A stretch of 64,000 nt of DNA from NCBI GenBank assembly GCA_016208495.1, contig JACQXX010000092.1, positions 1 to 64,000 on the forward strand, read 5' to 3'. The notes beneath the pieces were generated by a model. The model was not told the origin of the DNA and searched no databases. It was given only the letters and a program-made list of their open reading frames with translations. Source of the stretch: Acidobacteriota bacterium. GTDB lineage: Bacteria; Acidobacteriota; Blastocatellia; Chloracidobacteriales; Chloracidobacteriaceae. Both the position numbers and the translations under genes were made by a program. This document shows positions 1-64,000 of the stretch, piece by piece (positions within the stretch are counted from its first letter, which is position 1; each line of letters starts with the position of its first letter).

Positions 1-235
1 AGTCAGTAGTCAGTAGTCAGTAGTCAGTAGTCAGTAGTCAGTAGTCAGTAGTCAGTAGTCAGTAGTCAGTAGTCAGTAGTCAGTAGTCAGTAGTCAGTAG
101 TCAGTAGTCGAGTGTTGGGATTTGAGGACTTGTGTCAAGTGGATTTGGTTCTATTTGAGTCAGTTAGGAACAATTCTTTTTAAGAATTCCATGGATTCAG
201 CTATCCGGGTTTTATCTACTGACCACTGACTACAA
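1..235. repeat. AGTCAGT heptamer element, copy 1
   Basis: About 15 tandem copies of AGTCAGT (1-108) are followed by a roughly 110-bp core and then a short inverted arm of ACTGACT-type units (about 217-235). The same core recurs at 48888-49099 (inverted) and 62778-63040, so this is a dispersed element and not an isolated microsatellite. The left edge may continue outside the window. The core contains a small AATTCTT...AAGAATT inverted repeat. No coding capacity was seen. Confidence 0.9.
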
Positions 236-243
236 AAAAATGG

Positions 244-280
244 AAAGCGGGATGGCACACCGTATGTGCCATCCCGCTTT
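244..280. terminator. Bidirectional hairpin terminator
   Basis: A perfect 16-bp stem (AAAGCGGGATGGCACA, 244-259, pairing with 265-280) encloses a 5-base loop. It is followed by TTT on the plus strand and by CCATTTTTTT on the minus strand. It lies about 70 bp past the stop of the minus-strand TPR gene and probably ends that transcript. Confidence 0.8.
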
Positions 281-282
281 TT

Positions 283-365
283 TGTCACCCTGTCACCCTG
301 TCACCTTGTCACCTGTCACCTTGTCACCTTGTCACCCACTCACCCTGTCACTTTGTCACTTTGTC
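283..365. repeat. TGTCACCY octamer array
   Basis: About ten imperfect units of TGTCACCC/TGTCACTT. The right end runs into the coding sequence of the TPR gene: its last six codons and stop (348-365) lie inside the array and encode NDKVTK. A related array overlaps the 3' end of rsmA at 43320-43395 and gives NDKVTE. Confidence 0.85.
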
Positions 366-1409
366 ATTAGCCGCGGCTTTCTGACGGAGTTGCTCGATGA
401 CCTTCTTCATTTTTTCGCGCTGTTCTTTCTGAGCAGCATCGGCAGGAATTGATTGCAAATAGGCTTCGAGCGCGTCGGCTGCTTCGCGATTCTGACTGCG
501 CTTGCTGTAAATGGTGGCCAGATAGAGGTACGCCTGTGGAATATCTTTCCCGGCAACGTGAATCACTTTTTGAAAGGCATTTATCGCATCCGGGAATGTC
601 GCTTCGGATTGTGCCAGCACCATCCCGAGCCGCATATTCACATTGGGGGAAGTCGGGTTGAGTTCAGCCGCCTTTCTCAGTGCCAGCATGCCCTCTTTCT
701 GGTGCTTGAGTTCAACACAGGCCACACCGAGCGAATAAAACCCATGCCAGCCTGAGTCATTAATCCCCACCGCCTTGACCAGCAACGGAAGCGCCGCCGG
801 ATAGTCCCCGGCATCAACATAGGTGCTCCCCAGCAATTCCAGGGCATCGTAATATTCAGGAAAGATTTCCAGTGCCTTTTTCAAAGCAGCGATTCCGGGC
901 TCAACGTCTTTCTTTTCAAAGGATTTGGTGGCCTTTTTATATTCCTTGCGGGCGTTTTCCGGCACGTCTTGATAAAACACGCTGGTATCACCTTTGGCTG
1001 GGAGCCGCTCACTTGAACTGACAGGATTTTTTCTGAGACGCAGATTCACATCAAAGGTAAAGACTTCGCCACCGGTACCAAGTGTGTTCACCGGGTTGAC
1101 TTCGATGCGGACGGTTTGGGCCTCAAAGTCCGTTCCCGCTGGTTCAATCTGCAAGTAATAGTTCCCCGCCGGCACATTGCCAAACCGATACCGCCCGGCA
1201 CTGTCAGAATACCCCATGCCAACCTGTGAGTATCCATCATTGAGCAGAAACACCCGCACATTCTGCACCGGGCGATTGTCAGTCCCAGCCACGCGTCCCT
1301 GAACCGTATTCCGGCTCTGGATCAGTGCCGTTGCCGTTACACGAAATTGGGTTGTGGGAAACGCCATCTGCCCCACCATCAGTACAATTCCAAGCAGCCT
1401 GGATTTCAT
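348..1409 (-). CDS. Exported TPR protein with carboxypeptidase-type regulatory domain
   Basis: A 353-residue protein of unknown specific role. It starts with a hydrophobic signal sequence (MKSRLLGIVLMVGQMAFP). A carboxypeptidase regulatory-like beta-sandwich (about residues 35-125, with GRVAGTDNRPVQNVRV and GNVPAGNYYLQIEP) follows, then tetratricopeptide repeats (about 155-340). The ATG at 1409 is chosen over an upstream in-frame start because AAAGGAG lies 8-9 bases before it. The C-terminus NDKVTK is encoded by the octamer array, so the original end of the protein may have been replaced. The gene is preceded by a hairpin plus T-run directly against its ribosome binding site. Family-level identification only; its partners are unknown. 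Confidence 0.8.
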   Translation of the reverse strand: MKSRLLGIVLMVGQMAFPTTQFRVTATALIQSRNTVQGRVAGTDNRPVQNVRVFLLNDGYSQVGMGYSDSAGRYRFGNVPAGNYYLQIEPAGTDFEAQTVRIEVNPVNTLGTGGEVFTFDVNLRLRKNPVSSSERLPAKGDTSVFYQDVPENARKEYKKATKSFEKKDVEPGIAALKKALEIFPEYYDALELLGSTYVDAGDYPAALPLLVKAVGINDSGWHGFYSLGVACVELKHQKEGMLALRKAAELNPTSPNVNMRLGMVLAQSEATFPDAINAFQKVIHVAGKDIPQAYLYLATIYSKRSQNREAADALEAYLQSIPADAAQKEQREKMKKVIEQLRQKAAANDKVTK

Positions 1410-1425
1410 ACACCTCACTCCTTTG

Positions 1426-1465
1426 AAAAAAAAATGCCCGCCTCGCACGAGTCGAGACGGGCATT
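1426..1465 (-). promoter_or_regulatory. Terminator-like hairpin in the leader of the TPR gene
   Basis: On the minus strand a 13-bp stem with one mismatch (1453-1465 pairing with 1433-1445) is followed at once by nine T residues (1434-1426) and then by the AAAGGAG ribosome binding site of the TPR gene. There is no room for a promoter between hairpin and gene. The transcript must either read through this structure or start at it, which is an attenuator-like layout. It could instead be a terminator for the distant upstream receptor gene. Confidence 0.55.
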
Positions 1466-1500
1466 ATCATACAGTGCGCGGTCAGTTGATCATATGATCA
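1466..1500 (-). promoter_or_regulatory. Possible promoter with palindromic operator
   Basis: On the minus strand a TATGAT box (1466-1471) sits just before the leader hairpin. A perfect 14-bp palindrome, TGATCATATGATCA (1487-1500), overlaps where the -35 region would be. This fits a repressible promoter for the TPR gene. The -35 match is poor and no regulator is identified. Confidence 0.35.
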
Positions 1501-1520
1501 TTTTAGGTGCGCACAAACCC

Positions 1521-1583
1521 GGTTCTTTCGGCCTGATTCCTGGGAAATAGTTTCAATTGAACATTTTCCAGGAACAAAGAACC
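1521..1583. repeat. Imperfect palindrome in intergenic gap
   Basis: GGTTCTTT (1521-1528) and TTCCTGGGAAAT (1537-1548) pair with ATTTTCCAGGAA (1563-1574) and AAAGAACC (1576-1583). It lies between the TonB receptor (ends 1782) and the TPR gene. No T-run follows, so it is not a convincing terminator. I see no gene in the rest of the 1502-1781 gap. Confidence 0.5.
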
Positions 1584-1781
1584 AGGTACGAAGCACAGGC
1601 AAAATTAAGAAAGTCCATCATTTGCGGATGCGCTTCTTTTCTTGGAATTGTGCGCGAGACTAACGCCGTCAGTTCAGGGAACTGAGCCTGGGGCGAAAGG
1701 CTTCTCAATCATTTGAATGTTTCACCCTCAACCCCACGCCCTCAGCCCTGAAACAGCGCGCCGTTTTTCTCGTGCTGATTC

Positions 1782-4700
1782 CTAGAACTGAATCCCAAAG
1801 GAAATACGCGCTTCGCGTGGATCCTGGAAGCCAATCGGTTGTTTGTAGCGTGGATCAAGCACCAGATTCTGTGAGCTGATGCGCTGTTTCACACCATCCG
1901 GCGTCGCAGACAGGTATTCGTTCAACGTCGCAAAGTTGACGTTTTGGCCTGGTCCCAAAATATTGACGAATTGGTCAACGATGTTGCGTTCGTCAAACAG
2001 GTTGAACACGTTGAACGAAAACTTAAAGCGGACACGTTCGCTCACATTGATGAAGTGTGACACCACCAGATCGGTCTGGGTGTACACTTCGGTCCGTCCA
2101 GCATCAGCACGACCAAAGGCAAACAGCGGCAGACCGCTGGAGCCTTCCACGGTTGAGGAAACAACGGTGGTGATTGGTGTGCCTTGATAGATGAACTGCG
2201 AACCACCGATTTCAGTGGACATGTTCTTTCCAAAACCTTTGTAGTCAAAGCGATAGGCGGCAAAGGTCTTGAATGTGTGTGGTCGGTCGGTCGCCAATCG
2301 GCCCAAAATCGGATCGCCATTGGCGTCAAAGTTCAACGCCGGGAGGTCAAAGTTTCGGTTGACGTTCGGGCTGGTTCGGCCAAGTCCATTGGTCACTTCG
2401 TCTGAGCTGGCCAGACCGGCATAGTTTCCATACAGCTTGCTGTAGATGTATGAGAAGTTGGCATACCAGTTCTTGGAAAAGCGCTTGTCAAGGCGCAGTT
2501 CAAGACCGGTGTATTCACGCACGGCTTTCGGGGTTGGTGGATCAAAGAAATCCACCGTGGCACCAAAGCCTGGGTTTCCAATCGTGTAGACTTCATTGCC
2601 GTCGGCATCGAGACCGCCGACGTCTTCAATCGCCCGCAGCACATCCTTGCGGGTAAAGCGGGCGCTAAAGAGCCAGTCTTTCGAGAAGTTGTAGTCCACC
2701 GCAAACGAAAACTCACGCATTTTGAACGGTTTGAGATCCGGATCAATCGTTGGTCGTGAACCGGGCAGCGTCACGTTGGACGGGAAGCGCAGGTCAATCG
2801 GCCCCAGGATGACATCGCCGGGCTGATTGGTCAGGTTAATGCCCCGATAGTCAGCCTGTTCCAGCTTGCGATAGGTGCGCAGGAATTTTTCACCACCGAA
2901 TGAACCGCGTGGCAGTTCATATTTCATCGTGTCGTAGAAAATGCTGAAGCTTCCGGAAACTTTGACCTTTCCATCACCCAGCACATCCCACGCCGCACCG
3001 ATACGCGGTGCAACTTTATCCCCCCACCCGAAGTCAATCGGACGTGTTCCAGTTCCCTGGGCCACATCCGCAGGAATATCCGGGTGGAAATCCGTGCGGA
3101 TCGGGAACGACGGCAGGAATTCTTTTTCAAACCGGACACCCAGGTTGAACGTCAGGTTTTTGTTCAACTGCCAGGTATCCTGCACGAAAATTCCCTGGTT
3201 GCTGCTGGTCACATCACCCGTGCGGGCGAAATCATCGGCGATGTAATAGCCATATTCCCCTCGCTGACCAGCAAAGGTACGGCCAAAGAAGTACTGGAAG
3301 CGACCGCCAGAGAACCCGAATTCAACTTTGTTGCTGAGCCGGTTGATCTGATAGCCACCCTTGATGATGTGTTGTTGACCGCCGAATGATTTGACCCACG
3401 TCGCATCACCATAAAAGTTGGTGCGGCGGGTAATATCAAACTGGGTCAAACTGTTGGTTTCAACCACTGGCCGACCCGTCACGCGCGTGTCGCCAGCGCA
3501 TTCCGGCTGAGTGCATGGCGCGTTGATAATCACCAACGGTGTGTTCGGCAAAATGTCGTAGGCACCACCTTTGTCGTTGAAATAGTTGTGACCCGTACGG
3601 GCACTCAGGATCAGGTTTGGCGTGAGGCTCCAGGTTACCCCGCCGGATACTTGCCAGGCTGGCGTATAGCCGCCCTGGAATGGGTACCGAGGGTTCAAAA
3701 AGACCGTATCGCTCGTCGTCTGGAAGCCCAGCAGGTTTGGCGGCCCTTCGGTTTTGATCGGGTTGTTTTGGAAGCTGCTGTAAATATTGATTTTGCTTGA
3801 TGGCGCAAAATCAAGCCGCGCGATCAGATAATCACGCTTGGTGCGATAGTCCACCAGCCGGGTGTTGAGCGTCTGGATCGAAGTATCGCCAGCCGCCACC
3901 GGTTTAATCCGATCCAGCCGACGGGTCTGAATCTCGTACTGAGGGGCGTAGCCCAGGAAGAACCACAGACGGTCCTTAATCACCGGTCCGCCAATCGTAA
4001 AGTTCGGGTTGATCAGCCGGGTGCCGTCTTTGCCGCGTGGGTTGGCAAAATACTCGACGGTTTGCTGTCTCGGATCAAGCGGGTTTAACCGCTGGGTTGG
4101 GTTGTCTTCCGCCCGGAATGAATCAGAGGTGTATTCAAAGCGGCCTTCGCCGTGGAATTCGTTGGTGCCGCTCTTGGTAATCACGTTGACCACACCGCCG
4201 GTCGCACCGCCGTATTCGGCTTCGTACCCGGCGCTCTTGACCTGAACTTCTTTGACAAAGTCCAGCGGCGTGTTCTTTGAGCCACGCAGGCGGCCCTGGG
4301 TGATTTCGGTCACTTCGACACCATCCACCACAAACACGTTTTCAACGCCTGAAGCCCCGTCAATCTGGAACCCACCAGATTTATCTTCACTTCGAGTGCC
4401 TGGCGCAACTTCAAGCACGGAAGAGAAATTCAGCGTTTTGGGCAACAACTGAATTTGCATTTCACTGATGTTGACCGCCGTCTTGGATGAAGTCACGTCC
4501 ACATAGGCCGCGTCGGCGGCAGTGACGTTCACGATTTCATCCTGACCACCAGCTTTCAGATCCAGGTTGACCTGGAGCGTTCGCCCCAGTTCGAGGTTCA
4601 AATCACTCACTTCATAGGTTGTAAACCCTGAAGCGGTCGCCGTGATGGTATAGGTTCCCGGCTGAAGATTGGTAAAAGTGTAATTTCCGGATGCGTCGGT

Positions 4701-4928
4701 CGTGGCCTCATACGTGCGCTGTGCGTTTTTGGCGGAGACCGTCGCCCCAGCCACCACAGCACCCGTTTGATCCCGAACAACCCCTTTGATACTGCCTGAT
4801 ACTTCCTGAGCACCGCCCGCAACCGCTGGTCCGGCATAGGCCAGCACCGGCTGCGATACCCCTGTCGGAGACAGGACAACGGCCAGAAATAACAGGGCGG
4901 AAAGCAATTGAGTCAGCTTTCGTCTCAC
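1782..4928 (-). CDS. TonB-dependent receptor, Oar-like (paralogue A)
   Basis: A 1048-residue outer-membrane receptor. It has a signal peptide (MRRKLTQLLSALLFLAVVLS) and a carboxypeptidase regulatory-like domain (about 46-130, starting GSIKGVVRDQTGAVVAGA). A plug domain follows (about 135-255, with IDGASGVENVFVVDGVEVTE and YEAEYGGATGGVVNVITKSG), then a long beta-barrel ending in ISFGIQF with the terminal Phe typical of barrel proteins. The start is GTG at 4928, with GGAGG about 9 bases upstream. Such proteins import large substrates or oligomers with TonB energy; the substrate cannot be read from sequence. It is a tandem duplicate of the gene at 5891-9037: same length, long near-identical stretches in the C-terminal half, and similar leader DNA. 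Confidence 0.92.
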   Translation of the reverse strand: MRRKLTQLLSALLFLAVVLSPTGVSQPVLAYAGPAVAGGAQEVSGSIKGVVRDQTGAVVAGATVSAKNAQRTYEATTDASGNYTFTNLQPGTYTITATASGFTTYEVSDLNLELGRTLQVNLDLKAGGQDEIVNVTAADAAYVDVTSSKTAVNISEMQIQLLPKTLNFSSVLEVAPGTRSEDKSGGFQIDGASGVENVFVVDGVEVTEITQGRLRGSKNTPLDFVKEVQVKSAGYEAEYGGATGGVVNVITKSGTNEFHGEGRFEYTSDSFRAEDNPTQRLNPLDPRQQTVEYFANPRGKDGTRLINPNFTIGGPVIKDRLWFFLGYAPQYEIQTRRLDRIKPVAAGDTSIQTLNTRLVDYRTKRDYLIARLDFAPSSKINIYSSFQNNPIKTEGPPNLLGFQTTSDTVFLNPRYPFQGGYTPAWQVSGGVTWSLTPNLILSARTGHNYFNDKGGAYDILPNTPLVIINAPCTQPECAGDTRVTGRPVVETNSLTQFDITRRTNFYGDATWVKSFGGQQHIIKGGYQINRLSNKVEFGFSGGRFQYFFGRTFAGQRGEYGYYIADDFARTGDVTSSNQGIFVQDTWQLNKNLTFNLGVRFEKEFLPSFPIRTDFHPDIPADVAQGTGTRPIDFGWGDKVAPRIGAAWDVLGDGKVKVSGSFSIFYDTMKYELPRGSFGGEKFLRTYRKLEQADYRGINLTNQPGDVILGPIDLRFPSNVTLPGSRPTIDPDLKPFKMREFSFAVDYNFSKDWLFSARFTRKDVLRAIEDVGGLDADGNEVYTIGNPGFGATVDFFDPPTPKAVREYTGLELRLDKRFSKNWYANFSYIYSKLYGNYAGLASSDEVTNGLGRTSPNVNRNFDLPALNFDANGDPILGRLATDRPHTFKTFAAYRFDYKGFGKNMSTEIGGSQFIYQGTPITTVVSSTVEGSSGLPLFAFGRADAGRTEVYTQTDLVVSHFINVSERVRFKFSFNVFNLFDERNIVDQFVNILGPGQNVNFATLNEYLSATPDGVKQRISSQNLVLDPRYKQPIGFQDPREARISFGIQF

Positions 4929-5617
4929 GTTTTATTCCTCCCAGAATGCTTATCGTTATTTTGTTCTGTGATCGCCCATCATTGAGGCCCGCGTTTGAAG
5001 CAAGCACACTTCACGGCGTGAGAAGGTCCGATGCCATTGAATTCCTTTGCAGATTGAGGGGAGATGGACAGGTATATGCGAGCGAGTTGCCGTGAACTGA
5101 TAAGGAGTGGCACTATTTTTGGCAGCACGTGGCGTTCCAAAATATTCAAAATTCTGAATACATCAGCTCAAACAACACCCTCAACGGTTAGAAACCTGCC
5201 ATCCGTTGCACATAATTCTTCACTATTCTGACTCGCGGGAGAGGGCGGCAACAGGTACGATTCACTTTAAATTCAAAAATTTGGATAAACTTGGGATTCA
5301 CATTTGAAAAATCATCTTATTTATTTTGACTTATCTGAAAAAAATATTTTATTCCAGTCAGTTGCCTGACAAAAATTCACCTGAATCCGTATCCAAAGAT
5401 GGAAAGTCATCCAAAAATTTGAAATTTTTATCCAAAATTATAAATTTCTAATCTTCCGGTAATCCATTTTTTTGAATTACTCTCTTCGAAAGACAATCCA
5501 TTTCGAGGCTCAGGGCCTGAGAGAACACAGGCTGACACGTCAAACCATTTTGGAATGATGTGGGCTGGAGGCTGTACGCTTTAAAAAAAAGGAAATTGAT
5601 TGTCTTCCGTTGCTCTT

Positions 5618-5715
5618 ATACCAATTTGTAGTGAAGTCCTCGTATTAGAAAATAGTCAAATAGTTCAATCAAATAAACTTAGTGAACTACTGACTACTGA
5701 CTACAAACTGGTATT
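5618..5715. repeat. Degenerate ACTGACT element
   Basis: A short run of ACTGACT units (about 5682-5703) lies between inverted ends: ATACCAATTTGTAGT on the left and ACTACAAACTGGTAT on the right. The heptamer matches the AGTCAGT elements but the core differs. It may be a decayed or separate member. Confidence 0.55.
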
Positions 5716-5815
5716 AAATGAGGTTTGGATCTGAGGATGGGCAGGATTTGGCGGTGCTGGTGGATTTGAACACTCCGGCGATAACACAACGCCCGGACTG
5801 AACGAGTAAGGTTCA

Positions 5816-5859
5816 GGGCTGGAAATAACTGAAATAACTGACTTTTCAGTTCCCAGCCC
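5816..5859. terminator. Weak hairpin after paralogue B
   Basis: GGGCTGG (5816-5822) pairs with CCAGCCC (5853-5859), and the inner AACTGAAA/TTTCAGTT-type bases also pair. It sits about 30 bp past the stop of paralogue B on its strand, but no T-run follows. Confidence 0.35.
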
Positions 5860-5890
5860 TTCGCCTTAAATCATTTTTCCTGATTCGTCC

Positions 5891-8800
5891 TTAAAACTGA
5901 ATTCCGAAGGAAATACGGGCTTCACGTGGATTCTGGAAGCCAACAGCCTGGTTGTAGCGCGGATCAAGCACCAGATTCTGTGAACTGATGCGCTGTCTCA
6001 CACCATCCGGGGTGGCTGACAGATATTCGGCCAGGGTTCTGAAATTGACATTCTGGCCGGGTCCTAAAATCTCCACGAACGGGTCAATCACATTGCGTTC
6101 ATCAAACAAATTGAACACGTTGAACGAAAACTTAAAGCGCACACGTTCGCTCACGTTGATGAAGTGTGACACCACCAGATCGGTCTGGGTGAAGACTTCG
6201 GTTCGGCCAGCATCACCACGACCAAAGGCAAACAAGGGGAGGTCAGTGGAACCTTCCACGGTGGCTGAAACCAGGGTTGTGACTGGTGTGCCCTGGTAAA
6301 TGAACTGCGAACCGCCGATTTCAGTGGACATGTTCTTTCCAAAACCTTTGTAGTCAAAGCGATAGGCGGCAAAGGTCTTGAACGTGTGCGGTCGGTCGGT
6401 CGCCAATCGGCCCAAAATTGGATCGCCATTGGCGTCAAAGTTCAACGCCGGGAGGTCAAAGTTTCGGTTGACGTTCGGGCTGGTTCGACCAAACCCGTTG
6501 AAAACTTCATCTGAACTGGCCAGACCGGAGTAGTTTCCATACAACTTGCTGTAGATGTATGAGAAGTTGGCATACCAGTTTTTCGAGAATCGCTTGTCAA
6601 GGCGCAGTTCAAGACCGGTGTATTCACGCACGGCTTTCGGGGTTGGCGGATCAAAGAAATCAACTGTCGCTCCAAAGCCTGGGTTGCCAATCGTGTAAAC
6701 TTCATTGCCCTGGGCATCGAGACCGCCGACGTCTTCAATCGCCCGCAGCACATCCTTGCGAGTAAAGCGAGCGCTAAAGAGCCAGTCTTTCGAGAAGTTG
6801 TAGTCCACGGCAAACGAGAACTCACGCATTTTGAACGGTTTAAGGTCTGGATCAATCGTTGGGCGTGAACCGGGCAGCGTGACGTTTGACGGGAAGCGCA
6901 GGTCAATCGGCCCAAGGATGACATCACCGGGCTGGTTGGTCAGCGTGATCCCCCGATAGTCGGCCTGTTCCAGCTTGCGATAGGTACGCAGGAATTTATC
7001 ACCACCAAATGAACTCCGTGGCAGTTCATACTTCATCGTGTCGTAGAAAATGCTGAAGCTTCCGGAAACCTTGACCGTTCCATCACCCAGCACATCCCAC
7101 GCCGCGCCGATACGCGGTGCAATCTTGTCGCCCCAGCCAAAATCAATCGGACGGGTGCTGGTGCCTTGCGCAATATCCGGCGGAATATCCGGGTGGAAAT
7201 CCGTGCGGATCGGGAATGACGGCAGGAATTCGTTTTCAAATCGGATCCCCAGGTTGAGTGTCAGATTTTTGTGTGCCTGCCAGGTATCCTGAATGAAGAT
7301 TCCCTGATTGCTGCTGCTCACATTCCCCGTGGTCGCAAATTCATCCACAATGTAATACCCGTATTTTCCTCGTTTGCGAGCAAACGTCCGATCAAAGACA
7401 TATCGGAAAACACCACCCGAAGCACTAAATTCAACATTGTTGCTAAGCCGGTTGATTTGATAGCCACCCTTGATGATGTGCTGTTGACCACCAAATGATT
7501 TGACCCACGTCGCATCGCCATAGAAGTTGGTGCGTCGGATGATGTCAAACTCGGTCAGACTGTTGGTATCTACGACTGGACGCCCCGTCACACGGGTATC
7601 CCCGGCGCATTCCGGCTGAGTACAGGGTGAGCTGATGATCACCAACGGCGTATTTGGCAGAATGTCATATGATCCGCCCTTGTTGTTGAAGTAGTTGTGA
7701 CCAGCACGGGCACTCACAATCAGATTTGGCGTGAGGCTCCAGGTTGCGCCACCTGAGACCTGCCAGGCTGGTGTGTACCCACCCTGGAATGGATAGCGCG
7801 GATTCACAAAGACCGGGGAACTGGTCGTCTGAAAATCCAGCATATTGGCCGGTCCTTCGGTTTTGACCGGGTTGTTTTGGAAACTGGTAAAGACATTGAT
7901 TTTGCTTGATGGCGCAAAGTCAAGCCGACCAATGAGATAGTCACGTTTGGCGCGATAATCCACCAACCGGGTGTTGAGCGTCTGAATGGCAGTATCACCG
8001 GTCGCCACCGGCTTGATCAGATCGAGCCGGCGAGTTTGGAGTTCATACTGCGGGGCGTAACCCAGGAAAAACCACAGCCGGTCTTTGATCACCGGTCCAC
8101 CGAGCGTGAAAGTTGGATTGATCAGCCGGGTGCCGTCCTTACCACGCGGGTTGGCAAAGTACTCGACGGTTTGCTGTTGTGGATCAAGCGGGTTTAACCG
8201 TTGGGTTGGGTTGTCTTCCGCCCGAAATGAATCAGAGGTGTATTCAAAGCGACCTTCACCGTGGAATTCGTTGGTGCCGCTCTTGGTGACCACATTGACC
8301 ACCCCGCCCGTCGCACCGCCGTATTCGGCCTCATACCCGGCACTCTTGACCTGAACTTCTTTGACAAAGTCCAGCGGCGTGTTCTTTGAGGTCGGCAGAC
8401 TCCCTTCAATAATTTCGGTTACTTCCACGCCGTCCACCACAAACACGTTTTCAACGCCTGAAGCCCCGTCAATCTGGAACCCACCAGATTTATTTTCGCT
8501 CCGTGTACCCGGCGCCACTTCGAGGACTGACGAAAAATTCAGGGTTTTGGGCAGCACTCGAATCTGCATTTCATTGATGTTGACGGCTGTCTTGGATGAA
8601 GTCACGTCCACATAAGCCGCATCAGCCGCTGTCACGTTGATGATTTCATCCTGACCGCCAGCTTTGAGATCCAGGTTCACCTGGAGCGTTCGCCCCAGTT
8701 CGAGGTTCAAATCATTCACTTCATAAGTTGTAAAACCTGGGGCGGTTGCCGTAATGGTATAAATCCCTGGTTGAAGGTTGGTAAAGGTGTAATGTCCAGA

Positions 8801-9037
8801 TGCGTCAGTCGTTGCTTCATAGGAACGCTGTGCGTTTTTGGCGGTAAGGGTTGCCCCAGCCACAATGGCACTGGTTTGATCTCGAACAACCCCTTTGATA
8901 CTGCCCGTTACTTCCTGAATACCGCCCGCGATGATGGGTCCGGTAGAGGCCAATACTGGCTGTGACAGCCCTGTTGAAGACAGGGCTATCGCCAGAAAGA
9001 ACAGTGCGGAAAGCAATTGAATCAGCTTTCGTTTCAC
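5891..9037 (-). CDS. TonB-dependent receptor, Oar-like (paralogue B)
   Basis: A second 1048-residue receptor with the same plan as paralogue A: signal peptide (VKRKLIQLLSALFFLAIALS), carboxypeptidase regulatory-like domain, plug (FQIDGASGVENVFVVDGVEV) and barrel ending ISFGIQF. GTG at 9037 is preferred over an upstream ATG. It aligns with the paralogue start, has GGGAG about 9 bases before it, and makes the two proteins the same length. Differences are concentrated in the middle of the barrel (about residues 520-640) and near the C-terminus, where extracellular loops would vary. It is divergent from the hybrid kinase at 9429, which may control it. The substrate is unknown. Confidence 0.92.
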   Translation of the reverse strand: MKRKLIQLLSALFFLAIALSSTGLSQPVLASTGPIIAGGIQEVTGSIKGVVRDQTSAIVAGATLTAKNAQRSYEATTDASGHYTFTNLQPGIYTITATAPGFTTYEVNDLNLELGRTLQVNLDLKAGGQDEIINVTAADAAYVDVTSSKTAVNINEMQIRVLPKTLNFSSVLEVAPGTRSENKSGGFQIDGASGVENVFVVDGVEVTEIIEGSLPTSKNTPLDFVKEVQVKSAGYEAEYGGATGGVVNVVTKSGTNEFHGEGRFEYTSDSFRAEDNPTQRLNPLDPQQQTVEYFANPRGKDGTRLINPTFTLGGPVIKDRLWFFLGYAPQYELQTRRLDLIKPVATGDTAIQTLNTRLVDYRAKRDYLIGRLDFAPSSKINVFTSFQNNPVKTEGPANMLDFQTTSSPVFVNPRYPFQGGYTPAWQVSGGATWSLTPNLIVSARAGHNYFNNKGGSYDILPNTPLVIISSPCTQPECAGDTRVTGRPVVDTNSLTEFDIIRRTNFYGDATWVKSFGGQQHIIKGGYQINRLSNNVEFSASGGVFRYVFDRTFARKRGKYGYYIVDEFATTGNVSSSNQGIFIQDTWQAHKNLTLNLGIRFENEFLPSFPIRTDFHPDIPPDIAQGTSTRPIDFGWGDKIAPRIGAAWDVLGDGTVKVSGSFSIFYDTMKYELPRSSFGGDKFLRTYRKLEQADYRGITLTNQPGDVILGPIDLRFPSNVTLPGSRPTIDPDLKPFKMREFSFAVDYNFSKDWLFSARFTRKDVLRAIEDVGGLDAQGNEVYTIGNPGFGATVDFFDPPTPKAVREYTGLELRLDKRFSKNWYANFSYIYSKLYGNYSGLASSDEVFNGFGRTSPNVNRNFDLPALNFDANGDPILGRLATDRPHTFKTFAAYRFDYKGFGKNMSTEIGGSQFIYQGTPVTTLVSATVEGSTDLPLFAFGRGDAGRTEVFTQTDLVVSHFINVSERVRFKFSFNVFNLFDERNVIDPFVEILGPGQNVNFRTLAEYLSATPDGVRQRISSQNLVLDPRYNQAVGFQNPREARISFGIQF

Positions 9038-9428
9038 GTTGTATTTCTCCCAGAATGCGTAGTTTTTTCTCTTCTGTGATCGCCCATCACGGTGCCGTGC
9101 CCATAACACAAGCACACATCACAGCTTGAAGTGGTTCGATGCCACTGAGTTCTTTTTCAGAAGTGAAGGGAGATGGCAGAGAGGTGCGAACCGAATGCTG
9201 TGAACTGACAAGGAATGACACTGATGTGCTCAGGTGTCGCCCTCAATACTCCTGGTTCCTTCAAATTGGTTTTATTGATCACGAAAGAGAGCCGGTCGCC
9301 TCATTCACGTTCATCACACATCCATCGGCCTAACTTCCCAGATGTGCTATGATTTGCCGTCACCTCGTTGCACCTGCCTCTTTTGTTTCACGGTTCATTT
9401 CATTCCTGACTAGGCACTCTGAGGCGGT
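9038..9428. promoter_or_regulatory. Divergent regulatory region, receptor B and hybrid kinase
   Basis: About 390 bp separate the divergent genes. The receptor side resembles the leader of paralogue A. On the plus strand TGC-TATGAT (9345-9353) is an extended -10 candidate for the kinase gene, with a weak -35. No clear operator palindrome was found. Confidence 0.4.
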
Positions 9429-12400
9429 ATGTCGCTTTGTAGCTCATCCTTTTTTCTCCGGCGAATGATCCACCGATACAGCATACTTGGGCTGGTCCTC
9501 CTGATATTGATATTGGGATGGGTGCAACCAGGGTTCGCGCTTGACCCAACCAAAATGCTGGCCCAGTACGGTTATGATGAATGGCAAGACGGTTTGCCGC
9601 AAAACACGGTTCATACCGTCGTGCAAACCCAGGATGGGTATCTATGGCTCGGCACCTATGAAGGACTGGTCCGGTTTGATGGGGCGCAGTTCAAAGTTTT
9701 TGACCGGAGCACTGTACCGCAAATCAAAAACAACAGCATTTGGGTGGTGCGTGAAAGCCCCGATGGAACGTTGTGGATTGGCACTTTAGGCGGTGGACTG
9801 CTGAGCTATCGCAATCATCAATTCGTGGGGTATGACATTGCTCAAGGGTTGCTCAGCAGTTTTGTCTATGCCCTCTGCCCAGGTCGTGATGGCGGGCTCT
9901 GGATTGGGACCAACCAGGGTCTGTGCAAGTTGTACCAGGGTCAGTTCAAGTCATATCCAGAACACAAAGAACTCGCCGGAAAACTGATTCGCTCGCTCTA
10001 TGAAGACCAGGCTGGACGACTCTGGGTGGGCACCGATACCCAGGGGTTGATCTGCCTGGAGGCTGATCGAACCACAATATATTCAAGTGCTTCCGGCTTT
10101 CCAAATAATAGTATTTATGCCGTTCTGGAAGACCCCCAGGGCGGTCTATGGATTGGAACCAATGGTGGCGGACTCTGCTTTCTGCATGAAGGTCGCTGGA
10201 CCGCCTACACCACTCGTGATGGCTTACCTGACAATTTGATTCGGTCACTCTATCAGGATCGCCACGGCGCCGTTTGGATCGGAACACTTGGGAATGGCGT
10301 TTGTCGTTTTTCTAACGGTCGGATTGAGACCTATACCGGATCGAGCTCACTGGCTCTGGATCAAGTCCGGACCATTTGTGAAGATCGCGAAGGGAACCTC
10401 TGGCTTGGAACCAATAATGGGCTGAAGCGGTTACGGGATGGGAAATTTATTACCTATACAACCTACCAGGGTCTGTCCAACAATTCAGCCAAAACCATTT
10501 TGGAAGATCGCTCCGGTCGAATCTGGATTGGTACGGATGGCGGCGGACTCAGTTATTTGAGCGGTGGAAAATTTTACACCTACACGACCAAAGACGGCCT
10601 GCCAAACAACTTCATCCGAAGCCTGGTCGAGGACCAGCAGGGAACGTTGTGGATCGGAACCAACGGCGCCGGGCTCTGTTCGCTCGTCAATGGCAAATTC
10701 CGGACCTATACCACTCAAGATGGGCTGTCCAACAACATCATCAATGCCCTGTATTGTGACCGCCAGGGAACACTTTGGGTTGGAACCATTGGCGGCGGAG
10801 TCAATGCCTTTCGAGATGGCAAATTCACGGCCTATACCACCGAAAATGGTCTGAGCGACAATCTGATTCGGGCCATTACCGAAGATCATCACGGAACAAT
10901 TTGGGTTGGGACGGTCAACGGTGGCATTAACCTGCTGCGCACCGGCGGTATCTCCCATATCACGACCCAGGAAGGACTCAGCAGCAATAATATTTTTTCA
11001 CTCTATGAAGATGCGCAGGGAGTAATGTGGGTCTGTGCCAGTGACAATCTTTCCCGGATCACAGGTGGAAAAATAACCAATCTTTCCCCAGCCGACGGTT
11101 TGTTTGAAGGAAACAAGTTTCATATTTTGGAAGACGATCAGCAGCGATTCTGGATCAGTTCGAACAAAGGAATTTTTTGTCTTTCCAAGACTGACTTGAA
11201 CGAGGCCCTCAACCGTACCCGCACGTCACTTTCCTGGGACGCCTATGGCAAAGCGGATGGGATGGAATCCAGCCAATGTAATGGGGCCTCGCAACCAGCC
11301 GGCTGGAAAAGTCGGGATGGCAAGCTCTGGTTTCCCACGATCAAGGGTTTGGTTGAAATCAATCCGACTCGCATCCAACGCAATACCATCACGCCACCAG
11401 TGGTGATCGAACAGCTTCAGTTTGGTACTGGTCAACTGCCGCTCAACGCCTCACCGGAACTCTCCTGGGACAAAGAAACACTTGAAATTCGCTATGCCGG
11501 TCTTAGCTTTTTGGCCCCAGAGCGGGTCCGGTTTCGCTTTCGGCTTACAGGGTATAACCCAAACTGGATCGAAGCCGGCACCCGGCGGGTGGCCTATTAC
11601 ACCAGCCTGCCGCCCGGAAACTATACATTCCAGGTCATTGCCTGCAATAACGATGGGGTATGGAATACTGAAGGCGCCACCTATCGGTTTGTTGTCAAAA
11701 CCCCACTTTCTCAAACCTGGTGGGCCTACCTGATCTATGCTACGGGATTGTTTGTGATTGGATATTTTGTCGTCAGGTATCGCACGGTTCAGCTCCAGCG
11801 CAGCAATGAATTGCTTGAAAGTCGGATCCGAGCCCGAACCCGTGAACTGGCCGAACTGGTCGAACATTTTAAAACCGCTGAACAAACCGCCCTGGCCTTG
11901 CGCGATAAAGCCATGACGTCTGAAGTAAAAGCACTCGAAGCCAGCCGGGCCAAAAGTATGTTCCTGGCCACCATGAGCCACGAAATCCGCACCCCCATGA
12001 ATGGCATTATCGGCATGTCGTATCTGTTGCTTGATTCCAGGTTGACCAAAGAACAACAAGAGCAGGCCGAAACGATTCAAAATTCAGCCAATTCCCTGCT
12101 GACGATCCTCAATGACATTCTGGATTTTTCTAAAATCGAGGCTGGCAAGCTGGAATTTGAAGTGATTGAATTTGACCTGCGCAAACTGGTCAAGGATGTA
12201 ACGGAACTTCTGGGAAAACTCGCCACCGATAAAGGTCTCACTGTAACCACCACCATTGCCCCGGATGTTCCAGCCCAGTGTAGCGGAGCACCAACCCGGA
12301 TTCGCCAGGTTCTGACCAATCTGCTTGGCAATGCGGTGAAATTCACTGAACAGGGCACGGTGTCGCTCAACGTGAAGGTGGTTGAAAGAGATTCGGTTCA

Positions 12401-13133
12401 AACCACGCTCCGATTTGAAATTACGGATACCGGAATCGGGATTGACCCGGCAATTCAGCGCCACATTTTTGATCCTTTTTCGCAAGCGGACGAATCCATG
12501 ACTCGTCGGTTTGGCGGTACGGGCCTGGGGCTGGCGATTTGCAAGCAACTGGTGGACATGATGGGCGGTGAAATCGGAGTTGAAAGCGCGCTTGGGCAAG
12601 GTGCCTGTTTCTGGTTTACAGTTCGACTGGCTTCACATTCAGTTCAAGAAAATCACCATCCGTTGAGTGCGCCCTCAACCGATCACACTCAACCCCCTCT
12701 GCCAACCCAACCGGCAACTTCAAAAAACCTTCCTTTGGAACAACCTGTCTTGCTGGTCGAAGATAACATCGTGAATCAAAAAGTCGTGTGCCGGCAACTT
12801 GAAAAACTTGGACTGAAAGTCACCATCGCCAATAATGGTAAGGAAGCGGTTGAAGCCACACGCCATACGGCATTTGCCTTAATCCTGATGGATTGCCATA
12901 TGCCTGAAATGGACGGCTTTGAAGCCACCGCCAAAATCCGCCAGCAGGAAGGCCCTGACCGCCATATACCGATCATTGCCCTGACCGCCGGCGCGTTGCA
13001 GACCGATGCCGACAAATGTTATCAGGCCGGAATGGATGACTTTCTGGCCAAACCCTTTAAACCCGAAGAATTGCGCCACCTTCTTCAGCGCTGGCTGAAC
13101 CCTTTGGAGTGCGGCGGTTTGACGCCGCTTTAG
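9429..13133 (+). CDS. Hybrid sensor histidine kinase with periplasmic propeller and receiver
   Basis: A 1234-residue membrane sensor kinase. After an N-terminal signal or anchor, about a dozen propeller repeats of the LWIGTNGGL type fill residues 40-690. A Y_Y_Y domain (about 700-760) and a membrane segment ([19 protein letters not shown], about 764-782) follow. The cytoplasmic part has a HisKA domain with phospho-acceptor His851 ([11 protein letters not shown]), a HATPase domain ([27 protein letters not shown]), and a C-terminal receiver with Asp1155 ([16 protein letters not shown]). There is no DNA-binding output domain, so another response protein must act. Propeller hybrid kinases often sense polymers and sit beside TonB receptors. 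The C-terminal ECGGLTPL is encoded by a GCGGCG-TTTGA-CGCCGC hairpin that looks like repeat DNA. The first ATG has GAGG unusually close; Met13 is an alternative start. Confidence 0.93.
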
Positions 13134-13165
13134 GTTTCCATACTCAAACAAAACGAGAACACAGT

Positions 13166-13846
13166 ATGAAAAATAAAAGCGTCCCCTTCTCTATCGGCGA
13201 TTGTGTCGTTGTCAAAAAAGGTGTCAAAGACCCGGATTCCGGTATCAACATGGGCGACTGGCAAGGCCGGGTGATCAAGATTCAAGAGACGAATCCTGAA
13301 GAAACCCTGCTGGTCATTGCCTGGGATAGCATTACGCTCCAAAACCTGCCGGCTTCTTACATCAAGGAAAGCGAAGAACAAGGGCTTGACTGGGCCGAAA
13401 TGTGCCTGGGCCTGAAAGATGTCAAACCGGCTATCGCCCGCGATACGCCCAGGGACGTTGAGCGGATCGCCTCCGAAATCAACTCCAACGCCCACTGGTA
13501 CGGTCTTGGTGACGAAGGGGCTCGAATTCAAGCGGTTCTTGCCGACGTTCATCCCAGAGATGAACGAGGCGCCCTGGATGCCTGGTATGAACACCTGGAA
13601 GAAAACCTGTCATTTCCCTTTGAAGCTGAAATCACCGAACCTCAGCGCGGGGGACAGCTCCGCTATGGTGATAAGGTCAAGGTCCTCGACATTCTTGACC
13701 AGGATGACATGTATGGAATTCTGGTGGCGGTCAAACGGGGTTCAGCGACTTATCACTTTCCGCTCTGTGATTTGACGGTGGTGGGAAAAGATTCTCCAAC
13801 CAAACAACTGGTATCGGATTATGCCGTCTGGTTTGCCAATCGGTAG
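13166..13846 (+). CDS. CcbP-like calcium-binding family protein
   Basis: A 226-residue cytoplasmic protein. The N-terminal part (about 1-75: FSIGDCVVVKKGVKDPDSG, GDWQGRVIKIQE) looks like an SH3/KOW-type beta-barrel. The C-terminal part (about 105-226: ALDAWYEHLEENLSFPFEAE, GDKVKVLDI, ending DYAVWFANR) resembles the CcbP calcium-binding family described from cyanobacteria. The ATG at 13166 is used because the longer frame would overlap the end of the kinase gene. It lies 32 bp after the kinase stop and could be cotranscribed. Calcium binding is inferred from resemblance only. Just after the stop, AGTGACAAAGTGA repeats one unit of the octamer seen at 283-365. Confidence 0.6.
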   Translation: MKNKSVPFSIGDCVVVKKGVKDPDSGINMGDWQGRVIKIQETNPEETLLVIAWDSITLQNLPASYIKESEEQGLDWAEMCLGLKDVKPAIARDTPRDVERIASEINSNAHWYGLGDEGARIQAVLADVHPRDERGALDAWYEHLEENLSFPFEAEITEPQRGGQLRYGDKVKVLDILDQDDMYGILVAVKRGSATYHFPLCDLTVVGKDSPTKQLVSDYAVWFANR

Positions 13847-13968
13847 CGAAGTGACAAAGTGAATTGATTGAACAGTTTATCTTTTCCCAAACCTTAAACC
13901 CAGCCATTCTTTGTTTGAATGGTTTCTCGATTTCAACCCAAAAAGCTGGCAACCTGGAATACCTGGCG

Positions 13969-14095
13969 ACTTCAATCAAGCGGGAAAAAGTTAAGAGTTC
14001 CGCCTTCAGGCGGGTTTTGTACCCCAAATTTGGTCTCAAAGGACACGGTGACCGCCTCAAGGCGGAACTCTTGACTTTTTCTTGATGGTTGAAGT
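13969..14095. repeat. 127-bp palindromic (MITE-like) element
   Basis: Outer arms ACTTCAATCAAG and CTTGATGGTTGAAGT enclose an almost perfect inverted repeat: 13984-14013 against 14052-14081, about 30 bp with two mismatches. Each inner arm also contains its own small palindrome (CCGCCTTCAGGCGG and CCGCCTCAAGGCGG). It fills much of the 13847-14199 gap. No coding capacity was seen. Confidence 0.8.
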
Positions 14096-14199
14096 GGTTG
14101 AGTCTTCTAAATTGGCATCGGCTTTGGTTCAGAATTGAGAAATCATTCAAATTGAGAATTGCTGCCTTAAACCCAATCCCAAATCCTAAATGATCTTGT

Positions 14200-17100
14200 A
14201 TGCCACGAATTTTCGACAATATTGACCTGCCGTTTCTCCCAACCTTGAGCCAAACACTTCAAACTGCCATCCGGGCTGATTTCTGTGTGGGGTATTTTAA
14301 TCTGCGTGGCTGGAAAGAAATTGACACCCACCTTGAGCACTGGGTGCCAGAGCAAGGACAACAATGTCGCGTGCTGGTTGGGATGCAGCGGCCTGGGCAG
14401 GATGAACTTCGGCTGGCACTCAGCCTGACCAGACATGAAGAAGAGGTTGATAATGAGACCGCCGTAAAACTCAAGAAACGATTGGCTGAGGAGTTTCGCG
14501 AGCAACTGCTGATTGGGGCGCCGACCAATCAGGATGAAGCGGCGTTACGGCGGCTCTCAAGCCAGATCAAAGCCAGAAAAGTCATCGTCAAATTGTTTTT
14601 GCGGCACACGCTCCATGCCAAACTCTACCTTGTGTTTCAGCAAAATTTGAATATTCCGATTGTTGGGTTTCTCGGAAGTAGCAACCTCACCCTGGCTGGG
14701 CTTTCCCATCAGGGTGAACTCAACATTGATGTGCTCGACGGTGATGCCTGTCAGAAATTGGCGCGGTGGTTTGAAGATCGCTGGAATGACCGGCTCTGTC
14801 TCGATATTTCGAAGGAACTGGTCCAGATCATTGATGAAAGCTGGGCAAGGGAAACAATTCTCCCTCCTTATTATATTTACCTCAAAATGGCGTACCATCT
14901 GGCCCAGGAAGCCCGAACCGGGCTGGCGGAATTTCAGATTCCGTCGGAGTTTCGAAACACGCTGTTTGAATTTCAAAAGGCAGCCGTGAAGATCGCGGCG
15001 CATCACCTCAACAAACGAAACGGTGTCCTGATTGGTGATGTGGTTGGGCTTGGAAAAACGCTGATGGCCACGGCGCTGGTACGGATCTTTGAAAATGATT
15101 TCGACCTGGAAGCCCTTATCATTTGTCCGAAAAACCTGGTGAAAATGTGGGAAGCACACCGCGAACGGTATGGCTTGCGCGGGAAGGTCCTCTCGTTAAC
15201 CCGTGTGACGGCAGAGTTACCGGCGTTGCGTCGGTATCGCCTGGTCGTGATTGACGAAAGTCATAACCTGCGGAATAAGGAAGGGAAACGCTATAAAGCA
15301 CTTCTAGACTACCTCCGAAAAAATGAAAGCAAGTGCGTGTTGCTTTCGGCGACGCCTTACAACAAAACCTATCTCGATCTGGCAGCCCAGCTTGGGTTGT
15401 TTATTCCGGAAGATAAAAATCTTGGGGTCCGGCCTGAAAACCTGCTGCGCGAAATTGGATTGACGGAATTTGAACGGCGCCACCAGTGCCCGGTTCATTC
15501 GCTGGCTGCCTTTGAAGCAAGTGAACATCCCGATGACTGGCGGGAACTGATGCGTCTCTTTCTGGTCAGACGGACTCGCAGCTTTATCCAAAACAACTAT
15601 GCCCAGACCGATGCTGAATCTGGGCGCAGATACCTGACTTTTGAAGATGGCAGCCGCTCTTACTTCCCGAACCGGCTTCCGAAAACCGTCAAATTCACGA
15701 TTGATGACAGTGACCCAAATGACCAGTATGCCCGTCTCTATGCTGATCAAATCGTTAAAATCCTGGATAAATTGACTTTACCGCGCTATGGGCTTGGAAA
15801 TTATGTTTCAGCAAAGCCCCATACTCCACCAACCCAGCTTGAAGCGAAACAGCTCAAGGATTTATCCCGTGCTGGAAAACGGCTGATGGGGTTTTGCCGA
15901 ACCAACCTGTTTAAGCGACTGGAAAGCAATGGTCAGGCATTTATCCAGTCACTCGAACGGCATATTCTGCGCAACTTCATCTTTTTGCACGCGATTGAGA
16001 CGGACCAACCACTGCCAATTGGAGCACAAGGAGCAGAACTGCTTGATACACAGGTGACGGATGCCGATGCGGACGACATCATTTTTACATCCGATATGTT
16101 TGAAGATGACGGCGAATCTTCCGACACAGCGCCATCACCACCGGCCAATCGGTTGCAAAGGTTGGAGGATTACCAACAACGCGCGGCTGAAGTCTATGCC
16201 CTGTACACCACCGAATATCGGCGGCGGTTCAAGTGGCTTTCGCCCCGGTTCTTCACCAAATCGCTGGCCAAAGACCTGAAGGCTGACGCGATTGCCCTGC
16301 ACGGAATCCTCAATCAATGTGGCGACTGGGCACCAGATCGCGATGCCAAACTGGATGCCTTATTCAAATTGCTCACCGAACAACACGCCGGTGAAAAAGT
16401 CCTGGTCTTTACCCAGTTTGCCGATACGGTTCGGTACCTGGAGGAGCAACTCCAGTCTCGATTTCGACAAAATGGCCTGAATCCAACCAAAATTTCCGGC
16501 GTGACCGGAGATTCGGCTGACCCAACCGGCCTTGCCTGGCGATTTTCACCAGCGAGCAACCAGAAACGGGAGCAAATTCCACCTGAGCGCGAACTCCAGG
16601 TGCTGGTGGCAACTGATGTCTTGAGCGAAGGCCAAAATCTTCAAGATGCGTGGGTTATCGTCAATTATGACCTGCCCTGGGCGATCATTCGACTGATCCA
16701 GCGGGCCGGACGCGTGGACCGTATCGGCCAACAATCTGACCGCATTCTTTGTTATTCATTTTTACCGGCGGAAGGCGTCGAACGCATCATTGGCTTGCGG
16801 AAACGCATTGTCCACCGGCTCAGAGAAAATGCGGAAGTGGTCGGAACTGACGAAGTCTTTTTTGAAGATGATCGCGGGGAGAACATCCTGCTCAACCTGT
16901 ACCACGAAAACGCCGGTATTTTGGACACCGATGACGACACCGAAATTGACCTGGTTTCTTATGCTTACCAGATTTGGAAAAACGCGATTGCCGCCAATCC
17001 AGGTCTGCAAAGCACGATTACCGGGCTGGGCAATGTCGTCTTTTCGACCAAAGCCCATCAGCCATCACCACGATCACCAGAGGGTGTATTGCTCTACCTC

Positions 17101-17613
17101 CGCACACCCGAAGGCAACGACGCCCTGGCCTGGGTTGACCAGAATGGCCACAGCGTCACCGAATCGCAATTTGCTATTTTGCGCGCCGCTGATTGCACGA
17201 TTGAGACCCCAGCGTTGCCACGACTGGAGAAGCATCACGAACTGGTTCAGGCTGGCGTGACCCACATCGCGGCTGAAGAAAAACGCATCGGCGGACAGTT
17301 GGGCCGTCCGACAAGCGCCCGGTATCGGACCTATGAGCGGCTCAAACACTATGCCGAATCACTACGCGGAACGCTTTTTGAATCAAAAGACTTGCTCAAA
17401 GTGTTGGAAGATATTTATCGTTATCCGCTTCGCCAGTCAGCTAGTGAAACCCTCAACCGTCAAATCCGAAGCGGCATCTCTGACCCAACCCTGGCCGAAC
17501 TGGCAATCGCCCTCCGCGATGAAGACCAGTTGTGCATTATCCACGACGAAGACCAGACCCAGGAACCACGGATTATTTGTTCGTTGGGGTTATCTGGGCA
17601 GGTAGAAACGTAG
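14200..17613 (+). CDS. PLD-like nuclease/SNF2-type helicase fusion
   Basis: A 1137-residue protein. The N-terminal phospholipase-D-like domain has one HxK motif (His139, Lys141 in LHAKLYLVFQQ) and a GSSN motif (about 159-162). The helicase core has Walker A GDVVGLGKT (about 279-287), a DESH box (about 350), the LLSATPYNK motif, and a C-terminal lobe ending RAGRVDRIGQQ (about 835-845). Similar fusions occur in restriction and anti-phage loci, where the helicase moves on DNA and the PLD part may cut it. The methylase at 18489, a likely partner, is separated only by the RAYT insertion. No clear ribosome binding site precedes the ATG. The stop TAG is the first three bases of a REP sequence. DISARM helicases are related in kind, but drmA and drmB are not present here. 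Confidence 0.85.
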   Translation: MPRIFDNIDLPFLPTLSQTLQTAIRADFCVGYFNLRGWKEIDTHLEHWVPEQGQQCRVLVGMQRPGQDELRLALSLTRHEEEVDNETAVKLKKRLAEEFREQLLIGAPTNQDEAALRRLSSQIKARKVIVKLFLRHTLHAKLYLVFQQNLNIPIVGFLGSSNLTLAGLSHQGELNIDVLDGDACQKLARWFEDRWNDRLCLDISKELVQIIDESWARETILPPYYIYLKMAYHLAQEARTGLAEFQIPSEFRNTLFEFQKAAVKIAAHHLNKRNGVLIGDVVGLGKTLMATALVRIFENDFDLEALIICPKNLVKMWEAHRERYGLRGKVLSLTRVTAELPALRRYRLVVIDESHNLRNKEGKRYKALLDYLRKNESKCVLLSATPYNKTYLDLAAQLGLFIPEDKNLGVRPENLLREIGLTEFERRHQCPVHSLAAFEASEHPDDWRELMRLFLVRRTRSFIQNNYAQTDAESGRRYLTFEDGSRSYFPNRLPKTVKFTIDDSDPNDQYARLYADQIVKILDKLTLPRYGLGNYVSAKPHTPPTQLEAKQLKDLSRAGKRLMGFCRTNLFKRLESNGQAFIQSLERHILRNFIFLHAIETDQPLPIGAQGAELLDTQVTDADADDIIFTSDMFEDDGESSDTAPSPPANRLQRLEDYQQRAAEVYALYTTEYRRRFKWLSPRFFTKSLAKDLKADAIALHGILNQCGDWAPDRDAKLDALFKLLTEQHAGEKVLVFTQFADTVRYLEEQLQSRFRQNGLNPTKISGVTGDSADPTGLAWRFSPASNQKREQIPPERELQVLVATDVLSEGQNLQDAWVIVNYDLPWAIIRLIQRAGRVDRIGQQSDRILCYSFLPAEGVERIIGLRKRIVHRLRENAEVVGTDEVFFEDDRGENILLNLYHENAGILDTDDDTEIDLVSYAYQIWKNAIAANPGLQSTITGLGNVVFSTKAHQPSPRSPEGVLLYLRTPEGNDALAWVDQNGHSVTESQFAILRAADCTIETPALPRLEKHHELVQAGVTHIAAEEKRIGGQLGRPTSARYRTYERLKHYAESLRGTLFESKDLLKVLEDIYRYPLRQSASETLNRQIRSGISDPTLAELAIALRDEDQLCIIHDEDQTQEPRIICSLGLSGQVET

Positions 17614-17726
17614 GGGCGGATCAATTGGGGCGGACACGCAGGTCTGCCCGTACATCCGCCCTGGATTTTATAAATGGGGCGGATCAATTGGGGCGGACAC
17701 GCAGGTCCGCCCCTACGATCCGCCCG
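17611..17726. repeat. REP palindromes upstream of RAYT
   Basis: Two near-identical copies (17613-17661 and 17676-17726) each contain GGGGCGGATCAATT followed by GGGGCGGACACGCAGGT and a closing TCCGCCC/GATCCGCCC. These are GC-rich imperfect palindromes of the kind mobilised by RAYT transposases. The first begins at the helicase stop codon. Confidence 0.8.
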
Positions 17727-17754
17727 CTATACCAAAATAAAATGGTGGAACGAT

Positions 17755-18336
17755 ATGGTTTACAATTCTGAAAAACACCATCGCCGGTCCATTCGATTGA
17801 AAGGGTATGATTATTCCCAGGCAGGTGCCTATTTCGTCACCATCTGCGTTCAAAACCGATTGCATTTGTTTGGAAATATTGAAGATGGGGTAATGAATTT
17901 GAATCCGGCGGGCCAGATGGTCGAACGATGGTGGCAGGAATTACCACACAAATTTCCAACCCTGGAAATTGATGAATATGTAGTGATGCCAAATCATTTC
18001 CACGCCATTATCGTCATTGACGACCAACCACCCGGTTCCCATCAGGAGGGCGGTTCCCATCAGGAGGGCGGACACGTAGGTCCGCCCCTACCCCGCCCTT
18101 CTGATGGGAATCGCCCGAATTTTACCGTCGGAACAATCGTGCAATGGTTCAAAACCATGACGACCAACGAATACATCCGCCACGTCAAACAAGACCGGTG
18201 GACGCCATTCCCCGGAAAATTATGGCAACGTGATTATTTCGAGCATATTGTCCGCAATCAGGAATCCCTCAATCGAATCCGCGCCTATATTGCGTCAAAC
18301 CCGGCAACCTGGGACCAGGATCGGGAAAACCGGTAA
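17755..18336 (+). mobile_element. RAYT (REP-associated tyrosine transposase)
   Basis: A 193-residue Y1-type transposase. The HUH motif is NHFH (His81, His83, in VVMPNHFHAIIVI). The family ending is present: LWQRDYFEHIVRNQ followed by IRAYIASNPATW, with the Tyr in RDYFEH as the likely catalytic residue. ATG at 17755 starts the conserved part (MVYNSEKHHRRSIRLKGYDY). RAYTs act on REP palindromes, and REPs lie directly before and after this gene. One REP, with two GGTTCCCATCAGGAGGGC repeats, lies inside the reading frame (about 18034-18110) without breaking it and adds a Gly/Pro-rich stretch at about residues 94-118. The gene separates the helicase from the methylase, so it probably inserted into an existing operon. 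Whether it is still active is unknown. Confidence 0.85.
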
Positions 18337-18450
18337 TGGGCGGATGTTGGGGCGGACCTGCGTGTCCGCCCTGTCCGCCCTGTCCGCCCTGTCCGCCCTG
18401 TCCGCCCTGTCCGCCCTGTCCGCCCTGTCCGCCCCTACGTCCGCCCCAAT
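18337..18450. repeat. REP remnants and TGTCCGCCC nonamer array
   Basis: Eight exact copies of TGTCCGCCC (18363-18434) lie between GGGGCGGACCTGCG and TCCGCCCCTACGTCCGCCCC. The unit is the closing half of the REP palindrome, so the array looks like tandem amplification of one REP arm. It ends about 40 bp before the methylase start. Confidence 0.85.
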
Positions 18451-18488
18451 GTCCTCCCTAACCCCAAACCGTTCATCCAAAATGATTT

Positions 18489-21400
18489 ATGACAACCCTG
18501 AATATCCCACGCACCCGAAATCTGCTGCAAAAATTTGATTTTAAAACACTTTTTATCGAAGAACTTGGCTGGGACAGAAACCGGTCAACGCTTCCAGTTC
18601 TCGTTGACGGAAAATCTTTTCAGTTGTCCGCCGTTGCTCACAAACGTGGGTTTGCAGTTTTTCTTTGTGAAATAACGGCTGGACAATCCCTTGATTACCA
18701 AACCCGCCGCAAAATTGAGCAACAAGTGGTCAAATCTGCCTTTGAGCATTTAATTATCTTTGTTGATACAGCTCAGGGCGTTCAAATCTGGCAATGGGTC
18801 AAACGTGAACGGGGCAAGCCAACGGCCTGTCGTGAGCATACCTACCACATCAACCAACCGGGTGATGCACTCATTCAAAAATTGCAGACGCTGGTATTTA
18901 CCCTCGATGAAGAAGAATCGCTGGGGCTTCTGGACGTGACACAGCGTGCCCGTGATGCTTTTGACCTGGAACGAATGACGAAACGGTTTTATGACCGATT
19001 CAAAACCGAGCATGACGCATTTTTTAACTTCATTGCAGGGATTCCTGATGCCGAAATGCACCGCTGGTACACATCAGTGATGCTCAACCGCCTAATGTTT
19101 ATTTACTTTATCCAGAAGAAAAACTTCCTGGACAATAACCCTGATTACCTGCGGAAAAAATTGGAAGTCAGCCGACAAACCGGCAAAGATCAGTATTACA
19201 CCGAGTTTCTGTGTCCGTTGTTTTTCGAAGGATTTGCCAAAAAGGAGGGTGACCGGTCAGCCGCAGCCCGACAAATGCTTGGGCAGGTGCCCTACCTCAA
19301 CGGCGGCTTGTTTATGAAACACCAGATTGAGGAACTTCACGGAGAGAAAATTCAGATTGCCGACATAGCTTTTGAACGGCTCTTTGATTTTTTTGACCAG
19401 TACCAGTGGCATCTGGATGAACGCCCATCGCGTCACGATAACGAAATCAATCCCGATGTGTTGGGCTATATCTTCGAGAAATACATCAATCAGAAGCAGA
19501 TGGGGGCTTATTACACCAAAGAAGACATCACCGAATACATCGGCAAAAACACCATTCTTCCCTACCTGTTCGATGTCGCCCGCCAAAAATGTAAAATCGC
19601 GTTTGAAGGTGAAACCACCGTTTGGAAGTTGCTCCAAAACGATCCTGACCGATATATCTATGACGCTGTCAAAAAAGGAGTTGACCAGCCTTTGCCGGAT
19701 GAAATCGCGGTTGGGCTGGGCGATGTTGCCAAACGAACGGAGTGGAATAAATCGGCACCGGCTGAGTTTGCGCTCCCGACTGAAATCTGGCGTGAAGTCG
19801 TCGCCCGCCATCACCGCTATGAAGAAATCCGCACCAAACTGGCGGCGGGTGAGGTCCGCGACATCAACGACCTGATTACCCTCAATCTCAACATCCGGCA
19901 GTTTGCCCAGGATGTGATTGAAAACGCGGAAGGCCCGGAATTGCTGCGCGCTTTCTGGCAGGCTATCGAAAAAGTCACGGTGCTTGACCCAACCTGCGGT
20001 TCCGGAGCATTTCTCTTTGCGGCGCTCAATATCCTGGAGCCGCTCTATGACGCCTGCCTTGATCGGATGCAGGTTTTCCTCGATGACCTGGCCCGGTCAG
20101 ATCATAAGCATCACCCGAAAACCTTCAGTGACTTTCGTGAAACGCTTGAGACGATTGACCGCCATCCCAACCGGCGCTACTTCATTTTCAAATCCATCAT
20201 TATCAACAACCTGTTTGGCGTGGATATCATGGATGAAGCGGTTGAAATCTGTAAACTACGGCTTTTCCTCAAGTTAGTGGCCCAGGTCGAGCAAGTGTCA
20301 GATATCGAGCCGTTGCCCGACATTGATTTCAACATCCGCGCCGGAAATACCCTGGTCGGGTTTGCAAACTACGACGAGGTGAAACTTGCCGTCACCCGCA
20401 AGTTCGACTTTGACAATGCGATGGGGCGCATTGACGAAAAAGCACAGGATCTTGATCGGCTGTTCAAACTCTTCCGCCAGCAACAAACCGAACTCGGTGG
20501 CGACGTTACCCCAAAAGATAAAAAGGATCTGCACGACCGCTTAAAAGAACTGGAAGATGAACTCAACCTGTATCTGGCTGGTGAATATGCGGTTAAGGTA
20601 GATCAAAAAGGGGCGTATGAAACATGGCTCACTTCCCACAAGCCGTTTCACTGGTTTATTGAGTTTTATGGAATCATCAAGGACGGGGGGTTTGATGTGG
20701 TGATTGGGAACCCACCGTATGTGGAAATATCCACAATCAGGTCTGTTTACAAGTTGATCGGTTTTGAAACAGATGTATGTGGAAATTTATATGCACCTTG
20801 TATTGAGCAGTCATTCAGTCTATTGCAAAACACTGGTCGCTTTGGATTTGTTGTGCAACAGCCTATCGTTTCAACCCAAAGAATGAAAACCGTTAGAGAT
20901 TTTTTGATTAGAGAATCTTCTATTGTGCTCAGCAGTACATTTGATGACAGACCAAGCAAACTTTTTGATGGAATGCACCATGCACGGATTGCAATTTTGA
21001 TTGCTGAAAAACGTCCTTCCGTTAACTCCGCTGTACTTTATGTCACTCCATATAAGAAATGGTACAAAGAGGAGCGAGATATTCTTTTTAACAGCCTCAG
21101 CTACTTTGGCCCAATTAACCGCTTTGATATTGGTTGTTTTCCAAAAATTCGATCAAAAATCGAATGGAACCTGGTAAGTAAGTTATTTTCAATGCCTCGT
21201 AAATTTGGTGAACTGCTTGTCTCACAACATACCAACTATCAAATTTTCTATAAAATCACTGGAGTTGGTCACTGGTTTACTATCACGTGTCGTCCACCCA
21301 AGTTTTACCGTGAAGGCACTGAATCGTCCTCAACGAGGGAAGAAACAATAAATTTTCCAACCTTGACAAACCGTGAAACCGCCTTTGCCCTTTTGAACAG

Positions 21401-21752
21401 CACACTTTTTTATTGGTTTTATCAGGTAAGAACAAATTGTCGAGATTTCAACCCGTCGGATTACAAAATCTTCCCAATACCAAATAGAATTGAAGTAATT
21501 GATCTATCTGATCATTCAAAAAGACTTCAGAGAAAACTTGATGCATCAAGTACGTTAATTCAAGTAACTCACAGTAAGACAGGAGCAATTCAACTTGAGC
21601 AATTTAAACCAAAAGAAGCAAAAGACATCATCGATGAAATCGACCGTGCCCTTGCCAAACACTACGGCTTTACCGACGAAGAGCTAGATTTCATCATCAA
21701 CTATGACATCAAGTATCGGATGGGTCGGGATAGCGGGGATAGCGAAGATTGA
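18489..21752 (+). CDS. Eco57I-type N6-adenine DNA methylase (possible type IIG/DISARM-like)
   Basis: A 1087-residue protein. The N-terminal 300 residues resemble those of large Eco57I-like restriction-modification enzymes (LLQKFDFKTLFIEELGW; EHLIIFVD). The methylase core has AdoMet motif I DPTCGSGAF (from Asp500) and catalytic motif IV NPPY (741-744, in VIGNPPYVE). The C-terminal part (about 745-1030) would hold the target-recognition domain and is visibly more AT-rich than the rest. It ends with a conserved tail (KHYGFTDEELDFIINYDIKY). It should modify adenine in a specific DNA site and pairs naturally with the PLD-helicase upstream. An intrinsic nuclease motif was not identified with confidence. 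The ATG at 18489 lies within ATGATTTATGAC with no strong ribosome binding site. Confidence 0.85.
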   Translation: MTTLNIPRTRNLLQKFDFKTLFIEELGWDRNRSTLPVLVDGKSFQLSAVAHKRGFAVFLCEITAGQSLDYQTRRKIEQQVVKSAFEHLIIFVDTAQGVQIWQWVKRERGKPTACREHTYHINQPGDALIQKLQTLVFTLDEEESLGLLDVTQRARDAFDLERMTKRFYDRFKTEHDAFFNFIAGIPDAEMHRWYTSVMLNRLMFIYFIQKKNFLDNNPDYLRKKLEVSRQTGKDQYYTEFLCPLFFEGFAKKEGDRSAAARQMLGQVPYLNGGLFMKHQIEELHGEKIQIADIAFERLFDFFDQYQWHLDERPSRHDNEINPDVLGYIFEKYINQKQMGAYYTKEDITEYIGKNTILPYLFDVARQKCKIAFEGETTVWKLLQNDPDRYIYDAVKKGVDQPLPDEIAVGLGDVAKRTEWNKSAPAEFALPTEIWREVVARHHRYEEIRTKLAAGEVRDINDLITLNLNIRQFAQDVIENAEGPELLRAFWQAIEKVTVLDPTCGSGAFLFAALNILEPLYDACLDRMQVFLDDLARSDHKHHPKTFSDFRETLETIDRHPNRRYFIFKSIIINNLFGVDIMDEAVEICKLRLFLKLVAQVEQVSDIEPLPDIDFNIRAGNTLVGFANYDEVKLAVTRKFDFDNAMGRIDEKAQDLDRLFKLFRQQQTELGGDVTPKDKKDLHDRLKELEDELNLYLAGEYAVKVDQKGAYETWLTSHKPFHWFIEFYGIIKDGGFDVVIGNPPYVEISTIRSVYKLIGFETDVCGNLYAPCIEQSFSLLQNTGRFGFVVQQPIVSTQRMKTVRDFLIRESSIVLSSTFDDRPSKLFDGMHHARIAILIAEKRPSVNSAVLYVTPYKKWYKEERDILFNSLSYFGPINRFDIGCFPKIRSKIEWNLVSKLFSMPRKFGELLVSQHTNYQIFYKITGVGHWFTITCRPPKFYREGTESSSTREETINFPTLTNRETAFALLNSTLFYWFYQVRTNCRDFNPSDYKIFPIPNRIEVIDLSDHSKRLQRKLDASSTLIQVTHSKTGAIQLEQFKPKEAKDIIDEIDRALAKHYGFTDEELDFIINYDIKYRMGRDSGDSED

Positions 21753-21822
21753 CAATAGTCACGGACGATGCAAAAACAGACAACCCTTTTCAATACAATA
21801 ACTTTTGCCAAAGGAATCGAAT

Positions 21823-22653
21823 GTGAGCGAAACCAATTGGAACCCAACGAAGATTATCCGGTATGTGAAAACAGTTGATTCCAGTTCACGAACAGCTATT
21901 GTTCACACTGATGCTGGAAGAGCCTATCTGAAAGCAACCAACAATCCAGAAGGACGGCATATTCTGGCGTGCGATTGGCTAGGAACGAAACTGGCACATG
22001 AGTTTGGACTACAAACCTTTGATGCGGCTATCTTGAATATCACGGAGGAGGACCAAATCCCAATCCAGGGTACAATCCTTGCTGAAGTTGGGGCAGCCTT
22101 TGTCACGCGATCCGAGGTTGGGATCCCAATGGGGCAACTCCGGGCATTAACAGGGGTTGCCAATACAGAAGACGTAGCCCGCCTGGTTGTCTTTGATACG
22201 TGGGTTCGCAACTGTGACCGTTATGCACCAGGCTTGCGCCAGGGGAAGCCTCGGTCAAATGCTGACAACGTTTTCCTCTCCATGGAAACAGGCACTTTGG
22301 TGTTGAAGGCAATTGACCACGGGCACATTTTGACCTGTGGAAAACCCCTGTCGTCACGACTGGCACATATCGAATTTGTCCAGGAGTCAAAGCTTTACGG
22401 GCTGTTCCCATTCTTTTTGGGATCAGTAACGGCTGAAGATATTGACCGCGAAGCCAAGCGGCTGAAAGATATTCGCCCTCAGTTTTGGCAAACCATCTTG
22501 CGACACCTGCCTGTCGAATGGGATGTGTCGGATACTACCAAACAGGCAATTGATCAATTTCTGTCGGATAGGGCGCAATTTCTCATCAAGCGGATCGGTG
22601 AAATTGCCGCCCAGGAACTCAGTTCCACCTTGCAGGAGGGAGAGACCATATGA
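21823..22653 (+). CDS. HipA-like kinase family protein
   Basis: A 276-residue protein resembling the HipA_2 family of serine/threonine-kinase-fold proteins. Visible are the nucleotide-binding strand region (AYLKATNNPEGRHILACDWL), a catalytic-loop-like NCDR (Asp132) followed by NADNVFL (146-152), and a metal-binding-loop-like DHGH (Asp165). GTG at 21823 is preferred to an upstream TTG because AAGGA lies 7 bases before it. Its stop overlaps the start of the DUF3037 gene (ATGA), so the two are translationally coupled. No HipB-like antitoxin is present. HipA relatives phosphorylate tRNA synthetases or similar targets; the target here is unknown. Confidence 0.75.
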   Translation: MSETNWNPTKIIRYVKTVDSSSRTAIVHTDAGRAYLKATNNPEGRHILACDWLGTKLAHEFGLQTFDAAILNITEEDQIPIQGTILAEVGAAFVTRSEVGIPMGQLRALTGVANTEDVARLVVFDTWVRNCDRYAPGLRQGKPRSNADNVFLSMETGTLVLKAIDHGHILTCGKPLSSRLAHIEFVQESKLYGLFPFFLGSVTAEDIDREAKRLKDIRPQFWQTILRHLPVEWDVSDTTKQAIDQFLSDRAQFLIKRIGEIAAQELSSTLQEGETI

Positions 22654-23522
22654 ACGACAATCTCAAATCTATCAAAGGGTATTATTCGCTTCTCCAATAT
22701 GTGCCCGATTTAGAACGCTCTGAAGGGGTAAACGTTGGCATTGTGTTGTTTTGTCCAGACATTCAATTTTTGAAAATCAAGACCGATCCGAGCAATGACC
22801 GGATTCGACGGTTCTTTGGTCACGACCGCGAATTCAACCCAGCCATCCTGACTGCCTATAAAGATATTTTTTCAGAGCGGTTGGAGTATGAATTCAGTCA
22901 GCGGAAACTGACGACGCTCGCCGAGTTTGAACACTTTGTTGATACGCGTGCCAACGTTATGCTCTTGACGAAACCACGCTGGGTCAAAGTTTATGATCCA
23001 GAAGCCGAACTGGAACATCTGTTTCAGACGTTGGTCGGCACACCAGTACGTGCCATCGCCAAAACAGCAAGTGCTGAACCAGCCACGATTTCCGCCACAT
23101 CTGGGCAACTCATTTTCACCCAACCAAAAGAAGTTAAACACCTGTTTACCCAGAAACTCACTCAGCGGAAACTGACGGCAAAAATTACTTCAAACCTCAA
23201 ACTTGAATTGCCATTGTTAAAACACACCCAGACCTACCCGGTGGCCTATCACAATGGAGCCCTCAACGTAGTGAAACCAGTTGTGTTTGGAGAGACAGAA
23301 ACCAAGGCAAGCAATCACGCCTGCCGTCTGGCGGTTGAAGGTACCGCCTTGCGGAAATTGCCTGAACCAGCCGTTTTGCGGGTGCTGGCCGGATTTAAGT
23401 CTGAAAATATTGACCTCATTGCGCAGGTCACGGAGTTGCTTGGAACGTTTCAGGTCAAACTCTACCGGGCTGATGAAATGGATATGCTGATTGAAGAAAT
23501 CGAACGCAACGCACACGAATAG
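22650..23522 (+). CDS. DUF3037-family protein
   Basis: A 290-residue protein. The N-terminus (YYSLLQYVPDLERSEGVNVG followed by IVLFCP) is the characteristic opening of DUF3037. The remaining two thirds has no feature I recognise. It is coupled to the HipA-like gene by a 4-base overlap, and this pairing is a known neighbourhood for both families. The protein may control or complement the kinase, but its biochemical function is not known. No signal or membrane segment is seen. Confidence 0.75.
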   Translation: MNDNLKSIKGYYSLLQYVPDLERSEGVNVGIVLFCPDIQFLKIKTDPSNDRIRRFFGHDREFNPAILTAYKDIFSERLEYEFSQRKLTTLAEFEHFVDTRANVMLLTKPRWVKVYDPEAELEHLFQTLVGTPVRAIAKTASAEPATISATSGQLIFTQPKEVKHLFTQKLTQRKLTAKITSNLKLELPLLKHTQTYPVAYHNGALNVVKPVVFGETETKASNHACRLAVEGTALRKLPEPAVLRVLAGFKSENIDLIAQVTELLGTFQVKLYRADEMDMLIEEIERNAHE

Positions 23523-23530
23523 GCTGCCAG

Positions 23531-24163
23531 ATGAAACTGACACACCTCACTTCGAAAGACCCTGAGTATCCGGCAATACTCACGAACGTGATGGGAGCTA
23601 AAGCCCCACAAGTCCTTTCAATGATTGGAGATATTTCTATTTTAAAGCGCCCGACCGTGGCGCTTTTTTGTTCGGTCAAATGCCCTGGCGAGTTGATTTT
23701 GAAGACCTACGATTTGGCTCAGCAGTGGCGAGCTGAAGAAACCACTATCATCAGCGGTTTTCACTCCCCGATTGAACAGGAATGCCTCGTGACCCTGCTG
23801 CGTGGGAAACAATCAATCATCATTTGCCCGGCGCGTGGCCTCGAAGGCATGCGCCTCAAGGATGAATGGAAAAAGCCGCTGGTGGATGAACGGCTACTCT
23901 TGCTTTCGATTTTTGGTCAACCGTGCAAACAGCCGAGCGTGCGGACAGCCACGCTTCGCAATCAGTTTGTGGCGACATTGGCCGATCAGGTTTTTGTCAG
24001 TTATGCGGCGGAAGGCGGAAAAACCGAACAGTTTTGCAAAACGCTGATTGAACAAGGCAAATCCGTGCTGACTTTCGAAAGCAAGGCAACGGAAAATCTC
24101 GTCACACTTGGGGCGGAGGTATTCAAGATTAAAACTGAGAGCACAAAAAGCGCTGAAGGATGA
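23531..24163 (+). CDS. DprA/Smf-like Rossmann protein (short)
   Basis: A 210-residue protein related to the SMF/DprA nucleotide-binding fold. Matching segments are an opening strand VALFCSVKCPGE, ISGFHSPIEQECL (in place of SGxAxGID), GKQSIIICPARGLEG, and the late RNQFVATLADQVFVSYAAEG. It lacks the extra N- and C-terminal domains of housekeeping DprA, which is longer, so a role in transformation is unlikely. DprA-like proteins occur in defence loci. It starts 8 bp after DUF3037 and looks like the last intact gene of the operon. The ribosome binding site is weak. Confidence 0.65.
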   Translation: MKLTHLTSKDPEYPAILTNVMGAKAPQVLSMIGDISILKRPTVALFCSVKCPGELILKTYDLAQQWRAEETTIISGFHSPIEQECLVTLLRGKQSIIICPARGLEGMRLKDEWKKPLVDERLLLLSIFGQPCKQPSVRTATLRNQFVATLADQVFVSYAAEGGKTEQFCKTLIEQGKSVLTFESKATENLVTLGAEVFKIKTESTKSAEG

Positions 24164-24181
24164 AAGGACTGAAACAAGCTT

Positions 24182-24504
24182 ATGAAAACACCAGCCGAGC
24201 TTGAAAACAGCGAATACCAGGAATTTTTGACTCATCTCAAAACCCGAATCCGGGAAATCTCAAATATATGTGAGCATTTGCCGAAAATTACCCCCACAAA
24301 CAATTCGTGCAGCAGCCTGCTGCACAAATTCCCTGGCAATGGCAGTAAGTTAAGAATGGGAGCGCGGGTATCCTGCCCACTTGTATTTCAATTTCAACCA
24401 ACTGCGGGTGAGACGCCCGCGCTCCCAGCAGAAACTTTTTTCTATTTGCCGAGAATTACCCTGACGAGCAATTTGTGCAAGAAGTGCTTGCACAAATTCC
24501 CTAA
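24182..24504 (+). pseudogene. Remains of a DUF1016 (YhcG-type) nuclease gene
   Basis: The opening MKTPAELENSEYQEFLTHLK-TRIRE reads like the start of a DUF1016 protein and then loses frame. Two separate pieces keep a signature of that family in another frame: 24280-24342 encodes AENYPHKQFVQQPAAQIPW, and 24448-24501 encodes AENYPDEQFVQEVLAQIP. Between them lies a GC-rich inverted-repeat element (24357-24427). I infer a decayed PDDEXK-type nuclease gene, or pieces of two, invaded by a REP-like repeat. The 114-residue open frame across this region is not a real protein. Confidence 0.6.
24357..24427. repeat. TGGGAGCGCGGG inverted repeat element
   Basis: TGGGAGCGCGGG at the left end (24357-24368) is mirrored by CCCGCGCTCCCA at the right end (24416-24427), and inner bases pair partly. 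It is inserted between the two duplicated DUF1016-like fragments. Confidence 0.75.
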
Positions 24505-24609
24505 GGGAGCGTTAAAAAACGGCTAACGTTGCTCTATCCCTCCGGGATGAGAACCAAAAACCGACAGGTGAAAGGAATATCACCCTCCAGTCACAAGTTC
24601 ATTTTTTTG

Positions 24610-24659
24610 CGACTCACGACTCGCTACTCGCTACTCGCTTTCCAAAAAAGTGCTATACT
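24610..24659 (+). promoter_or_regulatory. Possible promoter of the giant TPR gene
   Basis: TGC-TATACT (24651-24659) is a good extended -10 box about 130 bp upstream of the likely start. The -35 region is occupied by tandem ACTCGCT-type repeats (24610-24640) with no good TTGACA match. Prediction by eye only. Confidence 0.35.
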
Positions 24660-24789
24660 GCCCGCCGCCACAGCCCGTTTGAGCACAACCAGCACAGTTC
24701 ACCTGACTTTTTTTCTCGACCGTCGCCAGCCCCACCACCCTCAGGGTGTATCGGCGATGCACGTTTCATCTTCTCAAGGTGTGTGTACC

Positions 24790-27700
24790 ATGCGAAAAGC
24801 AACCCTGCTTTTTTTTGCTCTCTTTGCTTCGGTCATCCTCAGCCTCAATCAACTTCCACTGAGCCAGGCCGCCCCCAACACCGCGCCGGTAACTGCCATT
24901 CAGCCTGCGTCCCAGGCCAAACCCAAACCAGTGGCCAAAAAAGCTGGCGCCGGCGACAAGACTGCTGGCCAGACCAGGTTATTCCCCAAGCCGAAGCCTG
25001 ATCCGACCCGGGCCCAAACACCTGAGATTGATACCGCGTTGTTTTTGACCGAGGAATTTCAGGGCGTCCAGAGCCGCGTTCCGCGCCCCTATGCAGAAGC
25101 CCGCGACCAGATTGGCCAGTTGCTCACCAAATATCCGCAAGACACCAAACTCCTGCGCTATGCGGCCAACCTGGATGAAAAGCTCGGCAATTTTGACCAG
25201 TCCATCACGGAGATGCAGCAGTACACAGAGTTGCGCGGCAATGCTCCGAACGCGCTCCGGCGGCTGGCGGCCTTCTACCACCAGCGGGCGATGTTTGCCG
25301 ACGAAGTACGCACCTTGCAACGGCTGGCGCCAGTGGCATTTCCGTTTGAACGCGACGCCATTTACCAGGAAATTGCCAAACGCGTCAAACAGCATAGTTT
25401 ACAGGGATTTGACCTGGCTGAATTTTACCGAAAGACGATTGAAACTGATCCAAATAACCTCAAACTGGTTGAACAGTACATCACCCAACTGACCGAAACC
25501 CGGAACTACACGGAAGCCACACGGGCCCTGACCGAACTCCAGCCAAAATACCCGGCTGACCTGCAGTACTTTCTCAAAACCAGAGCCAGCGTCTATGAAC
25601 AGACCCAGGATCGCCGCCGGGCCGAAGCTGTCTACGGCGATGCCTTTGACCCGCTCTGGCCGCGCCCGATTGTGAGCGATTATTATGACCTGCTCCGCCG
25701 GATTGGCCGCTATCGGTCATATCGCCGCGACCTGCAGGAGAAATTTCTGCGCTCGAAAACGGCTGATTTCAATGTGGCCACCCGACTCTTTAACCTCTAT
25801 GCCTATGAAGCCAACCTCGAACAGGCACAGCGGGTCGTCACCGAATTTGAAAATCGCCGAACCGCCCAAAAAGCATCCTGGAACCGCAAAGAACTGGAAA
25901 CTCTGGCCGGACAGTGTCTCCAGATTGGCAGCTATGATCTGGCATCGCGGTTTCTCTATTCAATGTACCTGATGCAGGGCCTGCAACCGGGTACGCATGA
26001 ACGCGAACAGACCCTGGCCAGACTGACCCAGTTGCTCCTTGATGCCCAGACCAACGGCCTCCCCTTGAGTACCGGCGACCTCTCGTTTTATCGGGACGTA
26101 GCCCAAATTGATCAGGGCGCGGGCTTTTTGAATGGAACACTGTCGCTCATCCTGGCCGGCAGCAGCCCGCAAAGTGAATTCAAAGCGGTTGAAAGTTCAG
26201 CCGTGGCGTATTTTAACCGCGCCTTTGCCCATCGCCTCTACACCGGACTCAAAACCGAATACCCGGCGTCCAAACAACTGCCGGAACTGACCGCCAAACT
26301 GCTCGATGCGTTTACGGCAATGGGTGAATATGAAATCGTGGTCAAACTCGGCGATGAATTCCTCAAACAAAACCCGCAATCACCAAACTTTGATGTCATT
26401 ACTCTGAAAATTGCCGATGCGGAAGTCCGTCTAAATCGTCGAGCCAGCGAACGGACCCGACTCATCGCCTTGATGGATCGCAAAGCCGCCGAACTCAAGC
26501 CCGGCCAATTGCTCGTGCCGGTGGCCTCGAAACGATGGACCTACAAACCGACACCAGTGCCGGGAGAAACCGTCGCCACCGATGGGACTCCGGTTGAAGA
26601 ATCCGAATCTGAAACTGATTCAGGCAGCACGGTTTATGAAATTTATGACCCGGCGGAAGGCAGCGATAGCGATTCATCGGAGTATCAATATTATGACTAT
26701 CCGACCGACTATCTGGGAAACGGCATCCAGCCAGCCGATGCCATTACTTATAGCCGGGTTCTGGAGCGGGTGATTGCGAGCTATGCCGCCGAGGAAAAAC
26801 CCCAGGAAACGCTCAAGTTCCTCTATGGCGAAATCAAAAAACATTCGCAGGAAGAAGGACTCTATGAGCAAATGCTGAAGTGGCTGGGGCAAAACAGCCT
26901 GGTTGACGATCAACTCAAAGTGTATTCCGATGCGGTGCGCCGCTTTCATACCAACACCTGGTACCACCGCATGGCGCGCTGGTATGTTCGCAATGACCGG
27001 AAGCAGGCGTTTGAGCAGTACTCGCGTGAACTGACCGAGATTCTCGATGACGGCGACATCGAAGAATACCTGCAACAATTCATTACTCAGGCTGACCCAA
27101 ACAGCAACCAGAACGACGCCCGGCTGTACCTCGAATTGTATCGGTTTGCCCACGACCGGTTTCCAACCAATGTCTCGTTTGTTAAAGGTCTGTTGACCTA
27201 TTACAAACAAACCAAAAACTGGAAAGAATGGGAAAAATTATCAGCTCAGTATTACTTTTCAGACCCGGATATTCGTGAAGAACTCTTGCGGTGGCAATCG
27301 CAAAGCAACACCTTACGGTCAAACTATGAAGCCGCTAAAGGCCGGGCGGCAACTTCGCCGGTGTACAATCAATTTGCCGCCGATGGTGCGATGTGGCTCT
27401 CACACCACGACGAAGCCCTGACCGCCTATCGCGAACTGGTCAAAAAATATCCGGGCGAGCCCCAATATGCCGAACGGCTGGCCAAAATGGCCCGGTCGCT
27501 GGGCAGCCAGGACATCAAACTCTATGAGGAATCTGCCGCCGCCTGGATCAGCCTCGCCAAAGTCTATCCAACGTCACATACCTTCCCGACCCAGGCCGGC
27601 GAAGTCTATGCCGAAATGAGCGATTTCAAACGGGCTGGCGAGCAGTGGGACGCCATTCTCAACCGCGAACGCGGCAACCCGGAAACATTTCTCGAAGTCG

Positions 27701-30700
27701 CCAGCATTTATTGGGATTACTTTCAGTATGATGATGCCATCCGTATTTTGAGCACCTTGCGCCAGACCATGGGCAGCACGACGGCCTACGGCTATCAGAT
27801 GGGCGCCATCTATGAAGGCAAAAACCAGATGGATCGGGCGATTGCCGAATATGTCGCGGTCCTGGTCGAAGTTGGCGACACACGGACCCAAACCGTCAAA
27901 CGCCTGCGGCAACTCACGCCGCGCAAAGATTATGCGGCTCAGATTGCCAGGGCCTTTGCGGCCCGTGCCGCCCAACCGGGTGCTAATGACGACGGCCAGT
28001 TGACGCTTGGGTATGTGGAATATTTAAAAGCCGTTAAACAGTTTGACGAAGCCTTTACCCTGCTCAAACGCGACGTCCAGACCCGCACCAGCCCTGAATT
28101 CCTCGAAGCCGCTAGCGATGAATTCCGTCGCAATCGGCGAACCGATGAAGAAGAACAAACCCTCAAGCGGCTCGTGACGCTGGCCCGCGACGAACACGAA
28201 GCCATGAAATATCGGCTGCAACTGGCGGCCTTTTATGAGCGCAATAATCAGGTAGACACCGCCGTGTCGGTTATGGATCGCCTCACCAGCGAATTTGCCA
28301 CCAATCTGGGCGTGCTGCAGGAAGCCACTCAGTTTTACTGGCGCGTTGGGCTGCTTGATAAATCCATTGCGCTCTATCAACGCACGTCAACCCAGGCGGT
28401 GGGACAGTACAAACGTCAATTTACGCTCCAGCTTGCCAAACGCCAGATGGATGCCGGCAAACTGGCGGATTCTGAAAAGACGCTCCGGACGTGGTATGGT
28501 GAAAACCCGCTTGATATCGAAGCCTTTACCCTTCTGACCAAAGTTCTGGCTGAATCCAATCAGTCAGAAGCCCTGGCCGAACTGTATAAAACCGGACTCA
28601 AAAACATCGCCAACGGAAACCTCAGCTCTGATGAACGCCGCAACAAAACGGCGGATTTGCGGCTGGGTTTGATCGAAACACTTACCAAACTCAAACGCCA
28701 CAGCGAAGCGGTTGACCAGTACATTGAAATCATCAATCGGGATCCGGAGAACACAACCGCGCTGGCAGCGGCGTTGCGTTATTCGTCGCGCACCGGGCAA
28801 ATGGGCCGGTTGCGGGCCTACTATACCGATCTGGCCCAAAAAGCGGACCGAAACTATCGCTGGAATGTCGTGCTGGGTGAAATCTCGATTTACAACGGTG
28901 AAGTCACTGTCGCCTCTGACCAATACCGGCAGGCAATTTTAAATGAACCACAGCGGCTTGATTTCCGCTCAAAACTGGCCGGGTTGTATGAGCAGCTTGG
29001 GCGCTATGACGATGCGGTAGCGGTGCTCCGGCGGGCCTACGAAATTGACGCCGGCAATTCGGAATGGCTCGTGACGCTGGCCAGTCTCTATATTCATCAA
29101 GGAAAAGCCGATAAAGCGGTTGAAACCCTGCGCGAAGCGGTTACGGTTCGGAAAAACACGCTGGCCGCCACTTATTTCCAATATGGTCAGATTCTGCTTT
29201 CGGCGGGCATGGTCAAGGAATCGGTGAAATTCTTTGAAGACGGCGTTGAAAAAGTCCGCCGTGATCCATACCGGAATGCCATTTCTTCCTATGAAGCCGG
29301 TAACTGGCTGACCGCCGTGGCGCTTACGGAAACACCGCTGACGGCACTGACCAAAGCTGAAACCCTGGTGAATCTACTCACTGCCGAGGCCAACAAACCC
29401 AATAATGCCCAACCGGGAACACCTCGGGGTTCAGCGGAAACCGTCCGGTCCACGCTCCGTGAAAAACTGGCGGAGATTGTCTTCAACTATGCCACGCCCG
29501 CCCAAATGACTGAACTTGAAGCCGCCCTTCGCAAGCGGGTGGACCAAAACCAGGCCAACACCATCGAAAGCCTGACCAACCTCAATTCACTGGTTGAATG
29601 GTTTGACATGCTGGGATTGACGGCTGCCCAGGAAGCCGCGCTCATCCGGGCCAAAGACGTGGCCTATGCCATCCGCACCAACAATCAGGATGGGCGCTTC
29701 CACACGCAACTCCAGTCGTTGCTTGCGTTTTATCGTTCACGAGAAAACTTCAAGACGGTCATTCAACTCCTCGAAACCGAGGAAAAACGCGAGAAATACC
29801 CTGGAACCTACAACTATCCGGTGGCGATTGCCGCCGAGTATCGCGCCGCCGGGGATGTATCAGGCGAGATGCAAACACTGGCCCGACTCTATCGCAGCCA
29901 GAGCGGCGATATGGTCACGAGTGAAAACGCGGAAGTCGGACGTTACTTAAACCTGCTCTATACTCAGGGCAAACGCGCCGAACTCGATGCCCTGGCCCAG
30001 ATTCGCTCGCCGTATCAACTTCAATTGATCAATTTTCTGGCCAAACGACGCGAAAAAGACCTGGCTCGCAAGGCGATTGCCAACGCCGGATTGTCACCGG
30101 CGTGGATCAAGTCTCGAACCGCCCAGCTTGAACTGTATTTCCGCAATAGCTCCCCAGACGTGGAACCACTCTTCCGCGAAGTCCTCAACCTGCGGCCAAT
30201 CGGCGAGCAACTGGCTCAAACGCCAAATCAGCAACGCGAACTGGTCGGCGATGACTGGTACAAAGTCGCGTCAAACTACGGTGTCTGGTTAACCCTTGAC
30301 CCGAAACGGACCAAAGACGCCAGCCGGTACCTGCTGGCCTACGCCGAAGATTCGCCCAAATCGGATGAAGCCCAACGTGGTCTGGCCAATTTCCACCGGC
30401 TCGACAAACGATTTGACCTGGCCAAAGCCCACATCCAACTCGCCAAGGAATTGGATCCAGCACAAATTGAGACCTATGCGCTCGAAGGTTCAATTCTGTA
30501 TGAATCAGGTGACCGCACTGGCGGGCGAGCGGTGTGGAACCAACTGCTCAACCTGCCCCGCGGCGTCAGCGAAGCTTATGTCCGGTACCTGCAAGTGATG
30601 ACCGAACATGATTTGTTTCTTGAAGCTCTGCCAGCGGTTGAAGAACGGCTGGTGGCCCGTGTTCGACGCCCGGACGTTGACCCGGAAGATTGGGCAGGTC

Positions 30701-32544
30701 TGGCCCGCGCGATGAGCGCCACAGCGGATGAAGAACCAAAATTTGCCAAAGCGGTCAATGACAGTTTTGTGCGGGTGATGCAGGCCGTGCCGGAAGATAT
30801 GAACTTCGGCCTCTTGATCCTGAATGAAAAACTGGTACCTGCCAGCGAAAAAATCCCGTTCCTTCGGATGATGCACAACCGGGCGGCGGATACGGTGCTG
30901 GCCGCTTATTCAAACGGGGACTATAACTTCAATAACTATGGCTACTACACCTATTACTTTAATTACAGTTCGCCGGCCAACGTGTTGAAAGTCGTCGAAC
31001 AACGCTGGATTGACCATCTGCTGGAAAAGAAAAACTATCCAGAAGCTGAAAAAACGCTGGCGGAGATGCGTTCCTTGCGCACACTGCTCTTTGGACAACT
31101 GCGTGAAAGTGAGGCGGTCAATCCAGATGAATATTATTCCGATTCGGACGACTTAACCGTTGAACCAACCTGGATGGTGATGGCCCAGGCCGTACTTGAA
31201 CTGCGCACCAATCGGGCCGCCCTGGCCTTGCAACGACTCCGAACCGCGATTGGACTTGATAAAGCCGATGATTTTCGAGAAGGTGAAATGGATTATGAAG
31301 GAAACGACTACAGTTATGACTCGGAAACGAAAGTTACCTATCAGAATGCCTATAACCTTCTTGTAAATGAAAACCATCAGGCCGAAGCTGATGCCCTGCT
31401 GGGTGAGTTCTACCAGAAATTCCAATCGCCAAACTCTCCACTGAGCTTCTTTGTTGGAATGGCTGAAATTGAATTTCGCCGGGGGCGAACAGCCGAAGGT
31501 CTCGCCCAGTTAACCCGTCTGATCAACAATCGCAACACTGCTGATGCGTTGATTTCAGCAGCGGAAACTGCGGCTCACTACGGACAATTTGCCCAGGCAG
31601 TTGAATGGCGGACCAAAGCCACCCGGCTCGCCCCGCTCAACACCCTCAATCGGATTGAGCTGGCAAGAGTTCAGGAACGAGTCGGCACGGCAGAGACCGC
31701 CCTGACCACACTGGCCGATCTGATTGATAACCAGAATACAACCAACCCTGAGCGACTGACGGCGATTGAAGTTCTGGGCGGCATTGCCCGCCGCAATCGC
31801 ACTGCGGCTTCAGCCCTGATGGCCCGGTATACCAGCAAACCGGAATACACATCCCAACTCGTGCTGGCCCAAATCCAGGAAGCAACTGGAAACACCAGTG
31901 CCGCCAAATCCATTCTGGATCGGCTGGCAGCCGCACCGTTTGCCACCATGGCCCGGATTGAACGCGGGCAACTGGCGATTCGTGAAAAACAACCCGAAAC
32001 GGCACTCACGGCCTATCTGGCAGCGCTCAAGGACGATCCAGAGAAACAACTTTCCGAGCGCCTGGCCTTTGCCGATGCCCAGCCGGGAACCAACCTGATC
32101 GAACTCTATCTGGCCACCAATCAGTCTCCAGCCGCCCTCCGACTGGCGGGGACGCCAACCACGGAGGAATCAGAATCCAGCGACAGCGATTTGACCAGTT
32201 TTACTTATCAAACCATTGTCAACGAAGACAGCCTGCCGGAGCCGGCCCTGCGAACCCTTGCGGCTGAAAGTCGGCGGCATACCCGCGACTATCAACAGCG
32301 GGTTTATCCACTTCTGGTCGAAGCCGCTGTCCAGACGGGCGACCTTCCACAAGCGCTCGAATTTGCCCGTGTGGCCCGAAAGTTTGCGAAGACACCGGAA
32401 CTGATTGCGGCGGCTGACAAGCGGATTGAGACGTTGACTGAGCAGGTCAACCAGTTCAATCGCACCAACCTGATTTTTGGCACGAGCGTGACTGGACCGG
32501 AATCATTGGAAAGCACGCTTGGGGAAGCAATTGCGAGGAAATGA
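24790..32544 (+). CDS. Giant exported TPR protein
   Basis: A 2584-residue protein. The start at 24790 gives a clear signal peptide (MRKATLLFFALFASVILSL, cleavage near SQAAP) and has AAGGTG about 10 bases upstream; the longer frame to 24529 has no such support. Nearly the whole length is helical repeats of TPR type, for example ALRRLAAFYHQRAMFADEV and LGRYDDAVAVLRRAYEIDA. Acidic Ser/Tyr-rich insertions (about residues 600-645, and near 2110 and 2450) and an Asn/Tyr-rich patch (about 2043-2060) break the repeats. It is probably a periplasmic or envelope scaffold. No catalytic domain is visible and I do not recognise an orthologue with known function. The stop is followed at once by repeat DNA. 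Confidence 0.85.
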   Translation: MRKATLLFFALFASVILSLNQLPLSQAAPNTAPVTAIQPASQAKPKPVAKKAGAGDKTAGQTRLFPKPKPDPTRAQTPEIDTALFLTEEFQGVQSRVPRPYAEARDQIGQLLTKYPQDTKLLRYAANLDEKLGNFDQSITEMQQYTELRGNAPNALRRLAAFYHQRAMFADEVRTLQRLAPVAFPFERDAIYQEIAKRVKQHSLQGFDLAEFYRKTIETDPNNLKLVEQYITQLTETRNYTEATRALTELQPKYPADLQYFLKTRASVYEQTQDRRRAEAVYGDAFDPLWPRPIVSDYYDLLRRIGRYRSYRRDLQEKFLRSKTADFNVATRLFNLYAYEANLEQAQRVVTEFENRRTAQKASWNRKELETLAGQCLQIGSYDLASRFLYSMYLMQGLQPGTHEREQTLARLTQLLLDAQTNGLPLSTGDLSFYRDVAQIDQGAGFLNGTLSLILAGSSPQSEFKAVESSAVAYFNRAFAHRLYTGLKTEYPASKQLPELTAKLLDAFTAMGEYEIVVKLGDEFLKQNPQSPNFDVITLKIADAEVRLNRRASERTRLIALMDRKAAELKPGQLLVPVASKRWTYKPTPVPGETVATDGTPVEESESETDSGSTVYEIYDPAEGSDSDSSEYQYYDYPTDYLGNGIQPADAITYSRVLERVIASYAAEEKPQETLKFLYGEIKKHSQEEGLYEQMLKWLGQNSLVDDQLKVYSDAVRRFHTNTWYHRMARWYVRNDRKQAFEQYSRELTEILDDGDIEEYLQQFITQADPNSNQNDARLYLELYRFAHDRFPTNVSFVKGLLTYYKQTKNWKEWEKLSAQYYFSDPDIREELLRWQSQSNTLRSNYEAAKGRAATSPVYNQFAADGAMWLSHHDEALTAYRELVKKYPGEPQYAERLAKMARSLGSQDIKLYEESAAAWISLAKVYPTSHTFPTQAGEVYAEMSDFKRAGEQWDAILNRERGNPETFLEVASIYWDYFQYDDAIRILSTLRQTMGSTTAYGYQMGAIYEGKNQMDRAIAEYVAVLVEVGDTRTQTVKRLRQLTPRKDYAAQIARAFAARAAQPGANDDGQLTLGYVEYLKAVKQFDEAFTLLKRDVQTRTSPEFLEAASDEFRRNRRTDEEEQTLKRLVTLARDEHEAMKYRLQLAAFYERNNQVDTAVSVMDRLTSEFATNLGVLQEATQFYWRVGLLDKSIALYQRTSTQAVGQYKRQFTLQLAKRQMDAGKLADSEKTLRTWYGENPLDIEAFTLLTKVLAESNQSEALAELYKTGLKNIANGNLSSDERRNKTADLRLGLIETLTKLKRHSEAVDQYIEIINRDPENTTALAAALRYSSRTGQMGRLRAYYTDLAQKADRNYRWNVVLGEISIYNGEVTVASDQYRQAILNEPQRLDFRSKLAGLYEQLGRYDDAVAVLRRAYEIDAGNSEWLVTLASLYIHQGKADKAVETLREAVTVRKNTLAATYFQYGQILLSAGMVKESVKFFEDGVEKVRRDPYRNAISSYEAGNWLTAVALTETPLTALTKAETLVNLLTAEANKPNNAQPGTPRGSAETVRSTLREKLAEIVFNYATPAQMTELEAALRKRVDQNQANTIESLTNLNSLVEWFDMLGLTAAQEAALIRAKDVAYAIRTNNQDGRFHTQLQSLLAFYRSRENFKTVIQLLETEEKREKYPGTYNYPVAIAAEYRAAGDVSGEMQTLARLYRSQSGDMVTSENAEVGRYLNLLYTQGKRAELDALAQIRSPYQLQLINFLAKRREKDLARKAIANAGLSPAWIKSRTAQLELYFRNSSPDVEPLFREVLNLRPIGEQLAQTPNQQRELVGDDWYKVASNYGVWLTLDPKRTKDASRYLLAYAEDSPKSDEAQRGLANFHRLDKRFDLAKAHIQLAKELDPAQIETYALEGSILYESGDRTGGRAVWNQLLNLPRGVSEAYVRYLQVMTEHDLFLEALPAVEERLVARVRRPDVDPEDWAGLARAMSATADEEPKFAKAVNDSFVRVMQAVPEDMNFGLLILNEKLVPASEKIPFLRMMHNRAADTVLAAYSNGDYNFNNYGYYTYYFNYSSPANVLKVVEQRWIDHLLEKKNYPEAEKTLAEMRSLRTLLFGQLRESEAVNPDEYYSDSDDLTVEPTWMVMAQAVLELRTNRAALALQRLRTAIGLDKADDFREGEMDYEGNDYSYDSETKVTYQNAYNLLVNENHQAEADALLGEFYQKFQSPNSPLSFFVGMAEIEFRRGRTAEGLAQLTRLINNRNTADALISAAETAAHYGQFAQAVEWRTKATRLAPLNTLNRIELARVQERVGTAETALTTLADLIDNQNTTNPERLTAIEVLGGIARRNRTAASALMARYTSKPEYTSQLVLAQIQEATGNTSAAKSILDRLAAAPFATMARIERGQLAIREKQPETALTAYLAALKDDPEKQLSERLAFADAQPGTNLIELYLATNQSPAALRLAGTPTTEESESSDSDLTSFTYQTIVNEDSLPEPALRTLAAESRRHTRDYQQRVYPLLVEAAVQTGDLPQALEFARVARKFAKTPELIAAADKRIETLTEQVNQFNRTNLIFGTSVTGPESLESTLGEAIARK

Positions 32545-32672
32545 GTGAGGTAGCGAGGTAGCGAGATAGCGAGATAGCGAGGAGTCAGTACCACCTGTGT
32601 AAGTGGGTGGGAGTCAAGCCTCATAGCGAGGAGTCAGTACCACTTGCGTAAGCGGGTGGGAGTCAAGCCTCG
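32545..32672. repeat. Octamer array and two 49-bp tandem hairpin repeats
   Basis: GAGGTAGC/GAGATAGC units (32545-32580) lead into two tandem 49-bp copies (32575-32623 and 32624-32672). Each contains GTCAGTACCACCTG...GGGTGGGAGTCAAGCC, able to fold as CCACCTG-loop-CGGGTGG. The same hairpin occurs inverted at 37326-37356. Confidence 0.85.
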
Positions 32673-32734
32673 GGTGAAACGAGCGTCAGCGAGTGGAGTT
32701 CGTGGGCAATTAAATCGTCGAAAGGAACCTCTTT

Positions 32735-33784
32735 GTGACAAATCAGACTTCGCTCGAACAATGGAAACAGTTGTTTGATGTCGCCAAACAGTTAAAAGAA
32801 CAGTCTCCCTGGACCTGGATGTTGGACTCTCATCTCTTTGGCGTTCAAGACCCGGTGAGCAGCAACATTGCCTATTGTTGTGTTTTGGGAAACCTCGGAG
32901 AAGTACTTGGCATTGCGGCTTATCTGGGAACAACCGGATTGGAAACATTTATCCAAATCCAGCAGGGTGCCATTGGGATGGATCCTGAAGAACTCCTGTT
33001 TATACAAGATTGCCTGATGATGTCATTTGATGATCGAGATTTGCTCGACAAAAACGAACTGGCCACCATCAAGAAACTCGGCTTGAAATTTCGGGGGCGC
33101 CAATCCTGGCCGACGTTCAAACGGTATGAACCGGGCTTTGTCCCCTGGCCCGTCAATGCCCAGGAAGCCCAGTTTCTGCTCTACATCATTGAACAGACAA
33201 TGGTGGTGGCCCAGCAGCTTCGTGAAAATCCGAAATATCTTGAACCTCCCAAAAAAAAGCTCTGGCAGAGACTTACATTAACTGAGCGGTACCTCACCCG
33301 CGTGCCAATCCAAACTGGAGACTCCTTGAGTTGGAAAGACGAGTGGCTTGCCCCACCACCGTCCCCCAAACAATCAAGTTCGCTCGGCACCATCAATGAA
33401 GTTCAGCTTGAGCGAATCAGTAAGCTGCCAATCAAGCGCGGCGGAACCTGGGAAATTGATTATTTTCATACCCATGCCGCTCTTCGAGATGCCGACAAAC
33501 CCTATTTCCCGATTATTGGGTTGGTGGTGGAAAGCCAGAGCGCCATGGTGATTGCTCCGGTCATTTGCAAACCCGATCAGATTGGGACACAACTGGTCGG
33601 AGAATTGTTCAAGATCGCCGAGGAACATCGAGTGTTGCCACAGACAATCAACGTGCTTCGACCGGAGTTACAGGAATTTTTGTCACCAGTCGGCAAAAAA
33701 CTCAGCGTCAACATTAAAACTGTCAGACGCCTGCCAGGATTGGAAATGGCTCGGGACTTTATGCGTCAGATGCCAGGATTTTAG
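32735..33784 (+). CDS. DUF7309/DUF6930-type protein
   Basis: A 349-residue protein of unknown function. The N-terminal half (WKQLFDVAKQLKEQSPWTWM, then DSHLFGVQDP and GNLGEVLGIAAYLG) matches my memory of DUF7309. The C-terminal half (about 215-349, with GTWEIDYFHTHA and PYFPIIGLVVES) resembles the DUF6930 type that follows it. The start is GTG at 32735 with AAAGGA about 10 bases upstream. No signal peptide, membrane segment or catalytic motif is evident. It stands alone between repeat-rich gaps, so context gives no further clue. Family assignment is from memory of the motifs. Confidence 0.65.
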   Translation: MTNQTSLEQWKQLFDVAKQLKEQSPWTWMLDSHLFGVQDPVSSNIAYCCVLGNLGEVLGIAAYLGTTGLETFIQIQQGAIGMDPEELLFIQDCLMMSFDDRDLLDKNELATIKKLGLKFRGRQSWPTFKRYEPGFVPWPVNAQEAQFLLYIIEQTMVVAQQLRENPKYLEPPKKKLWQRLTLTERYLTRVPIQTGDSLSWKDEWLAPPPSPKQSSSLGTINEVQLERISKLPIKRGGTWEIDYFHTHAALRDADKPYFPIIGLVVESQSAMVIAPVICKPDQIGTQLVGELFKIAEEHRVLPQTINVLRPELQEFLSPVGKKLSVNIKTVRRLPGLEMARDFMRQMPGF

Positions 33785-34242
33785 GAATGAAGGATGAAGG
33801 AAGTGGTTCGTGGTTAGGGAGCGTTAAAAAACAACTTCCCGATTTTCATTTGGGTCGAAGCCATTTTCTTTTGAGTTCGGTGGCACTTTCCCTGACAAAA
33901 GCTCAGACCCCGTTGAAGTCTTTGGATTTCTTTTTCGTGTATTTCGTGTATTTCGTGGTTTCCTGCTCTGAAATTCGATCTCTCCGGGTGACTTTCGATA
34001 AAAACGGGAAGTTGTATTTTTACAGTCCCTTAGTGATTCGTGGTTAGAAATCAATACTTTCGAAGAAGCACCAGGCATCAGGCACGGTGAGAGACGACTT
34101 GCAATCGGGAATGTCCCAGGCCATTGATGGGAACACACCTTCACTGAAAATGACTTCCAGCCGGTCCTTTCTGTCTTTTATGTCCTTTCTCTCCTTTCTG
34201 TCCAGGCAGTCGGTATTTTGGGCAAAATTTGGGGGATGAACC
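33785..34242. other. Repeat-rich intergenic region
   Basis: No gene is seen. It holds GGTTCGTGGTTAG-type units, a run of CTTTCTGTC/CTCCTTTCTGTCC units (34165-34205), and a 25-bp stretch (34044-34068) that is the exact reverse complement of 57868-57892 in the ATP synthase cluster. TTCGTGTATTTCGTG repeats lie near 33930-33955. Confidence 0.6.
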
Positions 34243-36441
34243 ATGAAGAATAAACCTTCGTCAACAACCCAAACAGCGCCTGCACCGTGGCTGTATCACC
34301 CGACACTTGACCTGATCGTGGGGTGCGGGGCCTGGTCGTTCCCCCTGCTCTTGCTCGATTATGGAATTGGCCCTGGGAAACCCATTGCTGTTCTCGTCAG
34401 TTTTTATGCGCTGGCACTGGTGTTTAATTATCCACATTACATGGCCACGCTCTATCGGGCCTATCGCACCCACGAAGACGTCACCAAATACAAATACTTC
34501 ACCCTCTATTTCACCGGGTTAATTGTCCTGACCGCGATCCTGACGCACTGGTCGTATGAACTGCTGCCGTGGGTCTTTACCACCTACATCACCTGGAGTC
34601 CCTGGCACTACACGGGTCAAAACTACGGACTGGCCATGATGTTTGCCCGGCGGGCTGGTGCTCAACCGCCCACCTGGCAGCGAAATCTGTTTTACACCGC
34701 GTTTCACTCCTCGTTTTTCATTCTCTTTTTCACCTTCCACAGTGGTCCATCCAGCGACCCGGTACTTGTCTCCCTTGGCTTTCCGATTGGGTTTGGATAC
34801 TGGGCACGTGTGGTGCTAGTTGGAGTGTTTCTGATCACAAGCCTCTGGAGCATCTGGCTTTTGGTCCGACAATCAAGCTGGAAAGCCATGCTGGCGCCGA
34901 TTGTTTTACTCTCGACACAGTTTCTCTGGTTTGTGGCGCCGACATTGCTCGAATTCGGATCAGGTGTCTCAATTGCCCAGACCCGGTACAGCTCTGGTGT
35001 CCTGGCCGTCATGCACTCGGCCCAGTATTTGTGGATTACCAGTTACTTTGCCCGTCGCGAAGCCCAAACCAGTGCGATTCCAAACTGGAGTTTCGCCGCC
35101 TATTTCGGAACGCTGATTGTCGGTGGAATTGCGTTGTTTCTTCCCGGCCCGTGGTTGATCAGCTATGCGTTTCACTATGACTTTGCCGCCAGCTTTTTGA
35201 TCTTCACGGCAATTGTCAATATTCATCACTTTATGATGGACGGCGTCATTTGGAAATTGCGGGATGGACGCATCGCCGCCCTGCTCCTGACGCCTTCAAG
35301 TGGAAAAGTAGCCGCGAGTTCCCAGTACAAAGTCGCGTTGGTTGATGCGGTTCGATGGGTGACCGGCGCGAGCACTGGAGCGCGAGTCTTTCGCATAGCA
35401 ACCGCCATTGGGTTGCTCTTTCTCGCCGGACTGGATCTGGTCAAGTTCTACTTTACAACCAATGAACAAAACCTTCCGAATCTGGTTCGGGCGGCAGAAC
35501 TCAACCCATATGATTCAGTCGCTCAACGACGACTGGCCCAGGCTCAGCTTCGACAAAACAATACCGATCAAACCATTGTTGCCCTGCAAATAGCAGTGAA
35601 GGTCAACCCTCACGACCCAAATACCCAGCAGTTACTCGGGAAAATGCTGCTCGAACAGGATCGGCTCACCGAAGCCTATGCCCACTATCAACAAATGGTG
35701 GTCAATATCCCCAATGATGCCAATGTTTTGATGAACTATGCCGTTTTGGAAGCCCAATTTGGCGATACTGACAAAGCCATTGCCGGTTGGGAACAGGCCC
35801 TGCAGCTTGATCCAGGTCAATTGAACGCCCATCGGTATTTGACCGAAAACTATAAACAACAGGGCAATTTCCAAAAGGCGATGTTTCATGCCGAACGGTT
35901 TCTGGAATCGGCCAGGAAACTCCCGCCAGATCAAGTCACTCCAGCCGATGTCATGATGATCACCTTGCGTCTGGCCCAATCTGAAGCTCAGTTGAATGCC
36001 CAACCGGCGGCCATCACCCACTTTGAAGCGGTCATCACTCAGTCCCGGCAGATTGGGAACCGTGATGTCGAAGCCCTCGCACTGGTTCAATGCGGGGAAG
36101 CTTATGGCCAGCTCAAACAATTCGATAAAGCCTTGGGTGTGTATCAACAAGGGTTACAGCTTGAGCGCCCCAACAGCAGCCAGGCTGATTTAGCCGTTGA
36201 CTGGTTTAACTACGGGCAGTTGTTACAAAGCTGCCAGGCGCCCAACCGCCTGATTTTGGCCTGTTTTCTCAAAGCGGAGACGCTGTTGCTCAATGCCGGA
36301 TCCGGAGTCCAATCATCTTTGAATGTTGTGCGCCGGGCCCGAATCGAACTCGAATCACGACCTGATAGCGATGCCGCCCAGACCCGCCGTCAGTTGGAAG
36401 TCGTTTTGCAAGAAGCACTTCGGTTTCGAAAAAATGGATAG
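34243..36441 (+). CDS. Polytopic membrane protein with C-terminal TPR domain
   Basis: A 732-residue protein. Residues 20-400 contain about ten hydrophobic segments (for example PIAVLVSFYALALVFNY, YFTLYFTGLIVLTAIL, VVLVGVFLITSLWSIWLLV). Conserved-looking His/Trp patches lie between them (FNYPHYMATLYRAYRTHED; WSPWHYTGQNYGLAMMF). Residues about 410-720 are tetratricopeptide repeats (AELNPYDSVAQRRLAQAQ; YAVLEAQFGDTDKAIAGWEQ). ATG at 34243 follows a GGGGG run about 8 bases upstream. The histidine-rich membrane part could bind a cofactor, but I do not recognise a function. No operon partner is close. Confidence 0.8.
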   Translation: MKNKPSSTTQTAPAPWLYHPTLDLIVGCGAWSFPLLLLDYGIGPGKPIAVLVSFYALALVFNYPHYMATLYRAYRTHEDVTKYKYFTLYFTGLIVLTAILTHWSYELLPWVFTTYITWSPWHYTGQNYGLAMMFARRAGAQPPTWQRNLFYTAFHSSFFILFFTFHSGPSSDPVLVSLGFPIGFGYWARVVLVGVFLITSLWSIWLLVRQSSWKAMLAPIVLLSTQFLWFVAPTLLEFGSGVSIAQTRYSSGVLAVMHSAQYLWITSYFARREAQTSAIPNWSFAAYFGTLIVGGIALFLPGPWLISYAFHYDFAASFLIFTAIVNIHHFMMDGVIWKLRDGRIAALLLTPSSGKVAASSQYKVALVDAVRWVTGASTGARVFRIATAIGLLFLAGLDLVKFYFTTNEQNLPNLVRAAELNPYDSVAQRRLAQAQLRQNNTDQTIVALQIAVKVNPHDPNTQQLLGKMLLEQDRLTEAYAHYQQMVVNIPNDANVLMNYAVLEAQFGDTDKAIAGWEQALQLDPGQLNAHRYLTENYKQQGNFQKAMFHAERFLESARKLPPDQVTPADVMMITLRLAQSEAQLNAQPAAITHFEAVITQSRQIGNRDVEALALVQCGEAYGQLKQFDKALGVYQQGLQLERPNSSQADLAVDWFNYGQLLQSCQAPNRLILACFLKAETLLLNAGSGVQSSLNVVRRARIELESRPDSDAAQTRRQLEVVLQEALRFRKNG

Positions 36442-36859
36442 GATGAGCCCCACAGGGAAGTTTCAGTTTTAACCTGCGCAGCCGGTGACAGACAATAGCC
36501 CCCGGTGCAACCGGGGGATTGCCCAGTTGCCCTCCTCAACCTGCGCAGCCTAGATTTTGTGCAAACAGCCCCCCTTCCTCAAAATCCTGTTTGTGAAATT
36601 GTTTTTCCAGTTTTCCGCCCTTTTGGTTCCTTCACAAACCTCGGTTCAGGTTCAGTGGTCGAAATTCAGGTTCTGAATTTGATCCAGGTGGTTGAAGTTG
36701 CTGAGCCTCAATAGACAAAACCGGAAAAATAACTTACAGCAGGTGGCAGAGAGAGAAAGAGCACCCATCCGGGTGAAATCCAACCCTTCCGCAATAGAGA
36801 AATTTCAGGTTAAATAACACTATCTCAATGTAGAACGCTGAACTCCGAGGCGACGAACT
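36442..36859. other. Intergenic region with small hairpin
   Basis: No gene is supported. CCCCCGGT-GCA-ACCGGGGG (36499-36517) is a perfect 8-bp stem. AACCTGCGCAGCC occurs twice (about 36472 and 36538), each time followed after about 20 bases by a run of C. No clear promoter for the next gene was seen. Confidence 0.5.
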
Positions 36860-37174
36860 ATGACTCACGAAGAAATGGAACGCACAATGGAATTTATCCT
36901 CGCGCAACAGGCCAAATTCAGCGTGGATATTGATTTGTTGAAAGAATCACAGGCGGCATTGACCAATTCAGTGACTGAAATGAAAATCCAGGCCGATCTG
37001 GACCGGGCAATAATGCAGGAAGCAATTCATGAAATGCGACAGGGTGTGACCGCCATGCTTTTGATTGCCGAGCGGTTGGAAAAAACAACCAGCGGGCTGG
37101 TGCAAGCCCAAATCGGTACCAGTCAGCGAGTGACCCGGCTCGAAGACCGTGTCACCAAACTTGAACAACCCTAA
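36860..37174 (+). CDS. Small coiled-coil protein
   Basis: A 104-residue protein that is almost wholly predicted helix with heptad-like spacing (MTHEEMERTMEFILAQQAKF, then LLKESQAALTNSVTEMKIQ, ending RVTRLEDRVTKLEQ). Small proteins opening with MTHEEMxxTMEFIL are common in cyanobacteria and acidobacteria, without known function. GAGG lies about 11 bases before the ATG. It is short but looks real because of its regular composition and the recognisable opening. No membrane segment is seen. Confidence 0.7.
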   Translation: MTHEEMERTMEFILAQQAKFSVDIDLLKESQAALTNSVTEMKIQADLDRAIMQEAIHEMRQGVTAMLLIAERLEKTTSGLVQAQIGTSQRVTRLEDRVTKLEQP

Positions 37175-37325
37175 TTGCATTTATAGCCTTTCAGAAAATG
37201 ATTTCTGTACAGCGTTCAAGCTTCAACTTGCGAAACCTTTTCCTCCACAGTATTCAAGTTATTGATTTAAATTGAGTTGCCTGATTTGCTCGAAGAAGAC
37301 AAGCTAAAGCTTGAACTCTGTACAT

Positions 37326-37356
37326 CAACCCACCTGCTCACTCAGGTGGTACTGAC
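37326..37356. repeat. Single copy of the CCACCTG hairpin repeat
   Basis: The stretch from CAACCCACCTG to CAGGTGGTACTGAC is the reverse complement of the hairpin in the 49-bp repeats at 32575-32672. It lies about 10 bp past the stop of the minus-strand HEAT gene and could serve as its 3'-end hairpin. Confidence 0.7.
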
Positions 37357-37366
37357 AAGCTCTTCC

Positions 37367-40300
37367 TTATGTCTGCAATTTCTGCTCGATCAGCGCCCGG
37401 ATTTCTGCCGAAGGTTCCCGCTGCAAATGGGTTTTCAAACCTTCAAGCGCCTGTGGATCATTAAACGCAATCAGCAGTTTGACCGCTTCCAGGCGAACAT
37501 CGGTATTCCCGTCATTTAAAATCCCCAACATCAATTCAACCACTTTGTCGCTCGACTGGCGGGCCAGTTCCTGCAAGGCGGCAATGCGCACTTGCGGCGT
37601 TGAATCCCGGAGCGCCGCCATCAACATCGGCAGGATTGTCGGGTCGGCGTCTTCGCCAAGCTTGTGAATGATCAAAATTCGCAGTCGGGCATCAGTTTGG
37701 GTCAGCGCATCAACCAGTGCTTTTTTACCCGGCTCCCCAATCGTCACCAGCGCATTGACCAGCGTTTCCGGGCGAACCAGATTTTCAGGAATGCCGTCCT
37801 TGTTGAGTTTCACCGGTGTCAGCAATAGCGTCGTAAGCGACGAAATGACCGTGGGATCTCCGGACCGCCCAAGCGCTTCAATCGCCGCCGTCCGCACCTG
37901 ATCTTCTTTATCTTCCAACCCAGCCAGCAGCACCTGACGCGAAACATCGGTTGGCGGCATAAAGCCAAGTGCGCGAACGGCATCAGCCCGAACACGGGTC
38001 AGCTTGTGCCGCGCCAGCTTGAGCAACGGTTCCCGAGCCGGTTCCCCAATATTTCCAAGCGCAAAAGTCAACCACCAGCGAACGGCAAACCGGTCTTCGA
38101 GTTCAAGCCGCATCAGCAACCGGTCTGTCGCTTTTGGATCACGAAGCTCTCCGATTAAATAGGCCGCCATTGCCCGCACCGGAAGGCGGGTATCTTCAAG
38201 ATAACTCAACAGTTGTTCGGTCGAAGTTGTCAGATTTGTCGTGCGAACGACCTCCATCACCCCAAATCGGGCGCGGCCATCGGCTTTGCCAAACAAGCCG
38301 ACCAGTTCCCCTGGTGAAGTAACCCCAATTTGGACCAGCGATTGCCGGGCGTAGTACCGCACCACAGCCGACGGATCATCCAGCGCAGCCACCAGTGGGG
38401 CCACAGCGCGTTGATCGCGAAACGGCCCCAGAATCCGCGCCACCTGTGCCCGGGCGGTCCAGTTTGGCGTGCGCATCATCTCCAACAAAACCGGCACTGC
38501 CTGGGTGTTTTTCAATTTGGCGAGTGCCGATGCAATTTCAAGGCTCACGGTGGCGTCAGTCGTGGTCTTCAACGCTGCCAGCAACCCGGTGGCGGCCCGG
38601 TTATCACCAATCATCCCGAGGGCTGAAGCCGCCGCTGCCCGCACGGTCAAATCACTGTCGCGCAGAAGTGCCAGCAACGGTTCAATCGCCCGTGTCTCTT
38701 TTAATCCACCCACCACAGTGGCTGCGGTGCGCCGGATCAGACTTTCCGGATCGTTGAGCAATGGGACAATCGCCGAACTCTGCTCGGCTCCGCCAAGCTG
38801 GCTCAATAGCCGCAACGCTTCATAGCGAATCTGCCAGTTTTCCGATTTGAGATCAGCCACCATCCGTTCAGGAGTCACTCCAAACCGTGAAAGCCCGGTT
38901 CTGGCGGCGGTTCGGATTTCCGGCGCCGGGTCTTCAAGACTCACAATCAGCGCATCAATCGCGGTACGATCTTCAACTTTTCCAAGGGCTTCGACAGCCG
39001 CCAGCCGTTGCCGGGTGTCGCTTGATTTGAGCAGTTCGGTCAGTTTGGTCACGGCAGTGGCTTCACCCAGTTGCCCAAGCCAGGCCGTGGCCTCAATGCG
39101 CTGTTCGGCTGAAAGTTCAGCATTCGCCGCCCGACCAGCCAGCACTTCGAGCGTCACATTGAACCGCTCAAGCGCCAGATTGATGGCCTGACGCGGCTTT
39201 TGCTTGTCGTCCAGGCGGGCTGCCAGCAAGGCATCAATCGTTTGTGAGGTCTTGAAATCATCCAACACGGTCAACAGCGCTTCGCGTTCGGGCGGTGGTG
39301 GCTCTTCTTTGAGCCGGACAATGATGAGTTCCGGGAGCGATGAATCGTGGGTGGCACGCAGCATCCGGACCAGAATTTCCCGCGTCGGTGGATCAACATC
39401 CACCAGCGCCTGGAGTAAACCGGGCACTGGAACTTTTTCTCCAAGCGCTTCAAGCGCCGAAGCCGCTGCCTGTCGGTGTGGCGAAGCCGTATCCGCCAAC
39501 AAGGTCAACATCAACGGTCCGGCCAGCGCCTCGCGTTTCGTTGTCCAGTCGACAATCAATTCCTGCTGAACCGCCATCGGATACAGCCCAAAATCCCGAA
39601 TGAGCGCCTCGGTTTCGCCGGTTTCACCTAATTTGTAGCGTGTCAGGGTAAGTTCCCGGTCAAATTCAAGCGATTCACCCCGCCACGAAGTCACCTGATC
39701 TTTCGCTTCAGCCAGCCTGAGATTTCCAACCGCACGGACAAGCTGGAGTTTTCCTTCAACGGTTTTTTCGGTGGCAATCGCCTGCAAGAGCGCGCTTTTT
39801 GCCCGCTCGCCACGCAGGTTTTTGAGTGCCTGTAAGGCCACCAATCGCAGGCTTTCATCTTCGCTGTTCATTGCCGTCAATAACACGTCAATGCGACGCG
39901 AATCTCCGATTTGGCCAAGTGCATACACCACACGCGCCCGTGTATCCCAGGCTTCTTTGCCAAACAATTGAACCAGATCGGGCACGGCAGCCTGGATTTT
40001 GAGCTGTCCCACGGCCTGAACCGCCCGCGCCCGGACAAACCAGTGATCGTCTTTGAGTGCCTGAACCAGTGCCGTGCTCACGGTTGGCGAAACCGTGCCA
40101 AATCCAAGTGAGAACGCCGCTTCGCCCCGGATCATCCAGGCATCGTTCTTGAGTTGCTCCAGCAATATTTTTTCGACTTCGTCACGGGTTTCGGCAGGTC
40201 CGAGGCAATCCTTCAAAAACCGAACGGCGGTCAGACGAATCAGCGGATTGGCATTGCCGACTTCAGCCAGCAGTTCGGCACAGGATTTTTTGGAAAACTG

Positions 40301-40555
40301 AGCCTCGATGGCTTCGAGTTCGGTTTGGGCTTCGGCAGTTTTTGGGGCGGGAGTTGAACGTTTGGAAGGCGTGAGTTCCGTCCCATTTTTCGGACGCGGC
40401 GCAACCGGCGGCTTTTGGGAAGCTGGTTTCTGTGCCCACACCGGATTAACCGTCACAACCAGAAAGCAGGCAAACCCAACCAGTATTCGCCGAATTGTTC
40501 GCCAGAGACGGCTGAACTGAAAAAGACCAGAGGAGTGCAAAGGACGACGTGACAT
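37367..40555 (-). CDS. Exported HEAT-repeat protein
   Basis: A 1062-residue protein. The ATG at 40555 is chosen because the longer frame would run back through folK. An N-terminal hydrophobic segment (ILVGFACFLVVTVNPVWAQ) suggests a signal peptide. A Pro/Lys-rich linker follows, and then more than 25 HEAT or E-Z type repeats to the end (for example AVEALGKVEDRTAIDALIVS; AAASALGMIGDNRAATGLL). Such superhelical proteins are protein-binding scaffolds. No catalytic domain is visible. It lies 19 bp after folK on the same strand and may be cotranscribed with it, though the functions are not obviously linked. Confidence 0.85.
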   Translation of the reverse strand: MSRRPLHSSGLFQFSRLWRTIRRILVGFACFLVVTVNPVWAQKPASQKPPVAPRPKNGTELTPSKRSTPAPKTAEAQTELEAIEAQFSKKSCAELLAEVGNANPLIRLTAVRFLKDCLGPAETRDEVEKILLEQLKNDAWMIRGEAAFSLGFGTVSPTVSTALVQALKDDHWFVRARAVQAVGQLKIQAAVPDLVQLFGKEAWDTRARVVYALGQIGDSRRIDVLLTAMNSEDESLRLVALQALKNLRGERAKSALLQAIATEKTVEGKLQLVRAVGNLRLAEAKDQVTSWRGESLEFDRELTLTRYKLGETGETEALIRDFGLYPMAVQQELIVDWTTKREALAGPLMLTLLADTASPHRQAAASALEALGEKVPVPGLLQALVDVDPPTREILVRMLRATHDSSLPELIIVRLKEEPPPPEREALLTVLDDFKTSQTIDALLAARLDDKQKPRQAINLALERFNVTLEVLAGRAANAELSAEQRIEATAWLGQLGEATAVTKLTELLKSSDTRQRLAAVEALGKVEDRTAIDALIVSLEDPAPEIRTAARTGLSRFGVTPERMVADLKSENWQIRYEALRLLSQLGGAEQSSAIVPLLNDPESLIRRTAATVVGGLKETRAIEPLLALLRDSDLTVRAAAASALGMIGDNRAATGLLAALKTTTDATVSLEIASALAKLKNTQAVPVLLEMMRTPNWTARAQVARILGPFRDQRAVAPLVAALDDPSAVVRYYARQSLVQIGVTSPGELVGLFGKADGRARFGVMEVVRTTNLTTSTEQLLSYLEDTRLPVRAMAAYLIGELRDPKATDRLLMRLELEDRFAVRWWLTFALGNIGEPAREPLLKLARHKLTRVRADAVRALGFMPPTDVSRQVLLAGLEDKEDQVRTAAIEALGRSGDPTVISSLTTLLLTPVKLNKDGIPENLVRPETLVNALVTIGEPGKKALVDALTQTDARLRILIIHKLGEDADPTILPMLMAALRDSTPQVRIAALQELARQSSDKVVELMLGILNDGNTDVRLEAVKLLIAFNDPQALEGLKTHLQREPSAEIRALIEQKLQT

Positions 40556-40574
40556 CACAGAAAAACAACTTCTT

Positions 40575-41102
40575 TCAGCAGAATAAATCGTCTGCCACCC
40601 GCCGCACGATTGACTCATCCTCAAGCTCGGAAAGCAAGGTGCGAAATGACTTGCCCAGCCCTGGGTGAATCGCATCCGGGCACAGATCACACAGCGGTTC
40701 CAGAACAAACCGCCGCAGGTGCAAACGTGGGTGCGGCAGTGTCAACCAGACACCGTCGCGGTGTTCGTCACATGTAACATAGTGCTGGGCATTTCGACAA
40801 AGCAGCAAATCAAGGTCGAGCGTCCGCGCGCCCTTGGGAACGGTGCGAACCCGGCCAAATTCAGTTTCCAGTGCCAGGCAGTCAGCCAGAAAACCAAAGG
40901 GTGAAACTGGCTCAGAAAAAGTCAATTCCACCACCGTGTTCAAGAACCAGGGTTGATCAAGGTAGTCAACCGGCTCCGTTTCATACCATCCAGCCACCCG
41001 GCCAGCGACTCCTGGGCGGGCACACAACCGCTCAATCGCCGCCTGAAGCAACATTATTCGATCACCCAAATTTGACCCAAGTCCAAGGAAGATGATTTGC
41101 AT
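40575..41102 (-). CDS. folK: 2-amino-4-hydroxy-6-hydroxymethyldihydropteridine pyrophosphokinase
   Basis: FolK transfers pyrophosphate from ATP to the pterin in folate synthesis. The 175-residue protein has the normal length for the family. It shows the N-terminal GLGSNLGDR motif, the HPPK signature VPKGARTLDLDLLL with the conserved Asp pair that binds magnesium, and LPHPRLHLRRFVLEPL. ATG at 41102 is used instead of the TTG three codons upstream. No strong ribosome binding site is seen. No other folate genes are nearby; the next gene downstream is the HEAT protein. Confidence 0.95.
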   Translation of the reverse strand: MQIIFLGLGSNLGDRIMLLQAAIERLCARPGVAGRVAGWYETEPVDYLDQPWFLNTVVELTFSEPVSPFGFLADCLALETEFGRVRTVPKGARTLDLDLLLCRNAQHYVTCDEHRDGVWLTLPHPRLHLRRFVLEPLCDLCPDAIHPGLGKSFRTLLSELEDESIVRRVADDLFC

Positions 41103-41379
41103 AAGAAACAAGGTAAGCGAGTAGCAAATGGTGAGAGACCTAAATATTGACCTCTTCTCCAGTTTTGGTCACAAATGCGGTTGGTTGAGACCAAATGAAA
41201 GGACATAAAGGACATAAAGGACGAAAAGGACCAGATGGAAGTCAGTTTTGTTCTCACGAAGGCTCAATTTCGGTGAATTTCGATTCCGCTCAATGACCTG
41301 GCCGCTGTCTGGTCACGAGGTGTGTCTCGACCTGGCCGATACTGATCTTTCAACAAAGTGGTGTTATTTTGGGCGAAAT

Positions 41380-41430
41380 TGAGGCCACTCTCAATTCTTC
41401 ATTCTCAATTCTTCATTCTTCATTCTAAGT
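41380..41430. repeat. TTCATTC heptamer array
   Basis: TCAATTC/TTCATTC units form a short tandem array ending in AAGTTGGTATTAG. It lies just past the stop of the minus-strand permease gene. The same heptamer appears at 59683-59764, and a similar TGGTATTA ending occurs at 5708. Confidence 0.7.
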
Positions 41431-41435
41431 TGGTA

Positions 41436-43214
41436 TTAGTGCTCAACCTCCAATCGTTCCAGACTTTCAACGGCATAGACGAGTGTTCCCCAACTAACCA
41501 CGCCAGTGAGAATCAGGCAACATCCCCATCCAAGCACATTCAACCAGATTTCAAATTGGGGGAAAGCCTGCCCCAGCGCGGCAAATCCCATCACGGCAGC
41601 AAAGGCAAATCCAATGTAGGTCAAAAGAAGGAGCGGGGTTAAGCATCCGGCTTTCACCGTGGCCTGCTGCTGTGGATTTTCCCAGTCCAGTTTTGGGAAG
41701 ATGGCATGCAAACCAATCACGATGCTGGTGGCGCCAATCCCAATCACGTAAATCAATCCAAGCGAAGTCAGGACCTCGGTCAAACTCCCTTGGCGCAGGG
41801 CCGAAAACAAAAGGATAAAAAATGTTCCAATCACCGGGTATGGCAGATAAGCCAGGAGGAATTTCCCAAACAGCACCTGCCAGGCTGAGAGTGGTGCCAC
41901 TTTGAGTTGCCAATACCCTTTGCCTTCGCGATTGACTCCGGGTCCGAGGGCACCGGAAAGCGAGCTACACAGAAAGAAGGTAATTCCGGTTGTGCCAATC
42001 CGCTGAAAAACTCGGGCGAGGTCACCCCGATGATCACTTACGCCAAAATCTCCGGTCACAAGCTGGTACATCCAAAAAAGTGCCAGCAGGAGCGGAATAA
42101 TCAGATTCTGCAAATTGCGGAAATCACGAATAATCAGCCGCAGGTCTTTATATACAATCGCTCGTGAACCGGCTGGAATGATCCGAAGGATCACATTTTT
42201 CAGCCGGATTGGGAAAGTTTCGTGGGTCTCAAGTCGTAACTGGTCAGAGGTAACCAGCTTTGCTGGTCGGCGGCGCCCGCCAACCGCAATGTTTGACCAA
42301 CCGGTGTAATACAACCGTTCCGTCACCCACAAACACACCAGAAAAACACCCGCCGACACGCCAAAAAAGAGCCCTCCATACAAAATCAGGGCGACCGGGT
42401 GATGGTTCCCTGCCGCAACCAGCGTCCGGCCAGCCCAGCTCGACGGGAGCATCCACGAATCCAGCCAGTTGATCGCAGCCAGTGCCTGTTGGGCGCGTTG
42501 TGGGCCAATTGCCCGAGGCGCAAGCTGCGACAGCATAAAGATGACAATCCCGATGAACCCGCCAATGGCTGCCACCAGTTCCTGTACCCGATGGGCTGGA
42601 ATGACACGGACAATCCCCATGACACCAATGGCCCCCAGACCAGCCGGCAGCAGCGGAATGGAATACACCACCAGTGGAGTCACCACAAAATAGAGCCAGC
42701 CAAAGTCCATTCCAACGCCATATCCCCAGGCCAGCGGCAGCAGAAAAATGGTCAATAACAGATATGACATCTGTAACCCGCTGAAAAACTTGATCACAAA
42801 CACCGCTCGCATCGGGACGGGAGCCACCAGCAGCATCTCCATATCCCCTGACAGGTACAGGGCCGAAAGAATGCTGACCACACTGGTTAAGAGCAACAAG
42901 ACCAGCACAAAAAAGAAGATCCCGCTCGGGAGCGCCTCCAATGCCATCAAAATATCAAGACTTGTGATGGGTTGAAGTTCGACTGGCCCACGAGTGGCGG
43001 TCCGCTCCAGAACAGCATCAAAATGAGGATTGTGGAGTGCTTTGACCGTCAGACCAATTACACTTTTTGAAACCCAGAACGCCGTGACCGCCCCGACCAG
43101 TGAAATGGCAATCACAAACACGGCGCCAGCCTTTCGCCCCAAACCACCTCTCCAAAAGGTGTTTCGGGCAACCAGCAACCGCATATGAAAAATGACCCAA
43201 ATGGCGTTGAACAT
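41436..43214 (-). CDS. ABC-type exporter permease
   Basis: A 592-residue integral membrane protein with about a dozen hydrophobic segments (VFVIAISLVGAVTAFWV; IFFFVLVLLLLTSVVSIL; LLYIGFAFAAVMGF-like stretches). It resembles the putative ABC-2 exporter family that acts with a separate ATPase. No ATPase gene is next to it. ATG at 43214 is preferred because the longer frame adds residues encoded by the GGGGTTC array (PRTPNPEPRTPNP). Met at 43184 is another possibility, since no ribosome binding site marks the start. The substrate is unknown. Confidence 0.7.
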   Translation of the reverse strand: MFNAIWVIFHMRLLVARNTFWRGGLGRKAGAVFVIAISLVGAVTAFWVSKSVIGLTVKALHNPHFDAVLERTATRGPVELQPITSLDILMALEALPSGIFFFVLVLLLLTSVVSILSALYLSGDMEMLLVAPVPMRAVFVIKFFSGLQMSYLLLTIFLLPLAWGYGVGMDFGWLYFVVTPLVVYSIPLLPAGLGAIGVMGIVRVIPAHRVQELVAAIGGFIGIVIFMLSQLAPRAIGPQRAQQALAAINWLDSWMLPSSWAGRTLVAAGNHHPVALILYGGLFFGVSAGVFLVCLWVTERLYYTGWSNIAVGGRRRPAKLVTSDQLRLETHETFPIRLKNVILRIIPAGSRAIVYKDLRLIIRDFRNLQNLIIPLLLALFWMYQLVTGDFGVSDHRGDLARVFQRIGTTGITFFLCSSLSGALGPGVNREGKGYWQLKVAPLSAWQVLFGKFLLAYLPYPVIGTFFILLFSALRQGSLTEVLTSLGLIYVIGIGATSIVIGLHAIFPKLDWENPQQQATVKAGCLTPLLLLTYIGFAFAAVMGFAALGQAFPQFEIWLNVLGWGCCLILTGVVSWGTLVYAVESLERLEVEH

Positions 43215-43217
43215 AGG

Positions 43218-43397
43218 AAAGAGGGGGTTCGGGGTTCGGGGTTCGGGGTTCGGGGTTCGGGGTTGGGTTCGGGGTTTTCGAAGGAGGGCGCGGTTCAAAG
43301 CAACAGCGCCTTTACTTCACCCTGTCACGTTGTCACCTTGTCACCCTGTCACTCTGTCACTTTGTCACCCTGTCACTCTGTCACTTTGTCATTCAAA
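43218..43397. repeat. GGGGTTC heptamer array and TGTCACYY octamer array
   Basis: About seven GGGGTTC units (43224-43276) are followed by TTCGAAGG and then, from about 43320, by ten TGTCACYY octamers that enter the 3' end of rsmA. The heptamer end lies at the permease start, so the whole junction between two same-strand genes is repeat DNA. Confidence 0.9.
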
Positions 43398-44206
43398 CAG
43401 GCTGCCAGTCGGGCAAAGTCTTGGACGGAAAGCGTTTCGGCACGCTGTTGTGGGTCAATACCGGCCTGGCGTAGACAGTTGTCGAGTTGCGAACGATCTC
43501 CTGGAATCAGAGCTGCCAGCGCATTGCTCAGGGTCTTGCGCCGCTGGCTAAACGCCGCACTGGCCGTTCGAAAAAACCAGTCTTCGTGTTGTGGAGCAAT
43601 CAGCGGCACGGGCCGAGGAGTGAGTTTGACAATGGATGACCACACCTTGGGGGGTGGAGAAAAGGCACCTGGAGGGACGTCAAACAGATGTTTGATCTCA
43701 CAGTAAGCCTGGAGAATAACCGAAAAATAGCCATAGGTTTTATTTCCTGGCCGGCTGCTAATGCGTTCCACGACTTCACGTTGCAACATCACCGTCATAT
43801 CAGCAAACAAATCGCGATGCGCGACCAGTCGTTCCAAAATCGGAGAGGACAGATTGTAAGGCAGATTGGCGACAACACGCGTCACGGTGGGAGAGAATGT
43901 CAATTCTGTGCAGGCTGAAGTGAGCACCTCAGGGAGATTGCAACTCAAAATATCAGCGTGATGAATCACAAATCGGGTGTTTGAAAAGGTGATCCGAAGA
44001 TAATCCGCCAGTTCTTGATCCAGTTCAACCGCGACCACGCCTCCAGCAACAGTAACCAGTTTCTGAGTCATGGCCCCTCGCCCAGGTCCGATTTCGAGAA
44101 CCAGAGTTTCGCTATCAACACCAGCAGCAGCCACAATTCGATCCACAACACGTTGATCGCGAAGAAAATGCTGGCCAAGGCTTTTACGGGGAGGACGAAA
44201 ATTCAT
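43373..44206 (-). CDS. rsmA: 16S rRNA dimethyladenosine transferase
   Basis: RsmA (KsgA) dimethylates two adjacent adenosines near the 3' end of 16S rRNA late in small-subunit assembly. The 277-residue protein shows the family opening KSLGQHFLRD, AdoMet motif VLEIGPGRGAMTQKL, and catalytic motif NLPYNLSSPI. ATG at 44206 gives the standard N-terminus; the longer frame is translated repeat DNA. The last six codons (NDKVTE) and the stop lie inside the octamer array at 43320-43397, as in the TPR gene at 348-1409. The leader is also repeat DNA. Confidence 0.95.
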   Translation of the reverse strand: MNFRPPRKSLGQHFLRDQRVVDRIVAAAGVDSETLVLEIGPGRGAMTQKLVTVAGGVVAVELDQELADYLRITFSNTRFVIHHADILSCNLPEVLTSACTELTFSPTVTRVVANLPYNLSSPILERLVAHRDLFADMTVMLQREVVERISSRPGNKTYGYFSVILQAYCEIKHLFDVPPGAFSPPPKVWSSIVKLTPRPVPLIAPQHEDWFFRTASAAFSQRRKTLSNALAALIPGDRSQLDNCLRQAGIDPQQRAETLSVQDFARLAACLNDKVTE

Positions 44207-44207
44207 G

Positions 44208-44362
44208 GGCTGAAAAACCTCGGGCTGAGGGCTGAAGAAACCAGGGCTGAAGACTCGCAAGCTCGGGGCTGAAGAAAACGGGCTCAATACCCTTAACCCC
44301 AAGTCTTCAGCCCGACTTCTTCAGCCCTAAGCCCTAAGCCCTAAGCCCTGGTTTGTTCAGCC
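44208..44362. repeat. GGGCTGA / CCCTAAG repeat element
   Basis: Several GGGCTGAAG units at 44208-44280 are mirrored by CTTCAGCCC and CCCTAAG units at 44310-44350, giving an inverted-arm layout between the Rieske gene and rsmA. The rsmA leader would be transcribed from it. Confidence 0.75.
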
Positions 44363-44373
44363 TCAGTCTTCAG

Positions 44374-44676
44374 TTACACTTCGACAAAGACAGCTCCGTC
44401 TTCAACTTTTACCGGAAATGCTTTGATGTCGTCATTGCCCCGAACAACATGGCCCGTACACACATCAAATTTCCACCCGTGGGTGGTACACATCAGCAAG
44501 TTACCTTTCAGGATCCCAGTCACAAGCGGTGCTCCCTGATGCGAGCAGACGTTTTCGACGGCATATACAGTGCCATCAACCTGTACCAGGACAATCGAAG
44601 TCCCGCCAGCAGATACAGCTTTCTTTTTCCCTGGTTCGATTTCATCAACCATTGCAACTTTAATCCATTCTGACAC
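44374..44676 (-). CDS. Rieske [2Fe-2S] ferredoxin
   Basis: A 100-residue Rieske-type electron carrier. The cluster-binding motifs are CSHQG and CTTHGWKFD, giving the Cys-x-His ... Cys-x2-His pattern with about 17 residues between. GTG at 44676 is chosen over the upstream ATG: GGGGGAG lies 5 bases before it and the longer N-terminus is translated repeat DNA. Its size matches ferredoxin components of dioxygenases or NirD-like proteins. No oxygenase subunit is nearby, so its redox partner is unknown. Confidence 0.9.
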   Translation of the reverse strand: MSEWIKVAMVDEIEPGKKKAVSAGGTSIVLVQVDGTVYAVENVCSHQGAPLVTGILKGNLLMCTTHGWKFDVCTGHVVRGNDDIKAFPVKVEDGAVFVEV

Positions 44677-44709
44677 GGGCACTCCCCCTTTATAAATTTC
44701 TTGATTGCA

Positions 44710-44865
44710 AGTGAAGAGAAGACTTCGGATTGAAAATTTCGGGCTCAGGGCGATTGAAGGGATGAGGGATGAGGGATAAAGGATGAAAGAAAACCAATTC
44801 TTCAGCCCCAAGCCCAATGTCTTCAGCCCGCTTTCTTCCGCTCCAAGCCCGAGGATTTTTCAGCC
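44710..44865. repeat. GGATGAG / CTTCAGCCC repeat element
   Basis: GGGATGA units (about 44757-44785) are followed by AAACCAATTCTTCAGCCC and further CTTCAGCCC and AAGCCC units. The arrangement, including GGCGATTGAAGGGATGAG, is closely repeated at 57131-57245 and partly at 46925-47105. It fills the gap between pilT and the Rieske gene. Confidence 0.8.
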
Positions 44866-46632
44866 CTATGAATTGGCATTGCCACCCTGCTGGGCGGAAG
44901 GATTCAGGAATGAAAGGTCCATATTGGCGCGCTTGAGCATGGTTTCGAAATTACCTTTGTCAACCGCCTTCATATAGGCTTCCTGCGGTTCAACAAGCCG
45001 ACGGCGTACCAGATCAAAGAGGGCATCATTGAGGAGCACATTTCCTTTTAGCTTTCCAGTTTGCATCGCCGATTGAATCTGGAAGGTTTTCCCTTCACGA
45101 ATCAGATTGGAAACCCCGGAATCAATGATCAGGACTTCGAGTGCGGCGATACGCCCGCCACCTTTCTTTTTACACAATGTCTGTGCAATGACCCCTTTAA
45201 GTGATTCAGAGAGCATCACCCGGATTTGTGCCTGCCGGTCAGCCGGAAACTGGTCAATGATCCGGTCCACGGTGGACGGTGCGGTTGAAGTATGCAGCGT
45301 TCCAAACACAAGGTGGCCGGTTTCAGCCGTTTCAATCGCAATCGCAATCGTTTCCAGGTCGCGCATTTCGCCGACCAGGACAATATCTGGATCTTCGCGC
45401 AACGCGGCCCGCAACGCATCTTTAAAAGAAGACGTGTGGTTGTGGACTTCGCGCTGGTTAATCAGACACTTTTTGTTTTCGTGGGTAAATTCAATCGGGT
45501 CTTCAATCGTGATGATATGGTCACTCCGGTTGCGATTGACATAGTCAACCATGGCACACAGTGTCGTTGACTTACCGCTTCCGGTCGGGCCAGTAACCAC
45601 CACCAGTCCTTTGGTCAAATAACATAACTTGAGAATTTCAGGCGACAACCCCAGGGTTTCGGCGGTCAGAATTTTGCTTGGAATGACCCGGAACACTCCA
45701 CCCATCCCTTTGCGATCACGAAAGATGTTACAGCGGAACCGCGCGATGGTGCCATACTCATAGGCAAAGTCGGTGTCGTTGCGGCGGCTGAATTCCTCAC
45801 GGTTTTTATCGGGCATCAACTCCCACAGCATCCGTTCGGTGTCCTCTGGCGTGAGGGCATCGGTAAATCCTTCCATGACAACCATATCCCCATCCAGCCG
45901 CAACATTGGCGGCGCAGAGGTGGACAGATGCAGGTCCGACGCTTTGAGATCAAGCTGCTTTTGAAAAAATTTATCCATTTCCAGCGGCCCCTGACGACGC
46001 GGCCCGCTTGTCGTCGTTGGGCGCAAGGTCGGAGGTGAGGAAAATCCACCTGGCGGAGTTGGGGTCCGCGGCTGCATCGGTGGCGGAACCGGCTGCTGTG
46101 AAAAATGCGACGGAGGTTGAGGCGGTGTTGGTAATGGTGTCTGAGGTGGTCGAAAACTCGAAGCGGACGGTGCGGATGGTGGTGCCAGACCACCTGGGGG
46201 TGAGGAAGATGAATAGGCCACGCCACCTGAAGGCGCCGGGGAAGGATAGCCAGAGGGGGCACGTGGCGCAGTGGGTGCTGACATCGGCGGGGGTACCGGC
46301 GCGGGTGCCGTACCAACTGGACCGCCACCCAATGGACGGAACGTCACTTTCATCGCCCCGCCTTCTTTCGATACCGTTACGTCAAACGGGCCGGCGCCGG
46401 AAACATTGACCTGAAACTGGGTCGTCGGCTGACTCATCAGCGCGGCTTTTTTATCCTCCGGAATAATCGGGGACAAGAGCTTAAAAATATCAAATGGACT
46501 CAGTTGTGTTCGAGTCAGGTCAGTAATTCCAGAGGAATTCATGACGATTGGATGTTTCCCAGCTTGCAAAACTAATTGATCCGCTCCAGCCATGCGCGGA
46601 TCACGCAAAAGGCTTTCAATGCTTGCGACCAT
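44866..46632 (-). CDS. pilT: PilT-type twitching motility ATPase with extra N-terminal domain
   Basis: A 588-residue hexameric ATPase of the PilT branch, which powers pilus retraction. The C-terminal 370 residues are the PilT core: LKASDLHLSTSAPPMLRLDG, Walker A GPTGSGKST (Lys354), IEDPIEF, Walker B-like PDIVLVGEMRD, and GHLVFGTLHT. Before it lie about 100 residues of unfamiliar sequence and a Pro/Ala/Ser-rich linker (about 105-220). This is unlike typical PilT proteins of 340-380 residues. ATG at 46632 has GAGGG about 6 bases upstream. No other pilus gene is in the window. Confidence 0.9.
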   Translation of the reverse strand: MVASIESLLRDPRMAGADQLVLQAGKHPIVMNSSGITDLTRTQLSPFDIFKLLSPIIPEDKKAALMSQPTTQFQVNVSGAGPFDVTVSKEGGAMKVTFRPLGGGPVGTAPAPVPPPMSAPTAPRAPSGYPSPAPSGGVAYSSSSPPGGLAPPSAPSASSFRPPQTPLPTPPQPPSHFSQQPVPPPMQPRTPTPPGGFSSPPTLRPTTTSGPRRQGPLEMDKFFQKQLDLKASDLHLSTSAPPMLRLDGDMVVMEGFTDALTPEDTERMLWELMPDKNREEFSRRNDTDFAYEYGTIARFRCNIFRDRKGMGGVFRVIPSKILTAETLGLSPEILKLCYLTKGLVVVTGPTGSGKSTTLCAMVDYVNRNRSDHIITIEDPIEFTHENKKCLINQREVHNHTSSFKDALRAALREDPDIVLVGEMRDLETIAIAIETAETGHLVFGTLHTSTAPSTVDRIIDQFPADRQAQIRVMLSESLKGVIAQTLCKKKGGGRIAALEVLIIDSGVSNLIREGKTFQIQSAMQTGKLKGNVLLNDALFDLVRRRLVEPQEAYMKAVDKGNFETMLKRANMDLSFLNPSAQQGGNANS

Positions 46633-47117
46633 AGCCAACCCTCATTCAAAGTCCACAGCAAGATGCAGGATGCACGGATTCATCTGTGTTGGTGGGCATA
46701 TTGAGGCTCAACCTCTGGATCAGAAGGCTTGATCAAGTACAGTGGCTGATCCAAATGGAAACAAAAACGGCCTCAACCTGCAGTCACCGCAACAAGTGAA
46801 TCGTGAGCGTTTGTGAATATTTTCTTTTTCAGGGAATGAACAACTAACCGAAGTGACAGCCGCTGGCATCTTAGCACAGCATGTAAAGAGGACGTCATGT
46901 GTTTGTTTTGCGTGCTCCGGCAATTTAAAACCTCGGGCTGAAGACCAGGGCTCAGGGCTGAAGTCTCGCAAGCTTCGGGGCACAGAAAGGGATGAAGGAT
47001 GAGGGATGAAAGAAAACCAGTTCTTCATCCCGATAATCTTCCGCCCTCAGCCCCAAGCCCTGGTTTTCTCAGCCCGACTTCTTCAGCCCTGAGCCTAATG
47101 TCTTCCGCTCGACGCCT
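46633..47117. repeat. Intergenic region with GGGCTGA/GGATGAG repeat element
   Basis: No gene is supported. Between 46925 and 47105 there are GGGCTGAAG units, then GGGATGAAGGATGAG, then CTTCATCCC, CCCTCAGCCCC and CTTCAGCCC units. This is the same inverted-arm construction as 44710-44865. The part 46639-46924 shows no clear element. Confidence 0.7.
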
Positions 47118-47459
47118 TTACGAGCGAAAAATGAAGTACACCGCCCCGAGTAAACACAGCCCAGCCCACAAGTAATCTAGTTTCAGCGGTTGCCCCAAAT
47201 AGAAAATTGCAAATGGAGCAAAAATCATCAGCGCAATTACTTCCTGCAAAATTTTGAGTTGGGAAACAGTAAACTCAGTGTGGCCAATCCGATTGGCCGG
47301 AACCTGAATCAAATACTCAAACAGGGCAATTCCCCAGCTAATAAAGGCGGCGATATACCATTTTTTATGGTTCAGGTTTTTGAGGTGACCATACCAGGCA
47401 AAGGTCATAAAGACATTGGAGAGCGCCAGCAACAGCGCGGTTTTCAGCAAAATTGACAT
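47118..47459 (-). CDS. DUF486 (DMT-like) small membrane protein
   Basis: A 113-residue protein with four hydrophobic segments (TALLLALSNVFMTFAWYGHL; WYIAAFISWGIALFEYLI; ILQEVIALMIFAPFAIFYL; LWAGLCLLGAVYFIF). The opening and the VPANRIG motif are typical of DUF486, a relative of the drug/metabolite transporters. It lies 17 bp after dtd on the same strand. The substrate and biological role are unknown. No ribosome binding site stands out. Confidence 0.85.
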   Translation of the reverse strand: MSILLKTALLLALSNVFMTFAWYGHLKNLNHKKWYIAAFISWGIALFEYLIQVPANRIGHTEFTVSQLKILQEVIALMIFAPFAIFYLGQPLKLDYLWAGLCLLGAVYFIFRS

Positions 47460-47476
47460 AGAGCAGAGAAATTCAT

Positions 47477-47935
47477 TTAGGGTTTCAGGGTTTCGGGGTC
47501 TTTTTCAAGCAAGATCGTGACTGGTCCATCATTGTGGATTTCAACTTCCATAAACGCGCCAAACACGCCGGTTTCAACGTGAAGGCCCATTGATTGCAGC
47601 ACTTCGACAAAGAAATCAACCAATTTTGAAGCCTTGTCGGGAGCTTCAGCATCAGTAAACGCCGGGCGGCGTCCTTTGCGAGCATCGCCATAAAGTGTGA
47701 ATTGCGAAATCACGAGTGCCTCTCCCTGAATTTCAAGCAGGGATCGGTTCATTTTTCCCTGGTCATCCTCAAAAATGCGCAGATTGGCAACTTTGTTGGC
47801 CAGCCATTCAGCTTCGGCTCGGGTATCGCCAATTTTGACGCCCAGCAAAATATTGAGGCCGCGACCACAACGACCGACAACCACACCGTCAACCACGACA
47901 GCCGATCTGGTAACTCGTTGAACAACAACACGCAT
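47477..47935 (-). CDS. dtd: D-aminoacyl-tRNA deacylase
   Basis: Dtd removes D-amino acids wrongly attached to tRNA. The 152-residue protein has the normal length, with MRVVVQRVTRSAVVVDG at the start, the active-site motif SQFTLYGD, and the cross-subunit motif NDGPVTI. The C-terminal PETLKP is encoded by GGGTTTC units, another case of repeat DNA at a gene end. It is followed by the DUF486 gene. The ATG has no obvious ribosome binding site. Confidence 0.95.
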   Translation of the reverse strand: MRVVVQRVTRSAVVVDGVVVGRCGRGLNILLGVKIGDTRAEAEWLANKVANLRIFEDDQGKMNRSLLEIQGEALVISQFTLYGDARKGRRPAFTDAEAPDKASKLVDFFVEVLQSMGLHVETGVFGAFMEVEIHNDGPVTILLEKDPETLKP

Positions 47936-47943
47936 AATTTGAA

Positions 47944-48076
47944 GGAGGGTTCAGGGTTCAGGGTTCAGGGTTCAGGGTTCAGGGTTCAGGGTTCAGGGTT
48001 CAGGGTTCAGGGTTCAGGGTTCTTCGAGTGTATTCATTCCTCAACACCAAGCCCTCAGCCCCAAGCCCTCAACCCT
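47944..48076. repeat. GGGTTCA heptamer element
   Basis: About ten to eleven tandem GGGTTCA units (47947-48021) are followed by TTCTTCGAG and then CCCTCAG/CCCTCAA units (48043-48076) that partly pair with the array. It lies between the divergent genes dtd and rpiA. Confidence 0.9.
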
Positions 48077-48200
48077 CTGTTTTGCAGATTGCAGACACAA
48101 AATGACTGCGCTAGGATGCGTGCCAACGCTAGCGAAAAATCACATCCTGTCAATTCTTTTTCACGACTCTCAATTCAACAAATTAAGGATTTTTCCTGTC

Positions 48201-48896
48201 ATGACCACATACAATCCGAAAGAAGTGGCCGGGATTTATGCCGCAAACCTGGTTGCCGAAGGCATGGTTGTCGGCTTAGGAACTGGCTCAACCGCTACAT
48301 TCATGATCAAGCATTTAGGCAAACGAGTCAGCGAAGGGCTGCATATTACGGCCATTCCAACCTCTGAAGCCTCCGCTCAGTTGGCCCAGAGCCTGGGGAT
48401 TCCGCTGGTTGGATTCGGCGAAATTGACCATATTGACATCACCATTGACGGCGCCGATGAAATTGATGGGCGGTTCGACATGCTCAAAGGCGGTGGTGGC
48501 GCGCTCTTGCGCGAAAAAGTCGTGGCGTCGTTGACGAAACGCCAGGTCTGTATTGTTGACCCGATTAAAGTTGTGGAGCAGATGGGCAAGTTTCCGCTCC
48601 CAGTTGAGGTTGTTCCCTTTGGCTGGGAAGTCGTCGCCCATCGCATTACCGCTCTGGGTGGCAAGTACACCTTGCGCCAGACCAAAGAGGCGGAACCGAA
48701 AACCTATGTGACCGACAACGGCAACTACATTCTGGACTGCGATTTTTACCCGATTACTGATGCTCCAGCCCTGGAACGAACCATCAAAATGATGCCCGGC
48801 GTGGTTGAAGTCGGCCTGTTCATCCAGATGGCTCACACGCTCATCATCGGGAATGAAGACGGCACCTGCACTGTGAAAGAAAGAGATAGTCAGTAG
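48201..48896 (+). CDS. rpiA: Ribose-5-phosphate isomerase A
   Basis: RpiA interconverts ribose 5-phosphate and ribulose 5-phosphate in the pentose phosphate pathway. The 231-residue protein shows the phosphate-binding GLGTGSTATF, the catalytic region DGADEIDGRFDMLKGGGGA, and FPLPVEVVPFGW. ATG at 48201 has AAGGA about 11 bases upstream and gives the normal length; the longer frame is rejected. The last residues (DSQ) and stop TAG lie within AGTCAGTAG, the first heptamers of the element that follows. Confidence 0.95.
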   Translation: MTTYNPKEVAGIYAANLVAEGMVVGLGTGSTATFMIKHLGKRVSEGLHITAIPTSEASAQLAQSLGIPLVGFGEIDHIDITIDGADEIDGRFDMLKGGGGALLREKVVASLTKRQVCIVDPIKVVEQMGKFPLPVEVVPFGWEVVAHRITALGGKYTLRQTKEAEPKTYVTDNGNYILDCDFYPITDAPALERTIKMMPGVVEVGLFIQMAHTLIIGNEDGTCTVKERDSQ

Positions 48897-49099
48897 TTGA
48901 TAAGTCAGTAGTCAGTAGATAAAACCCGGATAGTTAAATCTGTGGAATTCTTGAAAAGAATTGTCCCTAAATGACTCAAATAGAACCAAATACACTTGAC
49001 AGGCAATTCAAAATCCCAACACTCGACTACTGACTACTGACTACTGACTACTGACTACTGACTACTGACTACTGACTACTGACTACTGACTACTGACTA
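48888..49099. repeat. AGTCAGT heptamer element, copy 2 (inverted)
   Basis: In this orientation a short AGTCAGTAG arm with GTTGATAAGTCAG spacers (48888-48918) precedes the core (about 48919-49025), which is followed by about 10.5 ACTGACT units (49026-49099). The core is the reverse complement of copies 1 and 3, with scattered differences. It supplies the stop codon of rpiA and ends about 25 bp before the glyA start. Confidence 0.92.
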
Positions 49100-49123
49100 A
49101 ATTTTTGAGGAAGGCACACCACA

Positions 49124-50425
49124 ATGAACGAACTTATGCACCGCACGCTCCGGGCAACGGATCCGGAGATCGCCGAAGCCATTTACAATGAAAACCGCCG
49201 ATTGGCATCAGGTTTGGAAATGATTGCTTCGGAAAACTACACCAGCGAAGCCGTGATGACGGCGATGGGCTCGGTTTTCACGAACAAATATGCCGAAGGC
49301 TACCCTGGACGGCGTTACTACGGCGGTTGCGAATTTGTGGACATCGCCGAACGGCTCGCGATTGACCGCGCGAAACAGATGTTTGGCGCCGCACACGCCA
49401 ATGTCCAGCCACACTCCGGCGCTCAGGCCAATATGTCGGTGTTTCTGTCGGTACTCAAGCCGGGAGACACGGTGATGGGCATGGACCTGTCACACGGCGG
49501 GCATCTCACGCACGGCCACAAGCTGAATTTTTCAGGGATTACCTACCACATCGTGAGTTACGGCGTGCATCCGGAAACGGAACGGATTGACTATGATGCG
49601 CTGGCGGCCCTGGCCGAACAGCACAAACCCAAAATGATCATCTGTGGCGCGAGCGCCTATCCACGCCAGATTGATTTTGCCCGGATTGGTGAAATTGCAC
49701 GGTCAGTGGGTGCCTACTCAATGGCGGATATTGCCCACATTGCCGGACTGGTTGTGGCTGGTGAACACCCAAGCCCAATTGAGCACATGGATTTTGTGAC
49801 CACCACGACTCATAAAACCCTGCGTGGGCCACGCGGCGGGCTGATTATGTGCAAGGAAGAACACGCCAAAATCATTGACCGCTCGGTATTTCCCGGCGTT
49901 CAGGGCGGACCGTTGATGCATGTGATTGCCGCAAAAGCGGTTTGCTTTAAAGAAGCGCTCGAACCGGCCTTTAAGGAGTATCAACAGCAGGTCGTGCGCA
50001 ATGCCAGCGTGCTGGCTGAAACGATTGCCGCCGCCGGGTTCCGGATTGTGTCGGGAGGAACGGATAATCACCTGTTGCTGGTGGATGTGTTCAGCAAGGG
50101 CATCACAGGAAAAGTCGCGGAAAAAGTCCTCGAACATGCCGCAATCACCGTCAACAAAAACACGATTCCGTTTGATAAGAATCCACCGCTCGTCGGAAGC
50201 GGTATCCGCATCGGCACGCCGGCGCTGACCACCCGTGGCATGAAAGAAGACGATATGCGGCTAGTTGGCGGCCTGATCTGCGAAATCCTGGCGGATGTTG
50301 AAAATACTGCTGTTCAGGAAGATGTCAAACGACGCGTCGAAGAACTCACCACGCGCTTCCCGATCTACCAAAGCCGAATGACCGCCTACGAAGCCGAAAC
50401 TCAGCAAATGGCCGCGCATTCATAA
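49124..50425 (+). CDS. glyA: Serine hydroxymethyltransferase
   Basis: GlyA interconverts serine and glycine and makes methylene-tetrahydrofolate. The 433-residue protein is of normal length. It has [16 protein letters not shown], the YPGRRYYGG motif, PHSGAQAN, and the PLP-binding lysine (Lys231) in [22 protein letters not shown] lies about 10 bases before the ATG. Its leader begins where the AGTCAGT element ends, so any promoter must be inside or before that element. No glycine riboswitch was seen. Confidence 0.96.
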
Positions 50426-50440
50426 CCACGCCAGAAAAAA

Positions 50441-50473
50441 TGGAGCAAGGTGTCACCAAAACACCTTGCTCCA
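50441..50473 (-). terminator. 13-bp hairpin between glyA and the patatin gene
   Basis: TGGAGCAAGGTGT (50441-50453) pairs perfectly with 50461-50473. On the plus strand no T-run follows. On the minus strand ATTTTTTC follows, so it is a textbook intrinsic terminator for that strand, although no minus-strand gene lies just upstream. It may also stabilise the glyA 3' end. Confidence 0.6.
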
Positions 50474-50489
50474 CAGACGGAGTCACGCA

Positions 50490-51380
50490 ATGGCACGCGA
50501 AGCTTACGGCGTTTTTGAAGGCGGCGGGGTCAAAGGCATTGCCCTGGTCGGAGCACTCAAAGCAGCGGAAGAACTTGGGTTCACCTTTCGTGCCGTCGCG
50601 GGCACCTCCGCCGGGGCTATCGTCGCGTCACTGGTCGCAGCCGGATACACGGCTGATGAACTGCGGCTCATCTTGATGGAAAAGGATTTCAAAGATTTTA
50701 TGGACCCGGTTGCCAGTGGCATAACCGGCTGGATCCCAGGGTCAAATTTCGCGAAAGCGTGGAATGCGATGGGGTTGTATAAGGGTGACCATTTCCACGA
50801 TTGGATGCGTGAAAAACTTTCCTGGAAAATCTTTGGCAATAAGAGGAAATCACCTACATTCAATGATTTGCTTGAAAAAACGGGCATTCCACTCAAAGTA
50901 GTAACCATTGAACTCATCAGCCAGAAAGTGCGAGCCTTTGAAAGCCACCGCAATGAAACAATGCATGTTGCGGATGCAGTACGGATGTCAATGAGTATTC
51001 CTTTTTTCTTTGTCCCGTATCGACGTGGAAGTGAAATGTATGTTGATGGCGGCGTCCTCAGTAATTTCCCAGCCTGGGTCTTTAAAAAAGTTCAAGACAT
51101 TGAGCCATTACCTGTCCTTGGATTTCGTTTTGAACCTGATAGCTCAGATTTGATAACCAACGTCTGGGAACTCAGTTTGGCTCTTATTGGGACAATCCAG
51201 AAAATCGGAGAACAACTTTTGAATGAGGATACCCCAAATATCACTCCCGTTAACCTACCCACTCTTGGAATTGGCACAACCGACTTTGATTTGACGGATA
51301 CTGATAAGGAGAATTTGTACCAGTGGGGATATGAACGAGCACAAGGTAGTTTGTTGGATTCCTTTCCACCCACACCATAA
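50490..51380 (+). CDS. Patatin-like phospholipase
   Basis: A 296-residue patatin-family lipid acyl hydrolase. It has the oxyanion loop GGGVKG (11-16), nucleophile elbow GTSAG with Ser40, and catalytic DGG with Asp186, so the Ser-Asp dyad is intact. There is no signal peptide, which suggests it acts from inside on the cell's own membrane. ATG at 50490 has GGAG about 8 bases upstream. The next gene, an ATPase, starts 19 bp after its stop, and a membrane STAND-like ATPase follows. Patatin enzymes serve as membrane-damaging effectors in several anti-phage systems (for example CBASS), so a role in induced cell death is a reasonable inference. Confidence 0.9.
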   Translation: MAREAYGVFEGGGVKGIALVGALKAAEELGFTFRAVAGTSAGAIVASLVAAGYTADELRLILMEKDFKDFMDPVASGITGWIPGSNFAKAWNAMGLYKGDHFHDWMREKLSWKIFGNKRKSPTFNDLLEKTGIPLKVVTIELISQKVRAFESHRNETMHVADAVRMSMSIPFFFVPYRRGSEMYVDGGVLSNFPAWVFKKVQDIEPLPVLGFRFEPDSSDLITNVWELSLALIGTIQKIGEQLLNEDTPNITPVNLPTLGIGTTDFDLTDTDKENLYQWGYERAQGSLLDSFPPTP

Positions 51381-51399
51381 CCCAGGAGGTGAAAATACA

Positions 51400-52230
51400 A
51401 TGTCTTCACAAAACCCCTTTAATTATCTGTCGCCGATTACCAATCCAGCCGATTTTTTCAACCGCGAACGGGTGAAAGAAGAATTGAAGGCGCTTCTGGC
51501 CAAAGGCTCAAGCTGCCAGGTTATTGCGACACGTTCTGGGTACGGAAAAACATCTTTGCTTCGTTGTCTTGATGGATTTGCCCAGGAGTGGGATTCCTCT
51601 TATGTCACTGCCTACCTTGATATGAAGGAAGCTGATTGCCGAACAATAGCCGGTTTTGTAAAAGCTGCTGAAACAGGTTGGGGAGATCGTACTCGCGCTG
51701 CCAAATACAAAGATCCGCAAAATATGGAAACCCTGTTGTCAGTGCCCCAACTGGCGAACCGGGTTCAACAATTGCGCAAATCTGGGAAACGCCCGGTCTT
51801 GTTACTTGATAATTTTGAAGCGGTGGCCAGGTTCCCAACCGAATTCAATGAGGATTTCTATCTTGATCTTCGCCATATCGCAACAAGCAAGGAATTGGGT
51901 TTGTCGTTTGTGGCTACGTCAGAACAACCCATCCACGAAGTGGTTTACCCACGCAACCCGATTGTGTCGGCCTTTTCCAACATCTTCCGAACCACCTACC
52001 TGTTTCGGTTCAACGAAGAAGACTCCCACGACTTTGTCACGATTGAGCGTCCAGGTGTTCCCAAATTCACCGAAGAAGAAAAACAGGCCATTCTGGAGTT
52101 CGCCAAAGACCACCCAATGAGACTCCAAATCGCGTGCCATTTTGTGCTGGAAGCCAAACTCAACGGCACCAGCCTGACGACCGGCATTCTCAAAGCCATG
52201 GCCGCCGCCGATTCCCGTCATGCGGCATAG
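51400..52230 (+). CDS. Small AAA/STAND-like ATPase
   Basis: A 276-residue P-loop ATPase. An N-terminal FNRERVKEELKALLAKGSS leads into a Walker A-like TRSGYGKTS (Lys50, Thr51). The Walker B-like strand is RPVLLLDNFEAV (Asp137), followed by a sensor-like VATSEQP. The C-terminal part has the helical lid seen in STAND ATPases. The start is fixed by AGGAGGTG 9 bases upstream, the best ribosome binding site in the window. It resembles the ATPase part of the following gene. It has no own effector domain and probably works with the patatin protein before it. Confidence 0.8.
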   Translation: MSSQNPFNYLSPITNPADFFNRERVKEELKALLAKGSSCQVIATRSGYGKTSLLRCLDGFAQEWDSSYVTAYLDMKEADCRTIAGFVKAAETGWGDRTRAAKYKDPQNMETLLSVPQLANRVQQLRKSGKRPVLLLDNFEAVARFPTEFNEDFYLDLRHIATSKELGLSFVATSEQPIHEVVYPRNPIVSAFSNIFRTTYLFRFNEEDSHDFVTIERPGVPKFTEEEKQAILEFAKDHPMRLQIACHFVLEAKLNGTSLTTGILKAMAAADSRHAA

Positions 52231-52407
52231 AACAAGGAATGAGAGATGAAGGATGAGGGATGAAAGAAATAACCTATTGTTTATCAATAGGATAGATCAC
52301 TTCAGGGTAAGGATTTCAGGCCCTGCGGGCCTAAAACCATTCCACATCTGGCACCGTAACCTCTGGCCCAATCTTCATCCTCTAACTGATTTTAATTCCA
52401 ACAACAT
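52231..52407. repeat. GGATGAG units and short hairpin
   Basis: GGATGAGGGATGAAAG units occur at 52232-52265 and a small palindrome AGGCCCTGCGGGCCT at about 52318-52332. The gap separates the small ATPase from the membrane ATPase. Confidence 0.6.
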
Positions 52408-54618
52408 ATGGGCGATTACCTTCGCTGGGCATGCTGGCAATTGTTTCTCATTTTCTTTCAGCCGTCGCGGTTTGATCGTGAGGTAGCAGGCGATGGAGTT
52501 GAAAAGCCAACGATGTCTTTCAAGGAGCGTGTTTTCTATGTGGGGAAAATGGCTCCAGTTATGACAGCAATTGTCTTTGGGGGAAATCTGCTGATTGGTT
52601 TAGCTTGCGAGGCATATGGAATTAATTATGACTGGTTAAGATCCTGGCTATTTGCTTTTGGATGTGTGGCGGGTGGCTTGGCAGTTGGCTTGGCGGGTGG
52701 CTTGGCGGGTGGCTTGGCAGCTGGCGTGGAGAGTGACGTGGCGGGTGGCGTGGCGTCCGACGTGGCGTTTGGCTTGGTGGGTGGCTTGGTGTTTGGCCTG
52801 GCGTCCAACATGGCGAATGGCGTGGCGTCCGACGTGGCATCTTGCGTGATGTTTGGCGCGGCGGTTGGCGTGATAGTTGGCGTGATGGATAGCGTGGTGT
52901 TTGGCGTGATGGTTGGCGTGATGGATGGTGTGATAACTGGCGTGGCGGTTAGCGTGGCGTCTATCTTGGGTTATTTTAGATTCATAACGTACCCCATCAA
53001 TGCTGCACTTTCGACCACTGCTTATTTCAAAGCCAACCGAAATCCTCAAACTGCTTTTCGTGCCTGGCGATGGTGCCCCATTTCCTGGAATGAAGTGATC
53101 TGGCTGCCTTTGCCATATCTGAGCGACCTGTTGGTGTTGATGACCAAACAGCACCGTGAAGAGGGTTTTCGTCAAATCGCCTTTGTTGCGGCTGAACGCA
53201 CATTACAACGCCGTGCGGTACTTTCGGCACTGGCTGAAATTGCAGTCAGTGATTTGCAGGCCAAAACTCCGCAGGAACTGGCCAGTATTTCCGAGACGCT
53301 CAAGTGGACAACCAATGCTCCGGCAGAGTTACCGAAAGAATTGACCGAAGCCCTGCCGCAATTTGATCGAATCGCACAGCAAGTTGGTCAATCTATTGAA
53401 CTTCGTTCCCAAAATCGTAAACGGAAGGCGCTTGACCAGGCGCTGTCCGAACTCCAATCACTCCAAAAAAGCTTGATTGTGACTCGTGGAAAACTGGTGC
53501 CACGATTGCTGCAAGTCGCCAATGAATGGCAGGCACTCATCAAAGCTAGTCGTCAGGCGCTCCAGTCTGACATCGAAGCCAGAGGTGAAATCCCCAACCC
53601 GTTTGTCTTTGGAACCCCGGTGACCGAATCTGAATACAATGTTTTCACCGGGCGTCAGGACATCGTCGGTCATATCGAAGAATCCCTCCTCAATGCTGCA
53701 AATCTGCCCACCCTGCTGCTCTTTGGCCCACGACGAATGGGAAAAACCAGTATTTTGAATCAACTCCCACGGTTGCTGGGGCCCGATTTTGCGCCGGCAA
53801 TGGTTGATTGTCAGGCGCCAGCCGTGCGGGAAAGCGCCAACGCATTGCTCCGGTATATTTCAGAGGCGATGAGCGAAGCGTTGCAACGCCGCCGAATTCT
53901 GATTGACCCGCTTTCGGTTGAAGCGCTGAAAAGCGAACCGTTCGGGTTTTTTGAGAAATGGTTGACCAACGTTGAGAAAGCCCTCCCCGAACAAATGCGG
54001 GTGCTCCTGTGTCTGGATGAATATGAACGGCTACAAACGGCGCTTGATGCCGGATGGGGTGCGGACGTGCTTGATTTGCTCCGAAATACCTTTCAGCATC
54101 GGCGGCGCATCGCGATGATGTTTACCGGAGCGCATCGTTTTGCCGAACTTGGTCCCGCCTGGACGGATCGGTTTATCAGTGCGCGAAATATCCGCGTGAG
54201 CTTTCTCAAACCTGACGAAGTTGTACCGCTTCTGACCAAACCAATTCCTGATTTTGATATGACATATGCCGATGGAGCGCTTGAAGGCATTATTTCAGCG
54301 ACGAACGGACAGCCTTTTCTCATTCAAGGAATCGGCTTTGAACTGGTGCAGTTTATGAACGAAGGCAAACGGAAACAGGCGACTATCGCCGATGTCGAAG
54401 AAGCCATTTCACGCACGCTTTCGAGCGGCGATGCCTACTTTTTCAATGTCTGGAGTGATGCAGGCGAAGACGGACAGGCAATTTTGCAGGCAATCGCGAC
54501 CAGTTCACCGGTTCCAAATTTCCCGAAAGCCATGCGCTGGCTCAAAGACCACGACGTTTTGACCACCGAAGGGCGCTTCGCCGTGCCAATAGTCGAACGG
54601 TGGGTTAAGACCATTTAG
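52408..54618 (+). CDS. Membrane STAND-like ATPase with tetrapeptide repeats
   Basis: A 736-residue protein. After an N-terminal region with hydrophobic stretches, residues 87-182 consist of 24 tandem four-residue units of the form (L/V)-(A/M/V)-x-(G/D/S/N), such as LAGG, VASD, VMVG. This makes a long small-residue hydrophobic, probably membrane-embedded, segment. A middle part with helices (about 200-400) precedes a C-terminal ATPase: FTGRQDIV, Walker A FGPRRMGKTS (Lys446), Walker B VLLCLDEYERL (Asp537), and a sensor MMFTGAHRF. The layout fits a sensor ATPase tied to a membrane effector. The ATG at 52408 lacks a clear ribosome binding site; Met at 52513 is an alternative. The stop TAG overlaps the following GGGTTCA array. 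Confidence 0.8.
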   Translation: MGDYLRWACWQLFLIFFQPSRFDREVAGDGVEKPTMSFKERVFYVGKMAPVMTAIVFGGNLLIGLACEAYGINYDWLRSWLFAFGCVAGGLAVGLAGGLAGGLAAGVESDVAGGVASDVAFGLVGGLVFGLASNMANGVASDVASCVMFGAAVGVIVGVMDSVVFGVMVGVMDGVITGVAVSVASILGYFRFITYPINAALSTTAYFKANRNPQTAFRAWRWCPISWNEVIWLPLPYLSDLLVLMTKQHREEGFRQIAFVAAERTLQRRAVLSALAEIAVSDLQAKTPQELASISETLKWTTNAPAELPKELTEALPQFDRIAQQVGQSIELRSQNRKRKALDQALSELQSLQKSLIVTRGKLVPRLLQVANEWQALIKASRQALQSDIEARGEIPNPFVFGTPVTESEYNVFTGRQDIVGHIEESLLNAANLPTLLLFGPRRMGKTSILNQLPRLLGPDFAPAMVDCQAPAVRESANALLRYISEAMSEALQRRRILIDPLSVEALKSEPFGFFEKWLTNVEKALPEQMRVLLCLDEYERLQTALDAGWGADVLDLLRNTFQHRRRIAMMFTGAHRFAELGPAWTDRFISARNIRVSFLKPDEVVPLLTKPIPDFDMTYADGALEGIISATNGQPFLIQGIGFELVQFMNEGKRKQATIADVEEAISRTLSSGDAYFFNVWSDAGEDGQAILQAIATSSPVPNFPKAMRWLKDHDVLTTEGRFAVPIVERWVKTI
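52666..52953 (+). repeat. 12-bp coding tandem repeat (24 units)
   Basis: Within the membrane ATPase gene, a degenerate 12-base unit close to GGCGTGGCGnnT is repeated 24 times and encodes the tetrapeptides. Third positions and the variable third residue differ, but the period is kept throughout without any frame loss. Confidence 0.9.
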
Positions 54619-54649
54619 GGTTCAGGGTTCAGGGTTCAGGGTTCAGGGA
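54616..54649. repeat. GGGTTCA array
   Basis: About four and a half GGGTTCA units begin at the stop codon TAG of the membrane ATPase gene (TAGGGTTCAGGG). It lies between that gene and the convergent esterase. Confidence 0.85.
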
Positions 54650-54767
54650 AATCCAGTTTTTCCAATCAACTCCCGATGTGGTTTTTCGATTTGCACCTCG
54701 AAGAGTTGCCGTTCGGATGCTCAAATCTGCTTTTGAAACCACACCTGTTCATGTGATGAAATGGATT

Positions 54768-55724
54768 TCACTTCTTCACGGCCTTCCAGCAACAGGTAAA
54801 GGCTGGCTCACCGCGACTCAACAGAAAGCTCCAGCCGTGGTTGCCGGGCGCAAGTGTGAATTCATGTTCCACGCCGGCATCGGTCAGAATCTGATTCAGG
54901 AGCTTGTTGCCGACGTCAAATCCGTAGCGGTCTTCGCTTCCCACATCAAAATAAATTTTCAGTTTTTTGAGCTTCGCGGCATTGGTTTTGGCCAGGTAGA
55001 GCGGATTGTTTTCCTGGAAAAATGAGGTATCCGGCGGGTTACCATAGAGTTCGGTGGCGATTTTGTAGCGGTACTGACCACGCATATCCGACACCGAAGC
55101 TGGTGGTTTTGGCGATTCTTCAAAAAGCGCCGCGCAGTGGGTTACGACGCCGGAAAAGAGTTCCGGGTGCTTGAAGGCAATCAGGAGCGCCCCGTAGCCG
55201 CCCATTGAAATCCCTTCGATCAAACGATGCTCAGGTTTGGCAATCGTCCGAAAACTCTTATCAACAAAGGGGATAAAGTCTTTTACAATCGCGTCTTCAT
55301 ACCGTACGCCGCTTTTGCTGTTGATGTAAAAGCTGTTTTCGCCATACGGCATGGCGACGATGTATTCGCCCACCTTGCCGGCGGTGCGCAATTCCTGCAA
55401 CTTGGCTTCAATCCCACGACCTTCCCAATCCCGCTCTGAGTTAAACAACCCATGCAGAAAAATCACCACTGGATAGCGGCGTGATTTGTCCTGGTCATAC
55501 GAAGCCGGTAACGAAACGGCGTAGTTGACGGCTCGACCAAGGCTGGCCGACTGAAAGGTGGCATATTCAACCCGGCCACGGGCGGCAGAAGGTTTTGTTT
55601 CTCCGCCCGGCGCCGGCCCAACCGCAGGTGCTTGTTGGCCGGTTACGGCACAGGTGGAGCAAAAAACAACGGCGCAAACCATTGAAAAGACAGAGAAAAT
55701 CGGCTGCCAGACAAACAACTTCAT
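54768..55724 (-). CDS. Exported esterase (esterase D / tributyrin esterase type)
   Basis: A 318-residue alpha/beta hydrolase. An N-terminal signal sequence (IFSVFSMVCAVVFCSTCAV) precedes a linker. The hydrolase domain shows FLHGLFNSERDW (oxyanion side), nucleophile GISMGGYGA with Ser173, an acid residue in DVGSEDRYGFD, and the catalytic His in APGNHGW. This places it near the S-formylglutathione hydrolase/esterase D and feruloyl-esterase-like families, but export argues for an envelope or secreted esterase. AAGGAG lies about 10 bases before the ATG. It stands alone, divergent from the ATP synthase cluster. The natural substrate is unknown. Confidence 0.85.
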   Translation of the reverse strand: MKLFVWQPIFSVFSMVCAVVFCSTCAVTGQQAPAVGPAPGGETKPSAARGRVEYATFQSASLGRAVNYAVSLPASYDQDKSRRYPVVIFLHGLFNSERDWEGRGIEAKLQELRTAGKVGEYIVAMPYGENSFYINSKSGVRYEDAIVKDFIPFVDKSFRTIAKPEHRLIEGISMGGYGALLIAFKHPELFSGVVTHCAALFEESPKPPASVSDMRGQYRYKIATELYGNPPDTSFFQENNPLYLAKTNAAKLKKLKIYFDVGSEDRYGFDVGNKLLNQILTDAGVEHEFTLAPGNHGWSFLLSRGEPAFTCCWKAVKK

Positions 55725-56029
55725 TCAGGTGTTTCTCCTTAATACAGATATGAATAACGTGGAGAGATGCGGATGTGAAGCGATCTTGAGAGAACGAAGA
55801 TTTTTCCAAAGTTGCCCAAATTTTGATTGAACTGGACCGCGAAAGTCCAACCGCTTTCACTGGTCCTCAGACTTGCCTGAGCGTTCAAAATATCGAGCCT
55901 TCCAAAAACAAGGCATTTTGGGAATCAGGCGCTCTGGGGTTTTGACCCAGGTTGACTGAAAGTTGAGCGAACCCTCAAGCCAAGTGCTGCAAATGCTTTT
56001 ACTTATCCACGCTGAAAAGGACTCTGTCC

Positions 56030-56058
56030 TTGACACTCCTACCCCGCTATGCTATCAA
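56030..56058 (+). promoter_or_regulatory. Probable promoter of the ATP synthase cluster
   Basis: A perfect TTGACA (56030-56035), a 17-base spacer, and TATCAA (56053-56058) lie about 70 bp upstream of the first gene. The rest of the 55725-56127 gap shows no gene; an imperfect GGACC...GGTCC hairpin lies at about 55833-55865. Confidence 0.6.
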
Positions 56059-56127
56059 CGCTCTTCTTTTTAGGACCCGTTTCATCCCTCATACTTTTCC
56101 GTCTCTAAAGGTTGAACCTCATTCGCT

Positions 56128-56610
56128 ATGATAGACGCATGCCTATTACCTCAACTTCTGCTTTTCGCCGAATTGTTGAGCGTTGACTATTCTCTCGTCG
56201 TTATCATCGTCCTTTTCATTGTTTTAGCGGTTCTGCTCAACAGCCTGATCTTCAATCCGATCCTGAAAGTGCTCGAAGAGCGGGAACGCCTGACCAGCGG
56301 TTCCATCAGCGGTGCCCGGCACCTGCTCGAAGAATACGACCGCCGGCTCAAAGACTATGAATCGGCACTTAAAGATGCGCGCCTTGTGGCCTATGAACAG
56401 ATGGAAAAACATCGTTCAGCCGCAATGAAGGAACGCACTGATATGCTTAACACCGTGCGTGCCGAAACCACGGCTGACATTGCCAAGGCCAAGAGTGAAA
56501 TCGAAGCTCAGGTCAAGAAAGCCCGCACGGCACTTGAAAAAGATGCCTCGGTGATGGCCGCCACGATTTCGACCTCAATTCTTGGTCGTCAAGTTGGAGG
56601 TCCACGATGA
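56128..56610 (+). CDS. ATP synthase F0 subunit b-type (b')
   Basis: A 160-residue peripheral-stalk subunit. One N-terminal membrane helix (LVVIIVLFIVLAVLLNSLIF) is followed by a long charged coiled coil (PILKVLEERERLTSGSISG onward). It sits directly before a second b-type gene with a 4-base overlap, so the two probably form a b/b' heterodimer that joins F1 to F0. The first ATG lacks a near ribosome binding site. Subunits a and c are not upstream in this window. Confidence 0.85.
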   Translation: MIDACLLPQLLLFAELLSVDYSLVVIIVLFIVLAVLLNSLIFNPILKVLEERERLTSGSISGARHLLEEYDRRLKDYESALKDARLVAYEQMEKHRSAAMKERTDMLNTVRAETTADIAKAKSEIEAQVKKARTALEKDASVMAATISTSILGRQVGGPR

Positions 56611-57131
56611 TGTTTCCTCTCTTAACCAGCCTGTTCGCCTCAATCGAACTCCTCTCCTCAATGCCGCTTGGCTATCGCTTTATCAACTTTGCCATTTTTG
56701 CGATTGCACTTGGGGCGGTTCTCTATAAACCACTCACGCAGGGGTTGCAGGCCCGCGCCAATTCAATCGAGGAAGAACTTCAGCGAGCTGGAAAAGAAAT
56801 CGCTGCCGCCGAAGCCAAAATGAAAGAGTTAGATACCCGTATCAGCCGACTTGATGACGAAATCAACAACATCAAGCAGCAAGCTGAACGCGATGCCAAA
56901 GCTGAGCGCGAACGAATTGCACAAACCACCAAAGAAGATGCCGAACGGTTGCGCGCGATGGCCCGCCTTGAAATTGAAGGTGCGATGAAAGCGGCCCGGA
57001 CTGAACTCCGGGCATTTACCGCCTCGCAGGCAGTCGAAATGGCAGAAGCAATCATCCGGCGTGAGTTGAAAGACGCTGACCGCGATCAACTGGTTACTCG
57101 CTATGTTGACCGCATGGAGCGGGTGAACTGA
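56607..57131 (+). CDS. atpF: ATP synthase F0 subunit b
   Basis: A 174-residue peripheral-stalk subunit with one N-terminal hydrophobic helix (YRFINFAIFAIALGAVLY) and a long alpha-helical coiled coil (EEELQRAGKEIAAAEAKMKE). It overlaps the preceding b' gene by ATGA, indicating translational coupling and a near one-to-one ratio. It is followed by a repeat element and not directly by atpH. Confidence 0.9.
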   Translation: MMFPLLTSLFASIELLSSMPLGYRFINFAIFAIALGAVLYKPLTQGLQARANSIEEELQRAGKEIAAAEAKMKELDTRISRLDDEINNIKQQAERDAKAERERIAQTTKEDAERLRAMARLEIEGAMKAARTELRAFTASQAVEMAEAIIRRELKDADRDQLVTRYVDRMERVN

Positions 57132-57250
57132 TTGGGGGCTTGGGCGATTGAAGGGATGAGGGATGAGGGATGAAATAAAACCAATTCTTCAGCCCAATGT
57201 CTTCAGCCCTGAGCCCTGAGCCCGATGTCTTCAGCCCGAGAAAAAGGTCT
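57131..57250. repeat. GGATGAG / CTTCAGCCC element inside the ATP synthase cluster
   Basis: Between atpF and atpH. GGCGATTGAAGGGATGAG and further GGGATGA units are followed by AAACCAATTCTTCAGCCC, CCCTGAG units and CTTCAGCCC. It is a close copy of the element at 44710-44865. Confidence 0.85.
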
Positions 57251-57274
57251 TCATTTCCACGAACTGAGTTATTT

Positions 57275-57817
57275 ATGAGCATTACCGCCCTTGCCAATCG
57301 TTATGCCCGTGCTTTGGTTGATGTGACTGCGGCCAAAGGCGAAATGAAAGAAGTGTTTACTGAGATCAGCGCGTTTCAGACCCTGGTCGCCACCCACGCC
57401 GAACTCCACGAAGTCGTGGTCAATCCAACAATTCCCCAAAACCAGAAAGAAGTGCTGCTGGTCACGCTGACCACCCGCATGAAGCTGCGCCCGACAACGG
57501 TGAATTTCCTGAGTCTACTGCTGCGCAATCAGCGTCTGGCCTATTTAGGTGAAATTGTGGAGGCATTACGACGCGAAATTGACATTCGGACCAATGTGGT
57601 CGCCGCCGATGTCACCACCGCTGGCGCCCTGGCTGAAACCCAAAAAGTCACGATTGAAAAACGCCTCCAGCAAGTCACCGGAAAAGCCGTTCGGATCAAC
57701 TACACGGTGGATCCAACGATTATCGGAGGTGTGGTCTCACGGATTGGAAGCCGCATTTATGACGGCTCAATTCGCAATCAGTTAGACAGCTATCGCACAG
57801 CTCTGAGCCAAAACTAG
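57275..57817 (+). CDS. atpH: ATP synthase F1 subunit delta
   Basis: A 180-residue subunit that links F1 to the peripheral stalk. The family opening ITALANRYARALVDV and the C-terminal GGVVSRIGSRIYDGSIRNQL are clear. ATG at 57275 is chosen because the longer frame translates repeat DNA. No good ribosome binding site is seen, which may reflect the repeat lying just upstream. Followed by repeat DNA before atpA. Confidence 0.93.
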   Translation: MSITALANRYARALVDVTAAKGEMKEVFTEISAFQTLVATHAELHEVVVNPTIPQNQKEVLLVTLTTRMKLRPTTVNFLSLLLRNQRLAYLGEIVEALRREIDIRTNVVAADVTTAGALAETQKVTIEKRLQQVTGKAVRINYTVDPTIIGGVVSRIGSRIYDGSIRNQLDSYRTALSQN

Positions 57818-58149
57818 AGAATGAAGAATGTGGTTAGTGGTTAGTTTTTAGTGCCTGGTTCTTGGTTCTTCTTCGAAAGTATTGATTTCTAATCACTAAT
57901 CACTAATCACTAAAAGGGTTCTTCATTCTTAAGCTGGTGCATGTGTTGATCTGAGTTGGGTTTCACACAGGGGATTGTGTTTGGATAGAGCGATTTTCTT
58001 TTCCACGCATTCATTTTTTCAGGGGATTCCCCTCATCCTCACCTCCAGACACTCTTTTGGTGAGCACCACTCATCGCCAATGCCCGGTAAAACGATGTTA
58101 GTTTTTTTGAATTGAATTATTTGCGGGATTTCCCTGACAGGAAGAAACT
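57818..58149. repeat. AATCACT repeat element between atpH and atpA
   Basis: GGTTAGT units (about 57831-57848), a core containing TTCTTCGAAAGTATTG, and three AATCACT units (57891-57912) form an inverted-type layout. The 25 bp at 57868-57892 are the exact reverse complement of 34044-34068. From 57930 to 58149 I see only the atpA leader, with AGGAAG before its start. Confidence 0.75.
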
Positions 58150-59682
58150 ATGGAACCAATTAAAGCGGACGAAATTAGCCAGATAATTCGCCAACAGATT
58201 GAAAACTTCCAGGTGGGAGTAACGGTTTCTGAGGTTGGCACGATCATCAAAGTCGGTGACGGAATCGCTGAAATCCACGGCCTGGAGCGCGCCATGGCCG
58301 GCGAATTGCTCGATTTACCCAACAACGTAAAAGGCATTGCCCTCAACCTTGAAGAAGACAAGGTCGGGGCGGTGTTGTTTGGTGATTACTACACGATTAA
58401 ACAGGGCGACCTGGTCAAGCGCACCGGACGCATCATGTCAGTCCCGGTCGGTGACGCCATGATCGGTCGGGTGGTCAACGCCCTTGGCGAACCAATTGAT
58501 GGTCGCGGCCCGATTGCCAATGACGGGTTTAACCCCATTGAGCGCATCGCCCCTGGGATCGTGGACCGCAAAGGGGTGAAAGAGCCAATGCAGACCGGTC
58601 TCAAAGCCATTGACTCGCTGGTGCCGATTGGTCGCGGACAACGCGAACTCATCATCGGTGACCGCCAGACCGGAAAAACCGCCGTCGGGCTTGATACCAT
58701 TATCAACTCCAAAGGCAAAAATCTGATCTGCGTCTACATCGCCATCGGTCAGAAAAAATCAACTGTGGCCCAGGTGGTGAAAAAGCTCGAAGAGCACGAC
58801 GCAATGTCATACACCGTCATTGTGTCAGCCGGCGCTTCGGACCCGGCGGCCATGCAGTACATTGCGCCGTACTCGGGCTGTGCCATCGGGGAATACTTTA
58901 TGGATCGCGGCAAACACGTGCTGTGCATCTATGACGATCTTTCAAAACACGCCGTCGCGTATCGCGAAATCTCCCTGTTGCTGCGCCGTCCGCCCGGACG
59001 TGAAGCCTATCCTGGGGACGTGTTTTACCTGCACTCACGCCTGCTGGAGCGCGCGGCCAAATACAGTGATGAAAAAGGCGGCGGCTCATTGACAGCCCTG
59101 CCGATCATTGAAACCCAGGCCGGCGACATCTCGGCGTACATTCCAACCAACGTGATTTCAATCACTGATGGTCAGATCTTCCTCGAAGCCGACCTCTTTA
59201 ACGCCGGGGTCCGACCCGCCATCAACGTCGGTCTGTCGGTTTCCCGCGTGGGAGGAAACGCCCAGATCAAAGCCATGAAGCAGGTCGCCGGAACACTCCG
59301 CCTCGAACTGGCCCAGTACCGCGAACTTGCCGCCTTCGCCCAGTTTGGCTCCGACCTTGACAAAGCCACCCAGCAACAGTTGGCTCGTGGTCAGCGCCTG
59401 ACGGAAATCCTCAAACAGCCGCAATATGTACCAATGCCGGTTGAAAAGCAGGTCTTTCTGGTGTGGGCCGCCACGGGTGGTCACGTGGATGAAATTCCCG
59501 TGGCTGAACTCCGTCGGTTTGAGACCGAGTTGATGTCCTTCCTGGATAACAGCAAGTCTTCACTGCTCAAGAAAATTCTGGACAAGAAGGAATTGACCGG
59601 CGAGATCAAGGATGAAATGAAGGCAGCCATTGACGAGTTCAAGAAGACCTTCACCGTTCGCGGCCAGGCAGCAAAAGCCTAA
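58150..59682 (+). CDS. atpA: ATP synthase F1 subunit alpha
   Basis: A 510-residue F1 alpha subunit of normal length. It has the N-terminal beta-barrel ([20 protein letters not shown]), the P-loop [11 protein letters not shown] (Lys176), and the signature [14 protein letters not shown] with the arginine that contacts the catalytic site on beta. AGGAAG lies 6 bases before the ATG. The stop TAA is followed directly by GAATGAA repeats. Confidence 0.97.
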
Positions 59683-59768
59683 GAGAATGAAGAATGAAGA
59701 ATGAAGAATGAAGAAACCATTCTGTTTTTTCTTTCTTCATTCTCAATTCTCAATTCTTCATTCAGACA
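59683..59768. repeat. GAATGAA ... TTCATTC inverted heptamer element
   Basis: Four GAATGAA units (from about 59685) are mirrored by TTCATTC/TCAATTC units (59741-59762) around a short T-rich core, so the transcript could fold into a hairpin. It lies between atpA and atpG. Confidence 0.85.
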
Positions 59769-59806
59769 TGGCTTAACCCTTATTCATCACACAGAAATAA
59801 AAAGCT

Positions 59807-60727
59807 ATGCCAAATTTACAGGGTGTCAGGCGACGAATTAAGGCGGTGCGCAGCATGCGCCAGATCACCAAAGCGATGAAACTGGTGTCTACCTCGCGCT
59901 TGAAACGTGCGCAGGATCGAGTAACCGCAGCGCGCCCATACTCCAGGAAAATGACCGAAGTGCTTGAAAATCTGGCTTCACGGACCACCGGGTTTTCGAG
60001 TCCACTGTTAGAACAACGCACCGGAAACCGGGTCTTGCTGGTCCTGGTGACTGGCGATAAAGGGTTATGCGGTGCGTTTAACACCAACCTGATCCGGGCG
60101 GCCAACCTCTTCATCCGTGAAAATCCGGATGCCCACATCGAACTGGTGGCCATCGGACGCAAAGGCCGGGATTTCTTCCGGCGACGCAACATCAAAATTC
60201 GCAAGGAATATATCGGCATCACAGCCAAAGCGGTCACGTATGAGATTGCTGCCGAGATTGCCCACGAAGTAGTCGAGATGTTTAGTGGCAGTTCAACCGA
60301 AACGCTTGAAGAAGCGGCTGAAAAAACCGAATTTGAAACTCCAGATAAAGTCGTTCTGATTTATAATGAGTTCAAATCCGTCATTCAGCAGGTTGTTCGA
60401 ACCGAACAACTCCTGCCAATCGGACGCTTTACCGAAACGACCGATGAGGGGCAAGGAGGTTCGGATTCAAGCACTGACTATCTCTATGAGCAGCCACCAG
60501 CCGAAATTTTCACCCGGCTGCTTCCCCGCTACATTGAAACCCAGATGTTTCAGGCCCTGCTTGAATCAGTGGCATCCGAACATGGTTCCCGGATGACCGC
60601 CATGGACTCCGCCAGCAAGAACGCCACCGAGGTGATTAACAAGCTGACGCTGAACATGAACCGCATCCGTCAGGCAGCCATCACCAACGACATCATCGAA
60701 GTGGTCAGCGGCGCGGCAGCACTTTAG
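59807..60727 (+). CDS. atpG: ATP synthase F1 subunit gamma
   Basis: A 306-residue rotor shaft subunit. The family hallmarks are the N-terminal VRRRIKAVRSMRQITKAMKL and the C-terminal SRMTAMDSASKNATEVINKL. A segment near residues 165-185 (SGSSTETLEEAAEKTEFETP) and an acidic Ser-rich stretch (TTDEGQGGSDSSTDYL) are slightly extended compared with the E. coli protein. No beta or epsilon gene follows; these must lie elsewhere in the genome. No ribosome binding site is obvious. Confidence 0.95.
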   Translation: MPNLQGVRRRIKAVRSMRQITKAMKLVSTSRLKRAQDRVTAARPYSRKMTEVLENLASRTTGFSSPLLEQRTGNRVLLVLVTGDKGLCGAFNTNLIRAANLFIRENPDAHIELVAIGRKGRDFFRRRNIKIRKEYIGITAKAVTYEIAAEIAHEVVEMFSGSSTETLEEAAEKTEFETPDKVVLIYNEFKSVIQQVVRTEQLLPIGRFTETTDEGQGGSDSSTDYLYEQPPAEIFTRLLPRYIETQMFQALLESVASEHGSRMTAMDSASKNATEVINKLTLNMNRIRQAAITNDIIEVVSGAAAL

Positions 60728-60729
60728 GA

Positions 60730-60898
60730 CCGGGTTCAGGGTTCAGGGTTCAGGGTTCAGGGTTCAGGGTTCAGGGTTCAGGGTTCAGGGTTCAGGGTTC
60801 AGGGTTCAGGGTTCAGGGTCTTCGAACTTTTGTCCTTTTCGTCTTTTTTGTCCTTTATGTCTTTTAAACCCTGGACCCTGAAACCCTGAACCCTTACC
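60730..60898. repeat. GGGTTCA heptamer element with inverted arm
   Basis: About 12.5 GGGTTCA units (60732-60819), a core with TTCGAAC and GTCCTTT-type units, and an inverted arm of CCCTGAA units (60866-60895). It follows atpG. Confidence 0.9.
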
Positions 60899-60913
60899 AA
60901 TACGATTTTCTTA

Positions 60914-60957
60914 TTCGGCGTTTGGAGCAGCAAACATCAGTTGCTCCAAACGCCGAA
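60914..60957. terminator. 16-bp perfect hairpin after atpG
   Basis: TTCGGCGTTTGGAGCA (60914-60929) pairs perfectly with 60942-60957 around a 12-base loop. No T-run follows on either strand, so termination is uncertain. It also precedes the flavoprotein gene start at 61015 and could be a leader structure. Confidence 0.55.
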
Positions 60958-61014
60958 ATGTTTTCCAATGCCCTGACTGGTTGACCCCTGATCCTGAAAA
61001 TAGACGAAACCAAT

Positions 61015-62217
61015 ATGCTTGTTGTTATTTGTGGTGGTGGCCCTGGTGGCGCGGTTGCCGCCCAAAAGCTGGCCCAAAGTGGCGTTGAAACCATTCTTCT
61101 TGAAAAAAATTTCACCCGGATCAAACCCTGTGGCGGGGCAGTCCCTCCAGCGCTGATCCGCGAATTTGATATTCCAGAACACATCATTGAACGGCGGGTT
61201 CAAGCCCTCACGGTTTATGCCCCCTCAGGCCAATCGGTTCAGATAGAGACTTCAAATAGTTTTGTGGGCATGGTCAACCGCGAAGCGTTTGACAATTTCT
61301 TGCGGGATCGGGCGGCCCAGGCAGGTGCTTTGATCGTCGAAGCCCGCGTTGAAACACTTGATGCAACAGAACTTGGCGCGTTTGTGACGTTTACAACCCC
61401 TGACGGCAAACGGAAAACTGTCCAGCCGGATTGCATCATTGGCGCCGACGGCGTCAATTCTCTGGTCGCCCGAAAACTCAATCTGGTCAAAGGCGGTTTG
61501 CAGGCAACGGCTGTCCAGGAACGATTTGCACTCAAGTCTGATCACATTGCCCAGTTGATCCAGCGGTGTGAAATTTATTATGACGGGCGGTTTTCGCCTG
61601 ATTTCTATAGCTGGGTGTACCCTAAAGCCGACCACGTCGTGATTGGCACCGCCACCACAGTCAGCAATGCCAACGTCCATATCTATCTGGAAACCTTCAA
61701 ACAGCAGCTTGGCATTCATGACGCACCGATGTTGACTGAAACCGCTCAAATTCCGCTCCGTCCGTTGAAAAGCTGGACCGCCAACCGGGCAGTCTTGATC
61801 GGGGACGCTGCTGGCCTGGCAGCGCCAACGTCGGGTGAAGGCATTTATTATGCAATGAAAAGTGGTGTGATGGCGGCAGATGCAATTTTAGAATGCAGCG
61901 CTGATTTGCGGGCACATAAGCTGGAAGATGCCTACCAGAAACGATTTATGAAAGAGTACGGCGCAACCTACCGTCAACTTGAAGCTTTACAAACGGCTTA
62001 CTACCAGAGCGACGAACACCGCGAAGCACTGGTTCACCTGTGCACTGATGCCTCAATTCGTGATCTGGCCATCCAGTCATATCTGTTTAACAAACGCCTT
62101 TCACCAGTCTCAATTTTTACTTCATTAAAGCTCAAAACCAAAAACGCTGTTCAGTTGACCAGGGTGAAGCTTGGTCACTTTACCGGGAATGAAAAACTGG
62201 ACAAAATTGCCAAATGA
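61015..62217 (+). CDS. Geranylgeranyl-reductase-family FAD oxidoreductase
   Basis: A 400-residue flavoprotein. The FAD-binding motif VVICGGGPGGAVAAQKLAQS opens the protein. IKPCGGAVPP is a family motif, CIIGADGVNSLVARKL and AVLIGDAAGLAAPTSGEGIY are the later FAD contacts. The family reduces prenyl double bonds, for example in chlorophyll side chains, archaeal lipids or menaquinone tails. The overall look is closest to ChlP/BchP-like proteins, but no bacteriochlorophyll gene is present, so saturation of a quinone or another isoprenoid is the safer guess. It overlaps lptE by 4 bases (ATGA). Confidence 0.85.
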   Translation: MLVVICGGGPGGAVAAQKLAQSGVETILLEKNFTRIKPCGGAVPPALIREFDIPEHIIERRVQALTVYAPSGQSVQIETSNSFVGMVNREAFDNFLRDRAAQAGALIVEARVETLDATELGAFVTFTTPDGKRKTVQPDCIIGADGVNSLVARKLNLVKGGLQATAVQERFALKSDHIAQLIQRCEIYYDGRFSPDFYSWVYPKADHVVIGTATTVSNANVHIYLETFKQQLGIHDAPMLTETAQIPLRPLKSWTANRAVLIGDAAGLAAPTSGEGIYYAMKSGVMAADAILECSADLRAHKLEDAYQKRFMKEYGATYRQLEALQTAYYQSDEHREALVHLCTDASIRDLAIQSYLFNKRLSPVSIFTSLKLKTKNAVQLTRVKLGHFTGNEKLDKIAK

Positions 62218-62780
62218 ATCAACCTATTTCGTCGAAGCTCCACTATGTATTGCGTGTGTTTCACAGCATCTGTTTATTTGTTCTGGTGTTTGTGACGGTC
62301 GGTGCTGGCCCCTGCGGATACAAACCAGCCGGGAAAGGTGGTTCATTGCCGCCGAATATCCGCACGATTGCCATTCAGACATTTACCAACGAGAGCCTGC
62401 GGTATCGGGTCGAACAACGGTTTACGGCGGCGCTGGCGGATGAAATTCTGCGCCGGGGGTTACCAATCAGGCTCACAACCGATACCACTCACGCCGATGC
62501 GCTCATCACCGGGAGCATCCGCAACTTTGGATTTCGAGGGGTACTCGTTGACGATCAGGGCCGTATCCGCCTGTATGAACTCACCATCACTTCAGCCGTG
62601 ACGCTGCGCGACCAGACCTCCAATCGCGTCCTGTTTAACGATCAACGGCTGCAATTTCGTGGCGAATATCAACTCTCCGATGATCCGCGCTCATTTTTTA
62701 ACGAAGAAGACCCAGCCGTCGAACGCATGGCCCGCGACTTCGCCCGAAGCGTGGTAACTTCAATGTTAGAGGGATTTTAG
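62214..62780 (+). CDS. lptE: LptE-family outer-membrane LPS assembly lipoprotein
   Basis: A 188-residue protein. A hydrophobic N-terminus (VFHSICLFVLVFVTVGAGP) ends at a Cys in CGYKP, which fits a lipoprotein. SLPPNIRTIAIQTFTNES is typical of LptE, which sits in the LptD pore and helps place lipopolysaccharide on the cell surface. It is translationally coupled to the flavoprotein gene. The stop TAG is the first three bases of the AGTCAGT element that follows. Confidence 0.85.
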   Translation: MNQPISSKLHYVLRVFHSICLFVLVFVTVGAGPCGYKPAGKGGSLPPNIRTIAIQTFTNESLRYRVEQRFTAALADEILRRGLPIRLTTDTTHADALITGSIRNFGFRGVLVDDQGRIRLYELTITSAVTLRDQTSNRVLFNDQRLQFRGEYQLSDDPRSFFNEEDPAVERMARDFARSVVTSMLEGF

Positions 62781-63040
62781 TCAGTAGTCAGTAGTCAGTA
62801 GTCAGTAGTCAGTAGTCAGTAGTCAGTAGTCAGTAGTCAGTAGTCAGTAGTCAGTAGTCAGTAGTCAGTAGTCAGTAGTCGAGTGTTGGGAATTGAGAAA
62901 TTCTGTCAAGTGGATTCGGTTCTATTTGAGTCATTTAGGAACAATTCTTTTCAAGAATTCGACGGATTCAACGATCCGGGTTTTATCTACTGACTACTGA
63001 CTTATCAACTACTGACTTATCAACTACTGACTACTGACTA
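62778..63040. repeat. AGTCAGT heptamer element, copy 3
   Basis: About 14.5 AGTCAGT units (62779-62880), a core of about 115 bp (62880-62990), and an inverted arm of ACTGACT units with ACTTATCAACT spacers (62990-63040). The outer ends TAGTCAGTAG and CTACTGACTA are exact inverted repeats. The left TAG is the stop of lptE and the right CTA is the stop of rnz on the other strand. Confidence 0.95.
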
Positions 63041-63973
63041 CGATCTTGAATTATCCACCGTCCACACCAAAAAATCGTGCGCCAGCTCAGTATTGGGAAA
63101 GATTGAACGGGCATCTTTGAGCAGATCATCGAGGGTGATAGCGCTTTCATTGGTGTAGCGCGGGCTGAAATGTGTCAGCAAGAGTTGTTTCACACCGGCT
63201 TCGAGGGCGACACGGGCGGCCATGCGCGTGGTTGAATGCAGGGCGCGATGGGCCAGGGGCTCGTCTTCGTGGGCATAGGTACTTTCGTGAATCAAAACAT
63301 CCGCATCTTTGGCCAGCCGGACTGATGATTCGGAATAAATCGTGTCGGTGCAATACACCACTGACCGGCCCGGCTTGGGAGGACCACAGAGTTCGGCGCC
63401 GTTGATGGTTTGGCCATCGGCGAGCGTGATGGAATTACCGCGTTTGAGTTCTCCGTAGAGCGGCCCAAACGGAATCCCCAGCGCCTTTGCTTTTTCGACC
63501 AGAAACTGACCGGGTCGGTCTTTTTCCTGCACCCGGTAGCCATAAGCTGGAATGCGATGCCGGAGCGTGGCACAGGTAACCGTGTATTCGTGGTCTTCAA
63601 AGACCAGTCCAGGTTTCACCGGGTGAATATTGAGATTGTAGGGAAACTGGGTCTGCGTGAAGTGCTGGCAAGCGTGGATCAAGTCTTTCAACTCAGCCGG
63701 TCCATATAAATCAACTTTGGTCATTCGCCCGGTCAGACCAGCGCTGGAAAGCAAGCCCATCAGTCCAAACGTGTGGTCGCCGTGCATATGCGTGACGAAA
63801 ATACGGCGCAACTGGCTGATACTGAGGTTGCTGCGAAAAAACTGATGCTGGGTGCCTTCGCCACAGTCAAACATCCACTGCTCCCCTCGTTGGGTCAACG
63901 ACAGGATCACGCTCGACACATTGCGTGCCCGAGTTGGAACGCCTGAACTGGTACCGAGAAAAGTGATTTGCAT
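63038..63973 (-). CDS. rnz: Ribonuclease Z
   Basis: RNase Z removes 3' trailers from tRNA precursors. The 311-residue protein has the normal length of the short form. It shows the metal-binding motif HMHGDH (His62, His64, Asp66, His67), the opening FLGTSSGVPTRARNVSS, and DVLIHESTYAHED. The C-terminal SRS is followed by a TAG stop that belongs to the AGTCAGT element. The ATG is near the window edge and its upstream region begins with GGGCTGAA repeat DNA. Confidence 0.95.
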   Translation of the reverse strand: MQITFLGTSSGVPTRARNVSSVILSLTQRGEQWMFDCGEGTQHQFFRSNLSISQLRRIFVTHMHGDHTFGLMGLLSSAGLTGRMTKVDLYGPAELKDLIHACQHFTQTQFPYNLNIHPVKPGLVFEDHEYTVTCATLRHRIPAYGYRVQEKDRPGQFLVEKAKALGIPFGPLYGELKRGNSITLADGQTINGAELCGPPKPGRSVVYCTDTIYSESSVRLAKDADVLIHESTYAHEDEPLAHRALHSTTRMAARVALEAGVKQLLLTHFSPRYTNESAITLDDLLKDARSIFPNTELAHDFLVWTVDNSRS

Positions 63974-64000
63974 GGGTGGCTTTTGTTCTTCGGGCTGAAA

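Follow-up and report, generated by a model that had tools for sequence, protein, structure and literature searches.

Repeat units of seven nucleotides are over-represented in many bacterial genomes and have been little studied (PMC4692102). GGGAATC of Xanthomonas and GGGGA(C/T)T of Nostoc are 7-bp tandem units that vary in number and show enrichment in intergenic DNA; GGGAATC occurs in 70-75 pairs of convergent inverted arrays, which could form stem-loops (PMC4692102). A further heptamer, TAACTGA, is found as intergenic direct repeats in Beggiatoaceae, Cyanobacteria and Bacteroidetes, with a patchy distribution over distant phyla; most occurrences comprise 2-6 copies and immediately precede a start codon, with only one inverted repeat and no core (PMC4679880). 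In Porphyromonas gingivalis, the MITE BrickBuilt, of which there are 19 copies, encloses a minisatellite of 23-bp units together with a leader and a tail (PMC4596501).

The element described here was identified in an Acidobacteriota bacterium, in a stretch of 64,000 nucleotides (the window) that begins at the first base of contig C92. It resembles the Xanthomonas and Nostoc repeats in having an intergenic 7-bp tandem unit of variable number and convergent inverted pairs, but differs in its unit, and the accessible parts of the source describe for those repeats neither a conserved core between the arms nor a TCGA junction (PMC4692102). With TAACTGA it shares the patchy occurrence of an intergenic 7-bp repeat among distant phyla, although the unit here is TAGTCAG (PMC4679880). 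Like BrickBuilt, it is intergenic, multi-copy and non-coding, combines a tandem array with inverted ends and has a limited host range, whereas in BrickBuilt the array does not form an arm of an inverted pair (PMC4596501). The first-pass annotation had stated that no family with this layout was described. This holds in part: inverted heptamer pairs and a minisatellite within a MITE are already known, while the combination of a fixed core and a TCGA junction was not found described for any of these systems in the open-licence literature (for Xanthomonas and Nostoc, in the accessible parts of the source), where an older description could be missed.

Direct reading and TRF confirmed the three copies of the element in the window at the positions first assigned to them. 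Their parts are as follows:

1-109, plus strand: long left arm of copy 1 (reading and TRF), 15.6 perfect AGTCAGT units, cut short where the contig begins
108-222, plus strand: core of copy 1, 115 bp, with the TCGA junction motif at 108-111
223-235, plus strand: short inverted right arm of copy 1
48888-48911, minus strand: short inverted arm of copy 2, which includes the rpiA stop codon TAG (48894-48896)
48912-49026, minus strand: core of copy 2, 115 bp, with TCGA at 49023-49026
49025-49099, minus strand: long arm of copy 2, 10.7 perfect units, upstream of glyA (49124)
62778-62880, plus strand: long arm of copy 3, 14.7 perfect units, in which the first TAG (62778-62780) serves as stop for the gene upstream (ORF 62214-62780)
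62879-62993, plus strand: core of copy 3, 115 bp, with TCGA at 62879-62882
62994-63041, plus strand: short inverted arm of copy 3 with TTATCA words; an RNase Z-like gene has the outermost TAG of this arm (63038-63040, minus strand) as its stop

A shared core of about 115 bp had been proposed, and its length is 115 bp in all three copies. It starts with TCGAGTGTTGGG and ends with ATCCGGGTTTTATCTACTGA, with small differences among the copies, and is 88% (copy 2) and 90% (copy 3) identical to that of copy 1. The long perfect TAGTCAG array lies on the TCGAG side of the core, and CTACTGA mixed with CTTATCA is found on the other side. The original estimates of array length (about 15, 10.5 and 14.5 units) were close to the perfect units counted (15.6, 10.7 and 14.7), the first of which is a minimum since the contig begins within this array. 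The short inverted heptamer arm is present as described, but the right arm is not purely the complement of TAGTCAG, as CTTATCA and CTCATCA words are interspersed in it. The 14-mer AGTCAGTAGTCAGT has 40 matches in the window, compared with 0.00 in 100 dinucleotide shuffles.

The first-pass annotation had suggested a search of the genome and its relatives with the core. A DNA search with the core as the query yielded 41 matches in the 8.38-Mb genome, while a sequence-only profile built from 38 copies yielded at least 101, corresponding to approximately 98 places once split copies were joined; 150 of 4067 candidates were scored, so that the copy count may be a lower bound. The core was absent from all 97 relatives searched (family, order and class), it had no match in plasmids or viral contigs, and a search of genome contigs for the array-plus-core pattern gave no match. 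The copies are roughly 150-320 bp in size, occur in both orientations and lie between genes, against gene 3′ ends. Comparison of the flanks of 45 copies showed them to be mutually unrelated, except for one shared, unrelated dispersed repeat. Mean column identity of the core among copies is 88%, and the copies sort into sub-types. Nearly every copy has its heptamer arms in inverted orientation. The arms differ in length, with the left one exceeding the right in 40 of 45 copies and contig ends truncating some of the remaining ones, and they blur the boundaries of the element, which has no sharp end. The array varies from 0 to 30 units among copies, as anticipated for a VNTR arm.

The element is probably a MITE-like, non-autonomous dispersed repeat, composed of a 115-bp non-coding core between inverted TAGTCAG arms: it is short and non-coding, has terminal inverted repeats and is dispersed with unrelated flanks. 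The core and arms would be copied from place to place by an enzyme supplied in trans. The initial description as a non-autonomous mobile or amplified element is thus upheld as regards amplification and dispersal (about 98 non-coding places with unrelated flanks); no transposase sharing the element ends was found, either in a 1.2-Mb sample of the 8.4-Mb genome or between the halves of interrupted cores. These interrupted-looking cores contain other small repeats between their halves and no genes, and a search of the same sample for an autonomous copy, with genes between the arms, returned nothing beyond a chance pairing of arms on either side of a topoisomerase-like gene.

Several copies have an altered core (L342, L343, L344, L345 and L356), through loss of the left half, a hit by a small repeat or a swap of the unit. 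Where the left half is lost, the array is joined to an internal AGTCAGT-like word. Unit swaps on the same core were found in L012 (AGTCGTC) and L356 (GGTTAGT in place of AGTCAGT); because the same core can bear another unit, arrays appear to be renewed in place. The unit types of the left and right arms co-vary weakly (p 0.009 by rank, 0.04 by counts). Another small repeat with inverted ends (CTACAGCGAGGTTTTGGTTTTAACCTGCGAAGCGGGTG...) was observed inserted into or beside three core copies (L342, 1340-1540; L345, near 6756; L356, near 2486).

The presence of TCGA at the end of an array depends on array length. The motif borders 48-71% of arrays of at least 6 units and 6-11% of shorter ones, its fraction climbing from 6% (fewer than 4 units) to approximately 70% (at least 9 units) over a local background of about 4% per 14-nt window; among 272 arrays, median length is 9.4 units with a TCGA end and 3.9 units without (p=1.7e-14). 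Within a family the side of the motif is almost fixed (19:0 for AGTAGTC, 14:1 for AGGGTTC), and in the GGGTTC-type families the sequence beyond TCGA is unrelated between loci. These families are only partly independent: GGGTTCA, GGGTTCC and GGGGTTC are alike, and all TAGTCAG cases represent one core by descent. The trend is weak in the sister genome G001 (12 arrays, mostly AGGGTTC). The TCGA junction occurs at none of the 119 long arrays at loci of other genomes and is therefore not general to heptamer arrays.

These distributions, which come from the static sequence of one assembly, suggest polar growth of the arrays by whole heptamers at the TCGA junction. After insertion, the TCGA-side arm would lengthen by whole 7-bp units, most likely by slippage that recurs from a nick or end where the array meets TCGA, and would thereby become long and uniform, while the opposite arm would be short and decaying. 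In three mixed TAG/TCG arrays (L008, L011 and L290) the pure block adjoins the core and the variant TCG units are distal, an arrangement that, in so few cases, is suggestive only of growth at the junction. It is unlikely that growth reflects a dedicated directional process, in which a site-specific nick or end at the array/TCGA boundary would be extended in whole heptamers, across many heptamer families of this lineage and on the same side, with the strict 7-bp period found in different phyla due to an enzyme and not to generic slippage.

The core element belongs to a wider class of 7-bp repeat brackets located between bacterial genes. In 1.208 Mb of contigs, which were picked for bearing the element and whose densities are thus not unbiased genome averages, 209 of 237 perfect arrays (at least 3.5 units) have a period of 7; the remainder have periods of 8 (22 arrays), 4 (five) and 9 (one), other periods from 4 to 15 being unrepresented. 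There are many unit families (ACTACTG, AACCCTG, AACCACT, AACCCGG and others), often arranged as inverted pairs or nested. All but 14 of the 272 arrays are intergenic (the 14 lie inside called genes), and arrays are present in 36% of convergent, 31% of tandem and 15% of divergent gaps, as delimited by gene calls from simple ORF scoring instead of standard annotation. Two related brackets are located in the window:

47946-48075, plus strand: bracket of another family, (AGGGTTC)11, TTCGAGTG, a spacer and a degenerate inverted arm
60732-60896, plus strand: bracket composed of (GGGTTCA)12.6, CTTCGAA, a spacer and an inverted arm AACCCTGAACCC

Other repeats were observed in the same DNA. Nested inverted arrays, with GAATGAAG as the outer and TTAGTGG as the inner unit around a short conserved centre (AAATCAATACTTTCGAAGAAGAACCA), are present at 57820-57940 of the window and at many other loci. 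A period of 8 is the sole other common array period, and arrays of this kind (TTGTCACC/TCACCCTG) adjoin heptamer or other repeats at 282-366 and 43317-43391 of the window. Clear terminal inverted repeats (ATACCAGTTTGTAGT...ACTACAAATTGGTAT) mark a further small repeat at 5618-5714 of the window (minus strand), which itself carries 2.7-4.7 GTAGTCA units; 1.2 Mb of the genome contains over a dozen copies similar to it.

TAGTCAG arrays are also found in other genomes. Three consecutive units occur in 22 of the 98 genomes of the class (own genome included) and in 16 of 41 genera, whereas the reversed control gave one match per strand, in a single genome. Five consecutive units were found in at least 119 stretches from many phyla; Cyanobacteria, Bacteroidota, Chloroflexota, Planctomycetota and Proteobacteria are among the matches listed. 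The spacers between inverted arms in these other genomes are unrelated and share no core. Since inverted-arm heptamer arrays occur elsewhere without a fixed core, the arms and the core may have separate origins.

Copies of the element are closely associated with stop codons. The unit AGTCAGT provides stop codons in all six frames, which is true of only 13% of heptamers. In the 1.2-Mb sample the stop codon lies inside the arm for 14 of the 36 gene 3′ ends that face a copy, and no more than 10 nt away for 11 more; in the window, the stops of rpiA (48894-48896), of the gene preceding copy 3 (62778-62780) and of the RNase Z-like gene (63038-63040) all lie within arms. A copy landing at the 3′ end of a gene would terminate it cleanly through these six-frame stops. 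If transcribed, the arms would form one long hairpin, which may act secondarily on mRNA ends; the fold predicted with the arms has a free energy of -105 kcal/mol (z -10.0) for copy 3 and -71 kcal/mol (z -6.5) for copy 2.

An alternative is that the inverted arrays are functional brackets of gene ends, selected as 3′-end hairpins (a terminator, mRNA stabiliser or barrier), whose sequence turns over while their position stays. This is possible but rather unlikely. The strong predicted folds (z of the two copies as above) favour it, as does the way in which copies hug stop codons and avoid divergent gaps. It also accords with the orthologous rpiA-glyA gap of G001, which contains a different inverted bracket, (AATTGAG)5.4 and (AATTCTC)3.6, directly after the rpiA stop; this suggests that at rpiA-glyA place matters more than sequence. 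However, over 18 comparable syntenic gaps arrays were present in both genomes in four cases, in our genome only in three, in G001 only in four and in neither in seven, so that no clear excess of shared positions was seen. Nor does selection of the hairpin explain the conservation of the 115-bp core among copies, and a search of copy 2 for an intrinsic terminator found none. Because array presence is not clearly shared over the 18 gaps, we retain the amplified MITE-like repeat as the best explanation, and regard a role at gene ends as a rival or a secondary use.

REP/REPIN sequences are palindromes of 20-40 bp tied to a RAYT gene, with no heptamer array. The present element resembles them in its many short intergenic copies per genome, its preference for gene 3′ ends and the GTAG at its foot, but no RAYT link was found for it. 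That it is itself a GTAG-tagged palindrome mobilized by a Y1 transposase is very unlikely: GTAG does precede the core and the genome has nine Y1-domain matches, yet no TAGTCAG array is present at any of the nine loci (up to about 3.3 kb each), and a short GGGTTCA array lies some 1.3 kb from one of them. Furthermore, the element is far bigger than a REP and its core forms no conserved hairpin. A partial Y1-transposase-like frame (a weak match, 25 bits) with an internal 9/18-bp repeat expansion (GSHQEGGSHQEGG) was observed at 18112-18297 of the window (L286).

A conserved 115-mer that is dispersed and intergenic might also be expected of a structured non-coding RNA family. The chance of this is slight, as the window has no Rfam match and RNAalifold found in the core 12 weak pairs, none compensatory, and no conserved RNA fold; a tRNA scan detected nothing. 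Segmental duplication of a larger core-bearing region, which the first-pass annotation would have inferred from a core confined to three places with duplicated flanks, has no support beyond the copies themselves and is ruled out by the unrelated flanks and the approximately 98 places. An assembly or sequencing artefact can be practically dismissed: although contigs C56, C92, C97, C138, C172 and C75 end inside arrays, many copies are internal to contigs with unique flanks on both sides, and identical heptamer arrays recur in numerous independent assemblies. Contig ends fall inside the element in these six contigs and in C32 and C59, so assembled array lengths are minima; the element probably fragments the assembly.

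An excess of 7-bp repeats in bacterial intergenic regions has been reported, so far with no explanation. The arrays analyzed here have a fixed motif at one end, on a fixed side and with an effect of length, and one family has a conserved core in approximately 98 places. With these features, an observation that had been little more than a statistical curiosity becomes a system whose origin (the TCGA junction) can be tested and, if array lengths vary as expected, the arrays would provide markers for strain typing.

Follow-up and report, generated by a model that had tools for sequence, protein, structure and literature searches.

Tandem arrays, usually of a 7-bp unit, frame hundreds of intergenic gaps across the Blastocatellia compared here, and those lying next to stop codons are probably (at about 0.6) the outer arms of arm-loop-arm structures, built as inverted repeats, that take up the intergenic spaces. 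The layout is that of a stop codon, a purine- or G-rich unit in n copies, a loop, the reverse complement of the unit in n copies and then the next gene. The window, i.e. the whole 64,000-nucleotide stretch that was analysed, belongs to an 8.38-Mb genome in 177 contigs from the acidobacterial class Blastocatellia. An earlier note on its sequence had proposed that repeats target, or spread from, the 3' ends of genes, perhaps from terminators; the enrichment at 3' ends was borne out while spreading from gene ends or terminators was not, since many arrays turned out to be one arm of an inverted pair.

The sequence sampled amounted to 1.39 Mb of the window genome and ca. 0.4 Mb each from G001 (the nearest relative compared, of the same family), G014 and G026. 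Tandem arrays were searched for without choosing units beforehand, and genes were called with an in-house hexamer-based finder, so that start positions are especially approximate. The G strand of an array is that with more G than C, ties being settled by purine content.

Gene ends in the window

The last codons and the stop of both the TPR gene and rsmA are read from GTGACAAA/GTGACAGA octamers, as had been claimed: the TPR protein ends in AAANDKVTK (stop 348-350, minus strand) and RsmA in AACLNDKVTE (stop 43373-43375, minus strand). Likewise, the TAG stops of rpiA (48896; identified by a Pfam Rib_5-P_isom_A match), lptE (62780), rnz (63038, minus strand) and an AAA ATPase gene (54618) do lie inside a repeat unit or at its first base. 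Other junctions needed correction. The repeat AGTGACAAAGTGA follows the CcbP-like gene, not at once but after a 4-nt gap, and GAATGAA arrays follow atpA, not directly but 2 nt past the stop. The end of dtd does fall within repeats, but these GAAACCC units have the opposite (C-rich) polarity, as the next ORF begins with its ATG straight after them. In the case of the SNF2-type helicase (17613), the TAG stop comes not from a heptamer repeat but from a GTAG-tagged REP palindrome by a RAYT-like gene. The features concerned are as follows.

1-109, plus strand: TAGTCAG heptamer array, left arm of E1 copy a
110-215, plus strand: core of E1 copy a, with its right arm at 216-233
244-280, minus strand: intrinsic terminator hairpin with a T-run, beyond the octamer array at the TPR 3' end
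283-366, minus strand: GTGACARR octamer array, from which the TPR gene (348-1409, minus strand) takes its final codons (NDKVTK) and its TGA stop (348-350)
43224-43276, minus strand: CCCCGAA heptamers, the opposite arm, with a C-rich coding strand, ahead of the next gene (start near 43214)
43277-43315, minus strand: E6 core (TTCGAAGGAGGGCGCGGTTCAAAGCAACAGCGCCTTTAC on the plus strand), between the octamer arm and the heptamer arm
43317-43391, minus strand: GTGACARR octamer arm giving NDKVTE and the TGA stop (43373-43375) of rsmA
48888-48920, plus strand: TAGTCAG-type arm overlapping the rpiA end and its TAG stop (48894-48896)
48919-49024, minus strand: core of E1 copy b
49025-49099, plus strand: inverted arm, 10.7 copies of GACTACT, ahead of the SHMT gene start (49124)
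54617-54648, plus strand: GGGTTCA array, whose first bases are entered by the TAG stop of the AAA ATPase gene (52849-54618)
57153-57237, plus strand: spacer upstream of atpH, with a GGGATGA arm (57153-57175) and a TCAGCCC arm (57186-57237)
57818-57913, plus strand: E4 element right after the atpH stop, with a left arm of GAATGAA and TTAGTGG (57818-57844), a core and a right CTAATCA arm (57889-57913)
59684-59763, plus strand: atpA-atpG spacer, with a GAATGAA left arm (59684-59715) and a right arm (59732-59763)
60732-60893, plus strand: E2 element 3' of atpG, with a left arm of 12.6 GGGTTCA copies (60732-60819), a TTCGAA/GTCCTTT core and a right arm (60866-60893)
62778-62880, plus strand: 14.7 copies of TAGTCAG, left arm of E1 copy c, the first TAG being the lptE stop (62778-62780)
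62881-62986, plus strand: core of E1 copy c
62987-63041, plus strand: right arm of E1 copy c, giving the TAG stop of the convergent rnz (63038-63040, minus strand)

Of 821 genes here, 52 have their whole stop codon inside a repeat run, as have 16 of 282 in G001 (ca. 6%), and this stop is never TAA. Unrelated proteins share repeat-coded ends, namely DKVT plus one residue in four proteins here and RTED (n = 5) or RIEN (n = 3) in G001; no internal RTED was seen in the G001 proteins sampled. Addition of C-terminal residues, as the earlier note implied, did not fit RsmA, which is about as long here as its orthologues without a repeat, so that on sequence comparison its native end codons look replaced by the repeat rather than extended.

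True GTAG REPs occur at 17610-18438, separate from the heptamer arms. There (17610-18450), a RAYT-like Y1_Tnp gene (17755-18336, partial domain) is flanked by GTAGGGGCGGAC palindromes and also by a perfect array of eight TGTCCGCCC nonamers; its ORF contains a REP copy and the TAG stop of the upstream helicase comes from the GTAG tag. Other Y1_Tnp genes of the genome (L073-L080) are mostly bracketed by long palindromes of their own (e.g. CCGGTGGGTGCGCCTCAAAGCAGGC), and the RAYT/REP set is multi-family and distinct from the heptamers. Elsewhere in the window, two tandem copies of a 49-bp unit with ACCACCTGCGTAAGCGGGTGG (32574-32671) lie in the gap that separates a DUF7309/DUF6930 gene from a large TPR gene.

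Position and orientation of the arrays

Period-7 arrays account for 276 of the ca. 345 arrays found in 1.22 Mb of the window genome, 261 of these 276 being intergenic, and none was found in shuffled sequence; heptamer arrays reach 350 per Mb in G001. Their distances to stop codons, which the earlier note had singled out as the measurement to make, are far from flat: of 217 arrays in tandem spacers, 61 occupy the stop-side tenth of the free space (ca. 22 expected; KS p 2e-7). Yet only about a third of the arrays are stop-adjacent, and a second, weaker peak of opposite orientation precedes start codons. Compared with 2000 draws of random placement, the arrays that lie no more than 10 bp from a stop in spacers between same-strand genes numbered 43 vs 14 in the 1.39 Mb of the window genome (highest draw 28) and 41 vs 9 in G001 (highest draw 20), and those near starts 20 vs 14 and 18 vs 9, respectively. 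Words of the repeat families occur 10-30 nt after the stop in 21% of genes on the sense strand and in 0.7% on the antisense strand, a metagene ratio of ca. 30:1 that is reversed ahead of starts. Much of this anchoring could come from purifying selection alone.

Orientation follows a simple rule, the purine- or G-rich strand being the sense strand downstream of a stop and the antisense strand upstream of a start, so that it reads inward from the flanking gene. For arrays within 20 bp of a gene end, those obeying and violating the rule were 128 and 4 here, 98 and 1 in G001, 14 and 1 in G014 and 11 and 1 in G026, which pools to 251 vs 7 over the four genomes, arrays that share one spacer not being independent in this count. 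In the window genome, 37 of the 43 unit families found within 60 bp of gene ends follow the rule by majority, and all 20 listed adjacent inverted pairs have the G-rich strand first. Stop codons carried by the units do not explain this polarity, because units without a sense-strand stop (GGGTTCG, GGGTTCC and AACCAAG) obey it too. A general base skew of 3' flanks was also dismissed, G only slightly exceeding C after stops in array-free spacers, and no G-tract is required, many rule-obeying families being without GGG. The polarity is thus as expected of a two-armed structure whose ends abut the flanking genes.

Arms, loops and their counterparts in other genomes

An inverted partner of the same unit was found in the same spacer for 119 of 327 arrays here (control 16) and for 98 of 144 in G001 (control 3); for most arrays of the window genome no such partner could be detected. 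Left and right arms do not correlate in copy number. In the window genome, the arms often enclose conserved cores (E1, E2, E4 and E6), of which E1 measures about 105 bp and occurs in at least 40 copies with 88-96% identity. E6 has a heptamer arm on one side and an octamer arm on the other, and E4 has composite GAATGAA and TTAGTGG arms. A multicopy conserved core between inverted arms, as in E1, was found for 17 of 23 loops here, in contrast to most G001 loops: of those measuring 39-121 bp, 32 of 34 had no similar loop, and 13 of 16 were single-copy in a whole-genome search, which rejects recently copied DNA as the source of the loops in these 13.

Little DNA is left outside the arms, with 2-9 bp on the stop side and 12-41 bp on the start side. 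The median total residue in G001 is 10-20 bp vs 130-140 bp for array-free spacers longer than 30 bp. Native spacer would be expected to remain outside the arms after an insertion, and so tiny a residue implies that part of the history is missing. When residues total 60-120 bp, protection of the start region would by itself give about the stop-side share seen; above 120 bp, a further pull toward the stop remains.

RNA folding gave a long stem in three of the four spacers folded, i.e. the window atpA-atpG spacer (-34.2 kcal/mol, z -5.8), the E4 element after atpH (57818-57913; z -5.0) and the G001 atpA-atpG spacer (30-bp stem, -77.9 kcal/mol, z -12.8), while one E1 copy folded no better than its shuffles (z -0.4). 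No Rfam family was matched in the window. By analogy with REP/BIME sequences, the likeliest cellular effect would be that of a hairpin at mRNA 3' ends or between cistrons, acting on stability or translation.

Two further elements were observed next to arrays. In E3 (window 5685-5775; copies in L002, L005, L009, L011 and L020; 52 matches in 1.2 Mb), a TAGTCAG arm leads into a conserved TTCACTAAGTTTATTTGATTGAACTATTTGACTATTTTCTAATACGAG..TTCATTCCAAAATGGTATAA sequence. A palindromic element with ATGCCAGTTAAGAGTTGAAG ends (L025 8213-8400, and others) lies beside or inside arrays of at least two families (TAGTCAG and TTAGTGG), placed as if heptamer arrays were its target.

Between genomes, the place is kept and the unit changes. 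Arms occur in the atpA-atpG spacer of five genomes with five different units (GAATGAA here, GGACTGA in G001, TTGAGAA/TTGAGAG in G002, TTGATAG-like in G026 and GGTAGCC-like in G014) and are absent from this spacer in G003 and G010; the unit at lptE is TAGTCAG here, GGACTGA in G001 and AAAGGCA in G014. More broadly, a pattern of four GNRNTSA copies was matched in 116 of 162 Blastocatellia genomes, the reversed control scoring far lower in array-rich ones. At the 80 AtpA loci from other genomes (1.3 Mb, mostly from other classes or phyla), heptamer arrays were nearly absent except in G001 (L176). Only seven adjacent gene pairs are common to the window genome and G001, too few for an empty-site comparison. 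Some genera (G160/G161 and G044-G050) have one species with hundreds of pattern matches and another with few or none, contrasts that offer natural material for comparing occupied and empty spacers.

Origin of the structures and relation to known repeats

Under the arm-loop-arm reading, the structures would have spread within each genome, as cores with arms here and as arms around unrelated loops in G001, and replication slippage would afterwards change the length of each arm on its own. Arms that run into coding DNA would be tolerated on the stop side, where they contribute the final residues and the stop codon, since in most units a stop comes up within 21-24 bases and C-termini can be spared. 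At the other end the ribosome-binding region has to be preserved, so that arms would end about 12-40 bp short of the start, and starts and promoters would be avoided, in keeping with the scarcity of arrays in divergent spacers. Since such a structure fills the spacer up to its coding limits, the anchoring would mainly be that of its near edge and not recognition of stop codons.

Targeted insertion at 3' ends, by a transposase or another activity recognising terminators, stops or transcript ends, would account for the excess of arrays within 10 bp of stops, far above random placement, for left edges that lie near stops even in many 250-700 bp spacers and for convergent spacers that are often repeat from one stop to the other. 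It is nonetheless unlikely, given that offsets of the first word to the stop scatter from -15 to +25 with no single value, that an opposite arm of mirror polarity precedes starts and that the stop-side share at residues of 60-120 bp resembles start-region protection alone. The terminator version is weak in particular: a separate terminator (244-280) stands intact beyond the TPR array, and arm-loop-arm structures also occur between co-oriented ATP-synthase genes, which are expected to be co-transcribed. About as doubtful is a miniature-transposon or REPIN-type origin, with the arms as terminal inverted repeats of non-autonomous elements moved in trans by a transposase such as RAYT. The conserved cores with defined ends (E1, E2, E4 and E6) and nine Y1_Tnp matches in the genome would suit it, and REPs likewise lie 3' of genes and supply TAG stops (PMC3733652); but the 13 single-copy G001 loops are unlike a moved element, and the Y1_Tnp genes inspected are flanked by other palindromes and none immediately by heptamer arms, which rejects RAYTs as the heptamer mover. 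Among other candidates, reverse transcriptase was set aside, as no arms lie directly at the three RVT_1 matches. Loss of SbcD, which might permit long inverted repeats, was discarded too: the window genome has no match above the cut-off, but the array-rich G001 and G002 have one, as do the array-poor G003-G008.

Neutral slippage, in which chance heptamer seeds expand and purifying selection confines them to spacers so that they appear anchored at stops, is the least probable origin. The uncorrelated arm lengths and the avoidance of coding DNA and divergent spacers agree with it; however, a small set of units is found again and again at many loci, always with one mirror polarity and with unit-matched partner arms, neither of which independent seeds would give. 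As an origin it is thus largely refuted by unit sharing and polarity, and it remains as a process of length change. Slightly less improbable, although still a long shot, is an activity that would write a genome-specific heptamer, purine-rich strand 5' to 3' inward, onto the two flanks of a spacer already in place; examples would be templated synthesis of the telomerase kind that extends the two 3' ends of an intergenic break, or else copying of one arm onto the other via a hairpin. Matched arms around unique loops, almost no native spacer outside them and different units at one orthologous site are compatible with it, and mirror polarity is just what extension of both 3' ends would produce. 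If true, 3' ends would be rewritten genome-wide with exchangeable units, and unrelated proteins would acquire common C-terminal tails.

Heterocystous cyanobacteria have small dispersed repeats and STRR heptamers, likened here by description only, that are likewise heptamer tandem arrays tied to small mobile-like sequences. The closest system is that of the GGGNATC heptamers of Xanthomonas and Nostoc (Rehm et al. 2015, PMC4692102), which belong to a single G4-forming unit family and favour arrays of four copies. These too are intergenic, overlap stop codons, form convergent inverted pairs and are rare between divergent genes, and their G-rich strand is the sense strand within 50 bp of stops and the antisense strand ahead of ORFs (PMC4692102). 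The same polarity, stop proximity and inverted pairs are therefore already known for one repeat. What is new here is the dozens of unit families, many without G-runs (TAGTCAG, GAATGAA, AGCGAGT and GAATTGA), the turnover of units at one orthologous site and the little native spacer outside the arms; the loops add a further difference, being conserved cores in one genome but unique in another.

REP, BIME and REPIN sequences share the intergenic 3'-end location near stops, the inverted doublets forming hairpins and the supply of TAG stops by REP termini (PMC12306157, PMC3733652, PMC3116915), and some REPs lie within 15 nt of stops, where in E. coli they affect translation (PMC12306157). REPs are, however, 20-40 bp palindromes, many with GTAG or CGTC tags, whereas the arms here, simple heptamers in tandem, have neither a tag nor an internal palindrome and were not found next to the RAYT genes of the window genome. 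The TAACTGA direct repeats of Beggiatoaceae (MacGregor 2015, PMC4679880) are also intergenic, orientation-biased heptamers with stops in one strand and limited overlap of ORF ends, but they form a single family of short arrays, mostly just upstream of starts, with just one inverted case.

The Xanthomonas and Nostoc heptamers have so far been discussed mainly as G-quadruplexes. With so many rule-obeying families lacking G-runs, G-quadruplex formation cannot be the general cause, and the occurrence of the same polarity and stop proximity across dozens of such families indicates that the rule is a property of the two-armed architecture and not of the sequence. The presence of the system across the class, together with the change of unit at an orthologous spacer, opens up the questions of how spacers in bacteria come to be rewritten, by what means repeats move when no transposase is visible and how frequently conserved proteins are altered by repeat-coded tails.

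Follow-up and report, generated by a model that had tools for sequence, protein, structure and literature searches.

Inverted arms of seven-base tandem repeats, with many seeds, in the gene gaps of Acidobacteriota

Tandem arrays with a unit of seven bases fill many gene gaps in a genome of the Acidobacteriota (Blastocatellia) and in a sister genus, and they carry an inverted partner array more often than expected by chance, so that one unit forms both arms of an intergenic hairpin. Different words often occupy the same gap in the two genera, which suggests ongoing replacement of gap sequence in steps of seven bases. The window is a stretch of 64,000 nucleotides from contig JACQXX010000092.1. 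Its genome (G000), a draft assembly of 177 contigs, was sampled to 769 kb and compared with the sister genus (G001) and with other genomes; same-genus relatives are absent from the 57 relatives listed. Sampling was non-random, taking mostly the opening 20 kb of contigs, and the genes are crude longest-ORF calls. Of 48 contig starts examined, four fall within a 7-bp array, which indicates that the assembly is interrupted by long arrays; lengths of arrays close to contig ends are uncertain.

Perfect runs in the window were scored at periods 2-24 by at least 12 matched bases (or 1.5 units) beyond the unit; for perfect arrays with periods below 7, 14 matched bases were required, so that short-unit repeats need more than three copies. 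Eighteen runs (641 matched bases) have period 7, compared with four of period 8, three of period 9, and one each of periods 6, 12, and 15. Period 7 also accounts for 134 of 162 perfect tandem arrays in G000 (769 kb), 70 of 87 in G001, and 14 of 21 in a further genome, G026. Among the intergenic arrays of 79 other loci it is again the top period (23 arrays, versus nine of period 14, five of period 8, and four of period 9), and Markov-resampled versions of these loci contain no period-7 array. A further multi-locus set has period 7 in 19 of 22 arrays, eight of which come from the G001 record L001 (11 of 14 without this record). The reversed control pattern had no matches, versus 932 for the real pattern. 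Most of the period-7 arrays are intergenic by the crude ORF calls, with an overlap of up to 7 bp tolerated (121/134 in G000, 46/70 in G001, 10/14 in G026). The seven-base arrays reported by a sequence-only reading of the window are confirmed, and the condition it named as refuting, that other periods be equally common, does not apply in the three genomes sampled. A bacterial excess of 7-bp tandem repeats has been known since 2007 (cited within PMC4692102 and PMC4679880); the guess published there for the step of 7, the length contacted by the polymerase, is passed on untested by both papers.

The arrays found by that reading were recovered near where it had placed them; the one near 46980 is weak, and the one placed at 41380 starts at 41389 (Table 1). 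In the window, arrays adjoin genes with a mixture of functions.

Table 1. Heptamer arrays, hairpins, and E2 elements of the window
Feature	Positions	Strand	Structure	Inverted partner or context
E2 element truncated by contig start	1..233		(AGTCAGT)15.6, core, short ACTGACT arm	
TCAATTC/TTCATTC mixed array	41389..41426	+	single arm	placed at 41380 by the earlier reading
(GGGGTTC)7.9 imperfect array	43224..43276	+		no clear inverted partner
Inverted pair	44207..44349		GGGCTGA-type copies and (AGCCCTA)3.9 arm 44323-44349 (=CCCTAAG)	11/12
(AGGGATG)4.1 imperfect array (=GGATGAG)	44758..44786	+		no clear inverted partner
Weak (GGATGAA)3 array, 85%	46990..47010	+		placed near 46980 by the earlier reading
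(AGGGTTC)11 array (=GGGTTCA)	47946..48022	+		degenerate partner at 48064; 10/12, below threshold
E2 element, minus orientation	48887..49099		AGTCAGT copies, ~113-bp core, (GACTACT)10.7 array	between rpiA-like and SHMT genes
(AGGGTTC)4.6 array	54617..54648	+		overlaps end of ORF 52408-54618; no inverted partner
atpF-atpH gap	57152..57239		(AGGGATG)3.1 at 57152-57173 (=GGATGAG) and (AGCCCTG)2.7; arms partly complementary	9/12, below threshold
atpH-atpA gap	57830..57913		GTGGTTA-type arm 57830-57853 and (CTAATCA)3.6 arm 57889-57913 (=AATCACT)	11/12
atpA-atpG gap hairpin	59684..59763		(AGAATGA)4.6 arm (=GAATGAA) 59684-59715, short core, TTCATTC/TCAATTC arm from ~59729	11/12
Hairpin downstream of atpG	60732..60894		(GGGTTCA)12.6 arm 60732-60819 (=AGGGTTC), core with 9-bp repeat 60827-60866, AACCCTG arm 60867-60894	12/12
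E2 element, plus orientation	62778..63041		(TAGTCAG)14.7, core, interrupted ACTACTG arm	

An inverted partner was called in the window when 11 or 12 of 12 bases matched within 250 bp. Besides AGTCAGT, four of the 11 listed places (60732, 59684, 57889, and 44323) have such a partner and seven (43224, 41389, 44758, 46990, 47946, 54617, and 57152) reach only 8-10 of 12. In 720 trials with random 500-bp stretches taken from the window, 11 of 12 was attained just 22 times, so its inverted arms are above chance, yet they belong to a minority of the listed places. Partners exceed the null level in all five sets tested, including G000 (70/168 versus 40/451), G001 (51/69 versus 18/162), and the 79 other loci (16/23 versus 1/59). 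The statement that many arrays have an inverted arm is borne out by the wider sample, in which such arms clearly exceed chance, but only by four of the 11 places listed with it. In G000, 98 of 168 arrays are without a partner within 200 bp. Perfect arrays of periods 8 and 9 have inverted partners in 5/24 and 0/5 cases in G000 and in 0/1 and 4/13 cases in G001, counted with intergenic and other positions together. Direct partners, as raw counts rather than against a null, were found for 22/134, 17/70, and 1/14 arrays (16, 13, and 0 pairs).

Where an array has a partner, its G-rich strand points inward, with per-array counts of 69:0 in G000, 50:1 in G001, and 16:0 in G002; this bias is absent from G026 (7:7). 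Counted by pairs, inward orientation holds for 43/43 in G000 and 31/32 in G001, and G026 has three versus three with two ties. Arrays mostly point away from the gene end closest to them rather than toward it (151:23 in G000, 54:19 in G001); that is, the G-rich strand is sense after a stop and antisense before a start, as in the heptamer repeats of the Xanthomonas type. Arrays occupy about one third of the co-directional gaps of at least 20 bp in G000 (100/302), 21/76 convergent gaps, and 12/78 divergent gaps, the least occupied class, and none of the 100 gaps shorter than 20 bp. Nucleation of arrays at the stop codon was rejected, as the stop lies inside the run in only 6/62 and 9/35 cases and the starts are scattered along the gap.

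The seeds share more than their period. Of the 28 seed classes found in 769 kb, 26 are one substitution away from another class, whereas 300 letter-permuted sets average 13.4 such classes and reach 22 at most. Of the description of these arrays as unrelated sequences with a common 7-base period, the period stands; the seeds form a one-substitution network. A G-quadruplex role cannot be general, since 60 of 134 G000 arrays have seeds with neither GGG nor CCC, as have the AGGACTG and GAATTGA seeds of G001.

For comparison of the two genera, 14 orthologous slots were kept by hand from 40 rows, one row per slot, all co-linear, in the same orientation, and with both neighbours at least 35% identical. 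Six of the nine slots with 7-bp arrays in G000 also have them in G001, and a seventh has a 9-bp array there, versus none of the five slots without arrays in G000 (p 0.031 for these hand-picked slots). One excluded slot (L081 16710 versus L154 10290) involves several unrelated G000 places that match the same G001 genes, and its addition gives 6/10 versus 0/5 (p 0.044). A second (L099 899 versus L155) is one of two similar gene pairs of L099; with it in place of the chosen L099 6335 the counts become 6/8 versus 0/6 (p 0.0097). At the six slots common to both genera the seeds are wholly different in four cases and partly different in a fifth. Likewise, 9 of 83 loci have 7-bp arrays (two copies or more) in the atpA-atpG gap, and their seeds differ. 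Among the 83, the pairs L012/L125 and L055/L127 have identical spacers and are probably the same genomes; the nine include L030 and L078, whose arms are not cleanly complementary. Heptamer arms are also seen by eye in this gap of L024, which is excluded from the nine.

For AGGACTG (22 arrays in the G001 sample) and GAATTGA, the arms are alike around cores that are similar only at chance level. Trimmed cores between exact-seed arms of G001 exceed the shuffled maximum in 0/45 AGGACTG, 0/15 GAATTGA, and 0/6 GGGTTCA pairs, and the shuffled 95th percentile in 3, 0, and 0 pairs, respectively. Neutral drift of old copies of whole elements would be expected to have scrambled the seeds too. The AGTCAGT hairpins of G000 have homologous cores in all 10 pairs, which fits movement of whole elements and counts against spread of arms only. 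In favour of arm spread, 9 of the 57 relatives contain AGTCAGT arrays, and no E2 core match was found among the 57 (in G001, G013, and G040, only 15 of 17-29 candidates were scored). With looser pairing and untrimmed cores, 32/41 cores in G000, mostly of the GGGTTC and AGTCAGT families, and 16/32 in G001 have a counterpart among the other cores (E < 1e-3). Six of the latter 16 belong to GGGTTCA-type hairpins; the other ten are AGGACTG rows, provisionally read as array remnants and overlapping rows. The cores were also considered as degenerate palindromes, and this was rejected: in 24 and 23 cores the folding z-scores are not below those of intergenic controls free of arrays. In GGGTTCN hairpins of G000 the variable base agrees weakly between arms (mean cosine 0.603 versus 0.492 shuffled, p 0.075, 23 loci), which suggests that copying between arms is rare or old; the seven G001 loci are uninformative.

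As the best mechanism we tentatively propose slippage in 7-nt steps within the arms combined with template switching that spreads the arms, a reading we hold well short of probable. Each array pair would be an intergenic hairpin with two inverted arms of one 7-bp unit packed against the neighbouring gene ends. Within an arm, units would multiply, shrink, and homogenise through strand slippage, and judging from perfect arrays of varied length and the weak fine-scale agreement between arms, each arm probably evolves largely independently. Template switching, first from similar arrays at other sites and then from one side of the hairpin to the other, may supply a slot with its seed or give both arms a new one, with the arms copied and the cores left out; behind this route stand the equal arms around unrelated cores for two G001 seeds and the seed differences between orthologous slots. 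Some of the seeds are also carried by ordinary dispersed elements, namely E2, with its conserved core, and M1, a MITE with an internal GTAGTCA array. Arrays would persist where extra DNA is tolerated, after stops and before starts, and least between divergent genes. The inward orientation of the G-rich strand is predicted neither by slippage nor by template switching alone. The original suggestion of one common mechanism for 7-base copies and inverted arms fits the data and reaches beyond them. Spread takes at least two forms side by side: the core is conserved in E2, whereas other arms have cores alike only at chance level.

Alternatively, the hairpins could be foldback or MITE-like transposons, the arms being terminal inverted repeats for a transposase acting in trans, the cores passengers, and the seeds families that prefer the same slots; we regard this as possible but rather unlikely. 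Drosophila foldback elements, which are mobile, have short-tandem-repeat arms around unlike cores, and the hairpins recall them in anatomy. E2 has at least 15 copies, including those of the window, with cores 90-95% identical to its own. M1 has at least 40 copies, of which 22 of 30 have identical 3-bp flanks (TAA 13, TTA 6, TCA 2, TGA 1; shuffled mean 10.3, maximum 17), so MITE transposition has taken place in G000. This hallmark of MITEs is absent around the heptamer hairpins, whose flanks are within the shuffled range at k = 2, 3, 4, 5, 8, and 9 (23 and 24 pairs). A second hallmark, common internal sequence, is found for AGTCAGT and, under the looser rules, for part of the GGGTTC-type hairpins of G000 and six of G001, but in none of the 66 pairs of the three G001 exact-seed sets. 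A RAYT/Y1 transposase as motor was rejected: 16 Y1 genes were examined (all nine matches in G000 and seven G001 genes holding 8 of 11 matches), and no 7-bp array lies 600 bp or less from any of these matches, the flanks being shorter in L265 (5 bp, right side) and L257 (283 bp, left side). Autonomous elements bracketed by inward arms were likewise rejected, with none in G001 and three rows in G000 that represent two ORFs of 96 and 101 aa, not credible as transposase genes.

Selection offers another reading, which we consider unlikely: the hairpins would have a role at gene junctions, at the RNA or DNA level, in protection of mRNA 3' ends, operon segmentation, or binding of a protein to the repeated heptamers, and selection would maintain seed, inverted order, and orientation. 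The near-absolute orientation in G000, G001, and G002, the reading away from gene ends, and the sparse use of divergent gaps agree with this. In addition, three whole hairpins fold at z -5.7 to -6.2, among them the one in the atpA-atpG gap (-32.9 kcal/mol as RNA, z -5.72); the E2 stretch has z -2.5 and the E2 core alone -0.7. Against it are the different seeds at orthologous slots, the many arrays without a partner, the mixed functions of the adjoining genes, the unbiased G026, and the absence of Rfam matches above the gathering score in 41000-64000 of the window.

It is also conceivable, though we think it improbable, that a dedicated enzyme or repair pathway writes inverted heptamer arms at gene junctions by tandem copying of a 7-nt word, both arms around any spacer and with the G-rich strand inward, and overwrites the word genome-wide when the dominant seed of a lineage changes. 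Arms rather than cores would then be inherited, and a single kind of process would lie behind the heptamers of Xanthomonas, Nostoc, and Acidobacteriota. Chance or an assembly artefact, to which the draft state and the array-bearing contig starts might point, is extremely improbable given the empty reversed and Markov-resampled controls and the identical anatomy in other genomes.

Cyanobacterial STRR sequences are heptamer tandem arrays with several seeds per genome, as are the arrays described here; we know of no STRR description with arms facing a core. The closest published relatives are the G-rich intergenic heptamers GGGNATC of Xanthomonas and GGGGA(C/T)T of Nostoc (Rehm et al. 2015, PMC4692102), which share with ours the dominant 7-bp unit, the dispersed and mostly intergenic location, and the position near stops on the sense strand or near starts on the opposite strand. 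Divergent gaps are under-represented there too, and convergent inverted pairs number 70 in Xcc and 75 in Xac (PMC4692102), so inverted arms, which the sequence-only reading set apart from the STRR parallel, are not new; only a few such pairs are reported for Nostoc. Convergent pairs with inward orientation are already in print for one motif in Xanthomonas. The Xanthomonas genomes have one motif type each, common to both species, with 83% of the repeats in the same gene context in the second species, and three heptanucleotides are mentioned for Calothrix (PMC4692102). The seed rule GGGNATC or GGGGAYT, a G-quadruplex motif, does not describe the arrays of G000. New here are the many seeds, their replacement at orthologous slots, and arms without cores, and unlike in Xanthomonas and Nostoc the load is dense. 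This load, the many seeds, and the orthologous slots with different seeds in both arms make period, seed choice, and inversion separately measurable. If arms do spread without cores, repeats would be dispersed in a way that goes beyond slippage alone or classical MITE transposition.

Other systems share single features. The TAACTGA repeats of Beggiatoaceae (MacGregor 2015, PMC4679880) are likewise intergenic heptamer tandem arrays scattered across phyla, but of one motif, with 169 direct sets and one indirect repeat; they lie mostly just upstream of starts, and related heptamers are described as rarely or never repeated. The GTAG/CGTC REPs and TIRYT elements are also dispersed palindromic intergenic repeats, and TIR-flanked Y1 transposases have been reported in Acidobacteria (Di Nocera et al. 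2013, PMC3733652), whereas the 16 Y1 genes analysed here are not near heptamer arrays. Finally, the intergenic BrickBuilt MITE of Porphyromonas gingivalis (PMC4596501) resembles M1 in having a tandem array inside, but its unit is 23 bp and its array internal, while in the hairpins the arrays form the arms.

The window's genome comprises 8.38 Mb in 177 contigs, and atpG places Blastocatellia bacterium SSF51 (70% identity) closest among named relatives. The heptamer arrays listed in the sequence-only reading are present in the 64 kb of contig C92, at positions correct to about 10 bases; perfect runs in the window have periods of 7 (18 runs), 8 (four), 9 (three), and 6, 12, and 15 (one each). Neighboring genes, assigned by Pfam and gene order, encode two b subunits and the delta, alpha, and gamma subunits of ATP synthase (here atpF, atpF, atpH, atpA, and atpG), serine hydroxymethyltransferase, and ribose-5-phosphate isomerase. 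Inverted arms had been proposed for many of these arrays; besides AGTCAGT, a partner (11 or 12 of 12 bases within 250 bp) was found at four of the 11 listed places and not at the other seven, the chance rate being 22 of 720 trials on random window stretches.

Period 7 is the commonest in the wider sample as well. Perfect arrays, defined by three or more copies, 14 or more matched bases, and a period of 2–30, have period 7 in 134 of 162 cases in 768,979 bases from 41 sources of the same genome (G000), period 8 ranking second (18) and period 9 accounting for four; in 346 kb of a genome from a sister genus in the same family (G001), 70 of 87 have period 7 and 12 period 9, and in 334 kb of another relative (G026) period 7 accounts for 14 of 21. 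Smaller samples from three more genomes gave three perfect arrays, two of period 7 (G023, 120 kb), a single array of period 21 (G010, 127 kb), and none (G003, 40 kb). In 1.18 Mb from 79 other, mostly acidobacterial loci, intergenic imperfect arrays have periods 7, 14, 8, and 9 in 23, nine, five, and four cases, respectively (33, 15, five, and 11 with coding DNA included), and Markov-resampled sequence of these loci yielded no period-7 arrays. Thus period 7 is a trait of this clade and beyond. The latter agrees with passages in two papers on bacteria (PMC4692102, PMC4679880). Both cite a 2007 survey in which heptamers, among long simple repeats, are the most abundant or over-represented, and both relay its guess of 7 nt as the stretch that the polymerase touches; a passage of a prokaryote satellite survey (PMC6749651) traces some of the commonest satellite families in bacteria to heptamers and hexamers. 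Four of the 48 G000 contig starts examined lie within 7-bp arrays, and therefore long arrays may have more copies than were assembled.

Inverted arms exceed chance in all five sets of intergenic arrays, as the sequence-only reading had expected. With one mismatch in 13 tolerated and a reach of 200 bp, partners were found for 70/168 arrays in G000 (40/451 when seeds were swapped between loci), 51/69 in G001 (18/162), 14/15 in G026 (3/38), 16/23 in G002, a set picked for having AGTCAGT arrays (10/54), and 16/23 in the 79 loci (1/59). Partners are rarer for perfect arrays of period 8 (5/24 in G000, 0/1 in G001) and period 9 (0/5 and 4/13). The G-rich strand of partnered arrays reads inward rather than outward by 69:0 in G000 (one tie), 50:1 in G001, 16:0 in G002, 12:4 in the 79 loci, and 7:7 in G026. 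Relative to the nearest gene end, 151 arrays read away and 23 toward in G000, and 54 and 19 in G001, counts that omit ORF-internal arrays (15 and 13, respectively) and two far ones. This anatomy is also that of the intergenic heptamers of one motif type in Rehm et al. 2015 (PMC4692102), with the G-rich strand likewise after stops, or antisense before starts, and with 70 and 75 convergent pairs in a gene context common to species; the heptamer hairpins found here are therefore a variant of that type. In the best-ranked open-access literature, with most subscription journals outside it, no paper was seen to describe inverted arms whose many seeds interchange, orthologous slots with differing seeds, or heptamer arm repeats of Acidobacteriota.

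The seeds, that is, the repeated seven-base words, had been considered unrelated, which is not borne out: 26 of the 28 seed classes in the first G000 sample lie one substitution from another class (300 permuted sets: mean 13.4, maximum 22), and five classes contain 90 of its 134 arrays. The pattern T-N-A occurs in 19 of 29 classes of the larger G000 sample (10.3 expected), in 8/10 in G026 (p 0.01), and weakly in G001 (10/18, p 0.07); no excess was seen in the 79 loci (4/8).

Arrays occupy 100 of 302 co-directional, 21 of 76 convergent, and 12 of 78 divergent G000 gaps of 20–1500 bp, and none of 100 gaps below 20 bp. Fourteen orthologous gaps of G000 and G001 were paired by hand. Nine hold 7-bp arrays in G000, six of these also in G001 and a seventh a 9-bp array there, and none of the five gaps array-free in G000 has an array in G001 (co-occupancy p 0.031; 0.044 or 0.0097 with two doubtful rows chosen otherwise). 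Seed classes are wholly different in four of the six common slots, and both arms differ in the three slots where both are visible in the two genomes (see table); downstream of atpG, GGGTTCA is kept and G001 adds two further arrays. The atpA-atpG gap holds 7-bp arrays (at least two copies) with differing seeds in nine of 83 loci, one labelled Nitrospirota (L074); gaps without arrays have a median of 16.5 bp.

Slots, elements and other repeats (L numbers, individual sampled loci)
Feature	Location	Details
atpA-atpG slot		G000 AGAATGA vs G001 AGGACTG
rpiA-SHMT slot		G000 AGTCAGT vs G001 GAATTGA
Third slot with both arms changed		G000 GGGTTCG vs G001 GGACTGA
Slot with partly common seed class	L097 14733	G000 GAATGAA and TCAATTC-class arm; G001 TCAATTC class only
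M1 MITE	30 copies, L196-L225, e.g. L088:5170-5310	Inner GTAGTCA array
9-bp arrays, G001	e.g. L142:12038-12250, L268:5449-5527	GACTCCCAA
8-bp arrays	window 282-366 and 43317-43391	TGTCACCC-type units
Imperfect 12-bp tandem repeat	window 52666-52956	In ORF 52408-54618 (AAA ATPase domain); coding, unlike heptamers
ORF with weak Y1 transposase match	window 17674-18462	25 bits

Trimmed G001 cores whose flanking arms have identical seeds resemble each other at chance level, no pair exceeding the shuffled maximum (AGGACTG 0/45, GAATTGA 0/15, GGGTTCA 0/6). Since a looser test matched cores for 16 of 32 pairs, six of them GGGTTCA-type, the claim of arms without common cores rests on AGGACTG and GAATTGA of G001. 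Equal seeds around unrelated cores presumably cannot stem from old whole-element insertions, because the seeds should have drifted as the cores did; we therefore infer from their occurrence in many slots that arms either disperse independently of cores or are kept constant in trans. Slippage by 7 nt inside arms, combined with template switching that spreads them, is our tentative explanation. Reseeding of both arms at one slot would require either that a new pair be inserted or that sequence be copied across the hairpin, after which each arm would seem to slip by itself, since at fine scale the two arms agree weakly (p 0.075). Slippage with template switching does not account for the inward orientation, which speaks most strongly for a signal or for a strand-specific process.

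Foldback or MITE-like transposition of hairpin elements appears slightly less likely than slippage with template switching. Neither target duplication around hairpins nor a link of the 16 Y1 transposase genes examined to heptamer arrays was found, which makes transposition less probable for the hairpins as a whole, while two dispersed elements, E2 and M1, do carry heptamers in G000. The common GGGTTCA cores in G001 and the partly common seed at one slot slightly raise the standing of transposition and slightly lower that of slippage with template switching. E2 is the element formed by the G000 AGTCAGT hairpins, whose cores match in 10 of 10 pairs, with nine copies in 893 kb and at least 15 genome-wide, the window's own included. 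Its core has no match in 57 relatives (three scored for part of their candidates), nine of which contain AGTCAGT arrays; by eye, 20 such stretches from three genomes have other cores and unchanged orientation. Cores of the G000 GGGTTC hairpins are partly alike, including a 9-bp repeat.

M1, about 105 bp long with the ends TACCAG/TGGTA and present in at least 40 copies, is in our view an ordinary MITE. At a fixed place in its interior lie three to about five GTAGTCA units, and single units carry point changes. Identical 3-bp flanks (TAA, TTA, TCA, or TGA) surround 22 of 30 copies, and the T-N-A step of the heptamer seeds is also the triplet pattern of this duplication. One copy lies between GTGGTTA arms (L216), another within a GTGGTTA array (L215).

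Finally, the window ORF with the weak Y1 match is surrounded by an inverted repeat and followed by eight perfect copies of TGTCCGCCC, a counterpart of the heptamer arrays with a 9-bp unit. The 9-bp arrays of G001 lie within GGGTTCA hairpins or replace them, and at one orthologous slot a heptamer hairpin in G000 corresponds to a 9-bp array in G001.
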